Positions 1 to 64,000 of a stretch of 64,000 nucleotides of DNA are shown here, piece by piece (positions within the stretch are counted from its first letter, which is position 1; each line of letters begins with the position of its first letter). Where the stretch lies: positions 124,001 to 188,000 of the forward strand of contig NZ_WIXI01000039.1 in assembly GCF_009617585.1 (NCBI RefSeq), read 5' to 3'. The notes beneath the pieces were generated by a model, which saw nothing but the letters and a program-made list of their open reading frames with translations, searched no databases and was not told the DNA's origin. This stretch comes from Endobacterium cereale (lineage in GTDB: Bacteria > Pseudomonadota > Alphaproteobacteria > Rhizobiales > Rhizobiaceae). The translations under genes and the position numbers were made by a program.

Positions 1-1
1 T

Positions 2-82
2 GCTCGACGGGCCAGCACCATATGCGGGGTAACGCCAGGATATGACTGCCATCGGCACCGCCGAATATCCCGAATTCATGTG
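2..82 (-). pseudogene. Glycosyltransferase fragment at window edge
   Basis: On the minus strand this stretch reads HEFGIFGGADGSHILAL, closely matching the HEFGIFGGEDGDHIVAL segment of the intact GT4 glycosyltransferase encoded at 4072-6354. Outside this short block the frame does not continue as a recognisable protein, and upstream on the minus strand the similarity is lost. I therefore read it as a remnant of a second, paralogous glycosyltransferase gene whose remainder lies outside the window or is deleted. The match is short, so the call is tentative. Confidence 0.4.
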
Positions 83-488
83 AAGGTAGTGATGTTCAAC
101 TACCACGCTGTCCTTGCCGCGCTGATCTGTGATCGCCCTTTCATGAATGAGCAACTGGAGTTTCTGTGACCTTGCCCCCAAGTTTTATCCTGTTTCTTGT
201 TCGCTCCAGCGGTTTTTTAGGTGCTCCCCGAATTTCGGCCAGCGGGAGCTGGAATTTTCGGGAGTTAAAGCTCATGTCGGCGGGGATGCCGATGAGCTGT
301 TCATAAGCGAAATCAGTAACTTGTTGCCGATCGAGCTGTGTGGCCGGAACTCATATAGTCTCTATGACGATCCCTCCAACATAAACAGAAACTCTTCGCC
401 ATCGTGCTGATAGCTTTCTGCACTCGATGATGAACAGCACCGATTCCAGCACAGTGTCCACTCGGAACAACTGCTGTATCTCAACACC

Positions 489-870
489 CTAGATCTTTTC
501 GTCGAGGGGGCGACGCTCTTCCGGCCTGACACCAATTTATGGACTCGATCTAGCCGCCTCACGGTCGCAGAATATCCGTCGTCAAGCCTGCCGCATGAAA
601 GGGCGGCTTCAAGCGGAAAGCTCATCATGATGTCGGCAGCAGTAAACTCATCTCCGGCAAACCAGTTTCTCGACAAAAGCTCTGTCTCGATAAAATTCAG
701 GTGCACATCCAGCATCGGACGCACCTACTTTGCGACGAACTTCCCGAGCATCTGGACGCTCTGTCAATATTCCATGCCGAAACGCAACTTTCGACGCCCC
801 GAGCACCGGCAAACAAGACGGGCATCACCGATGCCTCGCCGTAATGCAGGAATGGCCGATACCAGCGTTA
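489..870 (-). pseudogene. Glutathione S-transferase remnant
   Basis: Reading the minus strand from about 870, one frame gives HYGEASVMPVLFAG, matching the conserved 'HYAEGS.MP' region of rhizobial glutathione S-transferases. Another frame then gives the C-terminal helical domain motif NWFAGDEFTAADIMMSFPLE, in which F-T-A-A-D is the N-capping box of the GST C-domain. The end of the protein (RPEERRPLDEKI, then a stop at 489-491) needs a further frame change. At least two frameshifts separate these blocks and the thioredoxin-like N-domain is not recognisable. It cannot make a working enzyme. Confidence 0.6.
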
Positions 871-1180
871 TACCTCACCGGATCCATTTTGTCCCAGTCG
901 CGTACAGCCTCCCATGAGCCGTCCTGGCAACATGGTGGGCTATGGCCGCGACTGTATCATAAGGGCCATCTAGATTTTGCTTGCCCCCTGCATCGTCATA
1001 GTCGTAACGACGCTATCGGTCAGCTTGCTGGGCGACTGGCTTTGCGATCGGCTGGATCCGACCCTTTCATAGAACAGGTGCCATCAGCGATTGGAACCAA
1101 TCCTTCGATCAAAGCTGGTCTGGCGAGACGCAAACACATCCCGCCAGATCTTAACCAAGCCATCGGCAAGGTCGGGATCG

Positions 1181-1626
1181 TCAGGCGTAGAAGTCCGGGG
1201 CTTTCTTGAAGGTCGCCCAGGCATCAGGATCGTGACCGGTCACGACCGTCGCATCGTTCTTTTCGGCATAGGTGCGGAGTTTCTGCACCGATCGGACGGT
1301 ATCCACCGTCGAGGCGAGGAATCCGGGCAATGCCTTTTCTTCCCAATGATCGACCGTATAGGCGGCATCGATGGTTAGGAGCAGCGGCTTGCTGTTTGGA
1401 AGACGCACAAGGAAAGACTGGTGGCCGGGGGCATGTCCGGGCGTGAAGATCGTTGTCAGCGTACCGTCGCCATAAACGTCGTAATAGTCGTCCTGGGTGC
1501 CATTCAGGAACTGCCATTTGAGACCGGGCTTGTCGAAATCCTTGCGGATATAACCGCCGCCGGCAAACCAGTCGGGCGTGAAGGCATATTCATATTCTGA
1601 ACGCTGCACGATGTGGGTCGCATTCG
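1181..1626 (-). pseudogene. Metallo-beta-lactamase-fold hydrolase (lactonase-like), N-terminus lost
   Basis: The C-terminal two thirds of an MBL-fold hydrolase of the AttM/AHL-lactonase-like group can be read: a segment around FTPGHAPGHQSFLV, an acidic metal ligand in LLLTIDAAYT, and the final VVTGHDPDAW histidine. The N-terminal part that should carry the HxHxDH zinc motif is absent; upstream of about 1626 the frame contains unrelated sequence. Loss of the main zinc site makes it non-functional as a lactonase. The remaining part is uninterrupted, so the truncation is probably a single deletion or rearrangement. Confidence 0.65.
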
Positions 1627-1908
1627 GACGGCATCTCGCGCCGAGCCGCTGTTCGCCCAACCTACTTTCGCCTTGAAGGGAGCTGAACTTCCGGCCCGCT
1701 ATTTGTTCGCGTCGATGCCAGAATCCTTTCCCCTTTTTTGGTTTTTCGAGCTTAGTTCTCAACGGTCCTTATTTATGGCTCCGGACGTCTTTGCCCGACC
1801 TCCCCCTTGTAATCCAGTATTTCAGCACGACTTAGATGGCAGTGACGGCTCGTCTTCAGGGCGCTGTCATCAAGGGTGCAAAACCTTGCCCCAACAAAGG
1901 AGGACGTG
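1627..1908. other. Intergenic stretch, nothing recognised
   Basis: No convincing gene or RNA is visible between the truncated hydrolase and the small gene at 1909. The last 15 bases carry an excellent Shine-Dalgarno sequence (AAGGAGG) for that gene. Confidence 0.4.
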
Positions 1909-2193
1909 ATGTCTTCCAATCTAGCAGCATCGCATGTCGAACCCGCCGGCTTCAAGTTGGTCAGGGAAGTGTTAATGTCAGCCGGCCTCCGGGGATCCGC
2001 GTCGGACGCGAGTTCCGACATGAAACGTGACGCCTCGCTCTTCCTCTCACCTGAGTTCCGCGGCGGTGTGAGGACCAAATCGGCTCTCCTGAATTCTCTC
2101 GCCAACCGCAAACAGTCGTCGACACGAGCAAGCCTTGATCCCCAACCCGAGGGTAGCGCTGTTGATCGGTGGCAAGATGAGGGTGGGCGCTGA
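1909..2193 (+). CDS. Small hypothetical protein (94 aa)
   Basis: A 94-residue protein starting MSSNLAASHVEPAG, chosen because ATG at 1909 follows a strong AAGGAGGACG ribosome site. Its centre (RDASLFLSPEFRGGVRTKSALLNSL) resembles short rhizobial proteins of unknown function with an 'aa.FL...F..GV.te..Ll..L' pattern. No signal peptide, membrane segment or catalytic motif is visible. Its TGA stop overlaps the ATG of the next gene (TGATG), suggesting translational coupling. The initiation region is nearly identical to that of another small gene at 10277. No function is assigned. Confidence 0.55.
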   Translation: MSSNLAASHVEPAGFKLVREVLMSAGLRGSASDASSDMKRDASLFLSPEFRGGVRTKSALLNSLANRKQSSTRASLDPQPEGSAVDRWQDEGGR

Positions 2194-2458
2194 TGGGCAT
2201 CTCCTTCCCAAACGAAGCTCGTAGTTTTGACGACAGAAATCGCTGTGTCCGTTCACCGGATACGACGGGATGTTCGAGATCAAATTCTATCTGGCGACTG
2301 AAGTCTTGGCCTGCGAGAAGTCGCACCGAGATGCCACCGAGGCAGATTATTTGACGGCGTTCGATGAGTTGCGCCCAAGAATTCTGAAAGCTGCGACCTC
2401 TGCTTATTCCAAAGTGCGATCCAGCGCCATCACGCTGGATCTCGCGCATTTTCGTTGA
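2193..2458 (+). pseudogene. DUF1488 family protein, single-base frameshift
   Basis: From the ATG at 2193 the frame reads MGISFPNEARSFDDRNRCVR, the normal start of a DUF1488 protein. At about 2253 the frame is lost. Adding one T there restores R-F-T-G-Y-D-G-M-F-E-I and joins the second block, FYLATEVLACEKSH through RPRILKAATSAY, to the stop at 2456-2458. The restored protein would be about 88 residues, the usual family length. The lesion is one missing base, either real decay or a sequencing error. DUF1488 proteins are short and uncharacterised, common in alphaproteobacteria. The ATG overlaps the upstream stop. Confidence 0.7.
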
Positions 2459-2487
2459 GCATACCGTGATCCTGAAAGAGTACGATC

Positions 2488-2661
2488 GTGCATCATCAAG
2501 CCAAATCAGCTCCAACGCTTCAACCAGGAACAGCGAAAACTGTGCTTGTGAGCGAATTTGCGAAAAGGTTTCGCCTCGGTCAGGTGGAGGAGAACCGGTT
2601 GCGGAAGCTCCTCGGCCCCATCGCCAAGGAAATAGACCTCCTGAGAAATGCCGGCAGATAA
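2488..2661 (+). CDS. Small conserved hypothetical protein (57 aa)
   Basis: A 57-residue protein read from GTG at 2488, preceded by GAAAGAG at about 9 bases. Its second half, SEFAKRFRLGQVEENRLR followed by KLLGPIAKEIDLLRNAGR, is a pattern I associate with short rhizobial proteins of unknown function. It is basic, predicted helical, with no signal peptide or membrane segment. It lies 29 bases after the broken DUF1488 gene on the same strand and may belong to the same small transcription unit. The start codon is uncertain because the ribosome site is modest. Confidence 0.5.
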   Translation: MHHQAKSAPTLQPGTAKTVLVSEFAKRFRLGQVEENRLRKLLGPIAKEIDLLRNAGR

Positions 2662-2716
2662 AGGGATCGGCCCCCCACAGAGCGTTCAACATTCTCCCGA
2701 CAGGAACGGTGCCGTC

Positions 2717-2914
2717 ATGAAGACAACGGTGAAAAGCATCACGATCATTCGACCGTTCCAGCTTCCCGGGATGGCGCAACCTCATCCACCAGGCGTCTTC
2801 GAGCTTCAGATTGATGAGGAGCCCATCGACGTCACATGGGAGGCTTATCATACGACAATGACCTTACTCCTTAGCTCCAACGGGCGCACCGAGGCGTGGC
2901 CTGTGTCGAGGTAG
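2717..2914 (+). CDS. Small conserved hypothetical protein (65 aa)
   Basis: A 65-residue protein with the pattern 'T.ti.RPF.LpGm..p.PpGvfe...deE.idv..', resembling short rhizobial proteins of unknown function. ATG at 2717 was chosen because the similarity begins there (MKTTVKSITIIRPFQLPG). No enzyme motif, signal peptide or membrane helix is visible. Related proteins in my memory are often slightly longer, so the C-terminus may be shortened. It is the last member of the run of small genes before the sugar operon. Confidence 0.5.
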   Translation: MKTTVKSITIIRPFQLPGMAQPHPPGVFELQIDEEPIDVTWEAYHTTMTLLLSSNGRTEAWPVSR

Positions 2915-3124
2915 GAAGTCGAAAAAACGCTGCCGCCGTCTATCGCTCCTTAAGCAACCTCAAGACTCGTCACACCCGACGAACTGGTAACGATCGAAAA
3001 TTTTATCGTGCAAGCCAAGTTGCCCTTGCTGTTTCCAAGATCCGGACCGACAGCGCCGCAGCGGCAATAACACACTCCGATCTCAGGTCACTCCGATCTT
3101 AGCGGTGGGATCAAGGAGATCACC

Positions 3125-4075
3125 ATGACAATCGACCGCGCCAGTGTGAGAACAATTCTCAAGCCATGGGGTCGTCTTGATCTCGGGCCATGGGCATCGA
3201 AACACCATCAGGATAGCCCGGTCGGCGAAATCTCGTTTGACTGTGGCGAAGAGGGAGGGCCGGACCGTCTACTCCTCCTGAAGCTCCTCTTTACAGGGGA
3301 AACACTGTCGATACAGGTTCATCCCGATGATGCTACCGCCAAGTCGATGGGGATGAAAAGCGGCAAGAGCGAAGCCTGGTATCTGTTGGCAGCAGAAGAC
3401 GGGGCGCAGGTCGCCGTAGGTCTCAAACGGCCACTGACACAGCTCGAATTCAGGAAGGCCGCGCTCGACGGATCAATTGACGGCCTTCTCGACTGGCAGG
3501 AGGCGGCGGCCGGTGACGTGTTCTATGTTCCGGCTGGCACCGTGCATGCCATCGGTGCAGGTCTGGTCATTGCTGAAATCCAGCAGCGCAACGAGACGAC
3601 GTTCCGCATCTGGGATCATGGACGTTCGCGAGAACTGCATATCGACCAAGCCATAGCCGTGGCACGGTTGGAACCGGCGAGCAGCAGGAAGCTACCACGG
3701 CACATCACCGTCGAGCGCGCCGAGCTCATGTCTTGTCCGTTCTTCACCCTCGAACGGTTAGACCTCCCTGCCGACACCGTTTGGGAGTTGACCGCGAGCC
3801 GCGAAAGCTGGGCTCTGGTCGTCGCGGGAGGCGGAGCAATAGGATCCCTGACAGCGAGGATCGGCGATGCGTTTTTCGCAGAAGCTGATCGGGCCGACAT
3901 CCATGTCGGGGCTGAAGGAATTGTCTTGCTTATTGCCGCCGCGGCGAGCGCGCCCGTGATCGGGCTCCTGAGGCAGCTCCCGGCCGAAGATCGATTGCGA
4001 CCCGGATACGAGCTGGAAAGTGGTCGCCAGGTCCGAAGCGTTATTCCATTCCGCTCGTCAGGAGTTCCGCTATGA
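3125..4075 (+). CDS. manA: ManA-type (class I) mannose-6-phosphate isomerase
   Basis: A 316-residue cupin-type sugar-phosphate isomerase, expected to interconvert mannose 6-phosphate and fructose 6-phosphate in the cytoplasm. The zinc-site elements are visible: Q-V-H-P-D-D near residue 62, the glutamate in KSEAWYLL near residue 80, and the histidine in PAGTVHAIGAG near residue 140. A later N-E-T-T-F-R-I-W-D block is also typical. ATG at 3125 follows AAGGAG at a good distance. The stop overlaps the next start (ATGA), so it is co-translated with the glycosyltransferase, implying supply of mannose units for glycan synthesis. Confidence 0.88.
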   Translation: MTIDRASVRTILKPWGRLDLGPWASKHHQDSPVGEISFDCGEEGGPDRLLLLKLLFTGETLSIQVHPDDATAKSMGMKSGKSEAWYLLAAEDGAQVAVGLKRPLTQLEFRKAALDGSIDGLLDWQEAAAGDVFYVPAGTVHAIGAGLVIAEIQQRNETTFRIWDHGRSRELHIDQAIAVARLEPASSRKLPRHITVERAELMSCPFFTLERLDLPADTVWELTASRESWALVVAGGGAIGSLTARIGDAFFAEADRADIHVGAEGIVLLIAAAASAPVIGLLRQLPAEDRLRPGYELESGRQVRSVIPFRSSGVPL

Positions 4076-6354
4076 ATCAACTCAAAGATATTGCGTTCAT
4101 CGGCAACTCCCTGCCGCGCCGCTGCGGTATCGCGACTTTCACGACGGATCTGCAGCAGGCGGTTTCGAAATCTCCCGCCCGTGTCGCCACGGCGATCGTG
4201 GCTATGACGGACCATGGTCATGTCTACGACTACCCGCCGGAGGTCCGTCTCGCGATAGCCGATAACAACCTTGACGATTATATTCATGCCGCGGACGTCC
4301 TGAACGCCGGCAATTTCGACGTCGCCTGCCTGCAGCACGAATTCGGAATTTTTGGCGGCGAGGACGGAGATCATATCGTTGCGCTGCTGTCGCGGTTGAA
4401 GATGCCGATCGTCACCACGCTGCACACGGTTCTCGCGGAGCCAAGTATCGGCCAACGCCGCGTCCTAAACGAAATCATCGACCTGTCTGCCAAAGTGGTA
4501 GTCATGGCGGAAAAGGGCAGGACTTTGTTGTCGCAGGTCTATCACGTGCCGGCAGGCAAGATAGAAGTCGTCCCCCATGGAATTCCCGACATGCCGTTTT
4601 TGGAACCGGCATTCTCGAAAGCTGACCTTGGCTTCGACGGGCGCTCGGTGATCCTGACGTTCGGCCTTCTCTCACCAAACAAAGGCATCGAAGTCATGAT
4701 CGACGCGATGCCCTTGATCTTGGAAAGCCGCCCGGATGCAGTCTACGTGATCCTGGGAGCAACCCATCCCAATCTCGTGCGCGACCACGGCGAGGCCTAT
4801 CGCGAAAGCCTGGTAAAGAGGGTGAACGAACTGGGCATCGAGAACAGCGTGGTGTTTCTTGATCGCTTCGTCGACAAGGCAACGCTTCTGGAGTTCATCT
4901 CCATGTGCGATGTCTATGCCACGCCTTATCTCAATGCGGCCCAGATGACATCGGGCACTCTGGCTTACAGCTTCGGTCTAGGGAAAGCCGTCGTCTCTAC
5001 ACCTTACTGGCATGCGCAAGAATTGCTGGCCGAGGGACGCGGCGTACTTGTCCCATTCGGCGACGCGACGGCTATCGGGCGGGAAATTTCGTCGCTTCTC
5101 ACCGACGACACAAGACGCGACGAAATGCGACGGCGCGCCTACGAAACCAGTCGACCGACGACGTGGCAAAAGACCGCCGAGCACTATCTCGCATTGTTCT
5201 CACAGGTGTCGCTTCAAAATTCCGCACGTCAGGCCGTACCACCAACCAGTGTCGTGATGCGAAAGACCCCTACCCCCGTCGAGCCGCAGCTCGGTTACTT
5301 CATGTCGATGTGCGATGATACGGGACTGTTCCAGCATGCGGTCTATTCTGTACCTGATCGTTTGCATGGTTATTGCGTCGATGATAATGCCCGCGCGCTT
5401 CTTTTGTCGGTTGCTCTCAACGAACCCGGCGAAAGGCTACTGCCGGAAAAACTCGCCTCGCGCTTCGCGTCCTTCGTGCAGCACGCCTGGAACCCTGACG
5501 AGAAACATTTTAGAAACTTCATGGGCTTCGACCGACGCTGGCGGGAAGATAAAGGATCGGAGGACAGCCACGGCCGAACGCTCTGGGCTCTTGGCGAATG
5601 CGCCCGCGGCGACGCAAGCCCATCCCGGCGCGCGTGGGCCGCGGGCCTGTTCGCGCAGGCATTGCCGATCGTTGAAGGTTTCGGCTCGCCGCGCGCCTGG
5701 GCCTTTGCGCTTTTGGGCCTGGACGGCTATTGCGCAGTCTCGCCTCACGACACGCTCGCTCATCGGATCCGCTCGACACTGGCCGACAGGCTGATGGATA
5801 TCTTCCTTCGTGTCGAAGGAACGGGCTGGAGCTGGTTCGAGGAAGGACTGTCCTACGACAATGCCCGGCTGTCTCAGGCCCTAATCGCGACAGGATTGAG
5901 TACTGAACGACCAGACTACGTGAAAGCAGGACTCAAATCCTTGCGATGGCTGATGACGATACAGACGAGCCCTGAAGGACTATTCAGGCCTGTCGGCACG
6001 AATGGATTTACCGATCGGACGAGAGAGGTGAAGCTCTTCGATCAACAGCCTCTGGAGGCGGCAGCGACGATCGCTGCATGTCATGCCGCATGGCGGGTCA
6101 GCCACGACATCATTTGGAAAGAAGAAGCTGCAAAGGCCTTCGCCTGGTTCTTCGGCAGCAACGATCTCTCATTGCCGGTCGTGGATCTCGAAACAGGCAG
6201 TTGTCGCGACGGTCTGCATCCGAAGCGTCTCAATGAAAACAGAGGCGGCGAATCCGTGGTCTGCTATCTCCTCGGCCTTGTGGAGTTTCGTAAGCTTTCG
6301 CGCGCCAGCGGTCATCCTTCGACACTCGCTCCGCTTCGCGCGCTCACCGCGTAA
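4072..6354 (+). CDS. GT4 glycosyltransferase with C-terminal alpha-helical domain
   Basis: A 760-residue protein. Residues about 1-375 are a GT-B glycosyltransferase of family 4: an N-terminal glycine-rich loop region (GNSLPRRCGIATF), FGLLSPNKGIEVMI at the start of the donor domain, and E-x7-E-like chemistry around the C-terminal lobe. Residues about 400-760 form a separate helical domain (CVDDNARALLLS, SYDNARLSQALIATGL) resembling alpha/alpha-toroid proteins of sugar metabolism. It overlaps manA by 4 bases and is followed 33 bases later by a GH130 gene. I infer it makes a mannose-containing glycan from a nucleotide sugar, but acceptor and linkage cannot be told. Confidence 0.85.
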   Translation: MNQLKDIAFIGNSLPRRCGIATFTTDLQQAVSKSPARVATAIVAMTDHGHVYDYPPEVRLAIADNNLDDYIHAADVLNAGNFDVACLQHEFGIFGGEDGDHIVALLSRLKMPIVTTLHTVLAEPSIGQRRVLNEIIDLSAKVVVMAEKGRTLLSQVYHVPAGKIEVVPHGIPDMPFLEPAFSKADLGFDGRSVILTFGLLSPNKGIEVMIDAMPLILESRPDAVYVILGATHPNLVRDHGEAYRESLVKRVNELGIENSVVFLDRFVDKATLLEFISMCDVYATPYLNAAQMTSGTLAYSFGLGKAVVSTPYWHAQELLAEGRGVLVPFGDATAIGREISSLLTDDTRRDEMRRRAYETSRPTTWQKTAEHYLALFSQVSLQNSARQAVPPTSVVMRKTPTPVEPQLGYFMSMCDDTGLFQHAVYSVPDRLHGYCVDDNARALLLSVALNEPGERLLPEKLASRFASFVQHAWNPDEKHFRNFMGFDRRWREDKGSEDSHGRTLWALGECARGDASPSRRAWAAGLFAQALPIVEGFGSPRAWAFALLGLDGYCAVSPHDTLAHRIRSTLADRLMDIFLRVEGTGWSWFEEGLSYDNARLSQALIATGLSTERPDYVKAGLKSLRWLMTIQTSPEGLFRPVGTNGFTDRTREVKLFDQQPLEAAATIAACHAAWRVSHDIIWKEEAAKAFAWFFGSNDLSLPVVDLETGSCRDGLHPKRLNENRGGESVVCYLLGLVEFRKLSRASGHPSTLAPLRALTA

Positions 6355-6387
6355 AGCATCGCAGCCTCAACTCAGATCGAGATCATC

Positions 6388-7686
6388 TTGTCACAGACAG
6401 CATTTCTCAACCGCCAAGCACTTTTCCTACGGCCCGATCCCACACGCGTCGTGGTGCGGCCCTTCAAACCTGCCACGGAACCACGAGATCTCAAACCAAC
6501 AGACAAGACGCGAGCCAATCACATCGTTGATCGTGTGCTCGGGCTCCACAGCGAGTTCGCAGAGCAGCAACTTGACGAGGTTCTCGAAAATTTCGAGGGC
6601 CGACACCGCAATCTGCTGGCGACGTTCGAAAAGCGCGCTATCGAAATGGAGGAGGCGTTCGCACCCCACATTGCGTTTACTAGAGTGCAACGCCAACTCG
6701 TGGGTGCATACTTCATGCATGAATATTCATTCGAGGCATCCGCCCTGTTCAACCCGAGCATTGTCCCCCATGCGGATCAGTCAGGGGTGCCTAGCGGCAG
6801 CAAGCGCTTTATCTTAAGCCTGCGTGCGGTCGGCGAAGGACATGTTTCGTCTCTCACCTTTCGATCAGGAATTGTCGACCAGAATGGCATTGTGGATATC
6901 GAACCCACGGCCCGACTTGCGTCCATTCCGACCTTCGACAACCCCTCATTTACAACTCCCAACGAGCCTTTGGAACTGAAATTTTCCTCCGAGCAGCCAA
7001 TCAGTGAGCGGGTGATATTTCCGATCACCGCCGCGCAGTCGAATGGCATCGAGGATGCTCGCTTCGTCGAGTTCGAAGAAGCTGGTCAGAAAACCTACTA
7101 CGCCACCTATACGGCCTATAATGGCAGAGACATTCGCTCCGAACTGCTCGAGACCACAGACTTTTTGTCGTTCCGGATGACGCCGCTGACGGGGACAGCT
7201 GCCAAGAATAAAGGAATGGCGTTATTTCCGCGAAAGATCGACGGCCAGTTTGCAATGATCGGTCGTCAGGACAATGAAAACCTTTATCTCATCCGCTCCA
7301 GCGACCTCCACGTCTGGAATGGCGGCGAGATCATTCTTGGCCCGAAATTTCCATGGGAATTCGTGCAAATGGGCAATTGCGGATCGCCGATTGAACTCGA
7401 CGAGGGTTGGTTGCTTCTGACCCACGGTGTGGGACCCGTGCGAAAATACGCAATCGGCGCAGCCCTTCTCGACAAGCGCGATCCGTCCAAAGTTCTCGCC
7501 CGCTCGAAAGAGCCACTCGTTCACCCGGAGCCATCGGAAAGGGAGGGATATGTTCCAAACGTCGTCTACACATGCGGCGCGATGCGCCACAACGATCAGA
7601 TCGTGCTACCTTACGCAATCTGTGACACGTTCTCGAACTTCTCGACGATCAAGATCGCCGACCTGCTGGACACGCTGACCGGCTGA
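6388..7686 (+). CDS. Glycoside hydrolase/phosphorylase family 130 protein
   Basis: A 432-residue five-bladed propeller protein of GH130, a family of beta-mannoside phosphorylases and hydrolases. Recognisable blocks are ALFNPSIVPH, GIEDARFVEF (with the family's conserved E-D-x-R), YTAYNGRD, and the late MGNCGSPIELDEGWLLLTHG. The start is TTG at 6388 with only a weak ribosome site; no better ATG lies upstream of the conserved part. Third gene of the manA-glycosyltransferase operon, so it probably breaks or recycles the same mannose-containing glycan. Whether it is a phosphorylase or a hydrolase needs biochemical proof. Confidence 0.85.
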   Translation: MSQTAFLNRQALFLRPDPTRVVVRPFKPATEPRDLKPTDKTRANHIVDRVLGLHSEFAEQQLDEVLENFEGRHRNLLATFEKRAIEMEEAFAPHIAFTRVQRQLVGAYFMHEYSFEASALFNPSIVPHADQSGVPSGSKRFILSLRAVGEGHVSSLTFRSGIVDQNGIVDIEPTARLASIPTFDNPSFTTPNEPLELKFSSEQPISERVIFPITAAQSNGIEDARFVEFEEAGQKTYYATYTAYNGRDIRSELLETTDFLSFRMTPLTGTAAKNKGMALFPRKIDGQFAMIGRQDNENLYLIRSSDLHVWNGGEIILGPKFPWEFVQMGNCGSPIELDEGWLLLTHGVGPVRKYAIGAALLDKRDPSKVLARSKEPLVHPEPSEREGYVPNVVYTCGAMRHNDQIVLPYAICDTFSNFSTIKIADLLDTLTG

Positions 7687-8000
7687 CTCTCTGGATTGGG
7701 TTATCATCGTTTGGTGCCGACACAGGGGAGTCCAGGCAACATCAAACAGCCGCAATGCCGGGGTAAATTGTCCCTCGACTGCGATGCCGCCCTGAGGGGC
7801 GATACCATTGGCGAGTTCGCTTGCGTTAGTCCCCGTCAATCATTTCCGAAATCACGACCTTTATGGAGCAAGCCTCATGACGGCTTGAATTGTTCTTCTG
7901 AAATCACCACGCCGAAAATCCACTCCATCTGCCAGCGGCCGTGCTCGGGCCACCGCGAATGCGACAGTAATATCGAGCCCGCAGAACCTAATGAGACGAT
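7687..8000. other. Intergenic region with weak hairpin
   Basis: No gene is visible. A CAAGCC...GGCTTG hairpin at 7869-7887 followed by AATTGTTCTT could end the upstream operon, but the stem is only 6 bp. Confidence 0.35.
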
Positions 8001-9178
8001 ATGAACAACATATGGTTTCAGCCCGAGAAGCCGCCCAAGCTGGTGACCGGGTCGAAGCGGAAAACCTTTATCAGCACGCTGAACACTTTTATCGCACGGC
8101 AGCCCTGCAGAAAACCGGCACCCAACGATGATCGTGGAAAAAAGTCATCCACGGACCAAGGCTCGGACGAAAAAGCCTGGCTCAAAATCCTTGCCAAATA
8201 TCGCACGCCGCATGCGGGCCGCAGCGTGTTCGAGTTGACCGTCACAGCGATCCCTTTCGCCACTTTCTGGACGCTGACCTGGTTAGCGGTTCATTACGGC
8301 TTCTGGTGGGGCCTGATCCTGATCGTCCCGGCAGCCGGGTTCCTGCTGCAGCTGTTCATGATCCAGCACGATTGCGGCCACGGCTCCTTCTTTGCCCGGC
8401 GGCGCTTCGATGACTGGACAGGACGCGTTCTCGGTGTTCTCACGCTAACTCCATATGACTATTGGCGCAGGGCGCATGCCACGCATCACGCGTCGGCCGG
8501 CAATCTCGATGAGCGCGGCGTCGGCGACATCACCACCCTCACCGTCACGGAATATTATGGACGATCGCGCTGGGGACGGATCGGATATCGCCTTTATCGG
8601 CATCCGCTGGTGATGTTTGGCGTCGGCCCGGCCTGGCTTTTCCTCTTCCAGCAACGCCTTCCGATGGGGATGATGCGCGATGGCGTGCTTCCCTGGATGT
8701 CGACGATGGCCACCAACGTTGCGGTGGCGGTGATCGCCGCGCTCCTGATCTGGGTTATCGGCCCTGTCTCTTTTGTAGTCGTCCACCTACCGATTGTTCT
8801 TCTCGCGGGTTCGATCGGCGTCTGGTTATTCTACGTGCAGCATCAGTTCGAGGAGACGCACTGGTCGAAAGAGCCGGAATGGCAGTTTCCAAAAGCCGCC
8901 CTTCAAGGTGCCTCTCATTATGATCTGCCGCGTCCTCTGCGCTGGTTGACCGGAAACATCGGCATCCACCACGTGCACCACCTCTCCAGCAAATTCCCTA
9001 CTATCGACTGCCGGAGGTCCTTCGAAACCATCCGGAACTCGGCGAAATCGGCAGGATCACGCTGTGGCAGAGCCTGCAATGCGTAAAGCTGGTCCTGTGG
9101 GACGAAGGAAGCCGGCGGCTGGTCTCGTTTCGTGAAGCGGCCACTATCGCGCCACTTACCCGGGGAGCTCACGTTTGA
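8001..9178 (+). pseudogene. Fatty acid desaturase, frameshifted near the third histidine box
   Basis: A membrane di-iron desaturase with the expected histidine boxes H-D-C-G-H (near residue 124), H-A-T-H-H (near 157) and H-H-V-H-H (near 325), with hydrophobic segments between them. Just after the last box, at about 8990, the frame fails: the run reads AGCAAATTCCC. One added A restores KIPYYRLPEVLRNHPELGEI and a further stretch ending at the TGA at 9176-9178. The C-terminal 60 residues are therefore out of frame. All histidine boxes precede the lesion, so residual activity cannot be excluded. The first 60 residues are longer than is usual for the family. Confidence 0.8.
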
Positions 9179-9478
9179 TCCTTATAATATCTTCATTATC
9201 GGGCTGTCCGACGAAGGCGCGATGGAAGACGTCATGCTGGCGATCTATCCCGAATTGTTTGGTGCCGGCGCGATCATCGGCGGGCTTCCTTATGGAACCG
9301 CCACAGGCATAAGGCTCTCGAAGGCATGCCGGACCAAAACGCCCCGAGCGTCAGCTAGATGGAGTCGCCCCTCATGACCGCAGCGTCCAGCTGGGGGCCA
9401 CCCAAGCATCTCCGTCTGGGATGGAACACACGACCAGACGGTAAAGCCAGTCAATTCCGAGCAGATTTTCCTTCAATG
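9173..9478 (+). pseudogene. PHB depolymerase-family esterase fragment
   Basis: Starting where the desaturase frame ends, the sequence reads FDPYNIFIIGLSDEGAMEDV and then AIYPELFGAGAIIGGLPYG, matching the nucleophile-elbow region of the LpqC/PHB-depolymerase esterase family (normally GLSAGGAM). After a frame change, SVWDGTHDQTVKPVNSEQI near 9417-9475 matches the later 'ISVWHG..D.TVKP.N' block. The beginning and end of the gene are missing, and the G-x-S-x-G motif is altered (G-L-S-D-E). It is a broken remnant abutting the desaturase. Confidence 0.65.
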
Positions 9479-9600
9479 GACAGCGAAAGCTCCTCTGGCA
9501 ATTCAGGGTCGTTTATGCTGGGGCCGGAATTTTGTCCACCGCACGCGAGGCCGGTTGCGCGACAGAGAGTTGATACGACCGAGACAGCAGAAGCTTAGAA

Positions 9601-9772
9601 AAAAAGAGATAGGTATTGCAAAACTAAAAATTGAGCTTACATATTGTTTATCGACCAATGCTTGTGACGTCGTTCCAGAGCTTATGCTCCCGTTGGATTT
9701 CCTCTCAAATAATCGATCTAGTCCCGCAAGGCATCGCGGGAACCACAACGATTGCTTTGAAAGGAAATCGTT
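9601..9772 (+). promoter_or_regulatory. AT-rich leader of the cold-shock gene
   Basis: The 170 bases before the cold-shock gene are markedly A/T-rich and hold a TCCCGC...GCGGGA hairpin at 9722-9741. A long structured 5' leader is typical of cspA-type mRNAs. AAAGGAAA at 9760-9767 is the ribosome site. The transcription start cannot be placed from sequence alone. Confidence 0.45.
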
Positions 9773-9982
9773 ATGAACACTGGTACTGTAAAGTGGTTTA
9801 ACTCCACCAAAGGCTTCGGCTTCATTCAACCTGACAATGGCAGCACGGATGTCTTCGTGCACGTGTCTGCCGTAGAGCGCGCCGGCATGCGTTCGCTCTC
9901 GGATGGTCAGAAGATCACTTATGACATCGTCTAGGATCGCAAGTCCGGCAAGAACTCTGCCGACAACCTTCAGGCGGCGTAA
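9773..9982 (+). pseudogene. cspA: Cold-shock protein CspA with internal amber stop
   Basis: Reads [18 protein letters not shown]...[13 protein letters not shown], an unmistakable OB-fold cold-shock protein with RNP1 (KGFGFI) and RNP2 (VFVHVS). At codon 54 there is TAG (9932-9934) where the family has a glutamine or charged residue. The same frame then continues DRKSGKNSADNLQAA to TAA at 9982, giving the normal length of 69. A single base change (for example CAG to TAG) explains this. The 53-residue product lacks the last beta strand and is probably unstable. A good terminator follows. Confidence 0.8.
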
Positions 9983-10042
9983 TAAGGTCATTCGCACCGC
10001 TGACCACGGATGTACTGGCAGCAAAGCTGAATGACTGTGAGA

Positions 10043-10072
10043 GGTCGGGTTCATGCCCGGCCTTTTGTTTTT
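10043..10072 (+). terminator. Rho-independent terminator after cspA
   Basis: GGTCGGG, a 6-base loop, then CCCGGCC (one G-T pair) followed by TTTTGTTTTT: a textbook intrinsic terminator. Confidence 0.8.
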
Positions 10073-10276
10073 CCCGCCACAGAGATTGGCAATTTAATCT
10101 CCGAAGCGTCCGCAAGGACGGGTCTGTTTTCGACCGCTCGTTGGCTTAAGCGGTGTGGCAGCCAAAAATGACAATAGCCTGCTCAAACGGCGAGGCAGGC
10201 ATGTGGCAGAAATAGTCGCCGTGTCATAGGTATCGCTGTGTTTCCCATGGCTTCACCCAACCGAGAGGAGGACGCG

Positions 10277-10480
10277 ATGTCTTCCAACGAGTATTCCGGT
10301 TACGTTTCACAAAATCTGGCTCGTTCCAGTACGTTCGGATATCATGAGCAAGCGGCCCTTGGCGCGCTTCTCAAAACTGCGGTCACCGGCGACGCTACGC
10401 GAAATCTGCCCTTGGCGGCGATGAGAGCCTTTCCAAATTTCGGCGTCGATGGAAAAATACGCGTGCTGACCACCATTTAG
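10277..10480 (+). CDS. Small hypothetical protein (67 aa)
   Basis: A 67-residue protein starting MSSNEYSGYVSQNLARSS, initiated at ATG 10277 behind a strong AGAGGAGGACGC ribosome site. I do not recognise the family. It contains one alanine/leucine-rich amphipathic stretch (EQAALGALLKTAV) and no signal peptide. Its initiation region (GAGGACGCGATGTCTTCCAA) is the same, but for one base, as that of the small gene at 1909, although the proteins diverge after four residues. First of a run of five short same-strand genes. Confidence 0.45.
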   Translation: MSSNEYSGYVSQNLARSSTFGYHEQAALGALLKTAVTGDATRNLPLAAMRAFPNFGVDGKIRVLTTI

Positions 10481-10585
10481 AGCACGACATTCCTCCCGCT
10501 TTAGCAAGTCCGCTTCGAGACAAACGCCGACCCAGATCCCGGCTCAAACAGCGCCGACAATTGTCGGGCGCCAGAGGATAAACCC

Positions 10586-10723
10586 ATGGCCAAAGGCCAA
10601 ACGCGTAGCAACCGCGAGATCCGTAAACCGAAAAAAGACAAATCCGCAACAGCGGCACCCGCGCCATCTGGCTCGCAGGTCAAGCTCACCGGCGGCCACA
10701 CGGCGAGTGTCAGTAAGAAATAG
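10586..10723 (+). CDS. Very small conserved basic protein (45 aa)
   Basis: A 45-residue lysine/arginine-rich protein beginning MAKGQTRSNREIRKPKKDK. This N-terminal pattern (MAKGQ.RSN.E.RKPKK.K) is one I associate with tiny conserved proteins of rhizobia and relatives of unknown role. The C-terminal half is Ala/Pro/Ser/Gly rich and probably disordered. Such a charge pattern suggests nucleic-acid or ribosome association, but that is inference. ATG at 10586; no strong Shine-Dalgarno is visible (GAGGATAAACCC upstream). Confidence 0.6.
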   Translation: MAKGQTRSNREIRKPKKDKSATAAPAPSGSQVKLTGGHTASVSKK

Positions 10724-10788
10724 CTGGGGGCTGTCACCCCCAATATCATCGCAAGGGCGCGATACCGTGCTCATTCTTCGAGGACACA

Positions 10789-10992
10789 ATGATAAACTAC
10801 ACCACCCGAAAATGCGCGGAGGCGCTATTTCGCGCACCTGTCGCCGAAGTTGGTTCCAGTGCCGAAAAGCTCTCGAACCTTCGAAAACGGATGCAACTGC
10901 GGAAGCGCGAAGTGCGCGACAGCGAACGAACCGTCCGAGATGCCGCCCGTCGCCTCCGTCACCCTGTCGCAACCGCGAGGGCGCAAATGTGA
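10789..10992 (+). CDS. Small hypothetical basic protein (67 aa)
   Basis: A 67-residue, arginine-rich, probably helical protein (LSNLRKRMQLRKREVRDSER). ATG at 10789 follows GAGGACAC at a suitable distance. I do not recognise a family; a coiled-coil-like heptad tendency is visible in residues 25-58. Its stop overlaps the start of the next gene (ATGTGA), suggesting coupled translation. Confidence 0.45.
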   Translation: MINYTTRKCAEALFRAPVAEVGSSAEKLSNLRKRMQLRKREVRDSERTVRDAARRLRHPVATARAQM

Positions 10993-11234
10993 CCCGGTTC
11001 GATTATTTGGGCGGGGCTGGACTTTACGCTGGCAAGTCGAAAGCTGGAATAAGCGGCCCTCGCTATCGGCGGTTCGAGACAGCTGCCGAAGCCCTCCGTT
11101 TCGCCGTAGAGGACATGCCAAACAGTCAACAACGTGGCTCTATGTTGGAAATTGACGAGGCGCGTTTTGATCAGAACCAGATTCGCGCGCTCTATGACGC
11201 GCCAGGCTACCCACTTTCACGCCGGCTCGCCTGA
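10989..11234 (+). CDS. Conserved hypothetical protein (81 aa)
   Basis: An 81-residue protein starting at GTG 10989, overlapping the previous stop. It matches a short rhizobial family I recognise by pattern: start 'MTRFDyL.GA.LY.GKs', centre 'YRRFeTAAEAlRFAVEdmP', end 'lEIDEaRFd...IraLYda..YPL.Rr'. All of these blocks are present and in order, so the gene appears intact. The function of the family is unknown. No membrane segment or signal peptide. Confidence 0.6.
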   Translation: MTRFDYLGGAGLYAGKSKAGISGPRYRRFETAAEALRFAVEDMPNSQQRGSMLEIDEARFDQNQIRALYDAPGYPLSRRLA

Positions 11235-11386
11235 TTGGCGACAGGTCTGACTTACTCTTGGGACGCCGGCGTAAGCTTTGATCTGCGACGCTCAGAGATC
11301 CGGGATCACCGTCGCGACCAGGCTGGTCCGGTAGGCCTTTACTTTCCGTGTCCTATGAACTGACGGCTGAAAAAGAGGACTACGAC

Positions 11387-11836
11387 ATGACCGATCTACA
11401 AGAATTTGCTTCGAGTTCGAATGGAGACAAGTGGTTCTTTGGAAAGGACGCCGCGACCAGCAGGCTTTTCGTCCTCCACTGGGGGAACGCATCCTCTGGC
11501 GGCCACGAGACAAGATCGTCGGTCGATGCTTTCTTGAACCAGCAGCCCTTCGGTCCCGAGCGTGAGGCACTGGTCGTGTTCCTGAAAAAGAATAAAACAA
11601 GTGAAGACACCGGCATTCGCGAAGATGCTGAGACGCCATCCCTGCGGCTGGCCGAGGAGTACCTGCGCCTCGGCGGGCGTCGGCGAGTGAAAGTCGACGA
11701 CAAAATCGTGAGCACGCGAAAGTGGGACGATGAACCGGCCATGGCATCGTCGTTCTGGAAGGAGCATATCGAGCCTCTGGATGAAAAGCAGCGACGCGAG
11801 GTGAAATTGCATCTCCCATCGATCAGCGATGTCTGA
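11387..11836 (+). CDS. Hypothetical protein (149 aa)
   Basis: A 149-residue protein from ATG 11387 behind AAAGAGGACTACGAC. The N-terminal half (NGDKWFFGKDAATSRLFVLH, then SSGGHETRSSVDAFL) has the look of a small rhizobial family in which such sequences occur alone as about 80-residue proteins. The C-terminal half is charged and unrecognised, so this may be an extended version or a fusion. No catalytic motif or export signal. Last of the run of short genes. Confidence 0.5.
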   Translation: MTDLQEFASSSNGDKWFFGKDAATSRLFVLHWGNASSGGHETRSSVDAFLNQQPFGPEREALVVFLKKNKTSEDTGIREDAETPSLRLAEEYLRLGGRRRVKVDDKIVSTRKWDDEPAMASSFWKEHIEPLDEKQRREVKLHLPSISDV

Positions 11837-12067
11837 TCCGAAGGGCAAGCGGGTCTTGTGATGAGTCCCGGGTCTGGGCAACGAGCAAAGCCGAGCGTGG
11901 TGCACGACGCTGGCGATTGGGACGATTGAGGCGTCGGCACAGTTATCAACGGTGCGCTTCGGGCTGCATGACTGATGCGTTGATGAGCCGGTGCGGCGCG
12001 CGGAATATTTGCCTTTGCCCTGTCTTAGGGGCAGCGGCCTCACCATCAGCTTTCAGGGGCCGTTGCT

Positions 12068-12958
12068 ATGCCGATGCTCAAAATTCATCATTGTACGACT
12101 TACACCTTTCGAGAGAAGGTGTCGCTGTCGCCGCACCGCCTTTTGCTCAGGCCACGTGAAGGCCGCGAGCTCAGGCTGCTGAGCCATGAGATTTCCATTT
12201 TCCCCGAGGCTGAGCTGAGCTGGTCGCACGATGTATTCGGCAATGCGATCGCTTCAGCGACATTCCAGACACCCAGCGACAGCCTTGTTGTGGACAGCAT
12301 GGCAACCGTCGATTTGACGGCATCTGCATGGCCCGTCTTCGACATTGCGGCGTCGGCAATCAACTATCCTTTCCTGTACTCCGACAACGACTGGACTGAC
12401 CTCGGAACGCTGACAGTTCAGCAGTATGAGGACGTCGAGCAGCGACTTGCGACATGGGCGCGCGGCTTCGTCGCGGGAAGGCCAACGGATACGCTGTCCC
12501 TCCTCAAGGATGTCAGCCTTGGTGTTGCTTCCTCTATCTCTTACCAGAGCCGGGATGAGGAAGGCACGCAGGCGCCATTGTTTACTCTTAATCGGGGTTG
12601 GGGCTCCTGCAGAGACTTTGCCGTACTATTTGTGGAGGCGGTGCGCAGTTTGGGCTTCGGCGCCCGGATCGTCTCAGGCTATCTGTTCAATCCGGGCAGC
12701 TCACTCACCGGCTCGACGGACTATGGATCGACGCATGCCTGGGCGGAGGTTTTCGTTTCGGGCGCCGGTTGGATCACATTCGATCCCACGAATCGCAGCA
12801 TGGGCGGCGCCAACCTCATCCCAGTTGCTGTGATCCGCCATATCGCCCAGGCCGTTCCGGTCTCAGGGAGCTTCATGGGTGCGGCAGACGCCTTTCTGTC
12901 AATGGACGTGACCGTAGAAGTCAAAGCAGTCGACCCTGTACAAGCAGCGCGGCTTTGA
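12068..12958 (+). CDS. Transglutaminase-like cysteine protease family protein
   Basis: A 296-residue protein with an N-terminal beta-rich transglutaminase-associated domain (residues 1-85, HHCTTYTFREKVSLSPHRLL) and a papain-like transglutaminase core. The catalytic triad is visible: Cys in RGWGSCRDFAVLF (near residue 180), His in STHAWAEVF (near 223) and Asp in WITFDPTN (near 238). There is no signal peptide, so it is probably cytoplasmic, like most bacterial members, which act as peptidases or amidases rather than cross-linkers. Its neighbours give no clear substrate. Confidence 0.85.
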   Translation: MPMLKIHHCTTYTFREKVSLSPHRLLLRPREGRELRLLSHEISIFPEAELSWSHDVFGNAIASATFQTPSDSLVVDSMATVDLTASAWPVFDIAASAINYPFLYSDNDWTDLGTLTVQQYEDVEQRLATWARGFVAGRPTDTLSLLKDVSLGVASSISYQSRDEEGTQAPLFTLNRGWGSCRDFAVLFVEAVRSLGFGARIVSGYLFNPGSSLTGSTDYGSTHAWAEVFVSGAGWITFDPTNRSMGGANLIPVAVIRHIAQAVPVSGSFMGAADAFLSMDVTVEVKAVDPVQAARL

Positions 12959-13304
12959 CGCTCGTCGAAACGGGCACTCAATGCTCGCGCTCCCAAGTTA
13001 TTCCGCTCTTGAGGCGAATTGAAGAGTTGACCCATCATTGAGTGGCTAACTTCCAGGAGGATATTCAAGTTCGACCAAACGTTTACTCCTCATAGTGGCA
13101 GCAAGCACCGGACGAAAAATGTGTGCTCCCGGACGACAAAATTGAAAAGGATAAACCTGTCGCGGGAAGAGGTGAGGCAGGCCGGCGCGAGGCTAAAGCC
13201 GACGCTCCGCGAAAGTACATTTCGTCTCGGATCGACCATTGCAATCTGCGCGTACATGCGTTCATCGATCTTGCCGAGCTGATTTCACCACACCAGGAGC
13301 CACC
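12959..13304. other. Intergenic region upstream of rpsU
   Basis: No convincing gene is visible in about 345 bases. It presumably holds the rpsU promoter and leader; CACCAGGAGCCACC just before 13305 is the rpsU ribosome site. Confidence 0.35.
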
Positions 13305-13544
13305 ATGCTTATCCTCGTCCGAGACAACAACGTCGACCAAGCCCTGCGCGTCCTCAAGAAGAAGCTGCAGCAGGAGGGCATCGCCCGGGAAATGCGTTTG
13401 CGCGAGCACTTCGAGAAGCCCTCCGAAAAGCGCCCACGAGAAAATGCAGAAGGCATTCGCCGCGCCCGCAAACTCGCTCAGAAAAAGCTTAACAGGGAGT
13501 TGGGTCTAAGTCCTGCGAAGAAGTCAAAACCACGATCTAAATGA
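13305..13544 (+). CDS. rpsU: 30S ribosomal protein S21
   Basis: A 79-residue basic protein with the S21 signature: [20 protein letters not shown], then [19 protein letters not shown] and an Arg/Lys-rich tail. It binds the 30S subunit near the anti-Shine-Dalgarno region and promotes initiation. ATG at 13305 is preceded by CAGGAG. S21 paralogues are common in rhizobia, so this may be an additional copy rather than the only one. It appears intact. Confidence 0.9.
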
Positions 13545-13616
13545 TCGTCGCCTGATTTCGTAAGGCCGTTCACCCCGGCCAGCCAATGCTTCGCCATGTC
13601 AATCCAGTGATAGACA

Positions 13617-13903
13617 ATGAACCCGCATCACTCCCTATCCGAACGCTCCGAACTCTCCGGCCGCTACACTGACAACGGTATCACCATCGTTGTGGAAATT
13701 TTCCACCCTGAGGCGCGGATGATTGGCGGATGGAAGTGACCAACACGGCGCGGCGCCAATTGCGGTCATTGCCGATCGCTTTGACTTGTGAGCATGTCCG
13801 CTCAAAAGCCCTCCTCGCACCCTCGGCATTCGCACCGCCGCAAAAGCCGCGCGGCCGCCCACCGAAAAATCCTCAATTCGCCTTGGCATCCACGTCGGCA
13901 TAA
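13617..13903 (+). pseudogene. Small rhizobial hypothetical protein with frameshift(s)
   Basis: From ATG 13617 the frame reads SELSGRYTDNGITIVVEIFH and then fails. The neighbouring frame continues GADDWRMEVTN, the expected next block of a short rhizobial family (pattern 'G.YT..gitv.VeI.rp.gsdedWrmEV'). After that the sequence can be followed in either of two frames: one gives HGAAPIAVIADRFDL and stops at 13791; the other ends in an RGRPPKN AT-hook-like tail at 13903. At least one indel, probably two, has broken the gene. Function unknown. Confidence 0.5.
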
Positions 13904-13905
13904 GT

Positions 13906-14106
13906 GGGGAGTTTTACTTCCGCACCTCTCCATTGGGAAAAATTCACGCGGCATTGACACCTGCTGTCGTTCTTGAACGAAAAGGGTTCGGGTCGAAACT
14001 AATCCGTATGGGGCTGGTTGGAACAGGAGGCGTCGACGCTAGTTATATCCAATCAGGCATCGAAGCCGAATTCCACGCACCGATCGCTCAGGTGCAAACG
14101 TCCTAG
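13906..14106 (+). pseudogene. C-terminal fragment of an HWE sensor histidine kinase
   Basis: An open stretch ending in TAG at 14104-14106 reads TPAVVLERKGFGSKLIRMGL and VDASYIQSGIEAEFHAPIAQ. This is the final ATP-binding G2-type region of HWE/HisKA_2 kinases ('.GFGs.LI...l...g...y...G....i..Pl'). Everything before it, including the phosphorylated histidine, is missing. It ends 18 bases before a response-regulator gene, so the pair was probably a two-component unit whose kinase was lost by deletion. Confidence 0.6.
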
Positions 14107-14124
14107 AGCGAACGGAGTGTCCCT

Positions 14125-14484
14125 ATGCCCCCTGTTATCGTTCTCGTCGTTGAAGACGAGCCGCTTTTGCGCATCGCTGCCATCGACATGGTGGAATCCG
14201 CTGGGTTTGAGGCGGTCGAAGCCGCCGACGCCACTCAGGCGGTGGAAATCCTGCAAAGCCGCATGGATATTTGCATTGTATTCACCGATATCGATATGCC
14301 GCGCGGCATCGACGGATTGCGCCTCGCGGCCCTCATACGGGATCGTTGGCCGCCAATCCATGTGATCATCACGTCCGGCCACACGAAGCCACCGCAGGGC
14401 AGCTTGCCGTCGGACATGGTGTTCTTCTCAAAGCCGTATCGCGAGACCGACGTGATCGCAACGATGACGCAGATGGCTGCTTAG
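14125..14484 (+). CDS. Single-domain response regulator
   Basis: A 119-residue stand-alone CheY-like receiver: acidic pocket V-V-E-D-E-P, phospho-acceptor aspartate in IVFTDIDMP (near residue 54), Thr/Ser in VIITSGH and lysine in FFSKPYRE. There is no output domain, so it works by phosphotransfer or protein contact, as many partners of HWE kinases do. Its upstream kinase is reduced to a C-terminal fragment. It is similar to the receiver at 29156-29527 (shared FTDIDMP, RDRWPP, TSGH and FFSKPY), suggesting duplication of a kinase/receiver module. Intact. Confidence 0.85.
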   Translation: MPPVIVLVVEDEPLLRIAAIDMVESAGFEAVEAADATQAVEILQSRMDICIVFTDIDMPRGIDGLRLAALIRDRWPPIHVIITSGHTKPPQGSLPSDMVFFSKPYRETDVIATMTQMAA

Positions 14485-14642
14485 ACTCTTAAATGTTGGG
14501 TGCTGAACCTTCGACGCCCATAGAAGTAGAAGAAGAAGGCTGCGTTCGACGGCTTTTTCCGGGCGGACGGCTCCCCGCCCAGACATCCCGTGCCAAACAC
14601 TGGGGGACTGAACAAAGAGGGCTGCTAAGTTCGTACGATTTG

Positions 14643-15020
14643 TTATTCAACAGAGAATGAAAATGCGCACTCGACTCCGTTCATCCGGGCAATGCGGTTT
14701 TGGAAGAAGGAAAGAGCGAAGGTCTCCCCATCCGTTGTCTTGAAAGCTCTCTCACTTGGAAAGCGATCCAACTTAGGAAGGTATCCTAACTGAGAGGTTG
14801 TCTGAATTTCAGCTCCGCAATTTTCATTGTTCCCGCGAAACTCAAACCGTATCGAACCGGCATCTGACGCTGTGATTGCGTAAATCACTCGGTCACCCTT
14901 CAGGGACGAACCCCGGAAGGCATGCACAACCCCGTCGGTCTGCGTCACATGTATGGCTGGATCTTTTGCTACAACAGGCGACGCGGTCGCCAAAATAGCA
15001 AGGAGTGCAGAAATGCGCAT
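14643..15020 (-). CDS. Exported hypothetical protein (125 aa)
   Basis: A 125-residue protein with a clear N-terminal signal peptide (MRISALLAILATASPVVAKD; likely cleavage after the A-x-A-like V-V-A). The mature part is small and hydrophilic with two cysteines (NENCGAEI and NGVECAFSF) that could form a disulfide in the periplasm. I do not recognise the family. ATG at 15020 follows ACGGAG. An IS66-type terminus begins only about 43 bases upstream of its start, so its native promoter may have been displaced. Confidence 0.6.
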   Translation of the reverse strand: MRISALLAILATASPVVAKDPAIHVTQTDGVVHAFRGSSLKGDRVIYAITASDAGSIRFEFRGNNENCGAEIQTTSQLGYLPKLDRFPSERAFKTTDGETFALSFFQNRIARMNGVECAFSFSVE

Positions 15021-15062
15021 GAAAATCTCCGTAAAAAGGATCATTCCCACAGTCGTTGCGGG

Positions 15063-15392
15063 GTAAGCGCGAATTTCTCCGCACCTTCTGCAATTGATTG
15101 AGCTTTGGCATGTGGTGTCCACTTAAAAAGAGGTGGACACCAAGTTATGGATGAAGGTCAAAAGCTCGCGGTACGGCTGGTCGGTCGGAATGGAAGACGC
15201 CGCTTCGATCAAGGGTCGAAGGATCGCCTTGTTGCTGCCTGCCTTGAGCCCGGCGCATCGGTATCGAAACTAGCGCGAGAACATGGGGTCAATGCGAACC
15301 TCGTTTGGAAATGGATCAGGAAGCACACCCAGACCTATCCATTATCGCCGTCTTCGATATCTGCGTTTGTCCCCGTTCAGGTCGCCGCTCCC
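15063..15392 (+). mobile_element. IS66-family insertion sequence remnant (left end)
   Basis: GTAAGCGC at 15063 matches the conserved terminal sequence of IS66-family elements, and a TnpA gene of that family follows at 15147. An inverted repeat GGTGTCCAC/GTGGACACC at 15114-15141 lies between them. The element is cut at 15392 by the tni transposon. No IS66 sequence (TnpB, TnpC or the right end) appears on the far side, so the rest has been deleted. Confidence 0.55.
15147..15392 (+). pseudogene. tnpA: IS66 TnpA (accessory orf), truncated by transposon
   Basis: MDEGQKLAVRLVGRNGRRRF, followed by a helix-turn-helix (ASVSKLAREHGVNANLVWKW), is the TnpA-type accessory protein of IS66 elements, which supports TnpC-mediated transposition. 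The reading continues to FVPVQVAAP and then runs into transposon sequence at 15393, losing the C-terminal third. The intact gene would encode roughly 130-140 residues. Confidence 0.7.
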
Positions 15393-15520
15393 TGTCGTTT
15401 TGCATTTAACCATGAGATTCCGCGCCTAACAGTTTCAAAAAGATAGCCGGGCACTTAATTTGAGACCTGGCACTTAACTTGAGATTCCATCTTGGATTTT
15501 GGCACTTAATGTGAGATTCA
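15393..15520 (+). repeat. Left end of tni element: terminal repeat plus transposase-binding repeats
   Basis: Four related motifs lie in direct order: GCATTTAACCATGAGATT in the terminal repeat, then GCACTTAATTTGAGACC, GGCACTTAACTTGAGATTCC and GGCACTTAATGTGAGATTC. The last lies about 30 bases before tniA, so transposase binding may also repress its own promoter (inference). Confidence 0.7.
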
Positions 15521-15549
15521 TTTGTCGACACAATCGACGGTGTTTCTGC

Positions 15550-17166
15550 ATGGCTGATCCATTCCCTGATGAGGTTGACGAAGCGCTTTGGGATGAGGCG
15601 TGTCGACGAGCCGAGGCTATCCGAAGATTTCTGATACATCGATCAGGCAAAGTTGCAGCCGGGGATATGGCGCTTCTGGCTTCCGAACTGGAAGTCAGTC
15701 GGGCAACTGCATTCCGTCTTACCAAGCTATTTCGAGCTGGAGGAACGGTAATGTCGCTCGTGGAACGCAAACCCGGCCGGCCTGACGGCCGCAGGATGCT
15801 CGACGACAAGCGAGAGGAAATCATCCGCGCCACGATCAATCGGTATTATCTGACGAAAAACCGCCCAGGTATCTCTCAACTGGTTCGAGATATCCAAACG
15901 AACTGCGTCTCGGCTGGGCTAAAACCGCCCCATCGCCGGACGATCGAAACTCGTCTTGAGGACATCGACATTCACAAACGCGCGAAACGACGAGGCGAAG
16001 CCGAAATTGTAAAGCGGACAACGGCCGTGCCGGGAGGGCTTACCGCCTCGCGCCCACTCCAGATCGTCCAAGTCGACCATACGAAAGCAGATATCTTCGT
16101 TGTCGACGAGGAGACGCGTCTACCCATCGGAAGGCCTTGGCTAACTCTGGCAATGGATGTCTGCAGTCGGATGGTGACAGGGTTCCACCTCACAATGGAC
16201 GCGCCCTCCCGACTTTCGACCAGTTTGTGCTTGCTACATTCCGTCTTTGACAAATCGCCTTGGTTGAGAGAGCGCGAGATCACTGAGCCGTGGCCGGTCG
16301 CTGGCCTCCCTGAGACGTTACATGTCGACAACGGCAGCGACTTCAGGAGCCGCGCGTTTAAGAGGGGGTGCGACGATGCTGGCGTAGCGATCGACTGGCG
16401 ACCACCTGGTGAACCGCGCTTCGGCGGACATATCGAGCGGCTGATCGGCACCCAAATGGGAAGGATCCACTTGCTACCCGGTACTACTTTCAGCAATTCA
16501 CAGGAGCTTGGCGAATACGATTCGAAGCGACATTCGGCGCTGACACTCCGCGAACTCGAGCGATACATCGCCCTCGACATTGTCGGCAACTACCATCACT
16601 CAATCCACCGCACTTTGGGGCGCCCGCCCATCGCGGTGTGGCGTGAGTACGAGGGTGAAATTCCGCTCCGCTTGCCGCAGGACCGAATGCGATTTTGTCT
16701 GACGTTCCTACCTGAGCAGGAGCGTACATTACAGCCAACCGGGATCCATCTTTTTGGAATGCGCTATTGGTCGGCAGCCCTGAGTGCCGACCTCGGGGCT
16801 GCAAATCGCCGGCTTGTCGTCAAATACGACCCAAGGGATATGTCTCGTGTCTTCGTGCGGCGACCAGCGGGCAGCTTCGTGGAAGCACGTTACGCCGATC
16901 TCACCCTGGCTTCGGTAACGCTGCACGAAGCATTGGCTGCGAGGCGTACCCTGCTGGCGAAAGGGCGACGAGAGGTCAACACCCGCACGATCGTTGGTAT
17001 TGCGATCGAACAACGCAAGCTGGTGGATGCGGCGGTGAAGGCGACAGCGACGGTACGACGAGGCCGCGCCGCCAGCTCAAAAACGAAAGTGGATGACAGC
17101 GGTTGGGGCTCGCTTCGGGGTATCGACTCCAGCAAACCTGTGGCTTTCGACGAGGACATGGAGTGA
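15550..17166 (+). CDS. tniA: TniA-type DDE transposase (Mu/rve integrase core)
   Basis: A 538-residue transposase with an N-terminal helix-turn-helix region (SELEVSRATAFRLTKLF), an integrase catalytic core and a C-terminal Mu-type beta domain. The DDE residues are visible: Asp in QVDHTKADIF (near residue 175), Asp in LHVDNGSDFRS (near 258) and Glu in GGHIERLIGT (near 295). ATG at 15550 is preferred over upstream TTG codons that lie inside the end repeats. It catalyses strand transfer together with the TniB ATPase. The gene is intact, so the element may be active. Confidence 0.85.
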   Translation: MADPFPDEVDEALWDEACRRAEAIRRFLIHRSGKVAAGDMALLASELEVSRATAFRLTKLFRAGGTVMSLVERKPGRPDGRRMLDDKREEIIRATINRYYLTKNRPGISQLVRDIQTNCVSAGLKPPHRRTIETRLEDIDIHKRAKRRGEAEIVKRTTAVPGGLTASRPLQIVQVDHTKADIFVVDEETRLPIGRPWLTLAMDVCSRMVTGFHLTMDAPSRLSTSLCLLHSVFDKSPWLREREITEPWPVAGLPETLHVDNGSDFRSRAFKRGCDDAGVAIDWRPPGEPRFGGHIERLIGTQMGRIHLLPGTTFSNSQELGEYDSKRHSALTLRELERYIALDIVGNYHHSIHRTLGRPPIAVWREYEGEIPLRLPQDRMRFCLTFLPEQERTLQPTGIHLFGMRYWSAALSADLGAANRRLVVKYDPRDMSRVFVRRPAGSFVEARYADLTLASVTLHEALAARRTLLAKGRREVNTRTIVGIAIEQRKLVDAAVKATATVRRGRAASSKTKVDDSGWGSLRGIDSSKPVAFDEDME

Positions 17167-17172
17167 GCTGGC

Positions 17173-18054
17173 ATGAGCACCGAAATCTCCCACCTGACCG
17201 TGACCCCAGCCGAACTGCTCAGTGGAGCAGACAACCAGCGCGTCCGCGCCATAAGATCACGTCGCTGGCTCATCTACCCACGCGCTAAGCAGGTACTCGA
17301 ACGCCTGAACCTCTTGGTCGATCATCCACGCGGGACGCGGATGCCATCGCTCGCCATTTATGGCGACAGCGGCATGGGCAAAACGATGATCATGAAGCGC
17401 TTCCGTGATCAGCACCCACCAACTTTCAACCCGGTTACCGGCAAGCTAAAGACACCGGTTCTTGCGATGGAGATGACCAGCCGGCCTGGCGAACGGCGCT
17501 TCTACGCCGAACTTTTGACCCTGCTCGGCGCACCGCAGCGACCGCGTGCCGATATTGCCCAGATGGAGCAAGCCGCACTGCGGATCATGGAAGCGATTGG
17601 CGTGCAGGTTTTAGTGATCGACGAGGTGCACAACATTCTCGCGGGGACCTATCGTGAACAACGCATCGTATTAAATACCCTGCGCTTTCTCAGCAACCGC
17701 CTGCAGATCTCACTCGTCTGCTTCGGCGTCAACGACGCCCGCGAGGCCATTGGTGGCGATGTCCAATTGGCGCGTCGCTTCGACCAGTTCACGCTGAGCC
17801 GCTGGGCTGCAAATGAGCAGTTCGAAATGTTGGTCGCCTTGATACTACGCAATACTCCATTGCGGCACCCATCGGTGCTAACGGCGAAATCTTTGCGGCG
17901 AATACTGCAAGTCACAGAGGGCATTACTGCCAACATTTTCCACATCGTCAACTCACTGGCCATCGAGGCAATCGAAAGCGGAAGAGAGCGGATTACTGAC
18001 GAAGCCATTGAGAAATGGGAGCCAGAATTCGACGCCGACGCAGCGTTCGCATGA
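17173..18054 (+). CDS. tniB: TniB AAA+ ATPase, transposition activator
   Basis: A 293-residue AAA+ ATPase: Walker A in YGDSGMGKTMI (near residue 62), Walker B in VLVIDEVHNI (near 147), and a late arginine-rich segment around QLARRFDQFTL. It belongs to the TniB/TnsC group that links target recognition to the DDE transposase. It starts 6 bases after tniA and its stop overlaps the start of tniQ (ATGA), so the three are one operon. No lesion is visible. Confidence 0.85.
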   Translation: MSTEISHLTVTPAELLSGADNQRVRAIRSRRWLIYPRAKQVLERLNLLVDHPRGTRMPSLAIYGDSGMGKTMIMKRFRDQHPPTFNPVTGKLKTPVLAMEMTSRPGERRFYAELLTLLGAPQRPRADIAQMEQAALRIMEAIGVQVLVIDEVHNILAGTYREQRIVLNTLRFLSNRLQISLVCFGVNDAREAIGGDVQLARRFDQFTLSRWAANEQFEMLVALILRNTPLRHPSVLTAKSLRRILQVTEGITANIFHIVNSLAIEAIESGRERITDEAIEKWEPEFDADAAFA

Positions 18055-18983
18055 AGACGAACGTATACGAACGGCGATTACCGATAAGGCTGGCGCCGTG
18101 CGCCGATGAGCTTTTGTCGTCGTGGATTGCCCGACATGCGGCATTCTATGCAACTTCTCCCTTGGCCATGCTTCAGCATTGCCTCCCCGATTTGCGATCA
18201 TTACGAGCCGCCGATCTGAACCTCACAGAAGATCAGGTCGTCCGCATTGCCCACATATTCTCGATCGAGCCTGATACGGTCCGCGGCATGACGTTCTCAG
18301 ATATTCCGCAGTCATCACGGCGAATGATCGCAAGCGAACCTCGACAGTCATGCTCTAGCTGCCGCCGAGCGGCAGACGGAATGCCCGTTATACTTCGAAG
18401 CCAGTTCTTTGGCTGGCGGATTACCTGCCCGCTTTGTGGAGGCACACTACGGACAACTGGCGGGCGTGACGGCCCCGCTCTCTTCGGCGGCTATCACCAT
18501 GCAGCGCTGATGGGGGAAGAAATGCTCGACAACGAGGCTGAGCATGGTATCCAAAACTGGGTATCACCGAGTGAGATTGCCCGTCTCCTGCTGATGCGGC
18601 GCGTTCCAACGTCGCTTCCCGCTTACGAACCTTCGGGCTATAGGGTGCTAGGTGTGATCATTCCTGATCTCGACGAAGTTATGCAGACGGAAGTCAGCAA
18701 ACTTCCGAGCCCAGCAAGCCCGATCTTGCCCATGTGTTTGCGCCCTGCCCTCTTGGCAGGTGTCGCCATTGTCCAGCATGCCGGGCCCGAAATGCTTCGC
18801 ATGCTGAGTGGCCACATGATGGGTGAGAACAAAGCCCGCTTCGACAGCGCCATAGAAGATATCCTAGACTGTTCACATCAGTCGCTTGGATCGTCACAGT
18901 TGCACTTAATTTGGGGTTCTAGGCCGTTAGAATCTCAAATTAAGTGCCAAATGGGTAAACAACCGCCGCAATCTCACGGTTAA
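18051..18983 (+). CDS. tniQ: TniQ family target-selection protein
   Basis: A 310-residue TniQ protein: N-terminal conserved block LPIRLAPCADELLSSWIARHA, then a zinc-finger pair CSSCRRAADG and CPLCGGTLR (near residues 100 and 130). TniQ proteins direct Tn402/Tn7-type transposition to preferred targets. ATG at 18051 overlaps the tniB stop. The reading frame runs into the right-end repeats and stops inside the terminal inverted repeat at 18983, so the last 30 or so residues are encoded by transposon-end DNA, an economical layout. Confidence 0.8.
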   Translation: MKTNVYERRLPIRLAPCADELLSSWIARHAAFYATSPLAMLQHCLPDLRSLRAADLNLTEDQVVRIAHIFSIEPDTVRGMTFSDIPQSSRRMIASEPRQSCSSCRRAADGMPVILRSQFFGWRITCPLCGGTLRTTGGRDGPALFGGYHHAALMGEEMLDNEAEHGIQNWVSPSEIARLLLMRRVPTSLPAYEPSGYRVLGVIIPDLDEVMQTEVSKLPSPASPILPMCLRPALLAGVAIVQHAGPEMLRMLSGHMMGENKARFDSAIEDILDCSHQSLGSSQLHLIWGSRPLESQIKCQMGKQPPQSHG

Positions 18984-18996
18984 CTGCCAAACGACA
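18899..18996 (-). repeat. Right end of tni element
   Basis: Three copies of the end motif: GCACTTAATTTGGGGTT (same orientation as the left end) at about 18902, then two inverted copies, CTCAAATTAAGTGCC at about 18933 and CTCACGGTTAACTGCC inside the terminal repeat, ending ...CGACA at 18996. They overlap the 3' end of tniQ. Confidence 0.65.
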
Positions 18997-19207
18997 GGGC
19001 CTCAAAATACTTTATACGACCGGATATACCCGCAACGCGGTCGTTCATAACGGCGTTCTTGATAAGGAAACCCATCTGCTCCAGAAGCCTTTCAGTCTGG
19101 ACCAACTCGCCGAAAAGCTCCGGAAAGTTTTGGACTTCTGATAACCCGCCGATGCTCGTTACGATCGTGCTGCTCAACACATTCCGCGCCTTTCCACCCT
19201 TCCCCAT
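18997..19207 (-). pseudogene. Possible gene start truncated by the transposon
   Basis: The minus strand from ATG 19207 is open up to the transposon border and reads MGKGGKARNVLSSTIVTSIG, then FPELFGELVQTERLLEQMGF. It looks protein-like but I do not recognise a family, and there is no clear ribosome site. If real, it is an N-terminal fragment whose remainder was removed when the transposon end came to lie at 18996. Composition alone cannot prove it is coding. Confidence 0.3.
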
Positions 19208-19357
19208 TGATCGGATACGAACCAGTGACCCACTCTCATGTACGAAAGCCTAAGATTTTAAGTAACTAAAATAAAAAGTGTTGTTAGAAGGAATATGGTT
19301 GAGCGTCAGAGACTTTTCTGCGCGAGGGATTTCTTTCGGAATACGAATGTCTTGCCC

Positions 19358-19771
19358 CTAATCCTTCGGCGAACGAAGTAAGCAGAACTCCTCGCCACGG
19401 AAGCGGAGTGCAACATAGCTGCACTGGTTCATATGCTCGATGAGGCATGCTTGCTCTGGCGCTGACATTTCTATCATCGTGCAGCGCTCGTCCGCACATG
19501 CCTGACTGTAAAATTGACCGGTGGGAACATGCGCAACGAATAGTGCCGTCTCCGGTCCCTTCGGGTCGATTTTTTCATATGCTGCGGTCAACCTCTCGAA
19601 AGTTGCACGATCCTGCCCCAGAGGATTGAGGTCGATACCCATTTCGCCGACCTCGCCGACCACTGTCATGTAACGCGCATGCTCAGACTCGGAACAAACA
19701 AGTCGATCAGCCTTTGCAGGAACCGAACACGTGAACACGATGGCACTGGCAATAATCGCTATATTCCGCAT
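19358..19771 (-). CDS. Exported hypothetical cysteine-rich protein (137 aa)
   Basis: A protein of about 137 residues with a signal peptide (MRNIAIIASAIVFTCSVPAKAD) when read from ATG 19771. The mature part has six cysteines (LVCSE, QACADERCTMIE, QACLIEHMNQCSY, EFCLLR), suggesting disulfides in the periplasm. I do not recognise the family. An in-frame upstream ATG at 19849 would add 26 residues; the downstream start is preferred because it places the signal peptide at the N-terminus. No operon partner. Confidence 0.5.
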   Translation of the reverse strand: MRNIAIIASAIVFTCSVPAKADRLVCSESEHARYMTVVGEVGEMGIDLNPLGQDRATFERLTAAYEKIDPKGPETALFVAHVPTGQFYSQACADERCTMIEMSAPEQACLIEHMNQCSYVALRFRGEEFCLLRSPKD

Positions 19772-20180
19772 GACCAATTTCGGGCTATGCTTGTCATCGA
19801 GCAAATCCCTAGTGCCCTTCCCTAGTTCTGTCGTCACAAAAAACTTCATTACAGCTAACCCGTTTTCTGGCTTTTCGAAGACGCAGGGTAAAGCATTTTT
19901 CAGCACCCGCAACGTACCGTAGCTTATGTGGTCGGGGCTCCAACTCCCGGGAACCGAGAGACAATGTTAGCTTCGACATCCGTGCACAAAACTTACTTCG
20001 GATATGGGTCTCCTTCGCCATGAATGAAAACACCGGGGATCGCCTGACCAAAGCGAAATGGATTTAACGTCTTGAAGAGATGTGAACCGGCGGCTGCCCA
20101 ACGCAATCGGACAAATTCCTGAATTTATTGGTTTTATGTAACATGGTCGGCTGCTACGGGTATTCCGCCGACCGATGACG
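19772..20180. other. Intergenic region, no gene recognised
   Basis: About 400 bases with no convincing coding region. A GGTCGG...CCGACC inverted repeat near 20143-20173 is the only structure noted. Confidence 0.35.
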
Positions 20181-20209
20181 AATTCACATAATCCCGAGTT
20201 ATGTGAATT
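20181..20209. repeat. Perfect 11-bp inverted repeat
   Basis: AATTCACATAA, a 7-base spacer, then TTATGTGAATT: a perfect dyad of 29 bp, just before a LysR gene remnant. It could be an old operator or a terminator stem. There is no flanking T-run, so an operator or relic is more likely. Confidence 0.5.
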
Positions 20210-20220
20210 GCAGGCTTGCA

Positions 20221-20409
20221 CAAATGCTAAGTTCGCTTCTTGCAGACCATATTGCAGCAGGACGACTGGGTGCAGTTTTGGATGCCCTCACTGGAGCCAA
20301 AATCGAGATTTCCGCTATCTGGCCATCAACCCGGCACCTCTTGCCGCGCTTTCGGCATGTGGTGAAGACCCTTGCCGACGAGCGTCGGCGCGGAAATCCC
20401 GGGACTTAA
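20221..20409 (+). pseudogene. LysR-family regulator, C-terminal remnant 1
   Basis: The frame LLADHIAAGRLGAVLDALTG, then IWPSTRHLLPRFRHVVKTLAD, is the last 50-60 residues of a LysR-type regulator's effector domain ('..l.adhiaaGrLv.vL......i...yps.rhl.prvr.fvd.l'). The DNA-binding domain and most of the effector domain are absent. The fragment has its own stop at 20407-20409 and is followed 9 bases later by a second LysR tail. Confidence 0.5.
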
Positions 20410-20418
20410 AGGACTCTA

Positions 20419-20595
20419 TATGAAAAACTGCGCCTGAAAATCCTTCCGGCACCTGTCGATCCCGGGACTTTTCCCGTCGAGATGGCATGGCATGTCCGAT
20501 ATCGCCATGACCCGGCGCATCGGTGGCTGCGGTCTCTGATCGGTGAAGTGGCAAAGAACCTGCTCGCCGGACATGGTGATCATCGGGGTAATTGA
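20419..20595 (+). pseudogene. LysR-family regulator, C-terminal remnant 2
   Basis: The frame ILPAPVDPGTFPVEMAWHVR, then YRHDPAHRWLRSLIGEVAKN, matches the end of a different LysR subgroup, recognised by 'WH.R...DPAHRWLR'. It begins without a start codon, directly after the first LysR tail. Two different tails lying head to tail point to serial deletions, or to recombination between regulators. Confidence 0.55.
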
Positions 20596-20633
20596 GCCGG
20601 CACTCCCGTGGAGGCCTGACACCATCGGCGCAC

Positions 20634-20662
20634 GGGCCAGGTAGCGGAGAACGACCTGGCCC
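20634..20662. terminator. Hairpin downstream of the peroxiredoxin gene
   Basis: GGGCCAGGT...ACCTGGCCC, a perfect 9-bp stem with an 11-base loop, 11 bases past the stop of the minus-strand peroxiredoxin gene. There is no T-run, so termination is probable rather than certain. Confidence 0.45.
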
Positions 20663-20672
20663 GGCCTGCTTC

Positions 20673-21161
20673 TTATCTCTTCGATGACTTCATGAAAGCC
20701 ACGAGGCGAATGACGTCGCTGGGAACGAGCCGGCCGATCGCCCGGCTGGAATAGACGGCATTGACGACGCTGCCGTCTGGCGCGAGCACGAAACCGGTGT
20801 TTTCGAGAAAGCGGCCGCGTGCCGGGGCGTTGTTCTGATAGGCACCGACAGCCGCAACGATTGCTTCAAGATCTGCCGAATGCCCCATCCTGAACGGGAT
20901 ATCGTGCTTTGCAATGAAGTCTTTCGTCTCGTCTTCGTCATCGACGGAAAACGCAACGACCTTGATGCCCTCTTCCTGAAGCGCGTCGCTTGCCGCGACA
21001 AAAGCCGCCACTTGCTCATTGCAGAAAGGGCACCAATGTCCCCGGTAGATGAGCACGACGCCGTATGACCCGCCAAGATCGCTCGGAAGATGGATGACGC
21101 CGCCACCGACGGCGGGAATTTTGATGTCTGGGAAGGTCTAGTCGTTCTGAAGGACTGGCAT
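20673..21161 (-). pseudogene. Peroxiredoxin-like (AhpC/TSA) protein with amber stop at codon 8
   Basis: From ATG 21161 the minus strand reads MPVLQND, then TAG (21138-21140), then TFPDIKIPAVGGGVIHLPSD and the thioredoxin-fold core with LIYRGHWCPFCNEQ (peroxidatic-type C-x-x-C) and a C-terminal block ending at 20673. Without the stop this is a normal length AhpC/TSA-like protein of about 162 residues. Re-initiation at a GTG at 21056 would give a 127-residue protein that keeps the C-P-F-C motif but lacks the first strand. It is divergent from a TetR gene with dyad operators between, so it was probably TetR-controlled. Confidence 0.7.
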
Positions 21162-21178
21162 AGAGATGACTTTCATTA

Positions 21179-21228
21179 TGGACTGCACAGTCTAGTCATG
21201 ATAGTCACGAATTGGACTGTTCAGTCCA
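21179..21228. promoter_or_regulatory. Two dyad operators between peroxiredoxin and tetR
   Basis: TGGACTG-TT-CAGTCCA (21213-21228) is a perfect 7-bp-arm dyad. A second, weaker copy GACTG-CA-CAGTC lies at about 21182-21192, roughly 34 bp (three helical turns) away centre to centre. They fill the divergent promoter region, as expected for TetR autorepression and control of the neighbour (inference). Confidence 0.7.
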
Positions 21229-21243
21229 TTTTTGGAGATCGTC

Positions 21244-21873
21244 ATGCGAAAAGACGGAAAATCCGGATTTACGGCCCGGGGAGAGGCGACAAGACTGCGG
21301 ATTATCGAGGCTGCCGCCGAGATTGTTTATGCTGAAGGTGCTGCGGGCATGAGCCTGGACGAGGTCATGGATGCCAGCCGCACCAGCAAGTCGCAGCTGT
21401 ATCATTATTTCTGCGACAAGGATGCGCTCATCCAGGAGGTGATCGGCCGGCAGACGCGAAGGATCGTGGAAGCCAACGCTCCGCATCTCGACAAACTGGA
21501 TTCCTTTGACGCGCTGCGCAGCTGGTGCAACATGATCATCGAAGCGAACCGCACCTTCGGCGCGATCGGCGGGTGTCCGCTCGGATCGCTCGCCAGCGAG
21601 CTCTCTGCGCAATCGGAGCAGGCACGGGCCGGCCTGGCCAATGGTTTTGAGGCATGGCGATCGATCATCGCGGAAGGTCTGGCGCGTATGAAGAACCAAG
21701 ATAAGCTTATGCCGTCGGCAGATACGCAAGCACTCTCCATGGCTTTTGTTGCCGCCATCCAGGGAGGGATATTGCTTTCAAAGACCTCGAGAAATTCGCA
21801 ACCGCTCGAAGTGGCACTAAATATGGCGCTCTCCCACATTGAACGTTATGTGGTAGCGCCAGCAGAGCGGTGA
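21244..21873 (+). CDS. TetR/AcrR family transcriptional regulator
   Basis: A 209-residue regulator with an N-terminal TetR helix-turn-helix (RLRIIEAAAEIVYAEGAAGM, then LDEVMDASRTSKSQLYHYF) and a helical C-terminal ligand domain of the TetR_C type (IGGCPLGSLASELS). ATG at 21244 is chosen because TTTTGGAGATCGTC gives it a good ribosome site. It likely represses itself and the divergent peroxiredoxin-like gene through the dyads at 21179-21228. Related regulators respond to electrophiles or quinones, but the ligand is unknown here. Intact. Confidence 0.85.
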   Translation: MRKDGKSGFTARGEATRLRIIEAAAEIVYAEGAAGMSLDEVMDASRTSKSQLYHYFCDKDALIQEVIGRQTRRIVEANAPHLDKLDSFDALRSWCNMIIEANRTFGAIGGCPLGSLASELSAQSEQARAGLANGFEAWRSIIAEGLARMKNQDKLMPSADTQALSMAFVAAIQGGILLSKTSRNSQPLEVALNMALSHIERYVVAPAER

Positions 21874-22022
21874 GGCAGAAACCTAACCCCGTTTGCGCGG
21901 CTTCGCCTTAAGCGGGATCGAACCATCGACCCGTTATTCTAACGAGTGAAATCTGATAAAAATCAGCAGCTTAATCCGCTGCGGATCGACTAGAAGCTCA
22001 CGTCATCACTCAACGAGCATAG

Positions 22023-22538
22023 TTACGAGCAGCACCTTGATTCTTTGGCTGTCGGTGCGCAGCAGGATGACTTTGCCTGCTGCTCCGCCAGCCAGCGATC
22101 CCGCGGCTTGCAGCTCGCCGGCCGAGCGGAAAGGGACACTTCAAACGTGCCGGCGACGAGCCGCGGCGCGGCCGCGCAATAGAGGGCCATCGGCCGCTCT
22201 CCGTCGCTGACCTCGAACGTCAGCTTTGCCGTCGGCTCGAGCTGCACATGGTCTGCTACCTTGCAGATGATCGCTGTAAACTTGCCGGCCGGCATGTGCG
22301 TCCGACCATCCTCATCGATATCCCAGAGCTGGACGAAGATCTCTGCCCATGCTTCCGGGTTGGCACCGCAATCGAGCGCCGAAAACTGCCCGGCCTTGAC
22401 CTCGGTGACGTGATAGCCAGGCCGGACGGGACTGCCCTCATAACTGAACACCAGCGGGGCATCGGGCGCCACTGCGAGTACATCGAGAAGATGGCCGAGA
22501 CTGATGTCGGTCGAAACTAACTTGTCGATCGCGTTCAT
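22023..22538 (-). CDS. DUF6428 family protein
   Basis: A 171-residue protein of the DUF6428 type, a family I associate with ArsR genes in arsenic loci. Characteristic blocks are GHLLDVLAVAPDAPLVFSYE, VRPGYHVTEVKAGQFSALDC and PEAWAEIFVQLWD. The C-terminus has a cysteine pair and CC dipeptides (SSCCAPTAKESRCCS) that could bind arsenite or another soft metal. ATG at 22538; the gene is divergent from arsR at 22581 with a dyad between. Its molecular role is unknown. Confidence 0.75.
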   Translation of the reverse strand: MNAIDKLVSTDISLGHLLDVLAVAPDAPLVFSYEGSPVRPGYHVTEVKAGQFSALDCGANPEAWAEIFVQLWDIDEDGRTHMPAGKFTAIICKVADHVQLEPTAKLTFEVSDGERPMALYCAAAPRLVAGTFEVSLSARPASCKPRDRWLAEQQAKSSCCAPTAKESRCCS

Positions 22539-22558
22539 GTGGGTTATCCATCTATCCA

Positions 22559-22582
22559 ATAGTTCAAGGATTATTGAAGTAT
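22559..22582. promoter_or_regulatory. Putative ArsR operator, divergent promoter
   Basis: ATAGTTCAA-GGATTA-TTGAAGTAT: 8 of 9 arm positions pair. It abuts and overlaps the arsR ATG at 22581 and lies 21 bases from the divergent DUF6428 start, so one ArsR dimer could control both. Confidence 0.6.
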
Positions 22583-22940
22583 GGATGAACGTCAAGCCCT
22601 TTCATCATTCGCGGCGCTGTCTCAGGAGACGCGCCTTGCCATCGTCCGGGCGCTGGTCGTGGCCGGGCCAGAAGGACTGGCCGCCGGCGTGATCGCCGAG
22701 CGCATGGGCGTTTCCGCCACGAATGTCTCTTTCCATTTGAAGGAGCTGGAGCGGTCGGGATTGATCTCCCAGCGAAGGGAATCCCGCTCGATCATCTACA
22801 GCGCCAGCTACGAGGCACTCGCCGATCTCGTCAAATTCCTGATGGAGGACTGCTGCGCCGGTCATCCGGCGATCAGAGAAACCGTCGAGCGTGCCGACGA
22901 CTGCTGCATCCCTGCGGGCAAGGGTGACGTCGTTGCATAG
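22581..22940 (+). CDS. arsR: ArsR/SmtB family metalloregulator
   Basis: A 119-residue winged-helix regulator: FAALSQETRLAIVRALVVAG, then recognition helices VSATNVSFHLKELERSGLIS and wing RRESRSIIYSAS. The C-terminal EDCCAGHP and ADDCCIP cysteines suggest arsenite/antimonite binding outside the classical alpha-3 site, as in Agrobacterium/Acidithiobacillus-type ArsR. It is expected to repress the divergent DUF6428 gene and the downstream MFS-chrA genes. The MFS gene begins within its last codons, so they are co-translated. Confidence 0.85.
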   Translation: MDERQALSSFAALSQETRLAIVRALVVAGPEGLAAGVIAERMGVSATNVSFHLKELERSGLISQRRESRSIIYSASYEALADLVKFLMEDCCAGHPAIRETVERADDCCIPAGKGDVVA

Positions 22941-24159
22941 TTCGAAAATCCCGGCCGGGCTCGTCTCGGCTCTCGGCCTGACCCAGATCATCGGTTACGG
23001 CACCCTCTACTACAGCTTCAGTATCCTGGCTCCCGGCATGGCGGCGGATCTCGGCCTATCGCTGGCCGAAGTGTTTGGGGTGTTCTCCGTGTCCCTGTTC
23101 ATCGGCGGTCTATCCGCCACCTATATCGGCAAGCAGATGGACAGAATCGGCGCCGCGACGATCATGACGATCGGCTCGGCCCTTGCTGCAGTGACGCTCG
23201 CCCTATGCGCCTGGTCGCCCTCCATCGCGATCTTCGCCATCGCCATCATCCTGCTCGAAGTCTCGTCCGGCATGGTCCAGTATCAGGCGGCATTCGCGGC
23301 ACTGGTCGAGAGCGATCCCCGCACAGCCTCCCGCAGCATTACCTATCTGACGCTGATCGGCGGCTTTGCCTCGACGATCTTCTGGCCGATCTCGGCGACG
23401 CTCACCGGCTATCTGTCCTGGCGGGAGATCTATCTCGTCTTTGCGGCGCTGAACCTGTTCCTCTGCATGCCGCTCCACTTCTGGATCCGAAGCCTCGGAA
23501 AGAAGGCAGGCGACGCGGCGGCCCGACCGCGCGAGACGGTCATTGGTGCGATCCCCCCGCATGCTCGGCGCCGCGCGATGGTGATCGTCTCCTTTGCCTT
23601 CGCGCTCCTTGGCTTCACGCTCGCTGCCATCCTTGCCCATATGGTGCCGATGCTTGGCTCGATCGGGCTGGGTGCTGCAGCCGTTGTGATCGGTTCCTTG
23701 TTCGGCCCGGCGCAAGTTCTGAGCCGTCTGATCAACATGGTTTTTGGGAAGAACTTGTCGCCGCCGGGGCTTGCCGTCCTGTCGGCCGTGATGATCGTCT
23801 TCGGTGTCCTGATCCTGCTGATGACTGGCAATTGGCTGCCGGGTGCGGCCGCATTCGCCATCTGCCTCGGGCTCGGTTCCGGGATCAACAGCATCGCGCA
23901 GGGCAGCCTGCCACTCTATCTGTTTGGATCGGACGGATATGGTGCGATCACCGGCAAGATGGCGGCCGCCCGCCTGGCGGTTGGCGCCGGCGCGCCCTTT
24001 GTCTTCGCGGCTGCCATGGAGAATATCGGACTAAGCGCCGCATTGATTGCGAATGCCAGCCTAGGCGCGGTCAGCATTGTGGCGTTCGTCTCAGTTGCAG
24101 TTGCTTCTGGGAAATCGCATGACAAGGGCGCTGTCGCACACTTGTCATCATCGCAGTAG
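22924..24159 (+). CDS. MFS efflux transporter of the arsenic cluster
   Basis: A major facilitator protein of about 411 residues with 12 predicted hydrophobic segments. The first is GLVSALGLTQIIGYGTLYYS, and the typical loop motif GKQMDRIGAATIM follows segment 2. GTG at 22924, with AAGG upstream, starts inside the arsR coding end; an alternative is TTG at 22933. Position directly behind arsR suggests export of arsenite or organoarsenicals. Rhizobial MFS carriers of this kind (ArsK in Agrobacterium) have that role, but identity with ArsK is not established here. Confidence 0.8.
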   Translation: MTSLHSSKIPAGLVSALGLTQIIGYGTLYYSFSILAPGMAADLGLSLAEVFGVFSVSLFIGGLSATYIGKQMDRIGAATIMTIGSALAAVTLALCAWSPSIAIFAIAIILLEVSSGMVQYQAAFAALVESDPRTASRSITYLTLIGGFASTIFWPISATLTGYLSWREIYLVFAALNLFLCMPLHFWIRSLGKKAGDAAARPRETVIGAIPPHARRRAMVIVSFAFALLGFTLAAILAHMVPMLGSIGLGAAAVVIGSLFGPAQVLSRLINMVFGKNLSPPGLAVLSAVMIVFGVLILLMTGNWLPGAAAFAICLGLGSGINSIAQGSLPLYLFGSDGYGAITGKMAAARLAVGAGAPFVFAAAMENIGLSAALIANASLGAVSIVAFVSVAVASGKSHDKGAVAHLSSSQ

Positions 24160-24196
24160 TAAGCCGCTTTATCGAGGCAGGAGACAGATTTACACG

Positions 24197-25417
24197 ATGG
24201 CTACCGTTCTCGACGAGGATAAAGCGGATCGATACTCTCGGCGTTCCGCATTTGAAGTGTTCGGGGCATTCCTCAAGCTTGGCTTGACTTCGTTCGGCGG
24301 TCCGGTCGCCCATCTCGGCTACTTCCGTGATGAACTCGTCCTTCGTCGCAAATGGATCGACGAGAAGAGATATGCCGACATCGTCGCACTTTGTCAGTTC
24401 CTTCCAGGTCCCGCCTCGAGCCAGGTAGGATTCGCAGTCGGATTGATGAGCGGTGGCGTTACGGGCGCTCTTGCCGCATGGATCGCCTTCACGCTTCCAT
24501 CGGCGATGATCCTCGTGGTGTTCGCAATGGCCACGACCGCATTCGACGGGCCAACAGGGCAAGCGCTGATACACGGCCTCAAGTTGGTGGCGGTCGCCGT
24601 GGTCGCCCAGGCCGTATGGGGAATGGCAAAGTCACTGACACCCGATCGACCGAGGGCGGGAATTGCGCTCGCCGCCGTTTTCATCGTTACATTTGCAGGC
24701 GTGTTCGGTCAGTTCGCCGCGATCATCTTGGGCGCTCTGGCAGGACTTGTGCTCTGTCGAGAAAGCGATCCGAAGCCTTTAAGGGAGATCGTATTCCCCG
24801 TGACCAAGGCCGTAGGGATCGTTTGCCTGGTCCTATTCGGATTGCTTCTCGTGGTGTTGCCGCTGCTGGCGTCTGCGACCGGATCGCATTCACTCGATCT
24901 GTTCGATTCTTTCTATCGCTCCGGTTCGCTTGTGTTCGGCGGTGGCCACGTGGTTTTGCCGCTGTTGCAGGCCGAAGTTGTGGATTCCGGCTGGGTGTCC
25001 GAAGGATCCTTCCTGGCTGGCTACGGTGTCGCGCAAGCCGTGCCCGGTCCCCTTTTTACATTCGCGGCATATCTCGGCGCAGCAGCGGGGCCGACACCAA
25101 ACGGACTGCTTGGCGCCACAATTGCGCTCGTGGCGATCTTCCTACCCGGTTTCCTTCTTCTCGTGGGCGCTCTGCCGTTCTGGGGGATATTGAACAGATT
25201 GCCATCGGCCCAGGCTGTCATGCGCGGCGCGAATGCTGCGGTCGTCGGAGTGCTTGGAGCGGCTCTCTACGATCCCGTTTGGACAAGTGCAGTGTTCACG
25301 AGCACTGACTTCACACTCGCACTTGCCGGTTTCCTGCTCTTGGTCGTTTGGAAAATGCCGCCTTGGATCGTTGTCCTCCTGATGGCTGGTGTAGCGGTGC
25401 TGCTTCAGATCCTATGA
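24197..25417 (+). CDS. chrA: Chromate transporter ChrA
   Basis: A 406-residue CHR-family carrier with two homologous halves. Each has the diagnostic motif: FLKLGLTSFGGPVAHLGYFR near residue 25 and SLVFGGGHVVLPLLQAE near 255, plus the paired QFLPGPASSQ and AQAVPGPLFT segments. It exports chromate (or sulfate-like oxyanions) at the inner membrane. ATG at 24197 follows GGCAGGAGACAG about 12 bases upstream. It lies on the same strand as the arsR-MFS pair and is convergent with arsH, 10 bases away. Confidence 0.9.
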   Translation: MATVLDEDKADRYSRRSAFEVFGAFLKLGLTSFGGPVAHLGYFRDELVLRRKWIDEKRYADIVALCQFLPGPASSQVGFAVGLMSGGVTGALAAWIAFTLPSAMILVVFAMATTAFDGPTGQALIHGLKLVAVAVVAQAVWGMAKSLTPDRPRAGIALAAVFIVTFAGVFGQFAAIILGALAGLVLCRESDPKPLREIVFPVTKAVGIVCLVLFGLLLVVLPLLASATGSHSLDLFDSFYRSGSLVFGGGHVVLPLLQAEVVDSGWVSEGSFLAGYGVAQAVPGPLFTFAAYLGAAAGPTPNGLLGATIALVAIFLPGFLLLVGALPFWGILNRLPSAQAVMRGANAAVVGVLGAALYDPVWTSAVFTSTDFTLALAGFLLLVVWKMPPWIVVLLMAGVAVLLQIL

Positions 25418-25427
25418 ACAGATCCGA

Positions 25428-26138
25428 TCAGATCGACTTGAGCGAAACCCGCTTCTCCAGCTCGGCCGCCTCTTCCTTCCGCTCGCTATAGCGGTTGGTG
25501 AGGTAGGAAGAGGCATCGCGGGTCAAGATGGTGAACTTCACCAGTTCCTCGCAGACGTCGACGACGCGGTCATAGTAGGAAGATGGCTTCATCCTGCCGT
25601 CGGTGTCGAATTCCTGAAACGCCTTCGCCACGCTGCTTTGGTTTGGGATGGTGATCATCCGCATCCAGCGGCCGAGGATGCGCAACTGGTTCACGGCGTT
25701 GAAGGACTGGCTGCCGCCGGAAACCTCCATCACCGCCAGCGTCTTGCCCTGGGTGGGGCGGACGGAGCCGAGCGACAGCGGAATCCAATCGATCTGCGCC
25801 TTCATGATGCCTGTCATCGCGCCGTGGCGCTCCGGGCTGATCCAGACCTGGCCTTCCGACCATTGCGTGAGGTCGCGCAGCTCCTGAACCTTGGGATGGC
25901 TGACGGGTGCCTCGTCCGGGAGCGGCAGCCCGGCTGGATCGAATATCCGCACCTCGCATCCAAGGCGTTCGAGCAGCCGACGGACTTCGAAGGCAAGGAG
26001 ACGGCTATAAGACACTTCCCGGAGCGATCCGTAGAGGATCAGCATTCTGGGATTGTGCGTCGAGAATGCCGGCCGCAGCGATTCTGGCGCGATCGGCTGA
26101 AGATGGCTGTCATGCAATGCGGGAAATGTCTCAGACAA
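25428..26138 (-). CDS. arsH: ArsH, NADPH-dependent FMN reductase / organoarsenical oxidase
   Basis: A 236-residue flavodoxin-like protein with the FMN loop [13 protein letters not shown] and a conserved late block around [20 protein letters not shown]. ArsH oxidises trivalent methylarsenicals and reduces quinones or azo dyes in vitro. The start is TTG at 26138, directly behind a strong GGGAGGAAAG site inside the end of arsC, giving the usual ArsH length and [11 protein letters not shown]-terminus. Its frame overlaps the arsC stop, so it is co-translated as the last gene of the operon. Confidence 0.88.
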
Positions 26139-26556
26139 CGCGCTTTCCTCCCTGATCGAGGACCTGTTCGCCGTCTTCCTTGGTGAATGGTCCTTTGAAA
26201 GCATCAACCGGCAGAATGTCGAGCACGACCTCAGAAGGACGAGCGAGCCTGGTGCCAAGCGGCGTGACGACGAGTGGTCGGTTGATCAGGATGGGGGTGG
26301 CGATCATCGCGTCCAGCAACTGCTCATCCGTCAGGCCCGGATTGTCGAGGCCGAGTTCCGCATAGGGTGTGCCCTTCTCTCGGATCGCTTCACGGACCGT
26401 CAGGCCGGCATCTGCGATCATCGTGGAGAGCTGCTCACGCGATGGCGGGTTCTGCAGGTATTCCACGACGGTGGGTTCGATCCCGGCGGCGCGGATCAGC
26501 GCCAGCGTATTGCGGGACGTGCCGCAGGCGGGATTGTGGTAGATGGTAGCGTCCAT
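26131..26556 (-). CDS. arsC: Arsenate reductase, glutaredoxin-coupled ArsC
   Basis: A 141-residue ArsC of the Spx/glutaredoxin-dependent type: [12 protein letters not shown] with the active-site cysteine at residue 12, then a C-terminal arsenate-binding region with arginines in INRPLVV and [11 protein letters not shown]. It reduces arsenate to arsenite for export by ACR3. It lies 2 bases after acr3 and overlaps arsH. A second, mechanistically distinct ArsC is encoded upstream at 27617-28144. Confidence 0.92.
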
Positions 26557-26558
26557 GG

Positions 26559-27617
26559 TCAGGTCCTTTCGGTGATGGTGTTGCGGGAAACGGCGGGCGA
26601 TGCCTCATACCAACCCTTCGAGCGGTTCACGATCCAGACGACCGAGAGCATGACCGGCACTTCGATCAGGACACCGACGACGGTAGCGAGTGCCGCGCCC
26701 GACTGAAACCCGAAGAGGCTGATGGCGGCGGCAACCGCGAGTTCAAAGAAATTGCTGGCACCGATGAGCGCGGAAGGGCCGGCGACGCAGTGGCGCTCGC
26801 CTGCCATGCGGTTCAGAAGGTAGGCCAGCCCGGAGTTCAGATAGACCTGGATCAGGATCGGCACGGCCAGCAATGCGATGATGGCCGGTTGGGCGATGAT
26901 CTGCTCGCCCTGAAAGGCGAAGAGAAGCACGAGCGTGGCGAGCAACGCGATGAGCGATACCGGCTGCAGCTTCGCAAGCAAGCGATCGAGCGCGCCCGTT
27001 GTGCCGTCGGCCGTCAGGTAGCTCCGCAGTACCTGGGCGATAATGACAGGCACCACGATGTAGAGCGCGACCGACAGGGCAAGCGTCGCCCACGGTACGG
27101 TGATGGCCGAGAGACCGAGCAAGAGGCCGACGATCGGCGCAAAGGCGACGACCATGATCGCGTCGTTCAAAGCCACCTGCGAGAGCGTGAACAGCGGCTC
27201 GCCCCGTGTCAGGTTCGACCAGACGAAGACCATGGCTGTGCAGGGGGCTGCAGCCAGAATGATCAGGCCTGCGATATAGGAGTCGATCTGGTCCGCCGGC
27301 AGATAGGGCCGGAAAAGCCAGCCGACAAACAGCCATCCCAACAACGCCATCGAGAACGGCTTGATCGCCCAATTGATGATCAGCGTGACGCCGATCCCGC
27401 GCCAGTAGGAGCCCACTTGCGCCAACGACCGGAAATCGATCTTCAGCAGCATCGGGACGATCATCAGCCAAATCAGGATCGCTACGGGGATGTTGACCTT
27501 GGCAATCTCGGCGGCACCAACGTTTTGGAAGACGCCGGGCATCAGGTGGCCGAGGGCAACGCCGACTGCGATGCAAAGAAAGACCCAGATGGTCAGATAT
27601 CGTTCGAAGGTGGACAT
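26559..27617 (-). CDS. acr3: ACR3-family arsenite efflux permease
   Basis: A 352-residue, 10-segment carrier: LTIWVFLCIAVGVALGHLMP at the N-terminus, the conserved cysteine in ILAAAPCTAMVFVWSNLT, and ALNDAIMVVAFAPIVGLLLG. It exports arsenite (and antimonite) using the proton gradient. ATG at 27617 overlaps the stop of the upstream LMW-type arsC (TGATG); the gene is followed after 1 base by the glutaredoxin-type arsC. Central export gene of the operon; intact. Confidence 0.92.
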   Translation of the reverse strand: MSTFERYLTIWVFLCIAVGVALGHLMPGVFQNVGAAEIAKVNIPVAILIWLMIVPMLLKIDFRSLAQVGSYWRGIGVTLIINWAIKPFSMALLGWLFVGWLFRPYLPADQIDSYIAGLIILAAAPCTAMVFVWSNLTRGEPLFTLSQVALNDAIMVVAFAPIVGLLLGLSAITVPWATLALSVALYIVVPVIIAQVLRSYLTADGTTGALDRLLAKLQPVSLIALLATLVLLFAFQGEQIIAQPAIIALLAVPILIQVYLNSGLAYLLNRMAGERHCVAGPSALIGASNFFELAVAAAISLFGFQSGAALATVVGVLIEVPVMLSVVWIVNRSKGWYEASPAVSRNTITERT

Positions 27618-28144
27618 CAAGCGGACTTTCCCTCCGGCGAGGTCGAACCCTCCATCGCACCGATCTGGCGAAGCTTCGTCTCCAGCGCCAGCCGATCGAT
27701 GGACGCGAGCGGCAGGTTCACGAATGCGAGGATCCGGTTCTTGAGGAAGCGGGCCGCCTGCGCGAAGGCGCGCTGCTTGTCTATATCGAGGCCGGATACC
27801 GCGGCTGGATCCTCGACGCCCCAGTGGGCGGTCATAGGATGGCCGGTCCACACGGGGCAGGCCTCGCCGGCGGCGCTGTCGCAGACCGTGAAGATGAAAT
27901 CCATCTCCGGTGCGCCGGGTGCGGCGAACACATCCCAGCTCTTCGAGGAGAAGCCTGTCGAGGGATAGCCAAGCGTTGCCAATTCCTTCAGGGCATAAGG
28001 ATTGACCTCTCCCTTCGGCTGGCTGCCGGCGGAATACGCCTTGAAGAGACCAGCACCCTCCTTGTTGAGGATGGATTCGGCGATAACAGAGCGAGCGGAA
28101 TTGCCCGTGCAGAGGAACAGCACGTTGTAGGTCTTGTCAGTCAT
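27617..28144 (-). CDS. arsC: Arsenate reductase, LMW phosphatase-type ArsC
   Basis: A 175-residue protein with the low-molecular-weight phosphatase loop C-T-G-N-S-A-R-S (Cys near residue 12) and the later FTVCDSAAGEACPVW cysteines and HWGVEDPA acid loop of thioredoxin-coupled arsenate reductases. It is longer than the Bacillus type by a C-terminal extension (RLALETKLRQIGAMEGS). ATG at 28144. Two different ArsC types in one operon give arsenate reduction by both thiol systems. Confidence 0.9.
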   Translation of the reverse strand: MTDKTYNVLFLCTGNSARSVIAESILNKEGAGLFKAYSAGSQPKGEVNPYALKELATLGYPSTGFSSKSWDVFAAPGAPEMDFIFTVCDSAAGEACPVWTGHPMTAHWGVEDPAAVSGLDIDKQRAFAQAARFLKNRILAFVNLPLASIDRLALETKLRQIGAMEGSTSPEGKSA

Positions 28145-28158
28145 GGTCGTGGTCCGTG

Positions 28159-28596
28159 TTAGGTCGGAGACCTGTTGAGCTTCATGATGGTCGCCGACGA
28201 GGGGCAGATGGAGGACAGTTGGCGGGTTGCGAGAACGGCTGCCGGCACTTCGGCCCGCGGAACCTCAGAAAACCCGATGGTCGAAAAGAACGACGTGGCG
28301 CTCGTCGTTGCGAGGAAGACATCGCCATCGACGTCGCTCAGCGTTGCCTCGACGATGGCTCGGCCGACCCCATGACTTCGATGTGCCGGCAGTACGACAA
28401 CAGACCGCAGCAGTTAATCGCCGCCGCAGCGTTCGAGGCCGGCATATCCGATCGTTTGGCCGTCGCCAGACACGGCTTTGAAGAAAGTGCGGCCTTCATC
28501 TTCAATATCACCGGTCGGGAGATCCGCGGCACGGAGCGCCTCGCGGAGGCGAGCGTCGCTACCGGCCCTTTCGTGCAATGCGATCGCGCTCAACAT
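28159..28596 (-). pseudogene. arsN: ArsN-type GNAT acetyltransferase with internal ochre stop
   Basis: The minus-strand frame reads MLSAIALHERAGSDARLREA, then GQTIGYAGLERCGGD, TAA (28414-28416), then LLRSVVVLPAHRSHGVGRAI and a normal GNAT ending at 28159. The acetyl-CoA loop (R-S-H-G-V-G-R-A) lies after the stop, so the truncated protein cannot work. Frame is unchanged across the stop, so one base substitution is enough to explain it. ArsN acetylates phosphinothricin-like arsenicals in other bacteria. It overlaps the arsR stop; other starts (28620, 28650) are possible. Confidence 0.7.
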
Positions 28597-28943
28597 GGCT
28601 TCGCCACCGACGTGCAGCATGGCGTCAGTTCCGCGATCAGGGGAGCGCAAAGCTCCGTTGAACCGCCGCAGCAGTCCTTCAGCAGGAATAGTGTCAGGTC
28701 GCGTAGGCCGTCGAGGTCGGCCCGGTAGATGATTGATCGGCTCTGGCGCTCGCTCTTGACCAATCCGGCACGGGACAGCGTCGCAAGATGCGCAGACATC
28801 GTGTTCTGCGGGACATCGAGGAGCCGGGCGAGTTCGCCAGCCGGAATGCCGTCCGGCTCGTGCCGGACGAGCAACCGAAATGTCTCCAGGCGGGTGTTCT
28901 GTGCCAAGGCCGCGAGTGCAGATATTGCGTTGTTAGTTTCCAT
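28590..28943 (-). CDS. arsR: ArsR/SmtB family metalloregulator
   Basis: A 117-residue winged-helix repressor: ALAALAQNTRLETFRLLVRH, VPQNTMSAHLATLSRAGLVK and ERQSRSIIYRA. C-terminal cysteines (LKDCCGGSTELCAPL and ELTPCC) are candidate arsenite ligands. It heads the minus-strand operon arsR-arsN(broken)-arsC-acr3-arsC-arsH. A perfect 9-bp dyad overlaps its start codon, indicating autorepression that is relieved by arsenite (inference from family). Confidence 0.87.
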   Translation of the reverse strand: METNNAISALAALAQNTRLETFRLLVRHEPDGIPAGELARLLDVPQNTMSAHLATLSRAGLVKSERQSRSIIYRADLDGLRDLTLFLLKDCCGGSTELCAPLIAELTPCCTSVAKPC

Positions 28944-28965
28944 ATATCCAGAATATTGGATATAT
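28942..28965. promoter_or_regulatory. ArsR operator at arsR start
   Basis: ATATATCCA-GAATAT-TGGATATAT, a perfect 9-bp-arm inverted repeat overlapping the arsR ATG. The A/T-rich dyad with a 6-base centre resembles known ArsR sites, though its arms differ from those of the operator at 22559. Confidence 0.75.
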
Positions 28966-29155
28966 TGCCAATGTCAAGCGCAAGCCGTTCGGGTTGATCG
29001 GCGGCCCACACGACTTGCTCACGTGAAAGCAACACCGGATCCTACAGCGCCACCATGTCAACAATGGCAGCGATTGTCCCCACGGTCGGGGACCGCGACG
29101 CAGTCAGAAATGGGAAAGCGTTGCAGTTCGCAGGATTTGCTGACAGATTTCACCA

Positions 29156-29527
29156 CTAGCGGATTGCCGCCATTTCAGTCACCGCGTTTGCGACTTCCAC
29201 GTGATTATAGGGCTTGCTAAAAAAACGGCCCTCGATCGGAAGTTCGTCATCTCGGAGATTTCGGTGACCTGATGTCACAATGATCTTCACCGGTGGCCAC
29301 CTGTCCCTGACTGCTGATGCCAGCTTCAGACCGTCCATACTGCCGGGCATGTCTATATCGGTAAACATGACCTGAATCTCACGATGTAGATTGAGTTGCT
29401 CAATTGCCTCATCCGCACCGGAAGCCTCGTAAACCACAAAGCCCTCATCCTCGAGCGACATGACGATTGCCAGGCGGATGAGGGCCTCGTCTTCCACGAC
29501 AAGAACCGTAGCGCCGTTATTTGCCAT
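29156..29527 (-). CDS. Single-domain response regulator
   Basis: A 123-residue receiver: VLVVEDEALIR, phospho-acceptor in VMFTDIDMPG (near residue 55), VTSGH and FFSKPYNH. No output domain. ATG at 29527. It is the last gene of the unit kaiC-like / HWE kinase / receiver, 129 bases after the kinase, and is very likely its phosphorylation partner. It is a paralogue of the receiver at 14125. Confidence 0.85.
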   Translation of the reverse strand: MANNGATVLVVEDEALIRLAIVMSLEDEGFVVYEASGADEAIEQLNLHREIQVMFTDIDMPGSMDGLKLASAVRDRWPPVKIIVTSGHRNLRDDELPIEGRFFSKPYNHVEVANAVTEMAAIR

Positions 29528-29656
29528 ACCGTGCCATCCAAATGTTTGCCGCATTTACATTTTTTTCGAAAACAACTTGCCTCATAACACCCAGGTCCTC
29601 GGTTTGATCCACCGGTCGCCAGAAGTTTTGAAAGCATCTCGTGATTACGGTCTTGT

Positions 29657-30700
29657 TCAAGTGCGTTTCGACAGCCGGGACACCGGGCCGCTTGCCGAGC
29701 AACGAAAGCCGTCCCGTTCAAAGGAAATCTGTGGAGCTGTCCCGAATAGTGACTGTAGCGATGCGCGAACGTAACGCGTCCCATAACCTTGGCGCGTTGG
29801 CGCCTGCACAGATGGGCCACCTGCCTCTCGCCAATCCAGTGACAGGACCGGGTCTTCATCGGAACTCAGCTCCCAATTCACATTTACTGCTCCATCTGGA
29901 TGGAACAGTGCACCGTACTTGATCGCATTGGTCGTAAGCTCATGGAGACACAAAGCGATTGTCGTGCCGGCCTCTCGGCTGACGACAATGTCCGGGCCGC
30001 TGACGGAAATGCGGCTGACGCTGCCCCGATTGTAAGGCGACACGGTCAGTTCTACCACAGCAGATAGCTCGACCTCCTCACCGCCAGCTTCGAAAACGGC
30101 ACTGTGGACATTGGAAAGCGCCTGTAATCGAGCTGAGAATTCCGTTGCCAAATCATCAACCGTCGTCGCGCCTCGCTTCGTCATCTGGAAAATCGACGTC
30201 ACGCTTGCGAGGATATTCTTGACCCGGTGATTAAGCTCGAGCCGCAGCTCTTTCTCTCTGTCGAGCGAATCCCGCACCTGTCGCTGACGTAGCCGGACGA
30301 TCAGGTTTGACTGGATCGCATTCACAAGCTCCAACGCCGCAATCGGACGGATATGGAAAAGCAAACGGGAGCCCGGCCAGGACGATTGCAGCTGCGTTCG
30401 GATCCGGGCGATCGGGGCGGCACGTTCCAACAGCACGATCACGGGCACTTCCGACCAGTCGGGCTGTTTTGCCAAATGATCGGCAATCATCCCGACGACA
30501 TCCGGTGTGAGCGACTCGTGCGTGATAACGATAATGCCGGGTCCTCGACCGAGGTGGCTTTCCAAATCGTCACCGGCCTTGGCAGCCAACACGTCGACCT
30601 TCTGTTCGCCCAAGAAAGCTGCAATGTAGTCGGCGTCCTTGCGAAAGGGGGCAAGGACCAGCACCCAGTCCAGCTCGCTTTCGGCTGGCGGCGCTCTCAT
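29657..30700 (-). CDS. HWE-type sensor histidine kinase with pseudo-receiver input
   Basis: A 347-residue cytoplasmic kinase. Residues 1-130 look like a degenerate receiver or input domain (WVLVLAPFRKDADYIAAFLG; GIIVITHESLTP). Then comes the HWE dimerisation box ELRLELNHRVKNILASVTSI with the phospho-histidine, and an ATP-binding domain with ALCLHELTTNAIKYGAL and a final GYGTRYVRASL. No membrane segment. It starts 4 bases inside the end of the KaiC-like gene (ATGA), so the two are co-translated and probably physically linked. The likely target is the receiver downstream. Confidence 0.85.
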   Translation of the reverse strand: MRAPPAESELDWVLVLAPFRKDADYIAAFLGEQKVDVLAAKAGDDLESHLGRGPGIIVITHESLTPDVVGMIADHLAKQPDWSEVPVIVLLERAAPIARIRTQLQSSWPGSRLLFHIRPIAALELVNAIQSNLIVRLRQRQVRDSLDREKELRLELNHRVKNILASVTSIFQMTKRGATTVDDLATEFSARLQALSNVHSAVFEAGGEEVELSAVVELTVSPYNRGSVSRISVSGPDIVVSREAGTTIALCLHELTTNAIKYGALFHPDGAVNVNWELSSDEDPVLSLDWREAGGPSVQAPTRQGYGTRYVRASLQSLFGTAPQISFERDGFRCSASGPVSRLSKRT

Positions 30701-32139
30701 TTCGCGTCGGGAAGCGGATTATAGGCGACAACGCTGACGCTTCCGCTTTCGATCAGTAGCTCGCGGACGTTGAGGTCATGCGGGCCGTGCCGCTTTTTTA
30801 CGACCGTGATGTTGCGCCGCAGGCGTCCTTCGTGCTCCATGATCCGCAACAGCAGAACAGTGTCTCCGAGGAAGCTGACATCGACATCGATGCCGACATT
30901 CTGACCCAGCAGTCCGTGTTGCGCGACGATGAGCATGGTCAGCACACCGGATCTGGCAAGATATTTCAGGAGCGACTGGATATCGCGCACGGCCTTATCC
31001 CGATGCGGCAAAGAGTTCAGATATCCGGTCAGGCTGTCGATCACGACGACCCGGGACTTGCTCTGTGTCACCGCGTCTTGAACGATTTGCCCGAATTCGC
31101 CTGGCGAAATCTCATTCGGATTGAAATCCCGCAAGATCAGTTTGCCGTCCTTGTGGAACTGACGCAGCTCCATACCCAGACCTTCGGAGCGACGGAAGAA
31201 CGTTTCAAGACGTTCTTCAAACAGGAACAGGGCGACGTTTTCGCCGCGTTCGAGAGCTGCCGTCGCGTAAAGAGACGACATCGTCGATTTGCCGGTCCCC
31301 GATTGTCCGATAACCAGCGTGGTTGTTCCAGCCTCCTGCCCACCACCGAACATTTCATCGAGTTCGGCGACGCCAGACTTGATCATGTGGGGTTTGGCGG
31401 TTTCTGAGGCCGTGCTAGGCGTGATCCGAGGAAATACGACAACGCCCGCTCCCTCACGGATGGCCATGTCATGATATCCGTCGGCGACGGGGACGCCGCG
31501 CATCTTCGAGATTTCGACGCGTCGGCGTACGCCGCCGTATTCCTCCAGGGACTTGTCAAAACGGATGACGCCGTGGGCTAGCCCTTCGACTTCCTCGCCG
31601 CTGCGATCTCCTCCAGCCGTCTGGGTGTCCAGCAGCAATGCCACAACGTTTTGTTTAGCGAGGAACGACTTGAAACCGATAAGTTCGCGACGGAAGCGAG
31701 GCGAGTCACCGGTGATGAGACGGATCTCCAACAGAGAATCGTAGACCAGACGGCGTGGCTTATGTTCCTCGATGGCGGCTTCGATCGCCTTTCGGGTCTG
31801 GTCCAGACGAAGATCCGAGGTCACGAAAATGCTTTGATCGTCGGCCTCGTTCACTGTGCCCGAGGTCGAAAGCTCTTCGACGCGGATGCCATCCAGCGTC
31901 CAGTCATGAGAGGTGGCGATTGCCTCGAGCTCCGCCGCTGTCTGTGACAGGGTGACATAGATGCAGCTTTCCCCCGCATCTGCGCCAGCCCGCAGGAACT
32001 GAAGCGCAGCTGTGGTTTTGCCGGATCCTGGAGCCCCTTGAAGCATATAGAGATTTGACGAGGGCAAACCGCCGCGGAGGATCTCGTCCAGACCTGCGAT
32101 GCCGGTGCTGACGATGGCTGGGCTCTTACGTTTGGGCAT
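30697..32139 (-). CDS. KaiC-like double RecA-domain ATPase
   Basis: A 480-residue protein with two KaiC/RadA-type ATPase domains. Domain 1 has Walker A GAPGSGKTT (residues 35-43) and domain 2 GQSGTGKST (near 285), with a hydrophobic Walker B in VVVIDSLTGYL. ATG at 32139 is preferred because the domain begins just after it (STGIAGLDEILRGGLP). In other bacteria, stand-alone KaiC homologues without KaiA/KaiB act in stress or light signalling together with histidine kinases. Here it is fused by overlap to an HWE kinase and a receiver, giving a three-gene signalling unit. Confidence 0.85.
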   Translation of the reverse strand: MPKRKSPAIVSTGIAGLDEILRGGLPSSNLYMLQGAPGSGKTTAALQFLRAGADAGESCIYVTLSQTAAELEAIATSHDWTLDGIRVEELSTSGTVNEADDQSIFVTSDLRLDQTRKAIEAAIEEHKPRRLVYDSLLEIRLITGDSPRFRRELIGFKSFLAKQNVVALLLDTQTAGGDRSGEEVEGLAHGVIRFDKSLEEYGGVRRRVEISKMRGVPVADGYHDMAIREGAGVVVFPRITPSTASETAKPHMIKSGVAELDEMFGGGQEAGTTTLVIGQSGTGKSTMSSLYATAALERGENVALFLFEERLETFFRRSEGLGMELRQFHKDGKLILRDFNPNEISPGEFGQIVQDAVTQSKSRVVVIDSLTGYLNSLPHRDKAVRDIQSLLKYLARSGVLTMLIVAQHGLLGQNVGIDVDVSFLGDTVLLLRIMEHEGRLRRNITVVKKRHGPHDLNVRELLIESGSVSVVAYNPLPDAK

Positions 32140-32307
32140 AACTTTTCCGCTCCAATGCTCCGCGAATGATCGAAAGACCATGGCGCGCATCGCCGGTTTA
32201 GAGATGCAATGCTGTTATATTTGTCTTTCCCGAAAGTTCAATCGCGGTCAAGTTGCCGTCTGCGTGGATACGTGGAACTGGCGCAACCCTATGCCGCCGG
32301 GAAGAAA

Positions 32308-35300
32308 ATGATTGTGAAGACTGGACTGGACTTGCCCTACCACGCGCCTATGTCTTGCCCGCTGCCATATAATGGGAACGTCATGACTGTTGTGCCTTCC
32401 GAGCCTTACCAGGACATTTTCGTTGGCGATGGGGAGATGGCGCATCTGATGCGTCGGCACGACTGGTCTAAAACCAGCCTTGGCCCTCCAGAAGCTTGGC
32501 CTGACGCGTTAAGGGTGGCATTGCGTCTTCTGCTGACATCGCGGTTCGAAATGTGGCTCGGTTGGGGGCCGGATATCAGTTTCTTCTACAATGACGCTTA
32601 CCGTCCGACCCTGGGCAAGAAGCACCCAAATGCCCTTGCCGTGCCAACCATGGTCGTCTGGGCGGAGATCTGGGACGATGTCAAGGATCGTCTCGCTACG
32701 GTTTACGAGACCGGAGAAGCGACTTGGGACCGAGCCCTCCTGCTGCTGCTCGAACGCGACGGTTATCCTGAGGAAACATACCACACCTTTTCCTACAGTC
32801 CGCTTATCGGCGATACTGGTAATGTCGAGGGCGTTTTTTGTGCCGTGTCTGAAGAAACCGAGAGGGTTATCAGTGAGCGGCGCATGGGCACGCTGCGAAA
32901 GCTCGCATCAGCCCTCGCGACATCCGATAGCAAGCAGCAAGTCTACGAGGCCTCGCAAAGCACGCTCAGTGATAATCCTCAGGATTTGCCTTTCAGCCTG
33001 CTTTACCTGTTCGATGAGGATGGGTCTGCCAAGCGAACATGGGCGAATGGCATAGCCGAAGATCACAACCTTGCCGCTGCAGTCGTAGGTTTGAATAATG
33101 CGGCAGATGGTGTGATCTGGGACCTCGATGCTGCCCGACACAGCCAAGCACCGACGATTATCGATATCAGCGACATGGGCCAAGTTCCCTGCGGCGCCTG
33201 GAATCTTGCGCCTTCGCAGGCCGCGGTTGTGCCGCTTGTCGGTCAGGGCGGTGACAGACCAATCGGCGTATTGATTGTCGCGCTCAATCCCCATCGGCCT
33301 GCGAGCGATGAATATATCGATTTTCTAAAACTGCTATCTGGCCAGATCGCTTCAAGCCTTGCGAGCGCGGATGCGTTCGAAACCGAGCGGCAGCGTGGCG
33401 CTGCTTTGGCGGAGGCGGCCGAAATGCGCGAGGCGGCTGCGGTTGCACTTGAGCAACTGAACCGGCAACTCACGACGGAGGTCGAACAGCGCACTGCCGA
33501 ACGCGATCGTATGCGGGAGCTGTTTCAGCAATCGCCCAGTTTCATGTGCATTCTTCGCGGCCCGTATCACGTGTTTGAACTGGCGAACGACGCCTACATG
33601 CAACTTGTCGGCCATCGTGATCTGCTGGAAATGCGCGTGCGGGACGCTCTCCCTGAACTTTCAGGGCAAGGTTTCTTCGAGCTGCTCGATCAGGTGTATC
33701 GTTCGGGCGAGGCCTTCATAGGTCGTAGCCTTCCCGTGTCGTTGCAGCGAACTGCTGGAGAGCAGCCAGAAGAACGGTTCGTCAACCTGATCTATCAGCC
33801 GATTTTGGACGCAACTGCAAACGTTTCCGGCATCTTCGTCGATGGCTTCGACGTTACTGACCAGAAGCGCGCAGAAGAGCAACTTCAGACGCTCAATCAC
33901 ACCCTCGAACAGCGGGTCGATCAACGAACCGGCGAACTGAGAACCGCGTTGCTGCAGTTGGAACGGGAGTCGACCGAGCGTGAAGCGGCACTACTTGCCT
34001 TGCGGCAGGCCCAGAAGATGGAAGCGCTCGGAAAATTGACGGGCGGCGTGGCCCACGACTTCAACAACCTGCTTCAAGTCGTCAGTGGCAATCTACAGCT
34101 CCTGACGAAGGATATTGCCGGCAATACACGGGCTGAAACCCGTATTCAGAACGCGCTGGCCGGCGTTTCGCGTGGCTCCAAACTCGCCTCGCAGTTGTTG
34201 GCATTCGGCCGAAGACAGCCACTTGAACCGAAAGTGGTCAACGTCCGCAAGCTCATCCAGAATATGGACGATATGCTGCGCCGTGCTCTTGGCGAGGAAA
34301 TCGAGCTGGAGACCGTGGTATCCGGCGGACTGTGGAACACTCTGATCGACCCTGGCCAGCTCGAAAACGCCATCCTTAATCTCGCGATCAATGCAAGGGA
34401 CGCAATGGAGGGCAGCGGGAGGCTGACAATCGAAACCGTGAACTCGGTGCTTGACGATGAATACGCGCGTTCGCACGAGGACGTCCGCCCTGGCCAGTAC
34501 GTAATGGTGGCGGTGACGGATACCGGCTCGGGCATACCGCCGGAGATCATCGAACACGTCCTCGAGCCGTTTTTCAGTACCAAAAGTGAAGGCAAGGGAA
34601 GCGGCCTCGGCCTGTCCATGGTCTACGGCTTCCTTAAGCAGTCTGGTGGACACCTCAAAATCTACAGTGAGGTCGGCCATGGCACGACGATGAAGATCTA
34701 CATGCCGAAAACCGTGCAGGCCGAGGATAGTCTGACGGGACCCGAGAGCACCCCGGTAAAAGGTGGGACGGAGACGGTCCTCGTCGTGGAAGACGACGAC
34801 GCTGTTCGCGAAAACTCGGTCGCCTTGCTCACCGATCTCGGCTATCAGGTATTGAAGGCTCGGGACGCTCAATCAGCGTTTACGATCATCGAAAGCGGCG
34901 CGCATGTCGATCTTCTCTTCACGGACGTCGTCATGCCAGGGCCGATGCGAAGCACTGAGCTGGCGAAAAGAGCCAAGGCCCTTTATCCGGCAATAGCCGT
35001 CTTGTTCACATCAGGCTACACCGAAAACTCGATCGTTCATGGTGGCCGGCTTGATGCGGGTGTCGAGTTGCTTTCCAAGCCTTACACGTGCGAGGCACTT
35101 GCCCGTAAGGTTCGCCACGTGCTGGCAAATGCCGCTCAAGCCAAAATGGCGGCCGAGCGTCTCGCAGTGCAGGACAAACCAGAAGCAAAAGATGCAGCCG
35201 CGCCCTTAAGGATCCTTGTTGTTGAAGATGAGCCCCTCATCCTTATGGCGACAGTCGACATGCTCAGCGAACTTGGCCATTTCCCTCTGGAAGCCGGGTC

Positions 35301-35556
35301 AGCCGAAGAGGCCATGTGCATCATGCAGAAAGAATCCGTGGATGTTCTTCTAACGGATGTTGGTCTACCGGGCATGTCGGGTTCGGATCTCGCCAGGCAA
35401 GTCAGGGAACGATGGCCGCAGGTTTGTATCATCTTCGCGAGTGGCAATGACACCGGTCGGTTGGCGTCGGGAGTAGAAGATGCGTTGCAGCTCTCGAAGC
35501 CGTTCACGACAGAGGATTTGGCAGCGGCAGTAGCGCAAGCGAAAGACTCTATCTGA
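32308..35556 (+). CDS. Hybrid sensor histidine kinase with two receivers
   Basis: A protein of about 1082 residues. Order: N-terminal PAS-like sensor ([12 protein letters not shown]...[12 protein letters not shown]), GAF-like region (residues about 200-360), coiled coil, PAS ([20 protein letters not shown]), second coiled coil, HisKA with [15 protein letters not shown] (His near 581), HATPase with [20 protein letters not shown], and two receivers with Asp near 871 ([10 protein letters not shown]) and 1015 (LLTDVGLPG). No membrane segments, so it senses in the cytoplasm. ATG at 32308 (GGGAAGAAA upstream) is one of several possible starts; 32383 is another. It is divergent from the kaiC-like operon and may share its promoter region. 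Confidence 0.85.
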
Positions 35557-35964
35557 TTTCGCCGCATCAAACTTTTAGCTACTTGAATGCGGCTGCTATG
35601 CGGTTCGCTGCGCCCAGTGACTTGGCATTTAATTCGAGATTCCAGCTTCGTTTTTGGCAGGGAATGTGAGATTGCCGAGGGGGAGAAGATAATCGCCTTG
35701 ATGGGTATCGAACCGTCGACCCGCATATTGTGCAGCAACACTTACAACGTACCGTTGTAGCTACTCGGGAACAACGCTGAAATTTTCACGATAGTTAGGC
35801 AGCACTTCCTTCGCAATCGTTCACAATATCAGAGTTTTCCAGGTGGGTAAAAACATGCAGTGCGACATCGGACTATTATGAACTGGCCGATCGGCTTCCA
35901 AATTTGCTGATTTCGACACATAGATGGTGCTGCCATAGACAGCATCTCTAATCAAAGCTGAACA
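35557..35964. other. Intergenic region with transposon-end relic and tRNA-like motif
   Basis: No gene is visible. It contains the solo transposon end at 35622-35675, a GAACCGTCGACCC motif at 35711, and a TACAACG-TAC-CGTTGTA dyad at 35743-35759. Confidence 0.4.
35622..35675 (+). repeat. Solo end relic of a tni-type transposon
   Basis: TTGGCATTTAATTCGAGATTC followed by TTTTTGGCAGGGAATGTGAG aligns with the two inner binding repeats of the left end of the transposon at 15467-15520, at roughly 43 of 54 positions and with identical spacing. No transposase gene and no TGTCGTTT terminus is present nearby, so only a piece of an end from a related element remains. Confidence 0.6.
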
Positions 35965-36645
<681 letters not shown>

Positions 36646-36659
36646 GCGTGCGAACCTCT

Positions 36660-37454
36660 TTACTTGCCGATGGGAAACTGAAAGTTCATGCTGGCGAAAA
36701 TTTGCCACTTTGGCGCGCCGGGACCGTCGTGCCAGACGGTGTATTGCGGCTCGATGAAGGCGTTCAAAGTGATGCCCTTTTCAAGCTGGAAGACTTTGCC
36801 GATGCCAGCGCCGACCGGGACGTAGGACGAACCGCTCTCAAGGTTGAAATTCCAGGTGGCGGAAGAGCGCAGGTACCAGCCTTCAGAGAGGTTGATGTTG
36901 AGGATCGGCTGAAAGGTGAACAGGTTCACGTCCTCGCGAAAGTCTGATCCTGCAAACGAGGTCTGATAGGTCACCAGCCCGCCGAGCAGTCCCCAGTCCT
37001 GCGGAGCAACCACGATGCCAGCCCCGCCGACCTGCCACTTCCCGCTGCCGAGTGAATCGTCCGTCGCGGTTGGAAGGACAATGAGAGGTCCAGCGCCAAA
37101 CGTGACGTCGCCTTTCTTCGGAAGAATGAAAATGTCCATCAGCGTTAGATCGCCCAGGCCCGTCACGTAACCTGACGGGGTGTCCGGCGACGTCGCGATG
37201 GGAAGTGTGAACCGCAGAAGCTGTGGAAGCCCGAACATGTCCGACGGCACCAGCCCGCGTAGCAGGAACTGGTTGGCGTGCGGGTCGCCCGGCGTGTCGA
37301 TGAACGACGGTATGTAGTAGTCCTGCAGGTTTATCGTGATTTTTGGCGTAAGCGGGTTGTTCGCTTCGTTGACGGATTCGTGGACCTCTTGGCCGAGGGC
37401 AGGCGAAAGAGTACCTATTGCCACAGCGACTGAAGCCAATAATACCTGGCGCAT
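36660..37454 (-). CDS. Outer-membrane beta-barrel-like protein (264 aa)
   Basis: A 264-residue exported protein: signal peptide MRQVLLASVAVAIGTLSPAL with cleavage near ALG-QE, then alternating hydrophobic/polar strands rich in aromatic and glycine residues (GLGDLTLMDIFILPKKGDVT, WYLRSSATWNFNLES), ending FASMNFQFPIGK with an outer-membrane-like final strand. Databases often label such proteins 'neuromedin U' or transporter, without evidence. The promoter has two inverted copies of the TGTTACTGTTACA motif. It was followed in its operon by a DUF1254 gene that is now broken. Confidence 0.65.
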   Translation of the reverse strand: MRQVLLASVAVAIGTLSPALGQEVHESVNEANNPLTPKITINLQDYYIPSFIDTPGDPHANQFLLRGLVPSDMFGLPQLLRFTLPIATSPDTPSGYVTGLGDLTLMDIFILPKKGDVTFGAGPLIVLPTATDDSLGSGKWQVGGAGIVVAPQDWGLLGGLVTYQTSFAGSDFREDVNLFTFQPILNINLSEGWYLRSSATWNFNLESGSSYVPVGAGIGKVFQLEKGITLNAFIEPQYTVWHDGPGAPKWQIFASMNFQFPIGK

Positions 37455-37512
37455 CTTTCACCTCCAATATCTTGGGGCGAAGTCCAGCACGAAAGACGGG
37501 CAACCGACACAT

Positions 37513-37557
37513 TGTTACTGTTACAGCGGGACGCCATTCGGCGATGTAACAGTAACA
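37513..37557 (-). promoter_or_regulatory. Regulon motif site A (two inverted 13-mers)
   Basis: TGTTACTGTTACA (37513-37525) and TGTAACAGTAACA (37545-37557) are exact reverse complements 19 bases apart. The nearer copy is 58 bases from the start codon at 37454. The site also lies about 80 bases upstream of the divergent small gene at 37636, so it may serve both. Confidence 0.75.
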
Positions 37558-37635
37558 TTCTCGCATTTTGTGCGCGGCCATGGACGAATGAATGGAGACC
37601 AGAATTAAGTACCCGACGAAGGAGTGCCCCAAACC

Positions 37636-37935
37636 ATGGGCTCGTCCAGAGATACCGCTCATCGCGGTCTGCTGAAACTAATGCTGCGGTTGCCACGGCG
37701 ACGCGGCGACCTTCAACATCTCTGGTCGCACGATGACACCTTCCCAGCCTTATGCGAGGCGTATGACGACGCGACCACCACTCTGGAGCGACTCGTCTTG
37801 AACCCCCGTCCCCAAGAAACAGGCTTGCAGGAAGAATATCGGGGACTATGCCGCGACCTCGAAGATGACGTCGAGCGACATTGTCGTCACAAAGCGACAC
37901 GATCCCAATCTGAGCCACCCGGCCACAAGCGTTAG
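37636..37935 (+). CDS. Hypothetical protein (99 aa)
   Basis: A 99-residue soluble, acidic-to-mixed protein read from ATG 37636 behind AAGGAG (rather distant, 13 bases). The middle (PALCEAYDDATTTLERLVLN, then EYRGLCRDLEDDVERHC) resembles short rhizobial proteins with an 'LCEAYeeA...LerL' helical pattern. Function unknown. An alternative GTG at 37624 lies too close to the ribosome site. It is divergent from the outer-membrane-type gene across motif site A. Confidence 0.5.
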   Translation: MGSSRDTAHRGLLKLMLRLPRRRGDLQHLWSHDDTFPALCEAYDDATTTLERLVLNPRPQETGLQEEYRGLCRDLEDDVERHCRHKATRSQSEPPGHKR

Positions 37936-38030
37936 CTATTGAGACAGACTATCATATTTACCAATTGCTACTTTAGGTGAAGTCGAGCATATTCGCGCTA
38001 GCTCACGTACGGACATCACGAGGTGGCGAC

Positions 38031-39737
38031 ATGGTTGCGAAGGGCGTAGGGGAAACGGATGCCGTACCGGATGAAGTGGCGAGAATGGAGGCCGAAAGGC
38101 TGCTTGCCGACCCCCGCCTTCACGTTTCCGATCGACATAAACTGTTTCTCAGGTATATCATCGATGCACTGTTCGAGGGCCGCAGCGACTCGGTGAAGGC
38201 ATACTCGATCGCGATCGACGTCTTCAACAGACCCCCGACGTTTGACCCGTCTTCTGATCCCATCGTCCGAATAGAAGCAACACGTCTTCGCGAAGCCCTT
38301 GCAAAGTATTACGAACTGCTTGGCGAAGAGGAAGGTGTTCGACTTGACATCGCGCGGGGGCGATACATTCCTATCTTCAGTCCACGCTCTCACAAGCCCT
38401 GCCTCGAAGAGATATGCTCCGAGGACGAAGTTCTTCCTCCTGAAACCAGACCAGTGCCAAACCTTGGTCGGGCACTCCCGATAAAAGGCACTCTGGTCGC
38501 GATTTTCGCTGTGACGGTAGCCGTTGGCGGCAGTTATGCGGCGTACCGTCAACTTACTGTTTCTCGTGCCGACACGGACAGGCCAGTCGTCGAACTGAAC
38601 TTGACGGGGTCACCCGCTGGCTGGGAACCTGACATGCTGGCCGAAAACCTGTCCTCATCGATGACCCGTTTCGGAACGGTGCGGCTGAGGGACACGCCGA
38701 AGACACGCGGGGCCACTACTTCCGTCGGCCAGTCCTCCTATGTCGTAACCGTCAGATATACCGAGGATGCGAACGGCGCTTCCCTCCGCTCGCGCGTTTC
38801 TGATCCGGCGACCGGAGAGACGATCTGGACGAGCGAGGATCGCAGGAATACCTCCGACAAACCGAGGGAGCTGGCTCTCGAAGAGCTTGTATATGCGGTT
38901 TCTCGCAAGATCGCAGGCCCCGTGGGTATCGTGAACGTCTCGGAGTTACGGCAAAATCTTCCGATATCGACCACAGGGAATATTTGCGTCCTCAGGGGAG
39001 AAACTGCGGTCGAGCAACGCAGTCGTGGCGGCCTGAAGGCCGTTCGTCCGTGCCTTGAAGCGACCATCGCGGCCGACCCCGGCGATGCGGATGCAATGGC
39101 CACGCTCGCGCGGGTCTATCTCTGGACAGGACGCGCCGACGGAGACCCAAGCTTCTTCGCCCGCGGCCTGGAGCTCGCCAATCGCGCAACAACCTCCGCG
39201 CCTTCGTCCCCGCGGGCAGCGCTTGCTCAACTGGCGACCCAGTACCAGGTCGGCCAGAACGATACCTCGATCGCCGCGGGACGCCGCGGGCTCGTCCTCA
39301 ACCCCGAGAACGCCGACCTCCGCGCCAAGCTTGCCATGGCCGTCTTCCTGAGCGGTTACTGGGAAGAAGGCGTGCGTCTCGCGCGCGAAGCCGTCGATCT
39401 CGCAGGCGAGAGCATCCGTGACGCGAGCTTCGTTATGATCTTGGATGCTTATCGCAATGGCCAGTACGCCGAGGCCGCATCTCTAGCGCGCCAGATTCCT
39501 GCCGCAGATACTCCGACAGCGATACTGAAGCTCGCAGCCGTCGCCCGGCTGGGCGACAAGACGGCGACGAGCAAGGAAATCGCGACCGCCCGCATGCAGC
39601 ATCCGGACCTGGATAAGGTCGTGTCGGCGATGCTCACGGGAACCAGATATAATTCCGATCTGGAAGATGCATTACGCCAGGGCATCGAAGCGTCGGGGCT
39701 GACGTCGCCCGAATTCGCCGCGAACGGGCCATTGTAA
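38031..39737 (+). CDS. Membrane-anchored TPR signalling/regulatory protein
   Basis: A 568-residue protein. Residues about 10-115 form a module I know from 'adenylate-cyclase-like' TPR proteins: RHKLFLRYIIDALFEGRSDS, VKAYSIAIDVFNRPPTFDPS, SDPIVRIEATRLREALAKYY and a final GRYIPIF. A single membrane segment follows (TLVAIFAVTVAVGGSYAAY, near residue 155), then a periplasmic region with TolB-like and TPR-type helices (AMATLARVYLWTGR, AKLAMAVFLSGYWEEGVRLA). ATG at 38031 has GAGGTGG upstream. No cyclase domain is present. The one-pass layout with a cytoplasmic head recalls CadC/ToxR-like regulators, which makes it my candidate regulator of the motif-bearing units around it. Confidence 0.7.
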   Translation: MVAKGVGETDAVPDEVARMEAERLLADPRLHVSDRHKLFLRYIIDALFEGRSDSVKAYSIAIDVFNRPPTFDPSSDPIVRIEATRLREALAKYYELLGEEEGVRLDIARGRYIPIFSPRSHKPCLEEICSEDEVLPPETRPVPNLGRALPIKGTLVAIFAVTVAVGGSYAAYRQLTVSRADTDRPVVELNLTGSPAGWEPDMLAENLSSSMTRFGTVRLRDTPKTRGATTSVGQSSYVVTVRYTEDANGASLRSRVSDPATGETIWTSEDRRNTSDKPRELALEELVYAVSRKIAGPVGIVNVSELRQNLPISTTGNICVLRGETAVEQRSRGGLKAVRPCLEATIAADPGDADAMATLARVYLWTGRADGDPSFFARGLELANRATTSAPSSPRAALAQLATQYQVGQNDTSIAAGRRGLVLNPENADLRAKLAMAVFLSGYWEEGVRLAREAVDLAGESIRDASFVMILDAYRNGQYAEAASLARQIPAADTPTAILKLAAVARLGDKTATSKEIATARMQHPDLDKVVSAMLTGTRYNSDLEDALRQGIEASGLTSPEFAANGPL

Positions 39738-39745
39738 CTGTAACA
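39733..39745 (+). promoter_or_regulatory. Regulon motif site B
   Basis: TGTAACTGTAACA, a perfect direct repeat of TGTAAC, overlapping the stop codon of the TPR gene and ending 78 bases before the SphA-like start. It is followed by TCCTTGC, as at site F. Confidence 0.75.
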
Positions 39746-39823
39746 TCCTTGCTTCTAGGCGCGGAATGAACTTCCCTTTCCCGGGTCCGCGGTGACGGAC
39801 TGACGAAGTCGAAGGGCCATCTC

Positions 39824-40825
39824 ATGCGCATCCAGCCTACCTTCCTCGTAAACGCCGTTGTTGCTTCTTTCGGTACACTGCTGGCATTGACCATGGGCAC
39901 CACTGCGGTCAATGCCGCGGAAGGCGGCGCAGGCTTCTACCTCCTGGGATCGAAAGGGCCTGCCGCTGCGATCACCCCGCCGCCGGGCGTCTTCTTCTCC
40001 AATGATATCTATATCTATTCGGGCGAGCTGGGAGGTGGAAGAGCGCTCCCTTCGGGCGGGCGTCTGGCCGTCGGCGTGGACGGGGCCGCGGCGATCGACG
40101 TGCCTACCGTTCTCTGGGTACTTCCGGAAGACATCATGGGGGGACATCTTGGGCTGACTGCGACGTTGCCAATCGGATGGAAGAACACGGATGCCGACGT
40201 GACCCTCGCAGGTCCTCGAGGCGGAACCGCTTCAGGTTCGATCTCCGACCCGGTATTCACGGTAGGCGATCCCGTCGTCGGCGCACTGCTTGGATGGGAG
40301 GAAGGCAACTTCCACTGGCAGACCAGCCTGCTGGTCAATGTCCCGATCGGAGACTACCAAGAGGGCGAGATTTCAAACATCGCGTTCCATCACTGGGGTG
40401 CAGACGTTTCGGCGGGCCTGACCTGGCTCGACCCGGCAATCGGTCTCGACCTTTCGGCCGTTGTCGGCATGACGTTCAACGCCGAAAACCCGGCGACAGA
40501 CTATCGGACTGGCAACGAATTCCATTTCGAATGGGCGGCTGTCCAGCATTTCAACGAGCAGTTCGACGCGGGTCTGGTTGGCTACTACTATGACCAAGTC
40601 ACGGGAGACAGCGGCGCGGGTGCGACAAGCGACTTCAAAGGCCGGGTGGCCGCGATCGGCGCGACGATCGGATGGAACTTCAAAGCGGGCGAGCTGCCGA
40701 TTTCGGCGCGTGTAAAGTATTTCCACGAGTTTGCCGCCGAGAACCGCGCAGAGGGAGACGCTGTCTACCTAAGCATATCAATGCCGCTTTCGATAACGAA
40801 GCCAACGAACATCGCGGCGAAGTAG
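39824..40825 (+). CDS. SphA/MetA-pathway family outer-membrane protein
   Basis: A 333-residue exported beta-barrel of the 'Phenol_MetA_deg'/SphA family: signal peptide up to TTAVNAAEGG, GAGFYLLGSKGPAAAITPPP, then repeated amphipathic strands (HWQTSLLVNVPIGDYQEGEI; GLTWLDPAIGLDLSAVVGMT) and a terminal PISARVKYFHEF strand. Such proteins are presumed channels for hydrophobic or aromatic compounds; the substrate is unknown here. First gene behind motif site B and directly followed by the lipoprotein hydrolase. Intact. Confidence 0.8.
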   Translation: MRIQPTFLVNAVVASFGTLLALTMGTTAVNAAEGGAGFYLLGSKGPAAAITPPPGVFFSNDIYIYSGELGGGRALPSGGRLAVGVDGAAAIDVPTVLWVLPEDIMGGHLGLTATLPIGWKNTDADVTLAGPRGGTASGSISDPVFTVGDPVVGALLGWEEGNFHWQTSLLVNVPIGDYQEGEISNIAFHHWGADVSAGLTWLDPAIGLDLSAVVGMTFNAENPATDYRTGNEFHFEWAAVQHFNEQFDAGLVGYYYDQVTGDSGAGATSDFKGRVAAIGATIGWNFKAGELPISARVKYFHEFAAENRAEGDAVYLSISMPLSITKPTNIAAK

Positions 40826-42064
40826 GTGCCCGGCGTGAACCGCCAGAACTCATCTTGCGTTGCGTTGATTCTCTGCCTTGCGCTGTCTGGCTGCGGCCAT
40901 CCGGTCGGCGTGATGCAGCCCGTCCCATTGGCCCCCTCTGCCAAGTCGGCGATCCAGATCGACATGCTTGTCGCCACCACGCGGCAGCCGTCCGGAGACA
41001 GCGCCACGCTTTTCAATGGTGAACGCAGTCCCAAACCTTCCATGACCGACGTAGCCGTGTCGATCCCTCTAAGAAGGGAGCCGGGTACCGTTCAGTGGCC
41101 AAAGCGCCTGCCTGCCGATCCGGCGACAGACTTCACCGTTACCAGGGTAAAGCAGATCGATACGGTGGCGGACGGTAGGGCTTGGTTCCGGCAGCATCTT
41201 GAGGGCGGGCACGCCCTGGTATTTGTGCACGGCTTCAATAACAGATACGAGGACAGCGTCTTCCGTCTCGCTCAGATTGTCCACGACAGCGGCATGCAGG
41301 CCACGCCTATTCTGTTCACGTGGCCGTCGAGGGCGGAGCTCACGGGCTACGAATACGACAAGGAAAGCACAAACTATTCGAGGACCGCGCTAGAGCAATC
41401 GCTCCGGGTATTGGCAGCCGATCCGGCTGTAAAGGACATTACAATCCTTGCCCATTCAATGGGTACTTGGCTTGCGATGGAATCGTTGCGCCAGATGGGC
41501 ATTCGCGACGGCCATGTTAATTCGAAGATCGACAACGTCATTCTCGCCTCCCCTGATATCGACATCCAGGTCTTCGCCAAACAGTTCGCGGAAATGGGCG
41601 ACCCCAAACCAAAATTCACGATTTTCGTATCGCAAGACGACCGGGCATTGGCGGCTTCCAGCTTCATCACGGGAAACGTGTCGCGTCTGGGCGCAATCGA
41701 TCCGTCCGCGGAGCCTTATCGCTCACGTCTGGAAAAGGCGGGTATCACCGCCGTCGACCTAACCAAGGTGAAAACCGAAGACAGTCTGCATCATGGAAAG
41801 TTCGCGGAGAGCCCTCAGATCGTTCAGCTCATCGGCCAGCGGCTGATGACGGGTCAAACGCTGACTGACAGCAACGTCTCTCTCGGCCAGGGCATCACAG
41901 CCGTTGTCGGCGGAACGGCCCGCACTGTCGGTAGCTTCGCCGGTGCGGCTGTTACCGCACCACTCCTGATCGTCCAGCCGCCTTCAAGAAATGCGCTTCC
42001 AGCAGGAAGCGATGTGGAAGCAGACCTGAAGGCCACTCACCAGTCGCCTCTTTCGGCCAAATGA
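40826..42064 (+). CDS. Alpha/beta-hydrolase lipoprotein (DUF900)
   Basis: A DUF900 alpha/beta hydrolase of about 412 residues. A lipobox (ALSGC) after a short signal peptide predicts membrane anchoring. The fold motifs are HALVFVHGFNNRYEDSVFRL (oxyanion region), the nucleophile elbow ILAHSMGTWLAMESL with Ser near residue 213, an acid in FVSQDDRALAAS, and a late His in SLHHGKFAES. GTG at 40826 follows the previous stop at once; GTG at 40835 is an alternative with better spacing. Substrate unknown; probably an esterase or lipase acting at the envelope together with the SphA-like channel. Confidence 0.8.
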   Translation: MPGVNRQNSSCVALILCLALSGCGHPVGVMQPVPLAPSAKSAIQIDMLVATTRQPSGDSATLFNGERSPKPSMTDVAVSIPLRREPGTVQWPKRLPADPATDFTVTRVKQIDTVADGRAWFRQHLEGGHALVFVHGFNNRYEDSVFRLAQIVHDSGMQATPILFTWPSRAELTGYEYDKESTNYSRTALEQSLRVLAADPAVKDITILAHSMGTWLAMESLRQMGIRDGHVNSKIDNVILASPDIDIQVFAKQFAEMGDPKPKFTIFVSQDDRALAASSFITGNVSRLGAIDPSAEPYRSRLEKAGITAVDLTKVKTEDSLHHGKFAESPQIVQLIGQRLMTGQTLTDSNVSLGQGITAVVGGTARTVGSFAGAAVTAPLLIVQPPSRNALPAGSDVEADLKATHQSPLSAK

Positions 42065-42080
42065 TCGGGAAACGGGCCAT

Positions 42081-42116
42081 TGTTACCCTCAAGTTACGTA
42101 GCCTGTAACTGTAACA
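42081..42116 (+). promoter_or_regulatory. Regulon motif site C
   Basis: TGTTAC (42081), GTTAC (42093) and the perfect TGTAACTGTAACA (42104-42116) lie together, the last ending 89 bases before the sulfatase start and followed by AGCTTACC. Confidence 0.75.
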
Positions 42117-42205
42117 AGCTTACCGCCTCCCCCTGCTTGACGCACTATCGCGGCGGATATCCGACCGAGTACCGGATGCACCCGGAAGCAGAAAGGAATC
42201 GTATA

Positions 42206-43861
42206 ATGAGTAAGCCTGTCTCTCGGAGACTTCTCGCCGCGACGGCCGCGGTCGTTATGACCCTGACCTCGGCCTCTATCGCCTCCCCCGCCCTTGCACA
42301 ACAAGCTGCTCCTGCCCCCGCGACGGGAACCACGCCGCCCGCCGCGGCAAACAATGCTCGACCCAATATCCTTGTCATCTTCGGCGACGACATCGGGCAG
42401 ACGAACGTCAGCGCCTATTCGATGGGCGTGGTCGGGTACAAGACGCCGAACATCGACCGTATCGCCAAAGAAGGGATGATGTTCACCGACTATTACGCCG
42501 AGAACTCCTGCACGGCGGGTCGATCGACGTTCATCACCGGACAGGCATGCCTGCGCACCGGGCTCTGCAAGGTCGGAGCGCCCGGCGCGCCCGTCGGCCT
42601 GCAGGCTGGAGACATGACAATCGCGCAAGCCCTCAAACCGTTGGGTTACGCCACGGCCCAGTTCGGCAAGAACCATCTCGGCGACCGCGACGAGTATCTT
42701 CCCACGCGGCACGGATTCGACGAATTCTTCGGCAACCTCTATCACCTGAATGCAGAGGAAGAACCCGAAGCACCTTATTGGCCGAAGGATGACACGGAGT
42801 TCCTGAAGGCCTACGATCCGCGCGGGGTCATTAAAGCGACAGCCGACGGCAAGGTCGAGGATACCGGGCCACTCACCACAAAGCGGATGGAAACGATCGA
42901 CGACGACACCACGTCGGCGGCCATCGATTTCATGAGCAGACAGGTCAAGGCCGAAAAGCCGTTCTTCACCTGGATGAACGCGACGCGGATGCACATATTC
43001 ACCCACGTCCGCGAGAGCATGCGTGGCCAGAGCGGCATGCCCGGCAACGAGTACGGGGACGGTATGGTCGAGCACGACGGCCATGTCGGAAAGCTGCTCA
43101 AGGCTCTTGATGATCTCGGCATCGCCGACAATACGATTGTCGTATACACGACCGATAACGGGCCAAACCAGTTCTCTTGGCCTGATGCGGCAACGACCCC
43201 CTTCCGCAGCGAGAAGAACACAAACTGGGAAGGTGCCTTCCGCGTGCCTGCCCTCGTAAGATGGCCAGGCCGTATCCAGCCCGGTCAGGTCTCGAATCAG
43301 ATGTTCTCCGGTCTCGACTGGTTCCCGACCCTCGTGGCAGCGGCGGGCGACCCTGACGTAAAGAGCCGTCTGCTGACAGGCTGGACACCGGAAGGGAGTA
43401 CGACCAGCTTCCGCAACCATCTCGACGGCTACAACCAGCTCGACTACATCACGGGCAAAACAGAAACGAGCGCCCGCAAAGACTTCTACTACTTCGACGA
43501 TGACGGTGATCTGGTGGCGACCCGTTACGATGACTGGAAGGTCGTCTTCAAGGAGCAGCCTGCGCCTGGGGGCTTCCAGGTATGGCAGACCCCGTTCACC
43601 ACGTGGCGGATACCCAAGCTGTTTAACCTGCGTATGGACCCATACGAGAGGGCCGACACAGTCTCCGACCAGTATAATGACTGGCTGGTTCGCAACGATT
43701 ACCTGCTTGTAAAAGGACAGCTACAGGGGGCGGCGTTCCTGGAAACCTTCGTAAAATATCCGCCGAGCCAGCGTGTGGCGAGCTTCAACATCGAAGGCGT
43801 TCGCGCCCAGGTGGACAAGGCGATCGACCAGTCGTTCAAGGATCGCGGCATCGAGAAGTAG
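42206..43861 (+). CDS. Exported arylsulfatase
   Basis: A 551-residue sulfatase with a signal peptide (RRLLAATAAVVMTLTSASIA...ALAQQ) and a Pro/Ala linker. Metal ligands are in FGDDIGQTNVSAYS and TTDNGPNQFSW; the catalytic site is NSCTAGRSTFITG with Cys102 in a C-x-A-x-R motif, the substrate for formylglycine formation. ATG at 42206 follows AAAGGAAT. It would hydrolyse sulfate esters in the periplasm. The maturation enzyme is encoded 6.4 kb downstream in a unit with the same promoter motif, and the MoxR/VWA genes follow directly. Confidence 0.9.
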   Translation: MSKPVSRRLLAATAAVVMTLTSASIASPALAQQAAPAPATGTTPPAAANNARPNILVIFGDDIGQTNVSAYSMGVVGYKTPNIDRIAKEGMMFTDYYAENSCTAGRSTFITGQACLRTGLCKVGAPGAPVGLQAGDMTIAQALKPLGYATAQFGKNHLGDRDEYLPTRHGFDEFFGNLYHLNAEEEPEAPYWPKDDTEFLKAYDPRGVIKATADGKVEDTGPLTTKRMETIDDDTTSAAIDFMSRQVKAEKPFFTWMNATRMHIFTHVRESMRGQSGMPGNEYGDGMVEHDGHVGKLLKALDDLGIADNTIVVYTTDNGPNQFSWPDAATTPFRSEKNTNWEGAFRVPALVRWPGRIQPGQVSNQMFSGLDWFPTLVAAAGDPDVKSRLLTGWTPEGSTTSFRNHLDGYNQLDYITGKTETSARKDFYYFDDDGDLVATRYDDWKVVFKEQPAPGGFQVWQTPFTTWRIPKLFNLRMDPYERADTVSDQYNDWLVRNDYLLVKGQLQGAAFLETFVKYPPSQRVASFNIEGVRAQVDKAIDQSFKDRGIEK

Positions 43862-43917
43862 CATCATAGGACGCGTCGTGTCGGCGCGCCCTTCTCATCC
43901 ACTTGCGAGAGAACGCT

Positions 43918-44895
43918 ATGGCTCCGCGCGACGACATTCTCGAACTTGGCAAGCGTATCGGCCAGTCCATCATCGGTCAGGATCAGATGGTCGAGCGGCT
44001 TCTGCTGGGGCTGCTTGCAAACGGTCATCTACTGGTAGAGGGCCTCCCAGGCCTCGCGAAGACACGGGCGATCAAGAGCCTAGCGAAAAATCTCGAAGCG
44101 GAACTCTCGCGGATACAGTTCACGCCCGACCTTCTGCCTGCCGACATCACCGGTTCCGAAATCTACTTCTCCGACGGAAGCAAAGGCGAGTTCAAATTCC
44201 AGCAGGGGCCAATCTTCGCCAACCTGATCCTCGCCGACGAGATCAACCGCGCTCCAGCGAAGGTGCAGTCGGCCTTGCTGGAGGCCATGGAAGAACATCA
44301 AGTGACGGTGGGCGGTAAGAGCTATCCCCTGCCCGACCTGTTCATGGTGATGGCGACGCAGAACCCGATCGAGCAGGAAGGCACCTATCCACTTCCAGAA
44401 GCGCAACTCGACCGTTTTCTGATGCATGTCGAAGTCGGCTATCCGGACGAGGCTTCGGAGGCTGCCATCATGCGTCTCAACCGGGACGAAGAGAACGAGG
44501 CTCATGGCGGTCCGAAGACAAATCCGCCGCAGAAGCTCGATCCAAAAGCCGTGTTCGACGCGAGAAGGGAGATCGGAACTGTCACGGTCTCGGACCCGGT
44601 CGAGAAATACATGGTCGCCCTGGTCTTCGCAACGCGCTATCCGGAACGCTACGACAAGGACCTGGCCAATCTCCTGCAGGTCGGTGTGAGCCCGCGCGGG
44701 GTCATCGGTCTCGACAAGGTTTCACGGGCTTATGCCTGGCTCAAAGGCCGTGACTACGTCACGCCGGATGATGTGAAGGCGATTGTCCACGGGGTCTTCC
44801 GCCACAGGCTGATCCTGTCCTACGAGGCGCATGCGTCGAGCACCACGCCGGACCAGGTCATCGACCGGATCGTGAAACTGGTGGCCGTGTCATGA
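43918..44895 (+). CDS. moxR: MoxR family AAA+ ATPase
   Basis: A 325-residue AAA_3 ATPase: Walker A VEGLPGLAKTRAI (near residues 41-49), Walker B ILADEINRAPAKVQSALLEA, sensor region VMATQNPIEQEGTYPLPEAQ, and a C-terminal lid. MoxR proteins work as chaperones with VWA partners to assemble or activate envelope complexes. ATG at 43918 (GAGAGAAC upstream). It starts the series moxR-DUF58-DUF4381-VWA-VWA/TPR-BatD, whose genes overlap by 4 to 14 bases or by one base, and it lies 56 bases after the sulfatase. Confidence 0.92.
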   Translation: MAPRDDILELGKRIGQSIIGQDQMVERLLLGLLANGHLLVEGLPGLAKTRAIKSLAKNLEAELSRIQFTPDLLPADITGSEIYFSDGSKGEFKFQQGPIFANLILADEINRAPAKVQSALLEAMEEHQVTVGGKSYPLPDLFMVMATQNPIEQEGTYPLPEAQLDRFLMHVEVGYPDEASEAAIMRLNRDEENEAHGGPKTNPPQKLDPKAVFDARREIGTVTVSDPVEKYMVALVFATRYPERYDKDLANLLQVGVSPRGVIGLDKVSRAYAWLKGRDYVTPDDVKAIVHGVFRHRLILSYEAHASSTTPDQVIDRIVKLVAVS

Positions 44896-45827
44896 GCGGC
44901 GGTGTCTACGTCTCGACCGAAGGCCTGGTGAAGCTGGAGACGCAAGCACGCGACCTGAGTTTCGTGCAGAAGGCACGCAGCCACCAGCAGCTTGCGGGAC
45001 GCATGAATTCGACGATGCGGGGCCGTGGACTGACCTTCGAGGAATTGCGTAACTACCTTCCAGGCGACGACATCCGGTCGATCGACTGGCGCGTCACAGC
45101 GCGGACGACGCGCCCTGTCGTAAGGGTCTATTCCGAGGAAAAGGAGCGCCCTGCCCTGATCGTCGTCGACCAGCGCATCAACATGTTCTTCGGCAGTCGC
45201 CGCGCGATGAAATCGGTAACGGCGGCGGAAGCGGCCATGCTGTGTGCCTGGCGGATACTGGGTTCGGGCGACAGGGTCGGCGGCTTTGTCCTCGGCGATA
45301 CGGATACGGAGGAATTGAAGCCACACCGTAGTCGCAACGCAGTCATTGCCTTTGCAGACCGGATCGCCACAAAAAACAATGAACTGAGAGCCAACGCCGG
45401 CGCGTCACGGGAGACCAGCCAGTTAGACGCAGTTCTGGAAACCGTCGCCACCCTTGCGCATCATGACCACCTCATTCTCTTGATCTCTGACCTCGATGGC
45501 CATACGCCACGCACGCGCGACCTCCTGCTGAGGCTGTCCTCCCGAAACGACGTGATCTGTCTCCTCGTCTACGATCCCTTTCTGCTCGCCCTGCCGAGCT
45601 CGGGCCACATTGTCGTGAGCGGCGGCGGACCTCAGGCGGAACTGGCATTGAAGACAGCGAGTACCCGCTCATCGATCGACGCCTTCGCCCGCAGCCGCGG
45701 TCGGGAATTGCTCGCGTGGCAAAACGAACTCGGACTACCGATGCTGCCGATCTCGGCTGCGGAAGAGACCGCGCCGCAACTTCGTCGCCTGCTGGAACAG
45801 TCCGCCTGGCGACAACGGAGGCGCTGA
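44892..45827 (+). CDS. DUF58 domain protein
   Basis: A 311-residue protein with the DUF58 signature FEELRNYLPGDDIRSIDWRV, then RTTRPVVRVYSEEKERPALI, and a VWA-like remainder (LILLISDLDGHTPRTRDLLL). It overlaps moxR (ATGA). DUF58 proteins are constant partners of MoxR in Bat-type operons and probably present the MoxR client at the membrane. Intact. Confidence 0.9.
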   Translation: MSGGVYVSTEGLVKLETQARDLSFVQKARSHQQLAGRMNSTMRGRGLTFEELRNYLPGDDIRSIDWRVTARTTRPVVRVYSEEKERPALIVVDQRINMFFGSRRAMKSVTAAEAAMLCAWRILGSGDRVGGFVLGDTDTEELKPHRSRNAVIAFADRIATKNNELRANAGASRETSQLDAVLETVATLAHHDHLILLISDLDGHTPRTRDLLLRLSSRNDVICLLVYDPFLLALPSSGHIVVSGGGPQAELALKTASTRSSIDAFARSRGRELLAWQNELGLPMLPISAAEETAPQLRRLLEQSAWRQRRR

Positions 45828-46342
45828 TGGAACCCTCGGGTCCAAACCCTGCATTGCGGATGGCGCTTCAATCGCTACACGACATCGTTTTGCCTCCGCC
45901 TGTTTCGTGGTGGCCGCAGACATGGGGCTGGCTACTGGTCGCCGCATTGGTTGTCGGGACATGCCTCGTCGCGGCATTGAGATGGGCCAGACGATACCGA
46001 GCGAATGCCTATAGACTTGAGGCGCTGTCGATGCTGGGACCTATCCAGCATCTTCTCAGCCAGCCGGCGACCCGTCGCGAAGGCGTGCGCCAAGTCGGAG
46101 AACTCTTGAAGCGGACCGCGCTCGCGGCATGGCCGCGTGTCGAGGTGGCCTCTTTGACGAACGACGACTGGGTCGGCTTCCTGAAAAAATACGGCGACAC
46201 CGATACCCATGCGGTCGAATGGCTCCTGAACGACTTCGAGTACCACAGCGCTGATTGTATCGCACATTTGCCATCGCGAGTTGGCGATGATGTCATCGTT
46301 GCCACGCGGTCATGGATCGAGCGACACGATGTATCAGCTTGA
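45827..46342 (+). CDS. DUF4381 membrane protein
   Basis: A 171-residue protein with one membrane segment (TWGWLLVAALVVGTCLVAAL, near residues 30-50) preceded by the DUF4381 motif LHDIVLPPPVSWWPQTWGW. The rest is soluble. ATG at 45827 overlaps the DUF58 stop (TGATG). It is found in most moxR-VWA operons between DUF58 and the first VWA protein, and probably scaffolds the complex. Confidence 0.85.
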   Translation: MEPSGPNPALRMALQSLHDIVLPPPVSWWPQTWGWLLVAALVVGTCLVAALRWARRYRANAYRLEALSMLGPIQHLLSQPATRREGVRQVGELLKRTALAAWPRVEVASLTNDDWVGFLKKYGDTDTHAVEWLLNDFEYHSADCIAHLPSRVGDDVIVATRSWIERHDVSA

Positions 46343-47318
46343 TCATCCATGGCTGCTTCTCACGTTGCTTGCACCGCTCCTGGTCTGGTGGCTGCTTCCA
46401 CCCCACAGGGAAAGCTCGGCATCGATACGTCTCCCATTCTTTGCGCAAGTGACGAAAGCAGCCGGAGTTCGTCCGACCGACGGTGCCGTTATTGCGCGCC
46501 GGACATGGCCGCAGGTGGTTTGCGAGGCACTTGCCTGGTGCTTCATCGTTCTTGCGTTGTCCCGCCCCCAGTTCATCCAACCTCCGATCGATAAGGTTCA
46601 GCCACAGCGTGACATCCTACTCGCGCTGGACCTCTCACAGTCGATGGATACAAGGGACTTCCCGTCTGCCGACGGGCTCACGATTGCTCGTGACGAGGCG
46701 GTCCGGCAGGTCGTTACTGACTTCATACGAAAGCGCTCCGGCGACAGGATCGGCCTCGTCGCCTTCGGGGACGCTCCTTACCCGCTTTCGCCCTTCACCA
46801 TGGATCACGTACTGGTCGAGACCATGATCACGGATTCATTGCCGGGAATGGCTGGACCGAGAACGTCACTCGGTGATGCGCTCGGGCTGGCCATCAAGAT
46901 GTTCGACCAGACCACTGTTCCAGAAAAGGTGCTGGTCGTGCTGACCGACGGCAATGACACGGCCAGCCGGATGCCTCCATTGAAGGCCGCCGACATTGCA
47001 AAATCAAAAGGCGTGACCATACATGCCGTCGGTATCGGAAACCCGACGGCAACCGGGGAGGATAAGCTGGATACGGTCACGCTTCAGAAGATCGCCGCGA
47101 CCACGGACGGCAGATATTTTTTCGGGGGCGACCAGGCCCAACTCGCGGCGATCTACGAGGAGCTCGACAGGATCACGCCGGAGGACCAGAAGGTTCTGTC
47201 GTGGCGACCACGGGTCGATCTGTTCCACGTTCCGCTGCTGGCTGCGACTGCGGTTCTGGGCGGATACTACGCGATCGCGGGCGCGGCAGTTCTGATGCGG
47301 CGGAGGACGCAGTCATGA
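46329..47318 (+). CDS. VWA domain membrane protein (BatA-like)
   Basis: A 329-residue protein with membrane helices at both ends (HPWLLLTLLAPLLVWWLLPP; LLAATAVLGGYYAIAGAAVL) and a VWA domain between. The MIDAS motif is D-L-S-Q-S-M near residue 100, with GPRTSLGDALGLA and VLTDGNDTASR completing it. It overlaps DUF4381 by 14 bases. A VWA domain held near the inner membrane outer face fits BatA, a MoxR partner whose Bacteroides counterpart contributes to aerotolerance. Confidence 0.9.
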   Translation: MYQLDHPWLLLTLLAPLLVWWLLPPHRESSASIRLPFFAQVTKAAGVRPTDGAVIARRTWPQVVCEALAWCFIVLALSRPQFIQPPIDKVQPQRDILLALDLSQSMDTRDFPSADGLTIARDEAVRQVVTDFIRKRSGDRIGLVAFGDAPYPLSPFTMDHVLVETMITDSLPGMAGPRTSLGDALGLAIKMFDQTTVPEKVLVVLTDGNDTASRMPPLKAADIAKSKGVTIHAVGIGNPTATGEDKLDTVTLQKIAATTDGRYFFGGDQAQLAAIYEELDRITPEDQKVLSWRPRVDLFHVPLLAATAVLGGYYAIAGAAVLMRRRTQS

Positions 47319-48868
47319 TCTCAGATTTCCACTTTATCAGACCGTGGTTCCTCGTCCTGCTGCTTTTGCCTTCCTCGATTGTGTTGCTGGCGAACCGTTC
47401 CCACGATATCCGCGCCCGGTGGAAAGGCTTCATCGCACCACACCTGCTCGACAGTCTGATCGTAGAAGGTGCCGGAAATTCCAGGGTTAAACCGACATCC
47501 CTGCTGGCGCTGATGCTAGCGGTCGCTATCATCGGAGCGTCGGGCCCTACCTGGAGGCGAGAGCAGCCGCCCTTCGTCGCAGATACGGCCACATTGGTGA
47601 TCGCCGTCGACCTCTCGCAAACAATGGACGCGATCGACGTCACACCATCGCGCCTTGAGCGGGCGAAGCTGAAGATCAAGGACGTAATCGATGCCCGACA
47701 AGGCGCGCGAAATGCCATCGTTGCCTATGCCGGGACCGCCCATCTCGTCATCCCTCCGACGGAAGACGGGGCGCTCGTCGAAACCTATTCCGAGGCGCTG
47801 GCAACCCGCATCATGCCCAAGCCGGGAAAGGACACATCCGCGGCGATACGGCTCGCCGGCGACCTCCTCAAGAGGGAAGGCTCCGTCGGCACGATACTGA
47901 TACTGACTGACGGCGTGGAGGCAGCGGCAGCAGAACAGCTGAAGTCAGGCCCGAATGGTATAGTCATCCTTGGAGTCGGCACGGCGGCGGGCGGCCCCGT
48001 GAAGAACACAGACGGTAATTTCGCGACAGCTGCCTCCGGGACACGGCTCTTCCCTAAACTGGACATTAAAGCGCTTCAGGCCATCGGGCGCGAAACTGGA
48101 GCGGATGTCGCGACAGTAACGGACGACGACACCGATATCCGCTGGATCGTCCAGCGCATCCGCTCGAACTTCGCTCAAAAGCAGACGACCGCCGATGACC
48201 GCTGGAGCGACTTGGGCTGGTGGCTTGTGATACCGCTCGTCGTTGCCATGGCGCTATCTTTCCGTCGTGGATGGGTCGCGAAAATCGGCATCGTGCTGAT
48301 GGCAATACAGGTGTCGTTCCACCAGCCTGCCCATGCAAACGGACTGATGGACATGTGGCTCACTGGTGATCAGCAAGGGAGGCGCGCCTTCGAGCATAAA
48401 ATGTTCAACGACGCAGCGGATCACTTTTCGGACCCAATGTGGAAAGGCGTGGCCTATTACCGAGCGGGCAAGTTCCAGGAAGCAGTAGACGCCTTCGCAT
48501 CGGTGGACACTCCTGAGAGCTGGTACAATCAGGGAAATGCTCTTCTTCAGCTCGGCAAGTTCGAACAGGCGGTCGGATCGTACGAGAACGCTCTGAAGAA
48601 ACGCGAGGACTGGGCGGACGCCAAAACCAATCTGGCCATCGCCAGCCAGCTTCTGAAAGCCCGGGCGCAAAAGCAGGAGGAACAGCCGGAACAGCCGAGC
48701 GAAGCCCCCGACAGCGTCCAGTTCGACGAAAAAGGCAAAAAGGGCAAGGAAGGCGTAATGAACATCGCCGAGCAGAGTTCCGAGATGTGGATGAAAAATA
48801 TTGTCGCCAGTCCGACTGACCTGATGGCGCGCAAGTTTTCCATCGAGGCCGGGAGGGCCGCACGATGA
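47315..48868 (+). CDS. VWA plus TPR membrane protein (BatB/BatC-like fusion)
   Basis: A 517-residue protein: membrane segments at the start, VWA domain with MIDAS D-L-S-Q-T-M near residue 99 and ILTDGVEAA, then further hydrophobic segments (WWLVIPLVVAMALSF) and a C-terminal TPR pair (ESWYNQGNALLQLGKFEQAV, GSYENALKKREDWADAKTNL). It combines BatB and BatC, separate in some bacteria. The last part is Glu/Gln/Lys rich. ATG at 47315 overlaps the previous stop (ATGA). Confidence 0.88.
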   Translation: MISDFHFIRPWFLVLLLLPSSIVLLANRSHDIRARWKGFIAPHLLDSLIVEGAGNSRVKPTSLLALMLAVAIIGASGPTWRREQPPFVADTATLVIAVDLSQTMDAIDVTPSRLERAKLKIKDVIDARQGARNAIVAYAGTAHLVIPPTEDGALVETYSEALATRIMPKPGKDTSAAIRLAGDLLKREGSVGTILILTDGVEAAAAEQLKSGPNGIVILGVGTAAGGPVKNTDGNFATAASGTRLFPKLDIKALQAIGRETGADVATVTDDDTDIRWIVQRIRSNFAQKQTTADDRWSDLGWWLVIPLVVAMALSFRRGWVAKIGIVLMAIQVSFHQPAHANGLMDMWLTGDQQGRRAFEHKMFNDAADHFSDPMWKGVAYYRAGKFQEAVDAFASVDTPESWYNQGNALLQLGKFEQAVGSYENALKKREDWADAKTNLAIASQLLKARAQKQEEQPEQPSEAPDSVQFDEKGKKGKEGVMNIAEQSSEMWMKNIVASPTDLMARKFSIEAGRAAR

Positions 48869-50184
48869 GACTGTTCGTGCTTTTATTCAGTTTGTTGGCA
48901 GGCGGTTCGACGTTCGCGTCCGAGCCGTTTGGGCGGGCTTCGATTATGGAGGTAGAAAAGATCGTCCCCGGACAGCAGGTTCATGTCGTCGTGGAAGTTT
49001 TCGCGCCCGATTTCTTTACCTCGCCACCGCAGTTTCCGCTGTTCGATGCCCCGGATGCCTTGGTGACTCTCTCCAATGACATTGCCCAGAACATGGTGCA
49101 GAGGATGGACGGCGTTCAGTATGCAGGGATTCGCAAGAGCTATGTGGTCGTCCCGGAGAAGCCCGGGTCATTCGCCCTCCCGGAAATCGACATCGATCTC
49201 GGCTACTCGTCAAACGGAACTTCGGTCAAATCCACGGTGAAAGTCGGCCTTCCCTCATTCGAGGTGTCCGATAGTCCCGGTTCCAACGCATTACCCTTCG
49301 CGGCACGGAACCTGACCATTACGCAGTCCTTCGACCGAGATGCTTCCTCACTGACCGCTGGCGACGCACTCGTCAGAACCATCGTGATCTTTGCCGAGGA
49401 CACGCAAGCCATGCTCATACCGTCCGTCGATTTCGCTGAAACAGTCGGCATCAAGCAATACGTGAAGCCGCCGGTCCTCGCCGAAGGTGTCGAGCGGCGC
49501 GGTATAGGGCGCAGCGTCCAAAGCGGAAGCACGCGGACGCAGACAGTGGTCTATACTACGACAGAAGTAGGACGCTTCTCCCTACCGAAAATCTCGTATC
49601 CTTGGTTCGATACCGAGAACGGCGCCGTAGCGCTGGCCAGTCTTCCGGCAGTCGATCTCGTGGTCGCCAGGGATACGTCGGCAAATGAAGACATAGCACC
49701 CACGTCCGAGGAAGACAGCGCGGTTTCCGAAAGGGTGACATGGCGGAAATGGGGGCCTGCGCTCCTGGTGCTCGCCCTCGGGCTAACTGCGTTTGTTTCG
49801 ATCCGTCGAAACTCTCAGAGTATCCGCGCCTGGGCGAGGCGCATAAAGAACAAACGCCGGAATTCCCCGAAGCGGAGACTCAAACGCCTCCGCGCTACCA
49901 TTGCCGATGGTGGAGAGTTCGCAATCTACCGAACTCTCCAGGACTGGAGTGTCGATCTGAGCTATCCGACGGTAGCCGCTTGGGTGGAAGCACAGCAAAA
50001 CACGAGCCTCACCGAACAAGTCGCCATTCTCGAAAGACGGCTTTTTAGGTCTCAGGACGTGGAGCTGGATCGCAAAGCGTTGTCCCTGGCGATCGCCATT
50101 CCGAAGCGCCGGACCATCGTCACAAAAAGCGAGCTCCCGGAGCTCAATCCGACGACGCGGTCGTCATTGTTACCCCCGTTGTAA
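48865..50184 (+). CDS. BatD-like protein
   Basis: A 439-residue protein with a signal peptide (LFVLLFSLLAGGSTFASEP), beta-sandwich repeats (PGQQVHVVVEVFAPDFFTSP; ITQSFDRDASSLTAGDALVR) and one C-terminal membrane segment (GPALLVLALGLTAFVSI) followed by a basic cytoplasmic tail. This is the layout of BatD ('oxygen tolerance'). It overlaps the VWA/TPR gene (ATGA). Its 3' end overlaps motif site D, so the regulatory site of the next unit is embedded in this coding sequence. Confidence 0.82.
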   Translation: MRLFVLLFSLLAGGSTFASEPFGRASIMEVEKIVPGQQVHVVVEVFAPDFFTSPPQFPLFDAPDALVTLSNDIAQNMVQRMDGVQYAGIRKSYVVVPEKPGSFALPEIDIDLGYSSNGTSVKSTVKVGLPSFEVSDSPGSNALPFAARNLTITQSFDRDASSLTAGDALVRTIVIFAEDTQAMLIPSVDFAETVGIKQYVKPPVLAEGVERRGIGRSVQSGSTRTQTVVYTTTEVGRFSLPKISYPWFDTENGAVALASLPAVDLVVARDTSANEDIAPTSEEDSAVSERVTWRKWGPALLVLALGLTAFVSIRRNSQSIRAWARRIKNKRRNSPKRRLKRLRATIADGGEFAIYRTLQDWSVDLSYPTVAAWVEAQQNTSLTEQVAILERRLFRSQDVELDRKALSLAIAIPKRRTIVTKSELPELNPTTRSSLLPPL

Positions 50185-50192
50185 CAGTAACA
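50168..50192 (+). promoter_or_regulatory. Regulon motif site D
   Basis: TGTTAC (50168-50173) then TGTAACAGTAACA (50180-50192), overlapping the BatD stop and ending 57 bases before the formylglycine-enzyme start. Followed by TTCTTCC. Confidence 0.75.
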
Positions 50193-50249
50193 TTCTTCCC
50201 TCGCAGAGCACGCTCGTTAAGCTCCGGCTTCCAAACGTCGGAGGCAAGG

Positions 50250-51227
50250 ATGGCTTTGGCATTCGAGAACGCGAATGATGTCACAGGGGATGAAGGCGTG
50301 GTTTGGGTTCCCGGTCGCACCTTCAAGATGGGATCGGACGACCATTATCCGGAAGAGGCTCCTGCCCATCCCGTCAAGGTGGATGGTTTCTGGATATCGG
50401 AGACCCCCGTCACCAACAGGCAGTTCAAGGCCTTTGTGGAGGCAACGGGCCATGTGACCGTCGCGGAAAAGGCACCCGACCCTAAGGATTATCCGGGCGC
50501 GAAGCCCGAGATGCTAAAGCCGGGCTCGCTCGTCTTCACGCAGCCGAAAGCGGTGAACGGTCCGGACATCGGGCAATGGTGGGCGTTCAAGTTCGGCGCG
50601 ACCTGGCGCAGGCCGCTCGGGGGCTTGAGCGACCTGCGCGGCAAACTCGACCATCCTGTCGTTCACGTCGCCTATACCGACGCGCTTGGATATGCCACCT
50701 GGGCAGGAATGAGCTTGCCCACGGAAGCCGAATGGGAGCTGGCGGCCCGCGGAGGCTGCGATGGCACAGAATTCTCCTGGGGCGACGAACTCACGCCGGG
50801 CGGGGTCGCAATGGCGAACACCTGGAGCGGGACGTTTCCGACCCACTCCACCAAACCGAAGGGGCATGAACGGACCTCACCCGTGCGAACCTTCCCGCCA
50901 AACGCGTTTGGCCTTTACGACATGATCGGCAACGTCTGGGAGTGGACGAGCGACTACTGGTCGACCCGCCATCTCGAAGCTGCAAAGCACTCGTGCTGCA
51001 TCCCAAGCAATCCGCGCGGCGAACTGACCGAGGCGAGCTACGACCCGGGGCAGCCTGCGATCCGTATCGCCCGGCGCGTGCTCAAGGGCGGCTCGCATCT
51101 GTGCGCGCCGAACTATTGCCGCCGTTACCGCCCTGCCGCCCGTCATGCCGAGCCGGAAGACACGTCCACCAGCCATGTCGGTTTCCGCTGCGTGAAGCGG
51201 CCCATCGAAGAAGGAGAAGCGAAATGA
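50250..51227 (+). CDS. Formylglycine-generating enzyme (sulfatase modifying factor)
   Basis: A 325-residue FGE/SUMF1-fold protein: WVPGRTFKMGSDDHYPEEAP, ETPVTNRQFKAFVEATGH, LPTEAEWELAARGG, NVWEWTSDYW and the catalytic block LKGGSHLCAPNYCRRYRPAA with Cys285 and Cys290, the copper/redox cysteines of true FGEs. It oxidises the cysteine of C-x-P/A-x-R motifs in sulfatases to formylglycine. There is no export signal, so it acts before sulfatase secretion. Start ATG 50250 with GGAGG. It pairs functionally with the sulfatase at 42206 although the two are in different units. Confidence 0.92.
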   Translation: MALAFENANDVTGDEGVVWVPGRTFKMGSDDHYPEEAPAHPVKVDGFWISETPVTNRQFKAFVEATGHVTVAEKAPDPKDYPGAKPEMLKPGSLVFTQPKAVNGPDIGQWWAFKFGATWRRPLGGLSDLRGKLDHPVVHVAYTDALGYATWAGMSLPTEAEWELAARGGCDGTEFSWGDELTPGGVAMANTWSGTFPTHSTKPKGHERTSPVRTFPPNAFGLYDMIGNVWEWTSDYWSTRHLEAAKHSCCIPSNPRGELTEASYDPGQPAIRIARRVLKGGSHLCAPNYCRRYRPAARHAEPEDTSTSHVGFRCVKRPIEEGEAK

Positions 51228-52240
51228 GAAACCGGACGCTCGCCGAAGAGCCTCTTGTGGCAGCCGTCGCAGTGGCCCTAATCCTTTTACTCAGCGGCCT
51301 GCTACGCCCGGCGCTCGCTCAGGAGGTCCTTCCCTCATGGAACGACACCGCTGCTAAGAGCCGCATCGTCGAATTCGTCAAGGCGACCGTGACAGAAGGC
51401 GGAGACGGATACGTCGCGCCGTACGATCGTATCGCCGTCTTCGACAACGACGGAACGCTATGGTCCGAGCAGCCTATCTATTTCCAGTTCGGATTCATGA
51501 TCGACCGCGTCAAGACGCTCGCCCCGCAGCATCCAGACTGGAAGACCAAGGAGCCGTACAAGTCAATCCTCGACGGCGATCCGATGGGTGCGCTTAAAAG
51601 CGGTGAAAAGGGCATCGTCGATCTGGCAATGACCACCCATGCCGGGATGACGACGGACCAGTTCTCGAAAATCGTCACTGACTGGTTCGCCACGGCAAAA
51701 CATCCCAAGACTGGCAAGCCTTATGACGAGATGACTTTTGTGCCGATGCGCGAACTTCTCGATTATCTGCGCTCCAATGGCTTCAAGACCTACATCGTCT
51801 CCGGCGGCGGGGTCGAGTTCATGCGGCCGATGACCGAGAAGATGTACGGCATTCCTCCCGAGCAGGTCGTCGGCAGCACGATCCTGACGGAATATGCTAT
51901 CGTTGGTGACGTGCCTGTTCTCAGGCGTCTACCGAAGATCGATTTCGTCGATGACGGCAAGGGCAAGCCTGCCGGCATCAACAAGTTTATCGGCAGAAGA
52001 CCGATCTTCGTCGCGGGCAATTCCGACGGCGACTACGAGATGCTGCGCTGGGTTACCGCAGCCAAGGGACCCGGTTTTGCGATGATCGTCCACCACACCG
52101 ACGATGCCCGCGAAGTCGCGTACGACCGCAAAAGCGCGATCGGCAAGCTCGACAAGGCGCTTGACGAAGCAGAGCGCAGGAACTGGCTTGTCGTTGACAT
52201 GAAAGCGGACTGGAAAAGAGTTTTCGCGTTCGATAACTAG
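51224..52240 (+). CDS. Exported HAD-family phosphatase
   Basis: A 338-residue HAD-like hydrolase with an N-terminal hydrophobic signal (VAAVAVALILLLSGLLRPALA). Motif I is VFDNDGTLW (nucleophile Asp near residue 73), motif II YIVSGGGVEF, and motif III/IV FVAGNSDGDYEML. This is the phosphoserine-phosphatase-like group often called 'haloacid dehalogenase' in rhizobia; the substrate is unknown. It overlaps the FGE stop (ATGA) and is followed 16 bases later by an MscS-type channel, so the three form one unit behind site D. Confidence 0.85.
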   Translation: MRNRTLAEEPLVAAVAVALILLLSGLLRPALAQEVLPSWNDTAAKSRIVEFVKATVTEGGDGYVAPYDRIAVFDNDGTLWSEQPIYFQFGFMIDRVKTLAPQHPDWKTKEPYKSILDGDPMGALKSGEKGIVDLAMTTHAGMTTDQFSKIVTDWFATAKHPKTGKPYDEMTFVPMRELLDYLRSNGFKTYIVSGGGVEFMRPMTEKMYGIPPEQVVGSTILTEYAIVGDVPVLRRLPKIDFVDDGKGKPAGINKFIGRRPIFVAGNSDGDYEMLRWVTAAKGPGFAMIVHHTDDAREVAYDRKSAIGKLDKALDEAERRNWLVVDMKADWKRVFAFDN

Positions 52241-52256
52241 CCGGAAGGCCGCCGCC

Positions 52257-54167
52257 ATGAAATGGATCGCTGCGCTTCTGTTTTTCCTATCGATGTCTGT
52301 CCACGTCCATGCGCAGGATGTTCCACGCCCTCAGAAGATCGACGACCTTGTCGGTCTTCTGCAGGACCCCGAAGTGCGCTCCTGGCTGGAAAAGGCACCT
52401 GCGGCTACCTCGCCGACCACTGTCCCGGCAAAGAACGGTCTGGCTGCCTGGGAAACCATGACGCGTGAGAGGCTCGACGGCATCGTTCGCGCGATCCCGA
52501 GAATACCTACTGAAGTTACGACGGTATCCAGTCGGATAAGGGCGCAAGCACTGTCCTATGGAGGGCTACCTGTCTTTGCGATTTTCGCGGGATTGGTTGC
52601 TGTCGGCTTGGTCGCAGAGAAGGTTTTCTCCCGATCGCACACAGGGAGCCGGGTGATTGACCGCCTGTTAGCGGTCGGCGTCTTCACCGCCACGATGGCT
52701 ATCGTTTTCTTCGCGTTCGACTGGCCTCCTCTTCCGCGCATCGTGCTGATGGTGTCCGTGCTGGCGCTCGTGGCCTACCGGGCGATCTCGGTCCTCATCG
52801 ATGCCGCAGGGATGCCGCCCCTATCGAGAAAACGCACAAAAATTTTCGTCGGCGGAATCGTCACTGGAACTGGACTGGCCGTTCTGGGAGAACCACTGTC
52901 GGTCGACCCGACCACGACGGCAGCCGTCTCGTTCTGCGTCTCGCTCGTCCTTCTGCTGATCGCTCTGGAGGGTGCGATGTCCCTTCCCGCACGCTCATTC
53001 CGGACACGCATTGCGATATGCCTCGCTATCCTGGTCGTTTGGGCGCTCTGGTGTCTCGGCCTGCGTGGTCTGTTCTGGCTGGCGGTCTTTGCAATGTCGC
53101 TTCCGTCCGTCCTGCGGTTCTTCGGTAAAACAGTCGCCGAACTCCTCCCTGGCGACACCGAAGAAACGAAGCGCGTTCTCCTGGTGCGGGGTAGCCGGGC
53201 GGCCGTGGTCATCATTGCCGCCGCGTGGCTGGCGACCGTCTGGCGGCTCGATCCGACCTCGCTCGTTCACAGCGACCCCCGTGTGGCTTCCCTTTCCTAC
53301 GGACTTCTGAAAAGCGTCGTCATCATGCTTCTGGCGGACCTCGTATGGCATCTAGCCCGGTCGTGGATCGACCGGAAGCTTCTGGCATCGAACTCAGGTG
53401 CAAGTGCAGACGAGTTGGCCCGAAAAGGTCGGCTGCGGACATTGTTGCCGATCTTCCGCAACGTGCTGGCGGTGATGGTAGCGGTCATCGCGGGATTGGT
53501 CGTGCTCTCCGAACTCGGTATCGAAATCGGCCCCCTGATTGCGGGAGCTGGCGTGTTTGGGGTGGCGCTCGGCTTCGGTTCGCAGACCCTGGTCAAGGAC
53601 GTCATCAGCGGCGTGTTCTACATGCTGGACGACGCGTTCAGGGTCGGCGAGTACATCCAGGCGAAAAGCTACAAAGGCACGGTCGAGGGGTTCAGCCTCC
53701 GATCAGTTCGTCTTCGCCACCACCGCGGACCTGTCTATACGGTTCCCTTCGGCGAACTCGGTGCCGTCGAAAACATGAGCCGCGACTGGGGGATCGTGAA
53801 GTTCCGCGTATCCGTCAGCTATGATGCAGACGTGGAGAAGGCTCGCAAGCTCACCAAGAAGATTGGGGCTGCGCTCGCGGAAGACCCAGAGTTTTCGCCG
53901 CTCTTCATCGAACCCCTGAAAATGAAGGGGGTCGAGGAGTTTGGCGACTACGGCATGGTCCTAAGCTTCGGAATGACGCTGCGTCCGAGCGGCCTGCAGT
54001 CGATGATCCGCCGACGTGCCAACCTGATGATCCGGGAAGCCTTCAAGGAGAACGGGATCGAGTTCGCCCAGCCGATGGTGCAAGTCGGCGCGGATGAAAA
54101 GCAGGTAGCAGCATCGGCTGCGACGCGTCTGCAGGAGGCAAAATCAGCTGCTGCGGCACCAGCCTGA
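52257..54167 (+). CDS. MscS-family mechanosensitive channel, large form
   Basis: A 636-residue protein: signal peptide (MKWIAALLFFLSMSVHVHAQ), a periplasmic region, about ten hydrophobic segments, then the MscS pore and beta domain (LIAGAGVFGVALGFGSQTLV, KDVISGVFYMLDDAFRVGEY). The cytoplasmic C-terminus is standard (RANLMIREAFKENGIEFAQP). It is larger than E. coli MscS, like MscK/YnaI-type channels. It opens under membrane tension to protect from osmotic downshock, which fits an envelope-related regulon. Confidence 0.88.
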   Translation: MKWIAALLFFLSMSVHVHAQDVPRPQKIDDLVGLLQDPEVRSWLEKAPAATSPTTVPAKNGLAAWETMTRERLDGIVRAIPRIPTEVTTVSSRIRAQALSYGGLPVFAIFAGLVAVGLVAEKVFSRSHTGSRVIDRLLAVGVFTATMAIVFFAFDWPPLPRIVLMVSVLALVAYRAISVLIDAAGMPPLSRKRTKIFVGGIVTGTGLAVLGEPLSVDPTTTAAVSFCVSLVLLLIALEGAMSLPARSFRTRIAICLAILVVWALWCLGLRGLFWLAVFAMSLPSVLRFFGKTVAELLPGDTEETKRVLLVRGSRAAVVIIAAAWLATVWRLDPTSLVHSDPRVASLSYGLLKSVVIMLLADLVWHLARSWIDRKLLASNSGASADELARKGRLRTLLPIFRNVLAVMVAVIAGLVVLSELGIEIGPLIAGAGVFGVALGFGSQTLVKDVISGVFYMLDDAFRVGEYIQAKSYKGTVEGFSLRSVRLRHHRGPVYTVPFGELGAVENMSRDWGIVKFRVSVSYDADVEKARKLTKKIGAALAEDPEFSPLFIEPLKMKGVEEFGDYGMVLSFGMTLRPSGLQSMIRRRANLMIREAFKENGIEFAQPMVQVGADEKQVAASAATRLQEAKSAAAAPA

Positions 54168-54184
54168 CGCGGCGATGGGCCGCC

Positions 54185-54208
54185 GTTACGTTACCGTAAC
54201 TGTAACGG
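54185..54208 (+). promoter_or_regulatory. Regulon motif site E
   Basis: GTTACGTTAC then GTAACTGTAAC, flanked by CC/GG, forms an extended dyad of four GTTAC/GTAAC half-sites ending 67 bases before the DUF2092 start. Followed by CCTTCC. Confidence 0.7.
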
Positions 54209-54275
54209 CCTTCCGAGCCGACCGAATAGCTCCTAGCGTCGAGCCAGCCCTACAACCGAGGAGGAGGACGAAGCG

Positions 54276-55043
54276 ATGTCCAGACCAAGACTAAAACGTC
54301 TGACGGCGACCGCGGCCCTCGTGACGGTGCTTATGGCAACGTCCGCTGGCGCTCAGGATCAAGGAATGGAGGAACCGCGGATCGAACCTGAAGCCGTCGA
54401 AGCGCTGAAGGCGATGGGCGAGCACTTGCAGTCGATGCAATCGTTCAAGATCACCGCACGCACGACAGCCGAGGTCGTCCTGGAAACCGACCAGAAACTA
54501 GAGATCGGCAGCGAGGCGACCTACGAGGTGAAGCGGCCGGATCGGCTGCGCATCGATCTCGCAACGGATGTCGTCCACGGCGAACTCGTCTACGACGGCA
54601 AGACCCTGGTCTATGCATCGCCCGACCAGAAGGTCTACGCGCAGGTTCCGGCCCCCGCGACAATCAAGGAAACACTCGAACACGCGGCGCAAAAGTACGA
54701 CCTCGCCTTCCCCTTGGCTGACTTGTTCGCCTGGGGTACGCCGGACGCGCCGACCGATCTGATCAAGGAAGGCTTCCTTGTCGGACACGCCTTCGTCAAC
54801 GGCAAGGAAACGGATCACTGGGCGTTTCGAGGTCCTGACCAGGATGCCGAGATTTGGATCGCGACGGAAGGCAGCGCCCTGCCTTTGAAGGTTTCGCTCG
54901 TCGACCGCGACGACATGACGAGACCGCGTATCACGACGGTTCTCGAGTGGACCGAAAACGCCGAGATCGCCGACGACGTCTTCCAGTACAAGCCGGAGGA
55001 AGGCACCGAGAAAATCCGCTTTCTGAAGGAGGCAGGCAAATGA
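54276..55043 (+). CDS. DUF2092 periplasmic protein
   Basis: A 255-residue exported protein of the DUF2092 family: signal peptide ending TSAGAQDQG, helix EAVEALKAMGEHLQSMQSFK, then LolA/LolB-like strands (SEATYEVKRPDRLRIDLATD; YDGKTLVYASPDQKVYAQVP). The fold suggests binding of a hydrophobic ligand or lipoprotein in the periplasm, but this is inference. ATG at 54276 follows GAGGAGGACGAAGCG. It overlaps the next gene (ATGA). Confidence 0.82.
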   Translation: MSRPRLKRLTATAALVTVLMATSAGAQDQGMEEPRIEPEAVEALKAMGEHLQSMQSFKITARTTAEVVLETDQKLEIGSEATYEVKRPDRLRIDLATDVVHGELVYDGKTLVYASPDQKVYAQVPAPATIKETLEHAAQKYDLAFPLADLFAWGTPDAPTDLIKEGFLVGHAFVNGKETDHWAFRGPDQDAEIWIATEGSALPLKVSLVDRDDMTRPRITTVLEWTENAEIADDVFQYKPEEGTEKIRFLKEAGK

Positions 55044-55636
55044 GGAAGCCAGGTATCCTGTTCAGCGCTCTTCTCGCGACGGCGCTTATAGCACCGCAGA
55101 TCGCAGAGGCCCGTGGCGGCTTCGGCGGGCGGATGCCGCGGATGAACTTCGGCGGTGGGGGAATGCATGCAGCAGGCATGCACCACTTCAATGCGCCGGT
55201 GCACATGCAGCCACGCTTCCACCCCGTTCAGCATCCCCCGCACGTTATGCACCCGCGCCCACCGCACCCGCCGGGTCCAGGACCGGGGCCGCATCCCTCC
55301 GGGCACCATCCCCATCCACCGATGCCAGGTCCGCACCCTGGCCCGGGACCACACCCGCCAGGCCCGGGTCCCCGCCCCTTGCCACCTCCACCCCGGCCGC
55401 TACCACCGCCACCTCCGGGTCCGTACTGGCCGGGTTATTGGGGCCCAGCCGCCGCGTGGGGTGCCGCAACTGCCGCCACCGCCATTGCCGTTGGAACAGT
55501 TATCGCCACGCTTCCACCGGAATGTGTCACGGTCGTCGTGAACGGGGTCAGCTACCGTGACTGCGGCGGACGCTGGTTCGAACCGCGATACGACGGGCAC
55601 ACGGTCGTTTACGTCGCCGTTGCCGCCCCGAGATGA
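55040..55636 (+). CDS. Exported Pro/His/Gly-rich protein (198 aa)
   Basis: A 198-residue protein with a signal peptide (ILFSALLATALIAPQIAEA), a Gly/Met/His-rich segment (residues 25-65), a long Pro/His/Gly low-complexity tract (about residues 70-135, dominated by P-H-P, P-G-P and P-P-P), then a hydrophobic Ala-rich segment (AAAWGAATAATAIAVGTVI) and a C-terminal domain with PECVTVVVNGVSYRDCGGRW. The last block resembles short periplasmic 'RcnB/YXXPP-like' surface modules. The His-rich tract could bind metals. Co-translated with DUF2092 (ATGA). Function unknown. Confidence 0.65.
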   Translation: MRKPGILFSALLATALIAPQIAEARGGFGGRMPRMNFGGGGMHAAGMHHFNAPVHMQPRFHPVQHPPHVMHPRPPHPPGPGPGPHPSGHHPHPPMPGPHPGPGPHPPGPGPRPLPPPPRPLPPPPPGPYWPGYWGPAAAWGAATAATAIAVGTVIATLPPECVTVVVNGVSYRDCGGRWFEPRYDGHTVVYVAVAAPR

Positions 55637-55640
55637 ACTC

Positions 55641-55667
55641 ACGGCTCCGGCGCAACGCCGGAGCCGT
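55641..55667 (+). terminator. Strong hairpin terminator
   Basis: ACGGCTCCGGCG-CAA-CGCCGGAGCCGT, a perfect 12-bp stem with a 3-base loop, 5 bases after the stop and followed by TTTC. It should end the DUF2092 unit. Confidence 0.75.
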
Positions 55668-55721
55668 TTCGGGTATCTGCGTAAAGATACCGGGAAGCTC
55701 CGCTGATCGACAGGAGGCCTG

Positions 55722-56867
55722 ATGTCGGCCGAAGTTCTCGACGACGACGAGCGGCTCCGCATCATGCATGGAGGCCCGTTCTACGATCTTATGGCGAACA
55801 TCGGTTTGCGCAAGCGCGGCTGGAGGGCGCTGGTCCTGATGAACCTGTGCTGGGTAATGCCCGCCCTGCTACTTTGGCTGGGTCGGGATGAAAGCGGTTT
55901 ACAGCATTTTCTTCGTGACTGGGGTGCCTGGTCGAAGTTTCTCATCGCCCCCGTTCTTCTGACGCTTGCCGAGAAACCAATCGGCTTTGCGCTGGATGAA
56001 TGTATTTCGCTAATTTTCCGCATACCAGTCGTGGCAACACAATCGATGCAGGATGCCCGAAAGGCGCTCGCCAATGCGAGGTCGCAGACCTCGGCAGTTC
56101 TTCCGGAACTGGCGTGCCTACTGCTGGCGCTCATGGCCACGGGCATCAACGCGGCAAACTTCACCTACGGTTCGGCACCTGCCTGGGCGATCAATAACGG
56201 AACGTTCACACGGGCGGGTCTTTGGTCCCTCGTCCTCGGAAACACGATCTACTGGTTCTTGCTGACCCGCCTCGTCTGGAAGCACGTCATCTGGTTGCGC
56301 TTCCTGTCAAACGCCGGGCGCTGGCATCTCCGCCTCGCAGTCACTCACCCGGACGGGCATGCAGGTTTGGGTTTCCTCGGGTTTTACCCGGCAGGCTACA
56401 GCCTCTTCGTTCTGGCCGCGAGCGCCGTCGTCGCGTCAGGAGCGGGCCACGTCATGCAGCGGGAGGCCGTCACGCCGCTTCTCTTCACGGCTGTCTGCGT
56501 TGCATGGCTGAGCGTTGTCCTGGTGTACTTCGCCATCCCACTCGTGCCATTCGGCACGCAGGTCGCCCGATTGAAACGAAAAGCGATCTTGATGAGCCTG
56601 AGACGAGCCATGGCCTTCGAACGGTTCAAGGAGCGCGAAGCCCTGGAGACAAATCTGTTCGAAGACGAAGCCGAGGACAGGGGTATCGTTATGAAGGATG
56701 TGAAGCCCGTCTATCTTGCCGCTCGGAACGTTTCCGCTCTTCTCGTCAACCGCAGGAACGCGCCGGCGGTCTTTATCCCTGCCCTGGCCCCGTTTGTTGT
56801 CGTGGGAGGATCATACCTGCCGTTCTCTGAACTGGGACCGATTATAAAACGGCTTCTGCTGCTATAA
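55722..56867 (+). CDS. Polytopic membrane protein (381 aa), unknown
   Basis: A 381-residue protein with six or so membrane segments (RALVLMNLCWVMPALLLWLG; PELACLLLALMATGINAANF; GLWSLVLGNTIYWFLLTRLV; YSLFVLAASAVVASGAGHVM; LLFTAVCVAWLSVVLVYFAI; AVFIPALAPFVVVGGSYLPF). I do not recognise the family. ATG at 55722 has AGGAGG at a good distance. It follows a terminator and has no motif site directly upstream, so it may have its own promoter or depend on read-through. Convergent with the HlyD gene. Confidence 0.65.
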   Translation: MSAEVLDDDERLRIMHGGPFYDLMANIGLRKRGWRALVLMNLCWVMPALLLWLGRDESGLQHFLRDWGAWSKFLIAPVLLTLAEKPIGFALDECISLIFRIPVVATQSMQDARKALANARSQTSAVLPELACLLLALMATGINAANFTYGSAPAWAINNGTFTRAGLWSLVLGNTIYWFLLTRLVWKHVIWLRFLSNAGRWHLRLAVTHPDGHAGLGFLGFYPAGYSLFVLAASAVVASGAGHVMQREAVTPLLFTAVCVAWLSVVLVYFAIPLVPFGTQVARLKRKAILMSLRRAMAFERFKEREALETNLFEDEAEDRGIVMKDVKPVYLAARNVSALLVNRRNAPAVFIPALAPFVVVGGSYLPFSELGPIIKRLLLL

Positions 56868-56901
56868 ACCATTCCATACCTTTGCCCCCTGATCCGAGAT
56901 T

Positions 56902-58041
56902 TTAGCGTTCGAAGACAAGGAAGTTTTCCCACGATCGAATCCTCAACAGGATTTTCCGGATCAGCGCGAATTCACTCCAGTGCGACGTGTATATCGCGAC
57001 CTCGGCCGTCGCGCCTCCCGGCAGCTCGAATGCGGAGAGATCGTCCATTGGTTCAAGGACAGCAATGACGCGGCCAGGGCCGAACGATGCGGTGGGAGAC
57101 AGAAGAGAGCCAGCAGGCTCGAGTTGGCCTTCCGCCATGAACTTCACGATTTTCGTGACGCGCGCTCGGAAAACTCGTCCGGGCACTCCGGCGAATGCGA
57201 TTTCCGCGTCGTCACCTTCCGCGACCCGCTGCAGCGCGACCTGGTCGAAGGAGGCTGCAAAAATCTGTCGGTCGGTGTGGATGAAGGTCATCACTGGCTT
57301 AAGCGGCAGCGAGACCGCCATCATTCCGGGATGCAGGAACACCTGTGCGGCATACCCGTCGGTCGGAGCCCGGTAGACGCTCTGCTCGAATTCGAACTTC
57401 GCCCGTTCGAGCTCTGCATCGAGCTGGGCGACATTGGTGTCGATCCCGTCGATCTGGCTGTTGGCGGCGAGCCTCGCCTGCTCGGCCTGCGCGGTTGCAG
57501 CTGCAAGGGCAGCCTCCGACGCGAGATAGGCATTTCTCAGGTCTTCCACCTGTTCGGCCGAAAACGGCGACATGCGCGGGTTCCGATTGGCCGCCGCGTG
57601 ACGATCGTAGTCGCCTTTCGCCTGGTCGCGGCTGGCGGCGGCCGACTGGACGGAGGCTTGCGCAGTACGCAGGGCCGCCTGACGCTCGGCCACGTTCTGG
57701 CCCGCATCAGCAAGAGCGGCCTGCCGCCGCCGTACCATGTACTCGAACGGTCTGGGGTCAAGCCGGAACAGCACGTCCCCCTTTTTGACTGCCGTATTGG
57801 CGAGGACCGGAACTTCGACAACCTGTCCGTTGACCGCCGGGCTAATCGGTGTCGCATAGAAATAGATGCGTCCGTCCTTGGAGAAAGGATGGTTGTAGTT
57901 CATCACGACGAGAATGGCGCCGATTAAAAACACACCTCCGACCACGGCCGTCGTCGCTGTCCATTTAGTGAGCGGAACCCGAAGGAATCGGAACGCGACA
58001 ATGCACACCGCGCCGTAGATCAAGCAAAGAAGCGTCGTCAT
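56902..58041 (-). CDS. HlyD/EmrA-type membrane fusion protein (YiaV/YibH-like)
   Basis: A 379-residue periplasmic adaptor: two N-terminal hydrophobic segments (LLCLIYGAVCIVAFRFLRVP; VVGGVFLIGAILVVMNY), biotinyl-lipoyl-like halves (VPVLANTAVKKGDVLFRLDP; YRAPTDGYAAQVFLHPGMMA), a coiled-coil hairpin between (AALRTAQASVQSAAASRDQA) and a beta barrel. It overlaps the DUF3302 gene by 4 bases. In E. coli the same pair (YiaW-YiaV, also YibI-YibH) occurs without a dedicated pump. It is probably part of the DUF1254-DUF3302-HlyD unit controlled by site F. Confidence 0.87.
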   Translation of the reverse strand: MTTLLCLIYGAVCIVAFRFLRVPLTKWTATTAVVGGVFLIGAILVVMNYNHPFSKDGRIYFYATPISPAVNGQVVEVPVLANTAVKKGDVLFRLDPRPFEYMVRRRQAALADAGQNVAERQAALRTAQASVQSAAASRDQAKGDYDRHAAANRNPRMSPFSAEQVEDLRNAYLASEAALAAATAQAEQARLAANSQIDGIDTNVAQLDAELERAKFEFEQSVYRAPTDGYAAQVFLHPGMMAVSLPLKPVMTFIHTDRQIFAASFDQVALQRVAEGDDAEIAFAGVPGRVFRARVTKIVKFMAEGQLEPAGSLLSPTASFGPGRVIAVLEPMDDLSAFELPGGATAEVAIYTSHWSEFALIRKILLRIRSWENFLVFER

Positions 58042-58340
58042 GTCGGTTCCCGGCTTTCCTCAAGACGTCGTTCGATCTCCGTCACACGCGCGTCGAGCGT
58101 TTGATTTCCGGCCCCCCAGCCACGGTCCGGGCGCCAAGCCATCGCCCATATCCACAAAAACGGCCAGATGGCGTGCAGGGTGAACAAGCTCACCCACCCT
58201 GCCGCCATGATGGCGTCCTGGTGAGGATGGTTGCGGCGCCTGGCGATCTCGTAGGGGATGTCGTGGATGGCGACGATCCCGTAGATAAACGTCAGCACGA
58301 CGAAGATCAGCACGCCAAGCGAAAGATAGTCCAGCCACAT
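58038..58340 (-). CDS. DUF3302 inner-membrane protein (YiaW/YibI-like)
   Basis: A 100-residue protein with two membrane segments (YLSLGVLIFVVLTFIYGIVA; GWVSLFTLHAIWPFLWIWAM) separated by HDIPYEIARRRNHPHQDAI, the DUF3302 signature. A short C-terminal coiled coil follows (TLDARVTEIERRLEES). ATG at 58340 is preferred to an upstream start because of AAAGGAGG about 10 bases before it. It is the constant partner of the adjacent HlyD-like adaptor. Confidence 0.87.
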   Translation of the reverse strand: MWLDYLSLGVLIFVVLTFIYGIVAIHDIPYEIARRRNHPHQDAIMAAGWVSLFTLHAIWPFLWIWAMAWRPDRGWGAGNQTLDARVTEIERRLEESREPT

Positions 58341-58403
58341 AAAGAGGGCCTCCTTTGCCGTTTGGAGCGCCCTGACTTTGCCAGAGCGCTCCAACCGAGT
58401 TGA

Positions 58404-59789
58404 CTATTCCGTGCGCTCCACCTGCGGAGACTTCCATTCGCCGGACAGCAGCTCCGGCTTCGGCAGGTAGTACCGCATCGCCATCATGAACGGTCCGGCG
58501 GGGGCCGGCAGCCAGTTGGTTTCCTTGTCGCCACCCGGGTTGTCGTGCTGGATGTAGATGGTCAGTCCGCCGTCCCTGTCCTTCTTGAGGTTTGGCAGCA
58601 TCGGCGAGTTGACGAGGTAGCGGTCTATCGGATTGTCGACCAGCAACTGGCCCGGAAGGTCGTACATGGTGAGCGACCAGAAGGCATTGACGGGCGGGAA
58701 GTCACCGCCCTTGAACCGTAGCGCGTACTTGCCCTTCGACCCGTCCAGCGCCTCGCCCTTGTCGTCCTTCTCGTAGATCGGATAAAGCGCTTCTTCTTTC
58801 GAGTTGGCGCCGATCCCAACCTGCGTGCCGGCAGCGCGTGCGACGTAGTCGTTTTTCAGGAACTCGCGTGTGCCGAACAGATTGGCGCTGTCGCCTTTCA
58901 ACGTCTCGCGGAGATCATCGATCTGCTTCTGGCCTTCCTTCATTCCATCCGTCAGAGCGGCCTTCATGTCCGGTGACAATCCGGCGACATCGAACTTCTC
59001 GCCTGCCTTGAGGCCGAGCTGCTCGAAACGCGCGCGGATCGCAGTCTCGGAGGGGTGCGTCGGCGTGAACTGCAGCAGGAACGCCATCACGTCGAAAAAC
59101 TCCGGGTTGGTCTTCTGCTCGGCAGGAGCGATGGGCCTGATCCATTCCGTCTCGGGTAAGGGCAATGCGGGTTTGCCCTCGAAGACGGACAGGGGCTGGA
59201 GCTTGTAGCCCGCCTGGATTTTCTTGACGTTCTCTAGATCGTCGGCGTTGAAGAGCTGCGTGCGACCAACCACGTTGACGAACTGCGTTTCCGACCGGAT
59301 GACCTTTGTGATGCCGTCTGGCGCTTCGCCTTTCCAGCCCGGCCCGGCGATCAGGAACTTTCCGCCGCCATTCCCCGTCGTGCGGGTTCCGATATAGTCG
59401 AAATTGAAGGTGTAGAGGTCCATTAGCTGAAAGACGAAATAGCGGTCTTTCTCAATCTCGGGGACGGTGATGACCATCGGCTCCGCGCGGAGATCGAGAC
59501 CCATGAACGTGTAGGGCGTATCTGAATTGGGCGTCACGAAGCCCTTGTCATCAGGTGTGAACACGCGCGCGATGTTAAGGACGCTATTGAACGGGCCTTT
59601 GTATTCTGGGCTTTTGGTGTTCACCGAAAACGCGTAAATCGTTGCGTAGTCGCTTACCATGGGCACGCCGTAGACATAGGCTTCCTTGGCGATTTCGGTT
59701 GCCTGGCTGCGATCCAGCTCGGCGGCGAATGAGGGAAAGGCGGCCATAAGCCCGAAGGCCAGGCCACCGAACGCGCGGCGGGTGATCAT
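58404..59789 (-). CDS. DUF1254/DUF1214 exported protein
   Basis: A 461-residue protein with a twin-arginine-like signal (MITRRAFGGLAFGLMAAFPS). The DUF1254 domain (EIAKEAYVYGVPMVSDYATI; FVTPNSDTPYTFMGLDLRAE) is followed by the DUF1214 domain (FWSLTMYDLPGQLLVDNPID; GGLTIYIQHDNPGGDKETNW). ATG at 59789 has AAGGAGAG upstream. Homologues are periplasmic and of unknown biochemistry. It is divergent from a second DUF1254 gene, with site F between them. Confidence 0.87.
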   Translation of the reverse strand: MITRRAFGGLAFGLMAAFPSFAAELDRSQATEIAKEAYVYGVPMVSDYATIYAFSVNTKSPEYKGPFNSVLNIARVFTPDDKGFVTPNSDTPYTFMGLDLRAEPMVITVPEIEKDRYFVFQLMDLYTFNFDYIGTRTTGNGGGKFLIAGPGWKGEAPDGITKVIRSETQFVNVVGRTQLFNADDLENVKKIQAGYKLQPLSVFEGKPALPLPETEWIRPIAPAEQKTNPEFFDVMAFLLQFTPTHPSETAIRARFEQLGLKAGEKFDVAGLSPDMKAALTDGMKEGQKQIDDLRETLKGDSANLFGTREFLKNDYVARAAGTQVGIGANSKEEALYPIYEKDDKGEALDGSKGKYALRFKGGDFPPVNAFWSLTMYDLPGQLLVDNPIDRYLVNSPMLPNLKKDRDGGLTIYIQHDNPGGDKETNWLPAPAGPFMMAMRYYLPKPELLSGEWKSPQVERTE

Positions 59790-59849
59790 GCTGGTCTCTC
59801 CTTGTTGAGGATGCCGGATCATGACGATCACCAGAACGCGCGGGAAGCA

Positions 59850-59893
59850 TGTTACAGTAACAACGGCGCTGTTACGTCGGTGTTACGGTTACA
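59850..59893. promoter_or_regulatory. Regulon motif site F (divergent promoter)
   Basis: TGTTACAGTAACA (59850-59862, perfect dyad), TGTTAC (59870-59875) and TGTTACGGTTACA (59881-59893). The outer copies lie 60 and 57 bases from the two divergent DUF1254 start codons, and the plus-strand copy is followed by TCCTTGC, as at site B. Confidence 0.78.
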
Positions 59894-59950
59894 TCCTTGC
59901 CCGGAGGAACAGACGGTAACAGGGTGTCGGCTTCAACAGGAGCCGAAACG

Positions 59951-61303
59951 ATGTTCAGAGAGATGAAGATCGCCGCGGGGCTGGTGCTTGCCCTGTCGTC
60001 GTTTGCCCACGCCCAGATACCCACGCCCGAGGAGGTCCGCGAGATCGCCAAGGAGGCTTATATCTATTCCTATGCGCCAATCGCCTCCTATGGCACGTGG
60101 TCAAAGCAGGCGACGATGCCGGATGCACCCGAATATGTTGGCGGCTTCAACACGTTCCGACACTATTCAGAAGCCTTCACGCCGGACAACAAGGACATCG
60201 TCACGCCAAACAACGACACGCCCTACTCCTGGGCATGGCTCGACCTTCGCAGTGAACCGATCGTGTTGAGCGTCCCGGCCGTGCCCAAGGACCGCTACTA
60301 CGTCATGCAGCTGATCGACCTGTTCACCTACAATTTCGGCTATGTGGGTGTGCGCGCGACTGGGTTCGAAGCGGGTAGCTACTTGATAGCAGGGCCAAAC
60401 TGGAAGGGTGAGAAACCACAGGGAGTCTCGCAGGTCATCCAGGCCGAGACCGAGATCGTCGGCATCCTCGGTCGCACCTCGCTCGACGGGCCGTCCGATG
60501 TCGAAAACGTCAAGGCGATCCAGGCACAGTACAAGCTGACGCCGCTGAGCGTCTTCGCCAAAACCACGCCGCCCCCTGCTCCCGCGAAAATCGCCTTCCC
60601 GCCCTATGATCCGAACAAGGCCATCTCGCACGACTTCATCGGCTATATCAATTTCCTGCTTCAGTTTGCTCAGCCGACAGTGCCTTCCGAGAAAGAGCTG
60701 ATGACGCGCTTTGAGAAGATCGGGATCGCGCCTGGGAAGGCATGGGATGCTTCTCGCGTAGATGCCGCTGTCCTTTCCGCGATCGACCAGGGTGTCGAAG
60801 ACGCAAAGGCCGAGATGGCGCAGGTCGCAAAGACGACGCTCAGCTCCAACGGTCTCTTCGGCCCTCGTGAGCTGCTGAAAGACAACTACATGATCCGTGC
60901 CATGGGCGCAGAAAAAGGCCTGTTCGGCAATTCGCTCGAGGAAGCCTGGTATGGCGGTTTCGTCGGCGATGGCAGCAAGCAGACTATGCTGCATTTCCCC
61001 GCCGACCAGTTACCACCCGCCAAGTTCTTCTGGTCTCTGACTCTGTACACGCTTCCCGACCGCCTCCTCTATGCCAACCCGCTCCAGCGGTATTCGATCG
61101 GCGACCGAACAAAGGGCCTCGCCTACGGCAAGGACAAATCCCTGACCATCTATCTCGGTCACACTTCTCCCGGGAAGGACAAGGAAGCGAACTGGCTACC
61201 GACCCCCGACAGCAAGTACAGCCTTGTTGCCCGTGTTTACGGGCCGGAGAAGGCAGCAATGGATGGGACGTGGAAACTGCCCACACCGACCGAGGCGAAA
61301 TAG
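59951..61303 (+). CDS. DUF1254/DUF1214 exported protein
   Basis: A 450-residue relative of the divergent protein: Sec-type signal peptide (MKIAAGLVLALSSFAHAQ), DUF1254 part (EIAKEAYIYSYAPIASYGTW; IVTPNNDTPYSWAWLDLRSE) and DUF1214 part (FFWSLTLYTLPDRLLYANPL; KSLTIYLGHTSPGKDKEANW). ATG at 59951 was chosen because the signal peptide starts there. The two intact copies are clearly paralogous, and a third is decayed at 36476. Function unknown; regulon membership through site F. Confidence 0.87.
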   Translation: MFREMKIAAGLVLALSSFAHAQIPTPEEVREIAKEAYIYSYAPIASYGTWSKQATMPDAPEYVGGFNTFRHYSEAFTPDNKDIVTPNNDTPYSWAWLDLRSEPIVLSVPAVPKDRYYVMQLIDLFTYNFGYVGVRATGFEAGSYLIAGPNWKGEKPQGVSQVIQAETEIVGILGRTSLDGPSDVENVKAIQAQYKLTPLSVFAKTTPPPAPAKIAFPPYDPNKAISHDFIGYINFLLQFAQPTVPSEKELMTRFEKIGIAPGKAWDASRVDAAVLSAIDQGVEDAKAEMAQVAKTTLSSNGLFGPRELLKDNYMIRAMGAEKGLFGNSLEEAWYGGFVGDGSKQTMLHFPADQLPPAKFFWSLTLYTLPDRLLYANPLQRYSIGDRTKGLAYGKDKSLTIYLGHTSPGKDKEANWLPTPDSKYSLVARVYGPEKAAMDGTWKLPTPTEAK

Positions 61304-61490
61304 ATCGGTTCACCTTAGTATCAGAGCAACGTACCGGCCGGCGTCTGTCGGCCGGTCGACGGCGTTGGTGGTAATTATCGCCTTGAACGGATGCGAACCT
61401 ACGACCCAATATACTTAGCTTACGTCGCTGAATTTGCTCATCGTCCCCAGATCGACCATCAGGCCACCATTCGTGCCTAAGGGCTCCATT

Positions 61491-61522
61491 GCATTGCCCG
61501 ACCGGGAGCGACCGGGCAATGC
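61491..61522. terminator. Hairpin between convergent genes
   Basis: GCATTGCCCG...CGGGCAATGC, a perfect 10-bp stem with a 12-base loop, 9 bases past the stop of the minus-strand oxidoreductase gene. A short T-rich run (TTGTGTTT) follows on the plus strand, so it may end transcription from both sides. Confidence 0.55.
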
Positions 61523-61531
61523 TTGTGTTTG

Positions 61532-62488
61532 TCAGTTGATTTCGCCTGCCGGCGACAGGATGTATCGAATATCCGAGGGACCAGTCCAAGCTTCGGTAAC
61601 GGCAGTGAGGGGCAATGTTGTGACGGGGATGTCGAATTTTGCCTTACTGGTTGCGGCGAGGAGCTCACCTGCACCAGCAATCAACTCTCGGATCGCAACG
61701 CTGCCGATGCCGCTGCCCAACAGTTCGAGACCTGAGCTGCGCAAAGCATCGCCACGAAGGGGGATCTCTGCGCCGGCTGCAGTACCAAGCTGGACATACC
61801 GCACCCTCGGTTCGCCGGTTCTGGAACCACGGTTCCTGGTTGCAGCAGCTATAACGCGACTTGCCGGTTCGCCCCACAGAAAATCGAGCACGACGTCGAC
61901 ACCCAGGTCAAATTCGGCGCGAAGGGCTACGTCGGCACTTCCATCTAGACCAATGCGCGACTGAACATCGAGCTGGTCCAACGCCGTTTGATTGCGGCCA
62001 ACTGCGATGATCCTACCGGCCCCGAAATGCCGCGCTATCTGCACCGCCATGCTCCCAGCAGCCCCCGTTGCGCCGTTAACGAGAACGGTTGCTCCTGGCT
62101 GAAGGGGCGCTCGACGCGTTAGGGCAACCCAGGATGCGAGGCCACCGGTAGCGACGGCAGCAGCGCGTGTGTTTGATAGCTCATCTGGAACGGCCACCAT
62201 CATTTCGTCCGATACCAGCGTGAGCTCGCCCATGGAGCCAAACGGGCTCTTAGGGAACAGGAAGTACACTCGTCGGCCTTGCGGGTCGGTCCCGACACCA
62301 TCAACGCCCGGCACGAAATCCGCCTTGTCGCTGCTGGTATAGTGCCCGCCTGAAGCTAAAGCTTTAACGATTGGGCTCAACGGCGCCGCGTTGACGCGGA
62401 CAATTGTTTCACCTGTGCCTGCGATTGGGTCCCGGAAATCACCGTATGCGGGCGATTTACCGAAATCTCTAACAATTGCTGCCTTCAT
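61532..62488 (-). CDS. Zinc-binding dehydrogenase / quinone oxidoreductase family protein
   Basis: A 318-residue medium-chain reductase without the catalytic zinc ligands, as in quinone oxidoreductases: MKAAIVRDFGKSPAYGDFRD, substrate-domain SPFGSMGELTLVSDEMMVAV, and the NADPH Rossmann motif TVLVNGATGAAGSMAVQIAR. ATG at 62488 has AAGGAG. Likely an NADPH-dependent reductase of quinones or enals. Divergent from an AraC regulator that probably controls it. Confidence 0.85.
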   Translation of the reverse strand: MKAAIVRDFGKSPAYGDFRDPIAGTGETIVRVNAAPLSPIVKALASGGHYTSSDKADFVPGVDGVGTDPQGRRVYFLFPKSPFGSMGELTLVSDEMMVAVPDELSNTRAAAVATGGLASWVALTRRAPLQPGATVLVNGATGAAGSMAVQIARHFGAGRIIAVGRNQTALDQLDVQSRIGLDGSADVALRAEFDLGVDVVLDFLWGEPASRVIAAATRNRGSRTGEPRVRYVQLGTAAGAEIPLRGDALRSSGLELLGSGIGSVAIRELIAGAGELLAATSKAKFDIPVTTLPLTAVTEAWTGPSDIRYILSPAGEIN

Positions 62489-62599
62489 CTCCGAACTCCT
62501 TATCGAGAATTTAGCGGTTGTTCGGAGGTGTAAGTAACGCATGTGTCTGGTACGTTCTCTAGCCAAACGTATCCATTTTCTTTTCGATCGTACCAGCTC

Positions 62600-63550
62600 A
62601 TGGACCCACTTTCTGAAATTCTTTCGCTTTTGAAGCCTCGCAGCTACATCACCGCCGGGTTCGATGCTGGAGGCGATTGGTCGCTTCTGTTGGATGATCT
62701 CGCCGGTCGTATCAAATGCTATGCAGTTATCGATGGGAGTTGCTGGCTGTCTCTGGATGAAGCAGAGGCCCCCGTCCAGGTCGTGACAGGCGATTGTTTT
62801 GTATTGCCGAGTGGGCGCTCCGTAAGGATTTCCAGCGACCCTGCAATGGCGCCAACACTAGCGAGCAAAGCCTTAACGCCTGACCGAGACGGAGAGATTG
62901 TCACATATAACGGCGGCGGAGGTGTGCTGCTGACTGGAAGTCGGTTCGAGGTGAGCGGGCGGCACGCCGATCTGCTCCTCAGAACTCTGCCTCCGATATT
63001 GCATCTTAGGGCGGCCGTAGACCAAGCGGCGCTCCGTTGGTCGATTGACTTGATGATGCAGGAACTCCGCGAGGCGAAGCCGGGTGCATCGCTCGTGGCA
63101 CAACACCTCGCGCATATAATGCTCACGCAAACGCTGCGGCTTTATCTCGAAACGCATTCGAGCACTGAGATCGGACTATTCGCTGGCCTCGCCGATCCCC
63201 AGGTTGGCTCCGCAATCAGGGCCATCCACGCAGATCCAGGCCGCGGCTGGGCGCTGGAAGAGCTAGCCAAGCATGTCGGCATGTCACGTACCGCTTTCGC
63301 CCGACGCTTTAGAGAAAAAACCGGCGAAACGCCGGTTGCTTATCTCACACGCTGGCGGATGATGCTGGCCGCTGAGCAACTCTTAATCGGAAGAGATTCG
63401 TTGGCGCATATCGCTCGCCTTGTCGGTTACGAATCCGAGAACGCACTCAACACGGCGTTCAAGAGAGTTATGGGGCAGTCGCCGCGACGCTACGCAAAAG
63501 CAGTACATGGCCGTCCCCTTTTCGAGCGGCCGCTCGATATTAGCCGATGA
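62600..63550 (+). CDS. AraC family transcriptional regulator
   Basis: A 316-residue regulator with an N-terminal cupin-type effector domain (IDGSCWLSLDEAEAPVQVVT, GDCFVLPSG) and a C-terminal AraC double helix-turn-helix (WALEELAKHVGMSRTAFARR; IARLVGYESENALNTAFKRV, then GQSPRRYA). This is the cupin_6 subgroup that typically activates a divergent oxidoreductase gene. ATG at 62600 lies 111 bases from the divergent start at 62488. Intact. Confidence 0.88.
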   Translation: MDPLSEILSLLKPRSYITAGFDAGGDWSLLLDDLAGRIKCYAVIDGSCWLSLDEAEAPVQVVTGDCFVLPSGRSVRISSDPAMAPTLASKALTPDRDGEIVTYNGGGGVLLTGSRFEVSGRHADLLLRTLPPILHLRAAVDQAALRWSIDLMMQELREAKPGASLVAQHLAHIMLTQTLRLYLETHSSTEIGLFAGLADPQVGSAIRAIHADPGRGWALEELAKHVGMSRTAFARRFREKTGETPVAYLTRWRMMLAAEQLLIGRDSLAHIARLVGYESENALNTAFKRVMGQSPRRYAKAVHGRPLFERPLDISR

Positions 63551-63883
63551 CAAGCAAGAATGCGGAACACCAGTCGACAAGATCGCGATGCTCGTAATGG
63601 CAAGTTAGGTGCGTTCATCCGTTCACCGCTTTTCCCCCGTCGTTCCAGCTGAAGTGGCAAACCATTCACGTCGACGAAGCGCGTGTTCTTTTGCATCGGT
63701 ACGTTCTTTTTTCATGTCTGACCGGACATCGATAGGGTCGATATTTGCACCAACTCATTCCGGATTGGTTAGCGCATCTAACCACGTTGGTTAAGAATGG
63801 GCAGATTGTCCACCGTTTCTGCCCTTATATGCTAGTCCTCACGGAACCGCGGCGGTTGCAAACAGGGAGGTAAAACCATTGCA
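63551..63883. other. Intergenic region, no gene recognised
   Basis: About 330 bases without a convincing coding region. GGGAGG at 63865-63870 marks a possible ribosome site for an open frame at the window edge. Confidence 0.35.
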
Positions 63884-64000
63884 GTGATTGTTAGTCAAAA
63901 CTCCCAAGCTCGCATCGCACACTATCGCGCACCCACCTCACTTATCGCCGATTGTGTATCAACGGAGAATGGCGGAGCCGATGAAAGCCGTTGGCAGCTC
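63884..64000 (+). CDS. Possible partial gene running off the window
   Basis: From GTG 63884 an open frame (VIVSQNSQARIAHYRAPTSL...) runs to the window end without a stop. GGGAGG lies 13 bases before the GTG, or 7 bases before an ATT at 63878. The sequence is not recognised and only 39 codons are visible, so this is a weak call. Confidence 0.25.
   Translation, partial: MIVSQNSQARIAHYRAPTSLIADCVSTENGGADESRWQL

Follow-up and report, generated by a model that had tools for sequence, protein, structure and literature searches.

Two kinds of described regulator come closest to the system reported here. Membrane-bound one-component regulators of the ToxR/CadC type join a PF00486 winged helix to a transmembrane segment and a periplasmic domain, while the operators of OmpR/PhoB regulators are direct repeats with an 11-bp period. 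The locus compared with them lies in Endobacterium cereale, within a stretch of 64,000 nucleotides (contig NZ_WIXI01000039.1, positions 124,001 to 188,000; hereafter the window). It is a cluster of genes for sulfatase, FGE-family, BatD/MoxR, MscS, DUF1254 and outer-membrane-type proteins, with copies of a 13-mer, TGTWACNGTWACA (motif A), ahead of them. A preliminary description of this DNA reported the motif and named no regulator; the likely best candidate is a gene of the cluster itself, 38031–39737, which we call REG. On the sequence comparisons set out below, we consider it probable, with good confidence, that the 13-mer is the operator of REG, acting as a membrane-anchored one-component regulator. 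The features are as follows.

36660–37454, minus strand: outer-membrane-type protein (type guessed), no Pfam match
37513–37525, minus strand: motif A site TGTAACAGTAACA, 58 bp before the gene 36660–37454, kept at orthologous loci
37545–37557, plus strand: motif A site before sm37-REG, predicted autoregulatory, without CTTNC after it
37636–37935, plus strand: sm37, small protein of 99 aa, conserved REG neighbour with homologues beside REG-type genes
38031–39737, plus strand: REG, predicted membrane-anchored regulator with N-terminal DNA-binding-like domain, hydrophobic helix and TPR C-terminus
39733–39745, plus strand: motif A site before gene 39824
from 39824, plus strand: Phenol_MetA_deg-type protein, then DUF900 hydrolase, downstream of the 39733 site
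42104–42116, plus strand: motif A site before the sulfatase gene (ATG 42206)
42206–43861, plus strand: sulfatase with CTAGR (CxAxR) active-site-type motif
43903–50184, plus strand: MoxR, DUF58, two VWA proteins and a BatD-like protein
50180–50192, plus strand: motif A site before FGE-family gene 50250
50250–54167, plus strand: FGE-sulfatase-family protein, HAD protein and MscS-type channel
54183–54208, plus strand: degenerate four-half-site version before DUF2092 gene 54276
54276–56867, plus strand: DUF2092 protein (54276–55043) and two more ORFs without Pfam match
56902–59831, minus strand: DUF1254/DUF1214 protein, DUF3302 protein and HlyD-type protein
59850–59862, minus strand: motif A site before the DUF1254/DUF1214 gene (likely ATG 59789)
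59881–59893, plus strand: motif A site before the second DUF1254/DUF1214 gene (likely ATG 59951)
59897–61303, plus strand: DUF1254/DUF1214 protein, ORF as listed, likely start 59951

All seven exact sites of the preliminary description (37513, 37545, 39733, 42104, 50180, 59850 and 59881) are present where it placed them, those at 37513 and 37545 being exact reverse complements of each other. Its claim that the motif occurs nowhere else in the window also holds, as a scan allowing up to one mismatch gave no further site; dinucleotide shuffles give a mean of 0.06 sites. The four-half-site version that it placed at 54185 exists, at 54183–54208 (CCGTTACGTTACCGTAACTGTAACGG), but is degenerate, with at best two mismatches to the 13-mer, and a scan to one mismatch did not find it in the orthologous gap of Agrobacterium bohemicum. 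Throughout the 6.1-Mb genome (51 contigs, 98.96% complete) there are seven exact sites, every one of them in this single 22-kb cluster and within 22 kb of REG, so the exact motif is not dispersed through the genome. The reversed control pattern gives one exact site in the same genome, and allowing one mismatch adds six motif A sites, which are spread over five other contigs, none in the cluster.

The motif had been read as a 6-bp direct repeat. Since its half-site, GTWAC, is its own reverse complement, that is one of two equal readings. The site at 59850 (TGTTACAGTAACA) forms a perfect inverted repeat but no direct repeat, and we favour a palindromic core, TTAC-N-GTAA, as what appears to be the better description, to which the direct repeat should yield. 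The distance from site to start codon is 57–89 bp (likely starts, counted by hand), in keeping with the 57–90 bases given before, except that the likely starts number eight rather than seven: 37454 (minus), 37636, 39824, 42206, 50250, 54276, 59789 (minus) and 59951. A following CTTNC, described as usual, is found after six of the eight window sites, the exceptions being the divergent pair 37513/37545, but after only 16 of 37 sites pooled from several genomes.

Orthologous promoters could be read in four genomes, those of Rhizobium johnstonii 3841, R. sullae, A. bohemicum and isolate AFS086932, and motif A is kept at most of them; this comparison covers the promoters other than those of the DUF2092 and DUF1254 genes, which were not recovered. 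The divergent site pair is kept in 3841, A. bohemicum, AFS086932 and both R. sullae copies, and orthologues of 36660–37454 (80–85%) adjoin it in 3841 and A. bohemicum. Together, the restriction of the motif to the cluster and its conservation at promoters support the earlier suggestion that one DNA-binding protein may control all these units. As for the cluster genes, CTAGR is found in the window sulfatase and in the six homologues checked, and conforms to C/S-x-P/A-x-R, the active-site motif of class I sulfatases activated by formylglycine-generating enzyme.

REG consists of an N-terminal domain of ∼110 aa (residues 1–120), a hydrophobic helix at about 148–171 and then TPRs. Its three most hydrophobic 19-residue windows all fall in residues 148–171 (mean hydropathy up to 1.88), a predicted membrane helix. 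The N-terminal domain is covered by no Pfam or NCBIfam model, and REG has no match to Response_reg, the receiver domain. Searching REG and three paralogues with PF00486 (Trans_reg_C) gave no match at E up to 10; two of the paralogues match other families weakly, at E 0.03 and 0.19. A profile of the N-terminal domain, compared with Trans_reg_C domains from the same genome (20 domains, less L194, which had been translated on the wrong strand), scored 23.3, the maximum of 200 column shuffles being 17.4, while hhalign assigned a winged-helix match a probability of 25%. There is thus some support for a remote similarity to OmpR-type winged helices. In an AF2 model (mean pLDDT 82) the domain folds into four helices plus a beta hairpin; neither Foldseek of this model against the PDB (best E 0.28) nor hmmsearch of the domain against PDB sequences (best E 1.2, which is meaningless) gave anything significant. 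The full-length model, with a mean pLDDT of 57, is good for the rough order of elements only.

We then have the following picture of how the system may work. REG would act from the inner membrane as an anchored one-component regulator, whose diverged N-terminal winged-helix domain binds the TTAC-N-GTAA core, probably as a dimer, at predicted operators 57–89 bp ahead of start codons. As many sites end two bases before CTTNC, a possible weak -35 element, REG would most likely activate, in class II fashion, at the promoters that carry it; sm37-REG, its own operon, is probably under its control as well, and there CTTNC is absent. The TPR part, outside the cytoplasm, would sense the signal; our guesses at the signal are the state of the envelope or a sulfated substrate.

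How far motif and regulator travel together can be judged from other genomes. Scanning genome contigs for motif pairs, blind to the REG protein, yielded 45 loci, and in five of these a REG orthologue (54–67%) lies beside the pair. The pairs include those of seven rhizobial-type genomes, and in five of these genomes the motif cluster also holds a close orthologue of REG; in R. johnstonii 3841 an orthologue (57%) lies just beyond the stretch examined around the pair. At the 37 non-rhizobial loci, tblastn for REG within stretches of up to 8 kb gave no match; the site spacing at 24 of them is a multiple of six bases (hand count), which suggests coding or simple repeats. A genome-wide check of two of the 37 (L102 and L112) found their motif sites not near their REG-family members. 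Motif and protein were both charted in nine genomes, which together have 47 exact sites. A REG-family protein is encoded within 20 kb of 35 of these, where family size would predict roughly one, a figure of hand arithmetic to be read knowing that sites inside one cluster are not independent. All nine exact sites of R. johnstonii 3841 fall in one or other of two clusters, and each cluster has a REG-type gene to itself.

The same genome of E. cereale holds a paralogue, REG2, with a related but different motif of its own, GTACGTTACNGTAAA (motif B). Across the genome, motif B is present seven times exactly and three times with one mismatch, always within one of three clusters of homologous genes, of which one adjoins REG2, and it occurs three times around each of two REG2 relatives (L045 and L168). 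Motif A, for its part, has an exact site in only three of 40 paralogue loci (up to 20 kb each); with one mismatch allowed these loci have eight sites, a number reached by 6 of 120 permuted palindromes. In the domain tree, the proteins found next to motif A are spread throughout, and their presumed recognition helix is not uniform (RIEAxRLR in 11 of 16). The change of operator is perhaps tied to that helix, where the REG2 group has RIE[IM]S in place of RIEAT.

These data bear on the other explanations of motif A. An unlinked transcription factor might bind it, with REG merely another member of the cluster. Aureimonas leprariae (G435) has the gene cluster and motif A sites (two exact, three with one mismatch) but no REG-family protein detectable at E up to 1e-3. 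A further 396 genomes of the order contain 60 exact sites. Many single sites, and 51 of the 60 in all, have no family member within 20 kb among the members listed; in favour of REG, at least nine do have one within that distance (in G071, G207, G222, G316 (2), G320 (2), G385 and G409). In addition, the E. cereale paralogue REG2 comes paired with a related motif of its own, and motif A stands 5' of distant REG-type genes in G409, G207, G222, G316, 3841 and R. sullae; we therefore regard an unlinked factor as unlikely. Less probable still is that REG serves as the sensor for sm37, with the latter binding the DNA or acting as an obligatory co-regulator. The small gene is conserved beside REG in many loci, and it adjoins the motif in Aureimonas leprariae, in which no REG was detected, but it has no Pfam family and is absent (E up to 1e-3) from eight of the ten motif-bearing loci with distant REG-type genes (L046, L048, L166, L167, L170, L171, L172 and L308, the last weighing little because its stretch is 2.9 kb), the other two (L072 and L165) giving weak matches only. 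That the 13-mer is no operator but a promoter element recognised by an ECF-type sigma factor has in its favour the narrow positional range ahead of genes, but is most improbable given that the 13-mer is palindromic, that CTTNC, where present, could itself be the -35 and that the cluster ORFs scanned include no sigma factor family.

Operator by REG thus being our preferred reading, we turn to the family as a whole, which occurs in 130 of 397 genomes of the bacterial order and, outside it, in six of 398 genomes drawn from the phylum. We took 143 upstream regions (148 unique members minus five orthologues, the window genome's own regulator included once, as L203). TGTTAC lies 5' of 38 of these members and GTA-N3-TAC of 27, against 11.8 and 3.4 in dinucleotide shuffles, on which we relied because the alternative background, 632 upstream regions of other genes, is probably full of spurious ORFs; a 10-bp GTA/GTA period is seen as well. 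Logos from an EM motif search of upstream regions were discarded, the reversed-sequence control having scored as high as the real data. Searches of the PMC literature, a scope outside which most subscription journals fall, yielded no mention of the family, motif A or a characterised member, and passages of PMC8638967 are unrelated to family and motif.

Our broader conclusion, which we favour with rather less confidence than the assignment of the operator, is that two paralogous sulfatase/envelope regulons may be kept apart by the operators TGTWACNGTWACA and GTACGTTACNGTAAA, read by an unrecognised family whose diverged winged helix would recognise TTAC-N(1–2)-GTAA variants. If true, a large group of proteins seen by family libraries only as TPR proteins would gain a function, a DNA motif and a target set, and one genome with two paralogues, two non-overlapping motifs and two homologous gene sets would offer a compact model of insulation between duplicated membrane regulators. 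The prediction is sharp: seven exact sites per motif in about 6 Mb.

Set against the known systems, REG resembles OmpR/PhoB regulators in the remote similarity of its DNA-binding domain, but differs in having no receiver domain and in a motif unlike their 11-bp-period operators. The likeness to the ToxR/CadC type would extend to the predicted order of parts (a putative cytoplasmic winged-helix-like domain, one hydrophobic helix, a putative extracytoplasmic domain) and includes the lack of a receiver, a profile remotely similar to the PF00486 domains of the same genome and the 10-bp GTA/GTA period upstream of family members. Unlike that type, however, REG has an N-terminal domain that PF00486 fails to match even at E up to 10, a predicted operator that is a short TTAC-N-GTAA palindrome, and a conserved small neighbour gene.

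The preliminary description placed seven 13-mers of the pattern TGTWACNGTWACA (motif A) in this region, and a window scan with that pattern confirms each of them, at 37513, 37545, 39733, 42104, 50180, 59850 and 59881. As it had stated, the motif is absent elsewhere in the window, and the scan finds no further site at one mismatch either (shuffle mean 0.06). Nor is it scattered genome-wide: across 6,114,623 bases (51 contigs) no exact site exists beyond these seven. At one mismatch six more turn up, dispersed and all outside the cluster; the control, the pattern reversed, gives 80 at that stringency. The degenerate four-half-site variant at 54185, before the DUF2092 gene, holds GTTACCGTAAC and two more half-sites. 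The CTTNC said usually to follow the motif is present at 16 of 37 motif A sites from several genomes and missing from the remainder; CTT, whatever follows it, stands at that place, three bases past GTAAC, at 18 of 37. The features concerned are:

36660-61303, gene cluster of the proposed regulon
37636-37935 (+), sm37, a 99 aa small-protein gene without a Pfam family
38031-39737 (+), REG, predicted membrane-anchored regulator and candidate binder of motif A

The cluster encodes a protein guessed to be of outer-membrane type (no Pfam match was found), sm37, REG, a Phenol_MetA_deg-type protein and a DUF900 hydrolase, then a sulfatase with CTAGR, MoxR, DUF58, two VWA proteins and a BatD-like protein, and finally FGE-family, HAD, MscS, DUF2092, HlyD, DUF3302 and two DUF1254/DUF1214 proteins. 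Of these proteins, only REG showed signs of a DNA-binding-like domain; some of the ORFs match no family and so give no basis for judgement. Adjoining the cluster is a large hybrid histidine kinase (32209-35556); reading the orthologous stretches turned up no homologue of it.

Footprinting drew on the orthologous clusters of Rhizobium johnstonii 3841, Agrobacterium bohemicum, isolate AFS086932 and R. sullae (two fragmentary copies). Conservation at orthologous promoters, the check proposed for the motif, is seen in all five copies for both the divergent pair at sm37-REG and the site just downstream of REG; the sulfatase site is retained in all four copies of that gene whose upstream region could be read. 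For the DUF2092 and DUF1254 sites, no counterpart was recovered at the corresponding positions of these clusters. Strain 3841, A. bohemicum and two fragments from R. sullae have a site at the BatD gene end, and the fifth exact site of AFS086932 (82303) lies just past the stretch read.

Scanning genome contigs for two motifs A 5-35 bases apart, blind to REG, returned 45 loci, eight of them of rhizobial type (L092, L093, L095, L100, L108, L109, L118 and L123) in seven genomes. REG orthologues of 54-67% identity lie beside the motif pair in five of the eight; from these and the 57% orthologue in 3841, five of the seven rhizobial-type genomes have a REG orthologue. In the sixth, AFS066368, the family members reach 36% identity at most. 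Among non-rhizobial loci (within L085-L129), motif spacing is a multiple of 6 bases in 24 of 37, which suggests coding or simple repeats. Nine genomes were screened in full for motif and protein alike; of their 47 exact sites, 35 stand no more than 20 kb from a REG-family protein: 9/9 in 3841, 5/5 in both A. bohemicum and AFS086932, 7/8 in USDA 2370, 7/11 in R. sullae (the other four being on contigs with pieces of the same gene cluster), 2/3 in AFS066368, and 0/2 each in Aureimonas leprariae and the Hellea and Kordiimonadaceae MAGs. A further 396 genomes of the order hold 60 exact sites in sum; at least nine of these have a family member no farther than 20 kb away, and the one in G409 lies 12 bp upstream of a REG-family match. 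In G207 (L308, C107:17500-20400), two REG-type domains stand in tandem, and the space separating them holds one exact motif A, which precedes the second domain by 38 bp.

The clearest counter-example is the seventh rhizobial-type genome, Aureimonas leprariae (G435), which has the cluster, motif A and sm37, and in which no REG-family member was found. The regulator may have been lost or replaced, or be missing from the assembly, or motif A may be bound by another protein. At L169 of this genome, an aquaporin-type gene (MIP) is among those preceded by motif sites in the cluster. Elsewhere, REG-type genes have sm37 as a conserved neighbour at several loci; the small protein is possibly a partner.

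Returning to REG as the candidate binder of motif A, the genome of the window carries a parallel second sulfatase/FGE/MscS/DUF1254 regulon with its own REG paralogue and a related motif, GTACGTTACNGTAAA (motif B):

C30:10841-12367, REG2, the sole other REG-family member in the genome
G000:C30:10841-20214 (L312), motif B cluster that includes REG2
C8:42753-43035 (L310), motif B cluster
C14:542589-550580 (L311), motif B cluster

All seven exact and three one-mismatch motif B sites in the genome fall inside these clusters (about 0.05 exact sites expected, by arithmetic on equal base frequencies), without overlap with motif A, and CTT stands three bases past GTAAC at all ten. The clusters hold homologues of the window regulon (FGE 73%, HAD 67%, sm37 42%, MscS 49%, sulfatases 26-65%, DUF900 73%, DUF1254 26-32%), and additionally DUF3300, DUF2950 and an autotransporter-type ORF. 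Around each of two REG2 relatives in other genomes (L045, L168) motif B occurs three times; in the domain tree REG2 and these two lie nearest to one another, and the three share the presumed recognition helix RIE[IM]SRLRS. Among the proteins listed beside motif A, 11 of 16 have RIEAxRLR. This signature is a mere lead, because the other five deviate and many family members beside neither motif have the same helix sequence. L217 is an exception, pairing one motif B site with RIEAGRLR.

Upstream of 143 distinct REG-family members, TGTTAC occurs in 38 regions (11.8 in shuffles), GTA-N3-TAC in 27 (3.4) and GTA-N7-GTA in 28 (5.8). Exact motif A is rare at paralogues, with five sites in 3 of 40 loci (mean 0.12 for permuted palindromes, none of 120 reaching five); at one mismatch there are eight (mean 2.0, 6 of 120 reaching eight). 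Subfamilies therefore seem to recognise differing versions of a single core. With E up to 1e-10 for both counts, the family occurs in 130 of the 397 genomes surveyed in the order and, outside it, in six among 398 drawn from the phylum; our literature search found no published description of family or motif.

REG consists of an N-terminal domain (first 120 residues), a hydrophobic helix and TPRs. The domain, common to 46 paralogues (34-51% identity, in 40 paralogue stretches), is covered by no Pfam or NCBIfam model. An AF2 model from seven sequences (mean pLDDT 82; three of five models poor, at 52-58) has helices at 14-26, 34-48, 57-63 and 78-97 and strands at 102-107 and 114-119; Foldseek found no significant match to it. 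Against a Trans_reg_C profile of 19 domains from the window's own genome, the conserved RLR helix aligned, with a score of 23.3 and a probability of 25% (controls: 200 column shuffles peaked at 17.4, reversed alignments stayed below 14). In the course we rate most likely, an envelope signal would act through the TPR part, predicted to be extracytoplasmic; inside the cell the N-terminal domain would bind TTAC-N-GTAA, at many promoters beside a CTTNC, and binding would activate the cluster. Of this, the sequence features alone are established and the remainder is inference. REG fails the PF00486 test and is therefore not filed under the ToxR/CadC-type regulators; we propose, however, that it works as they do.
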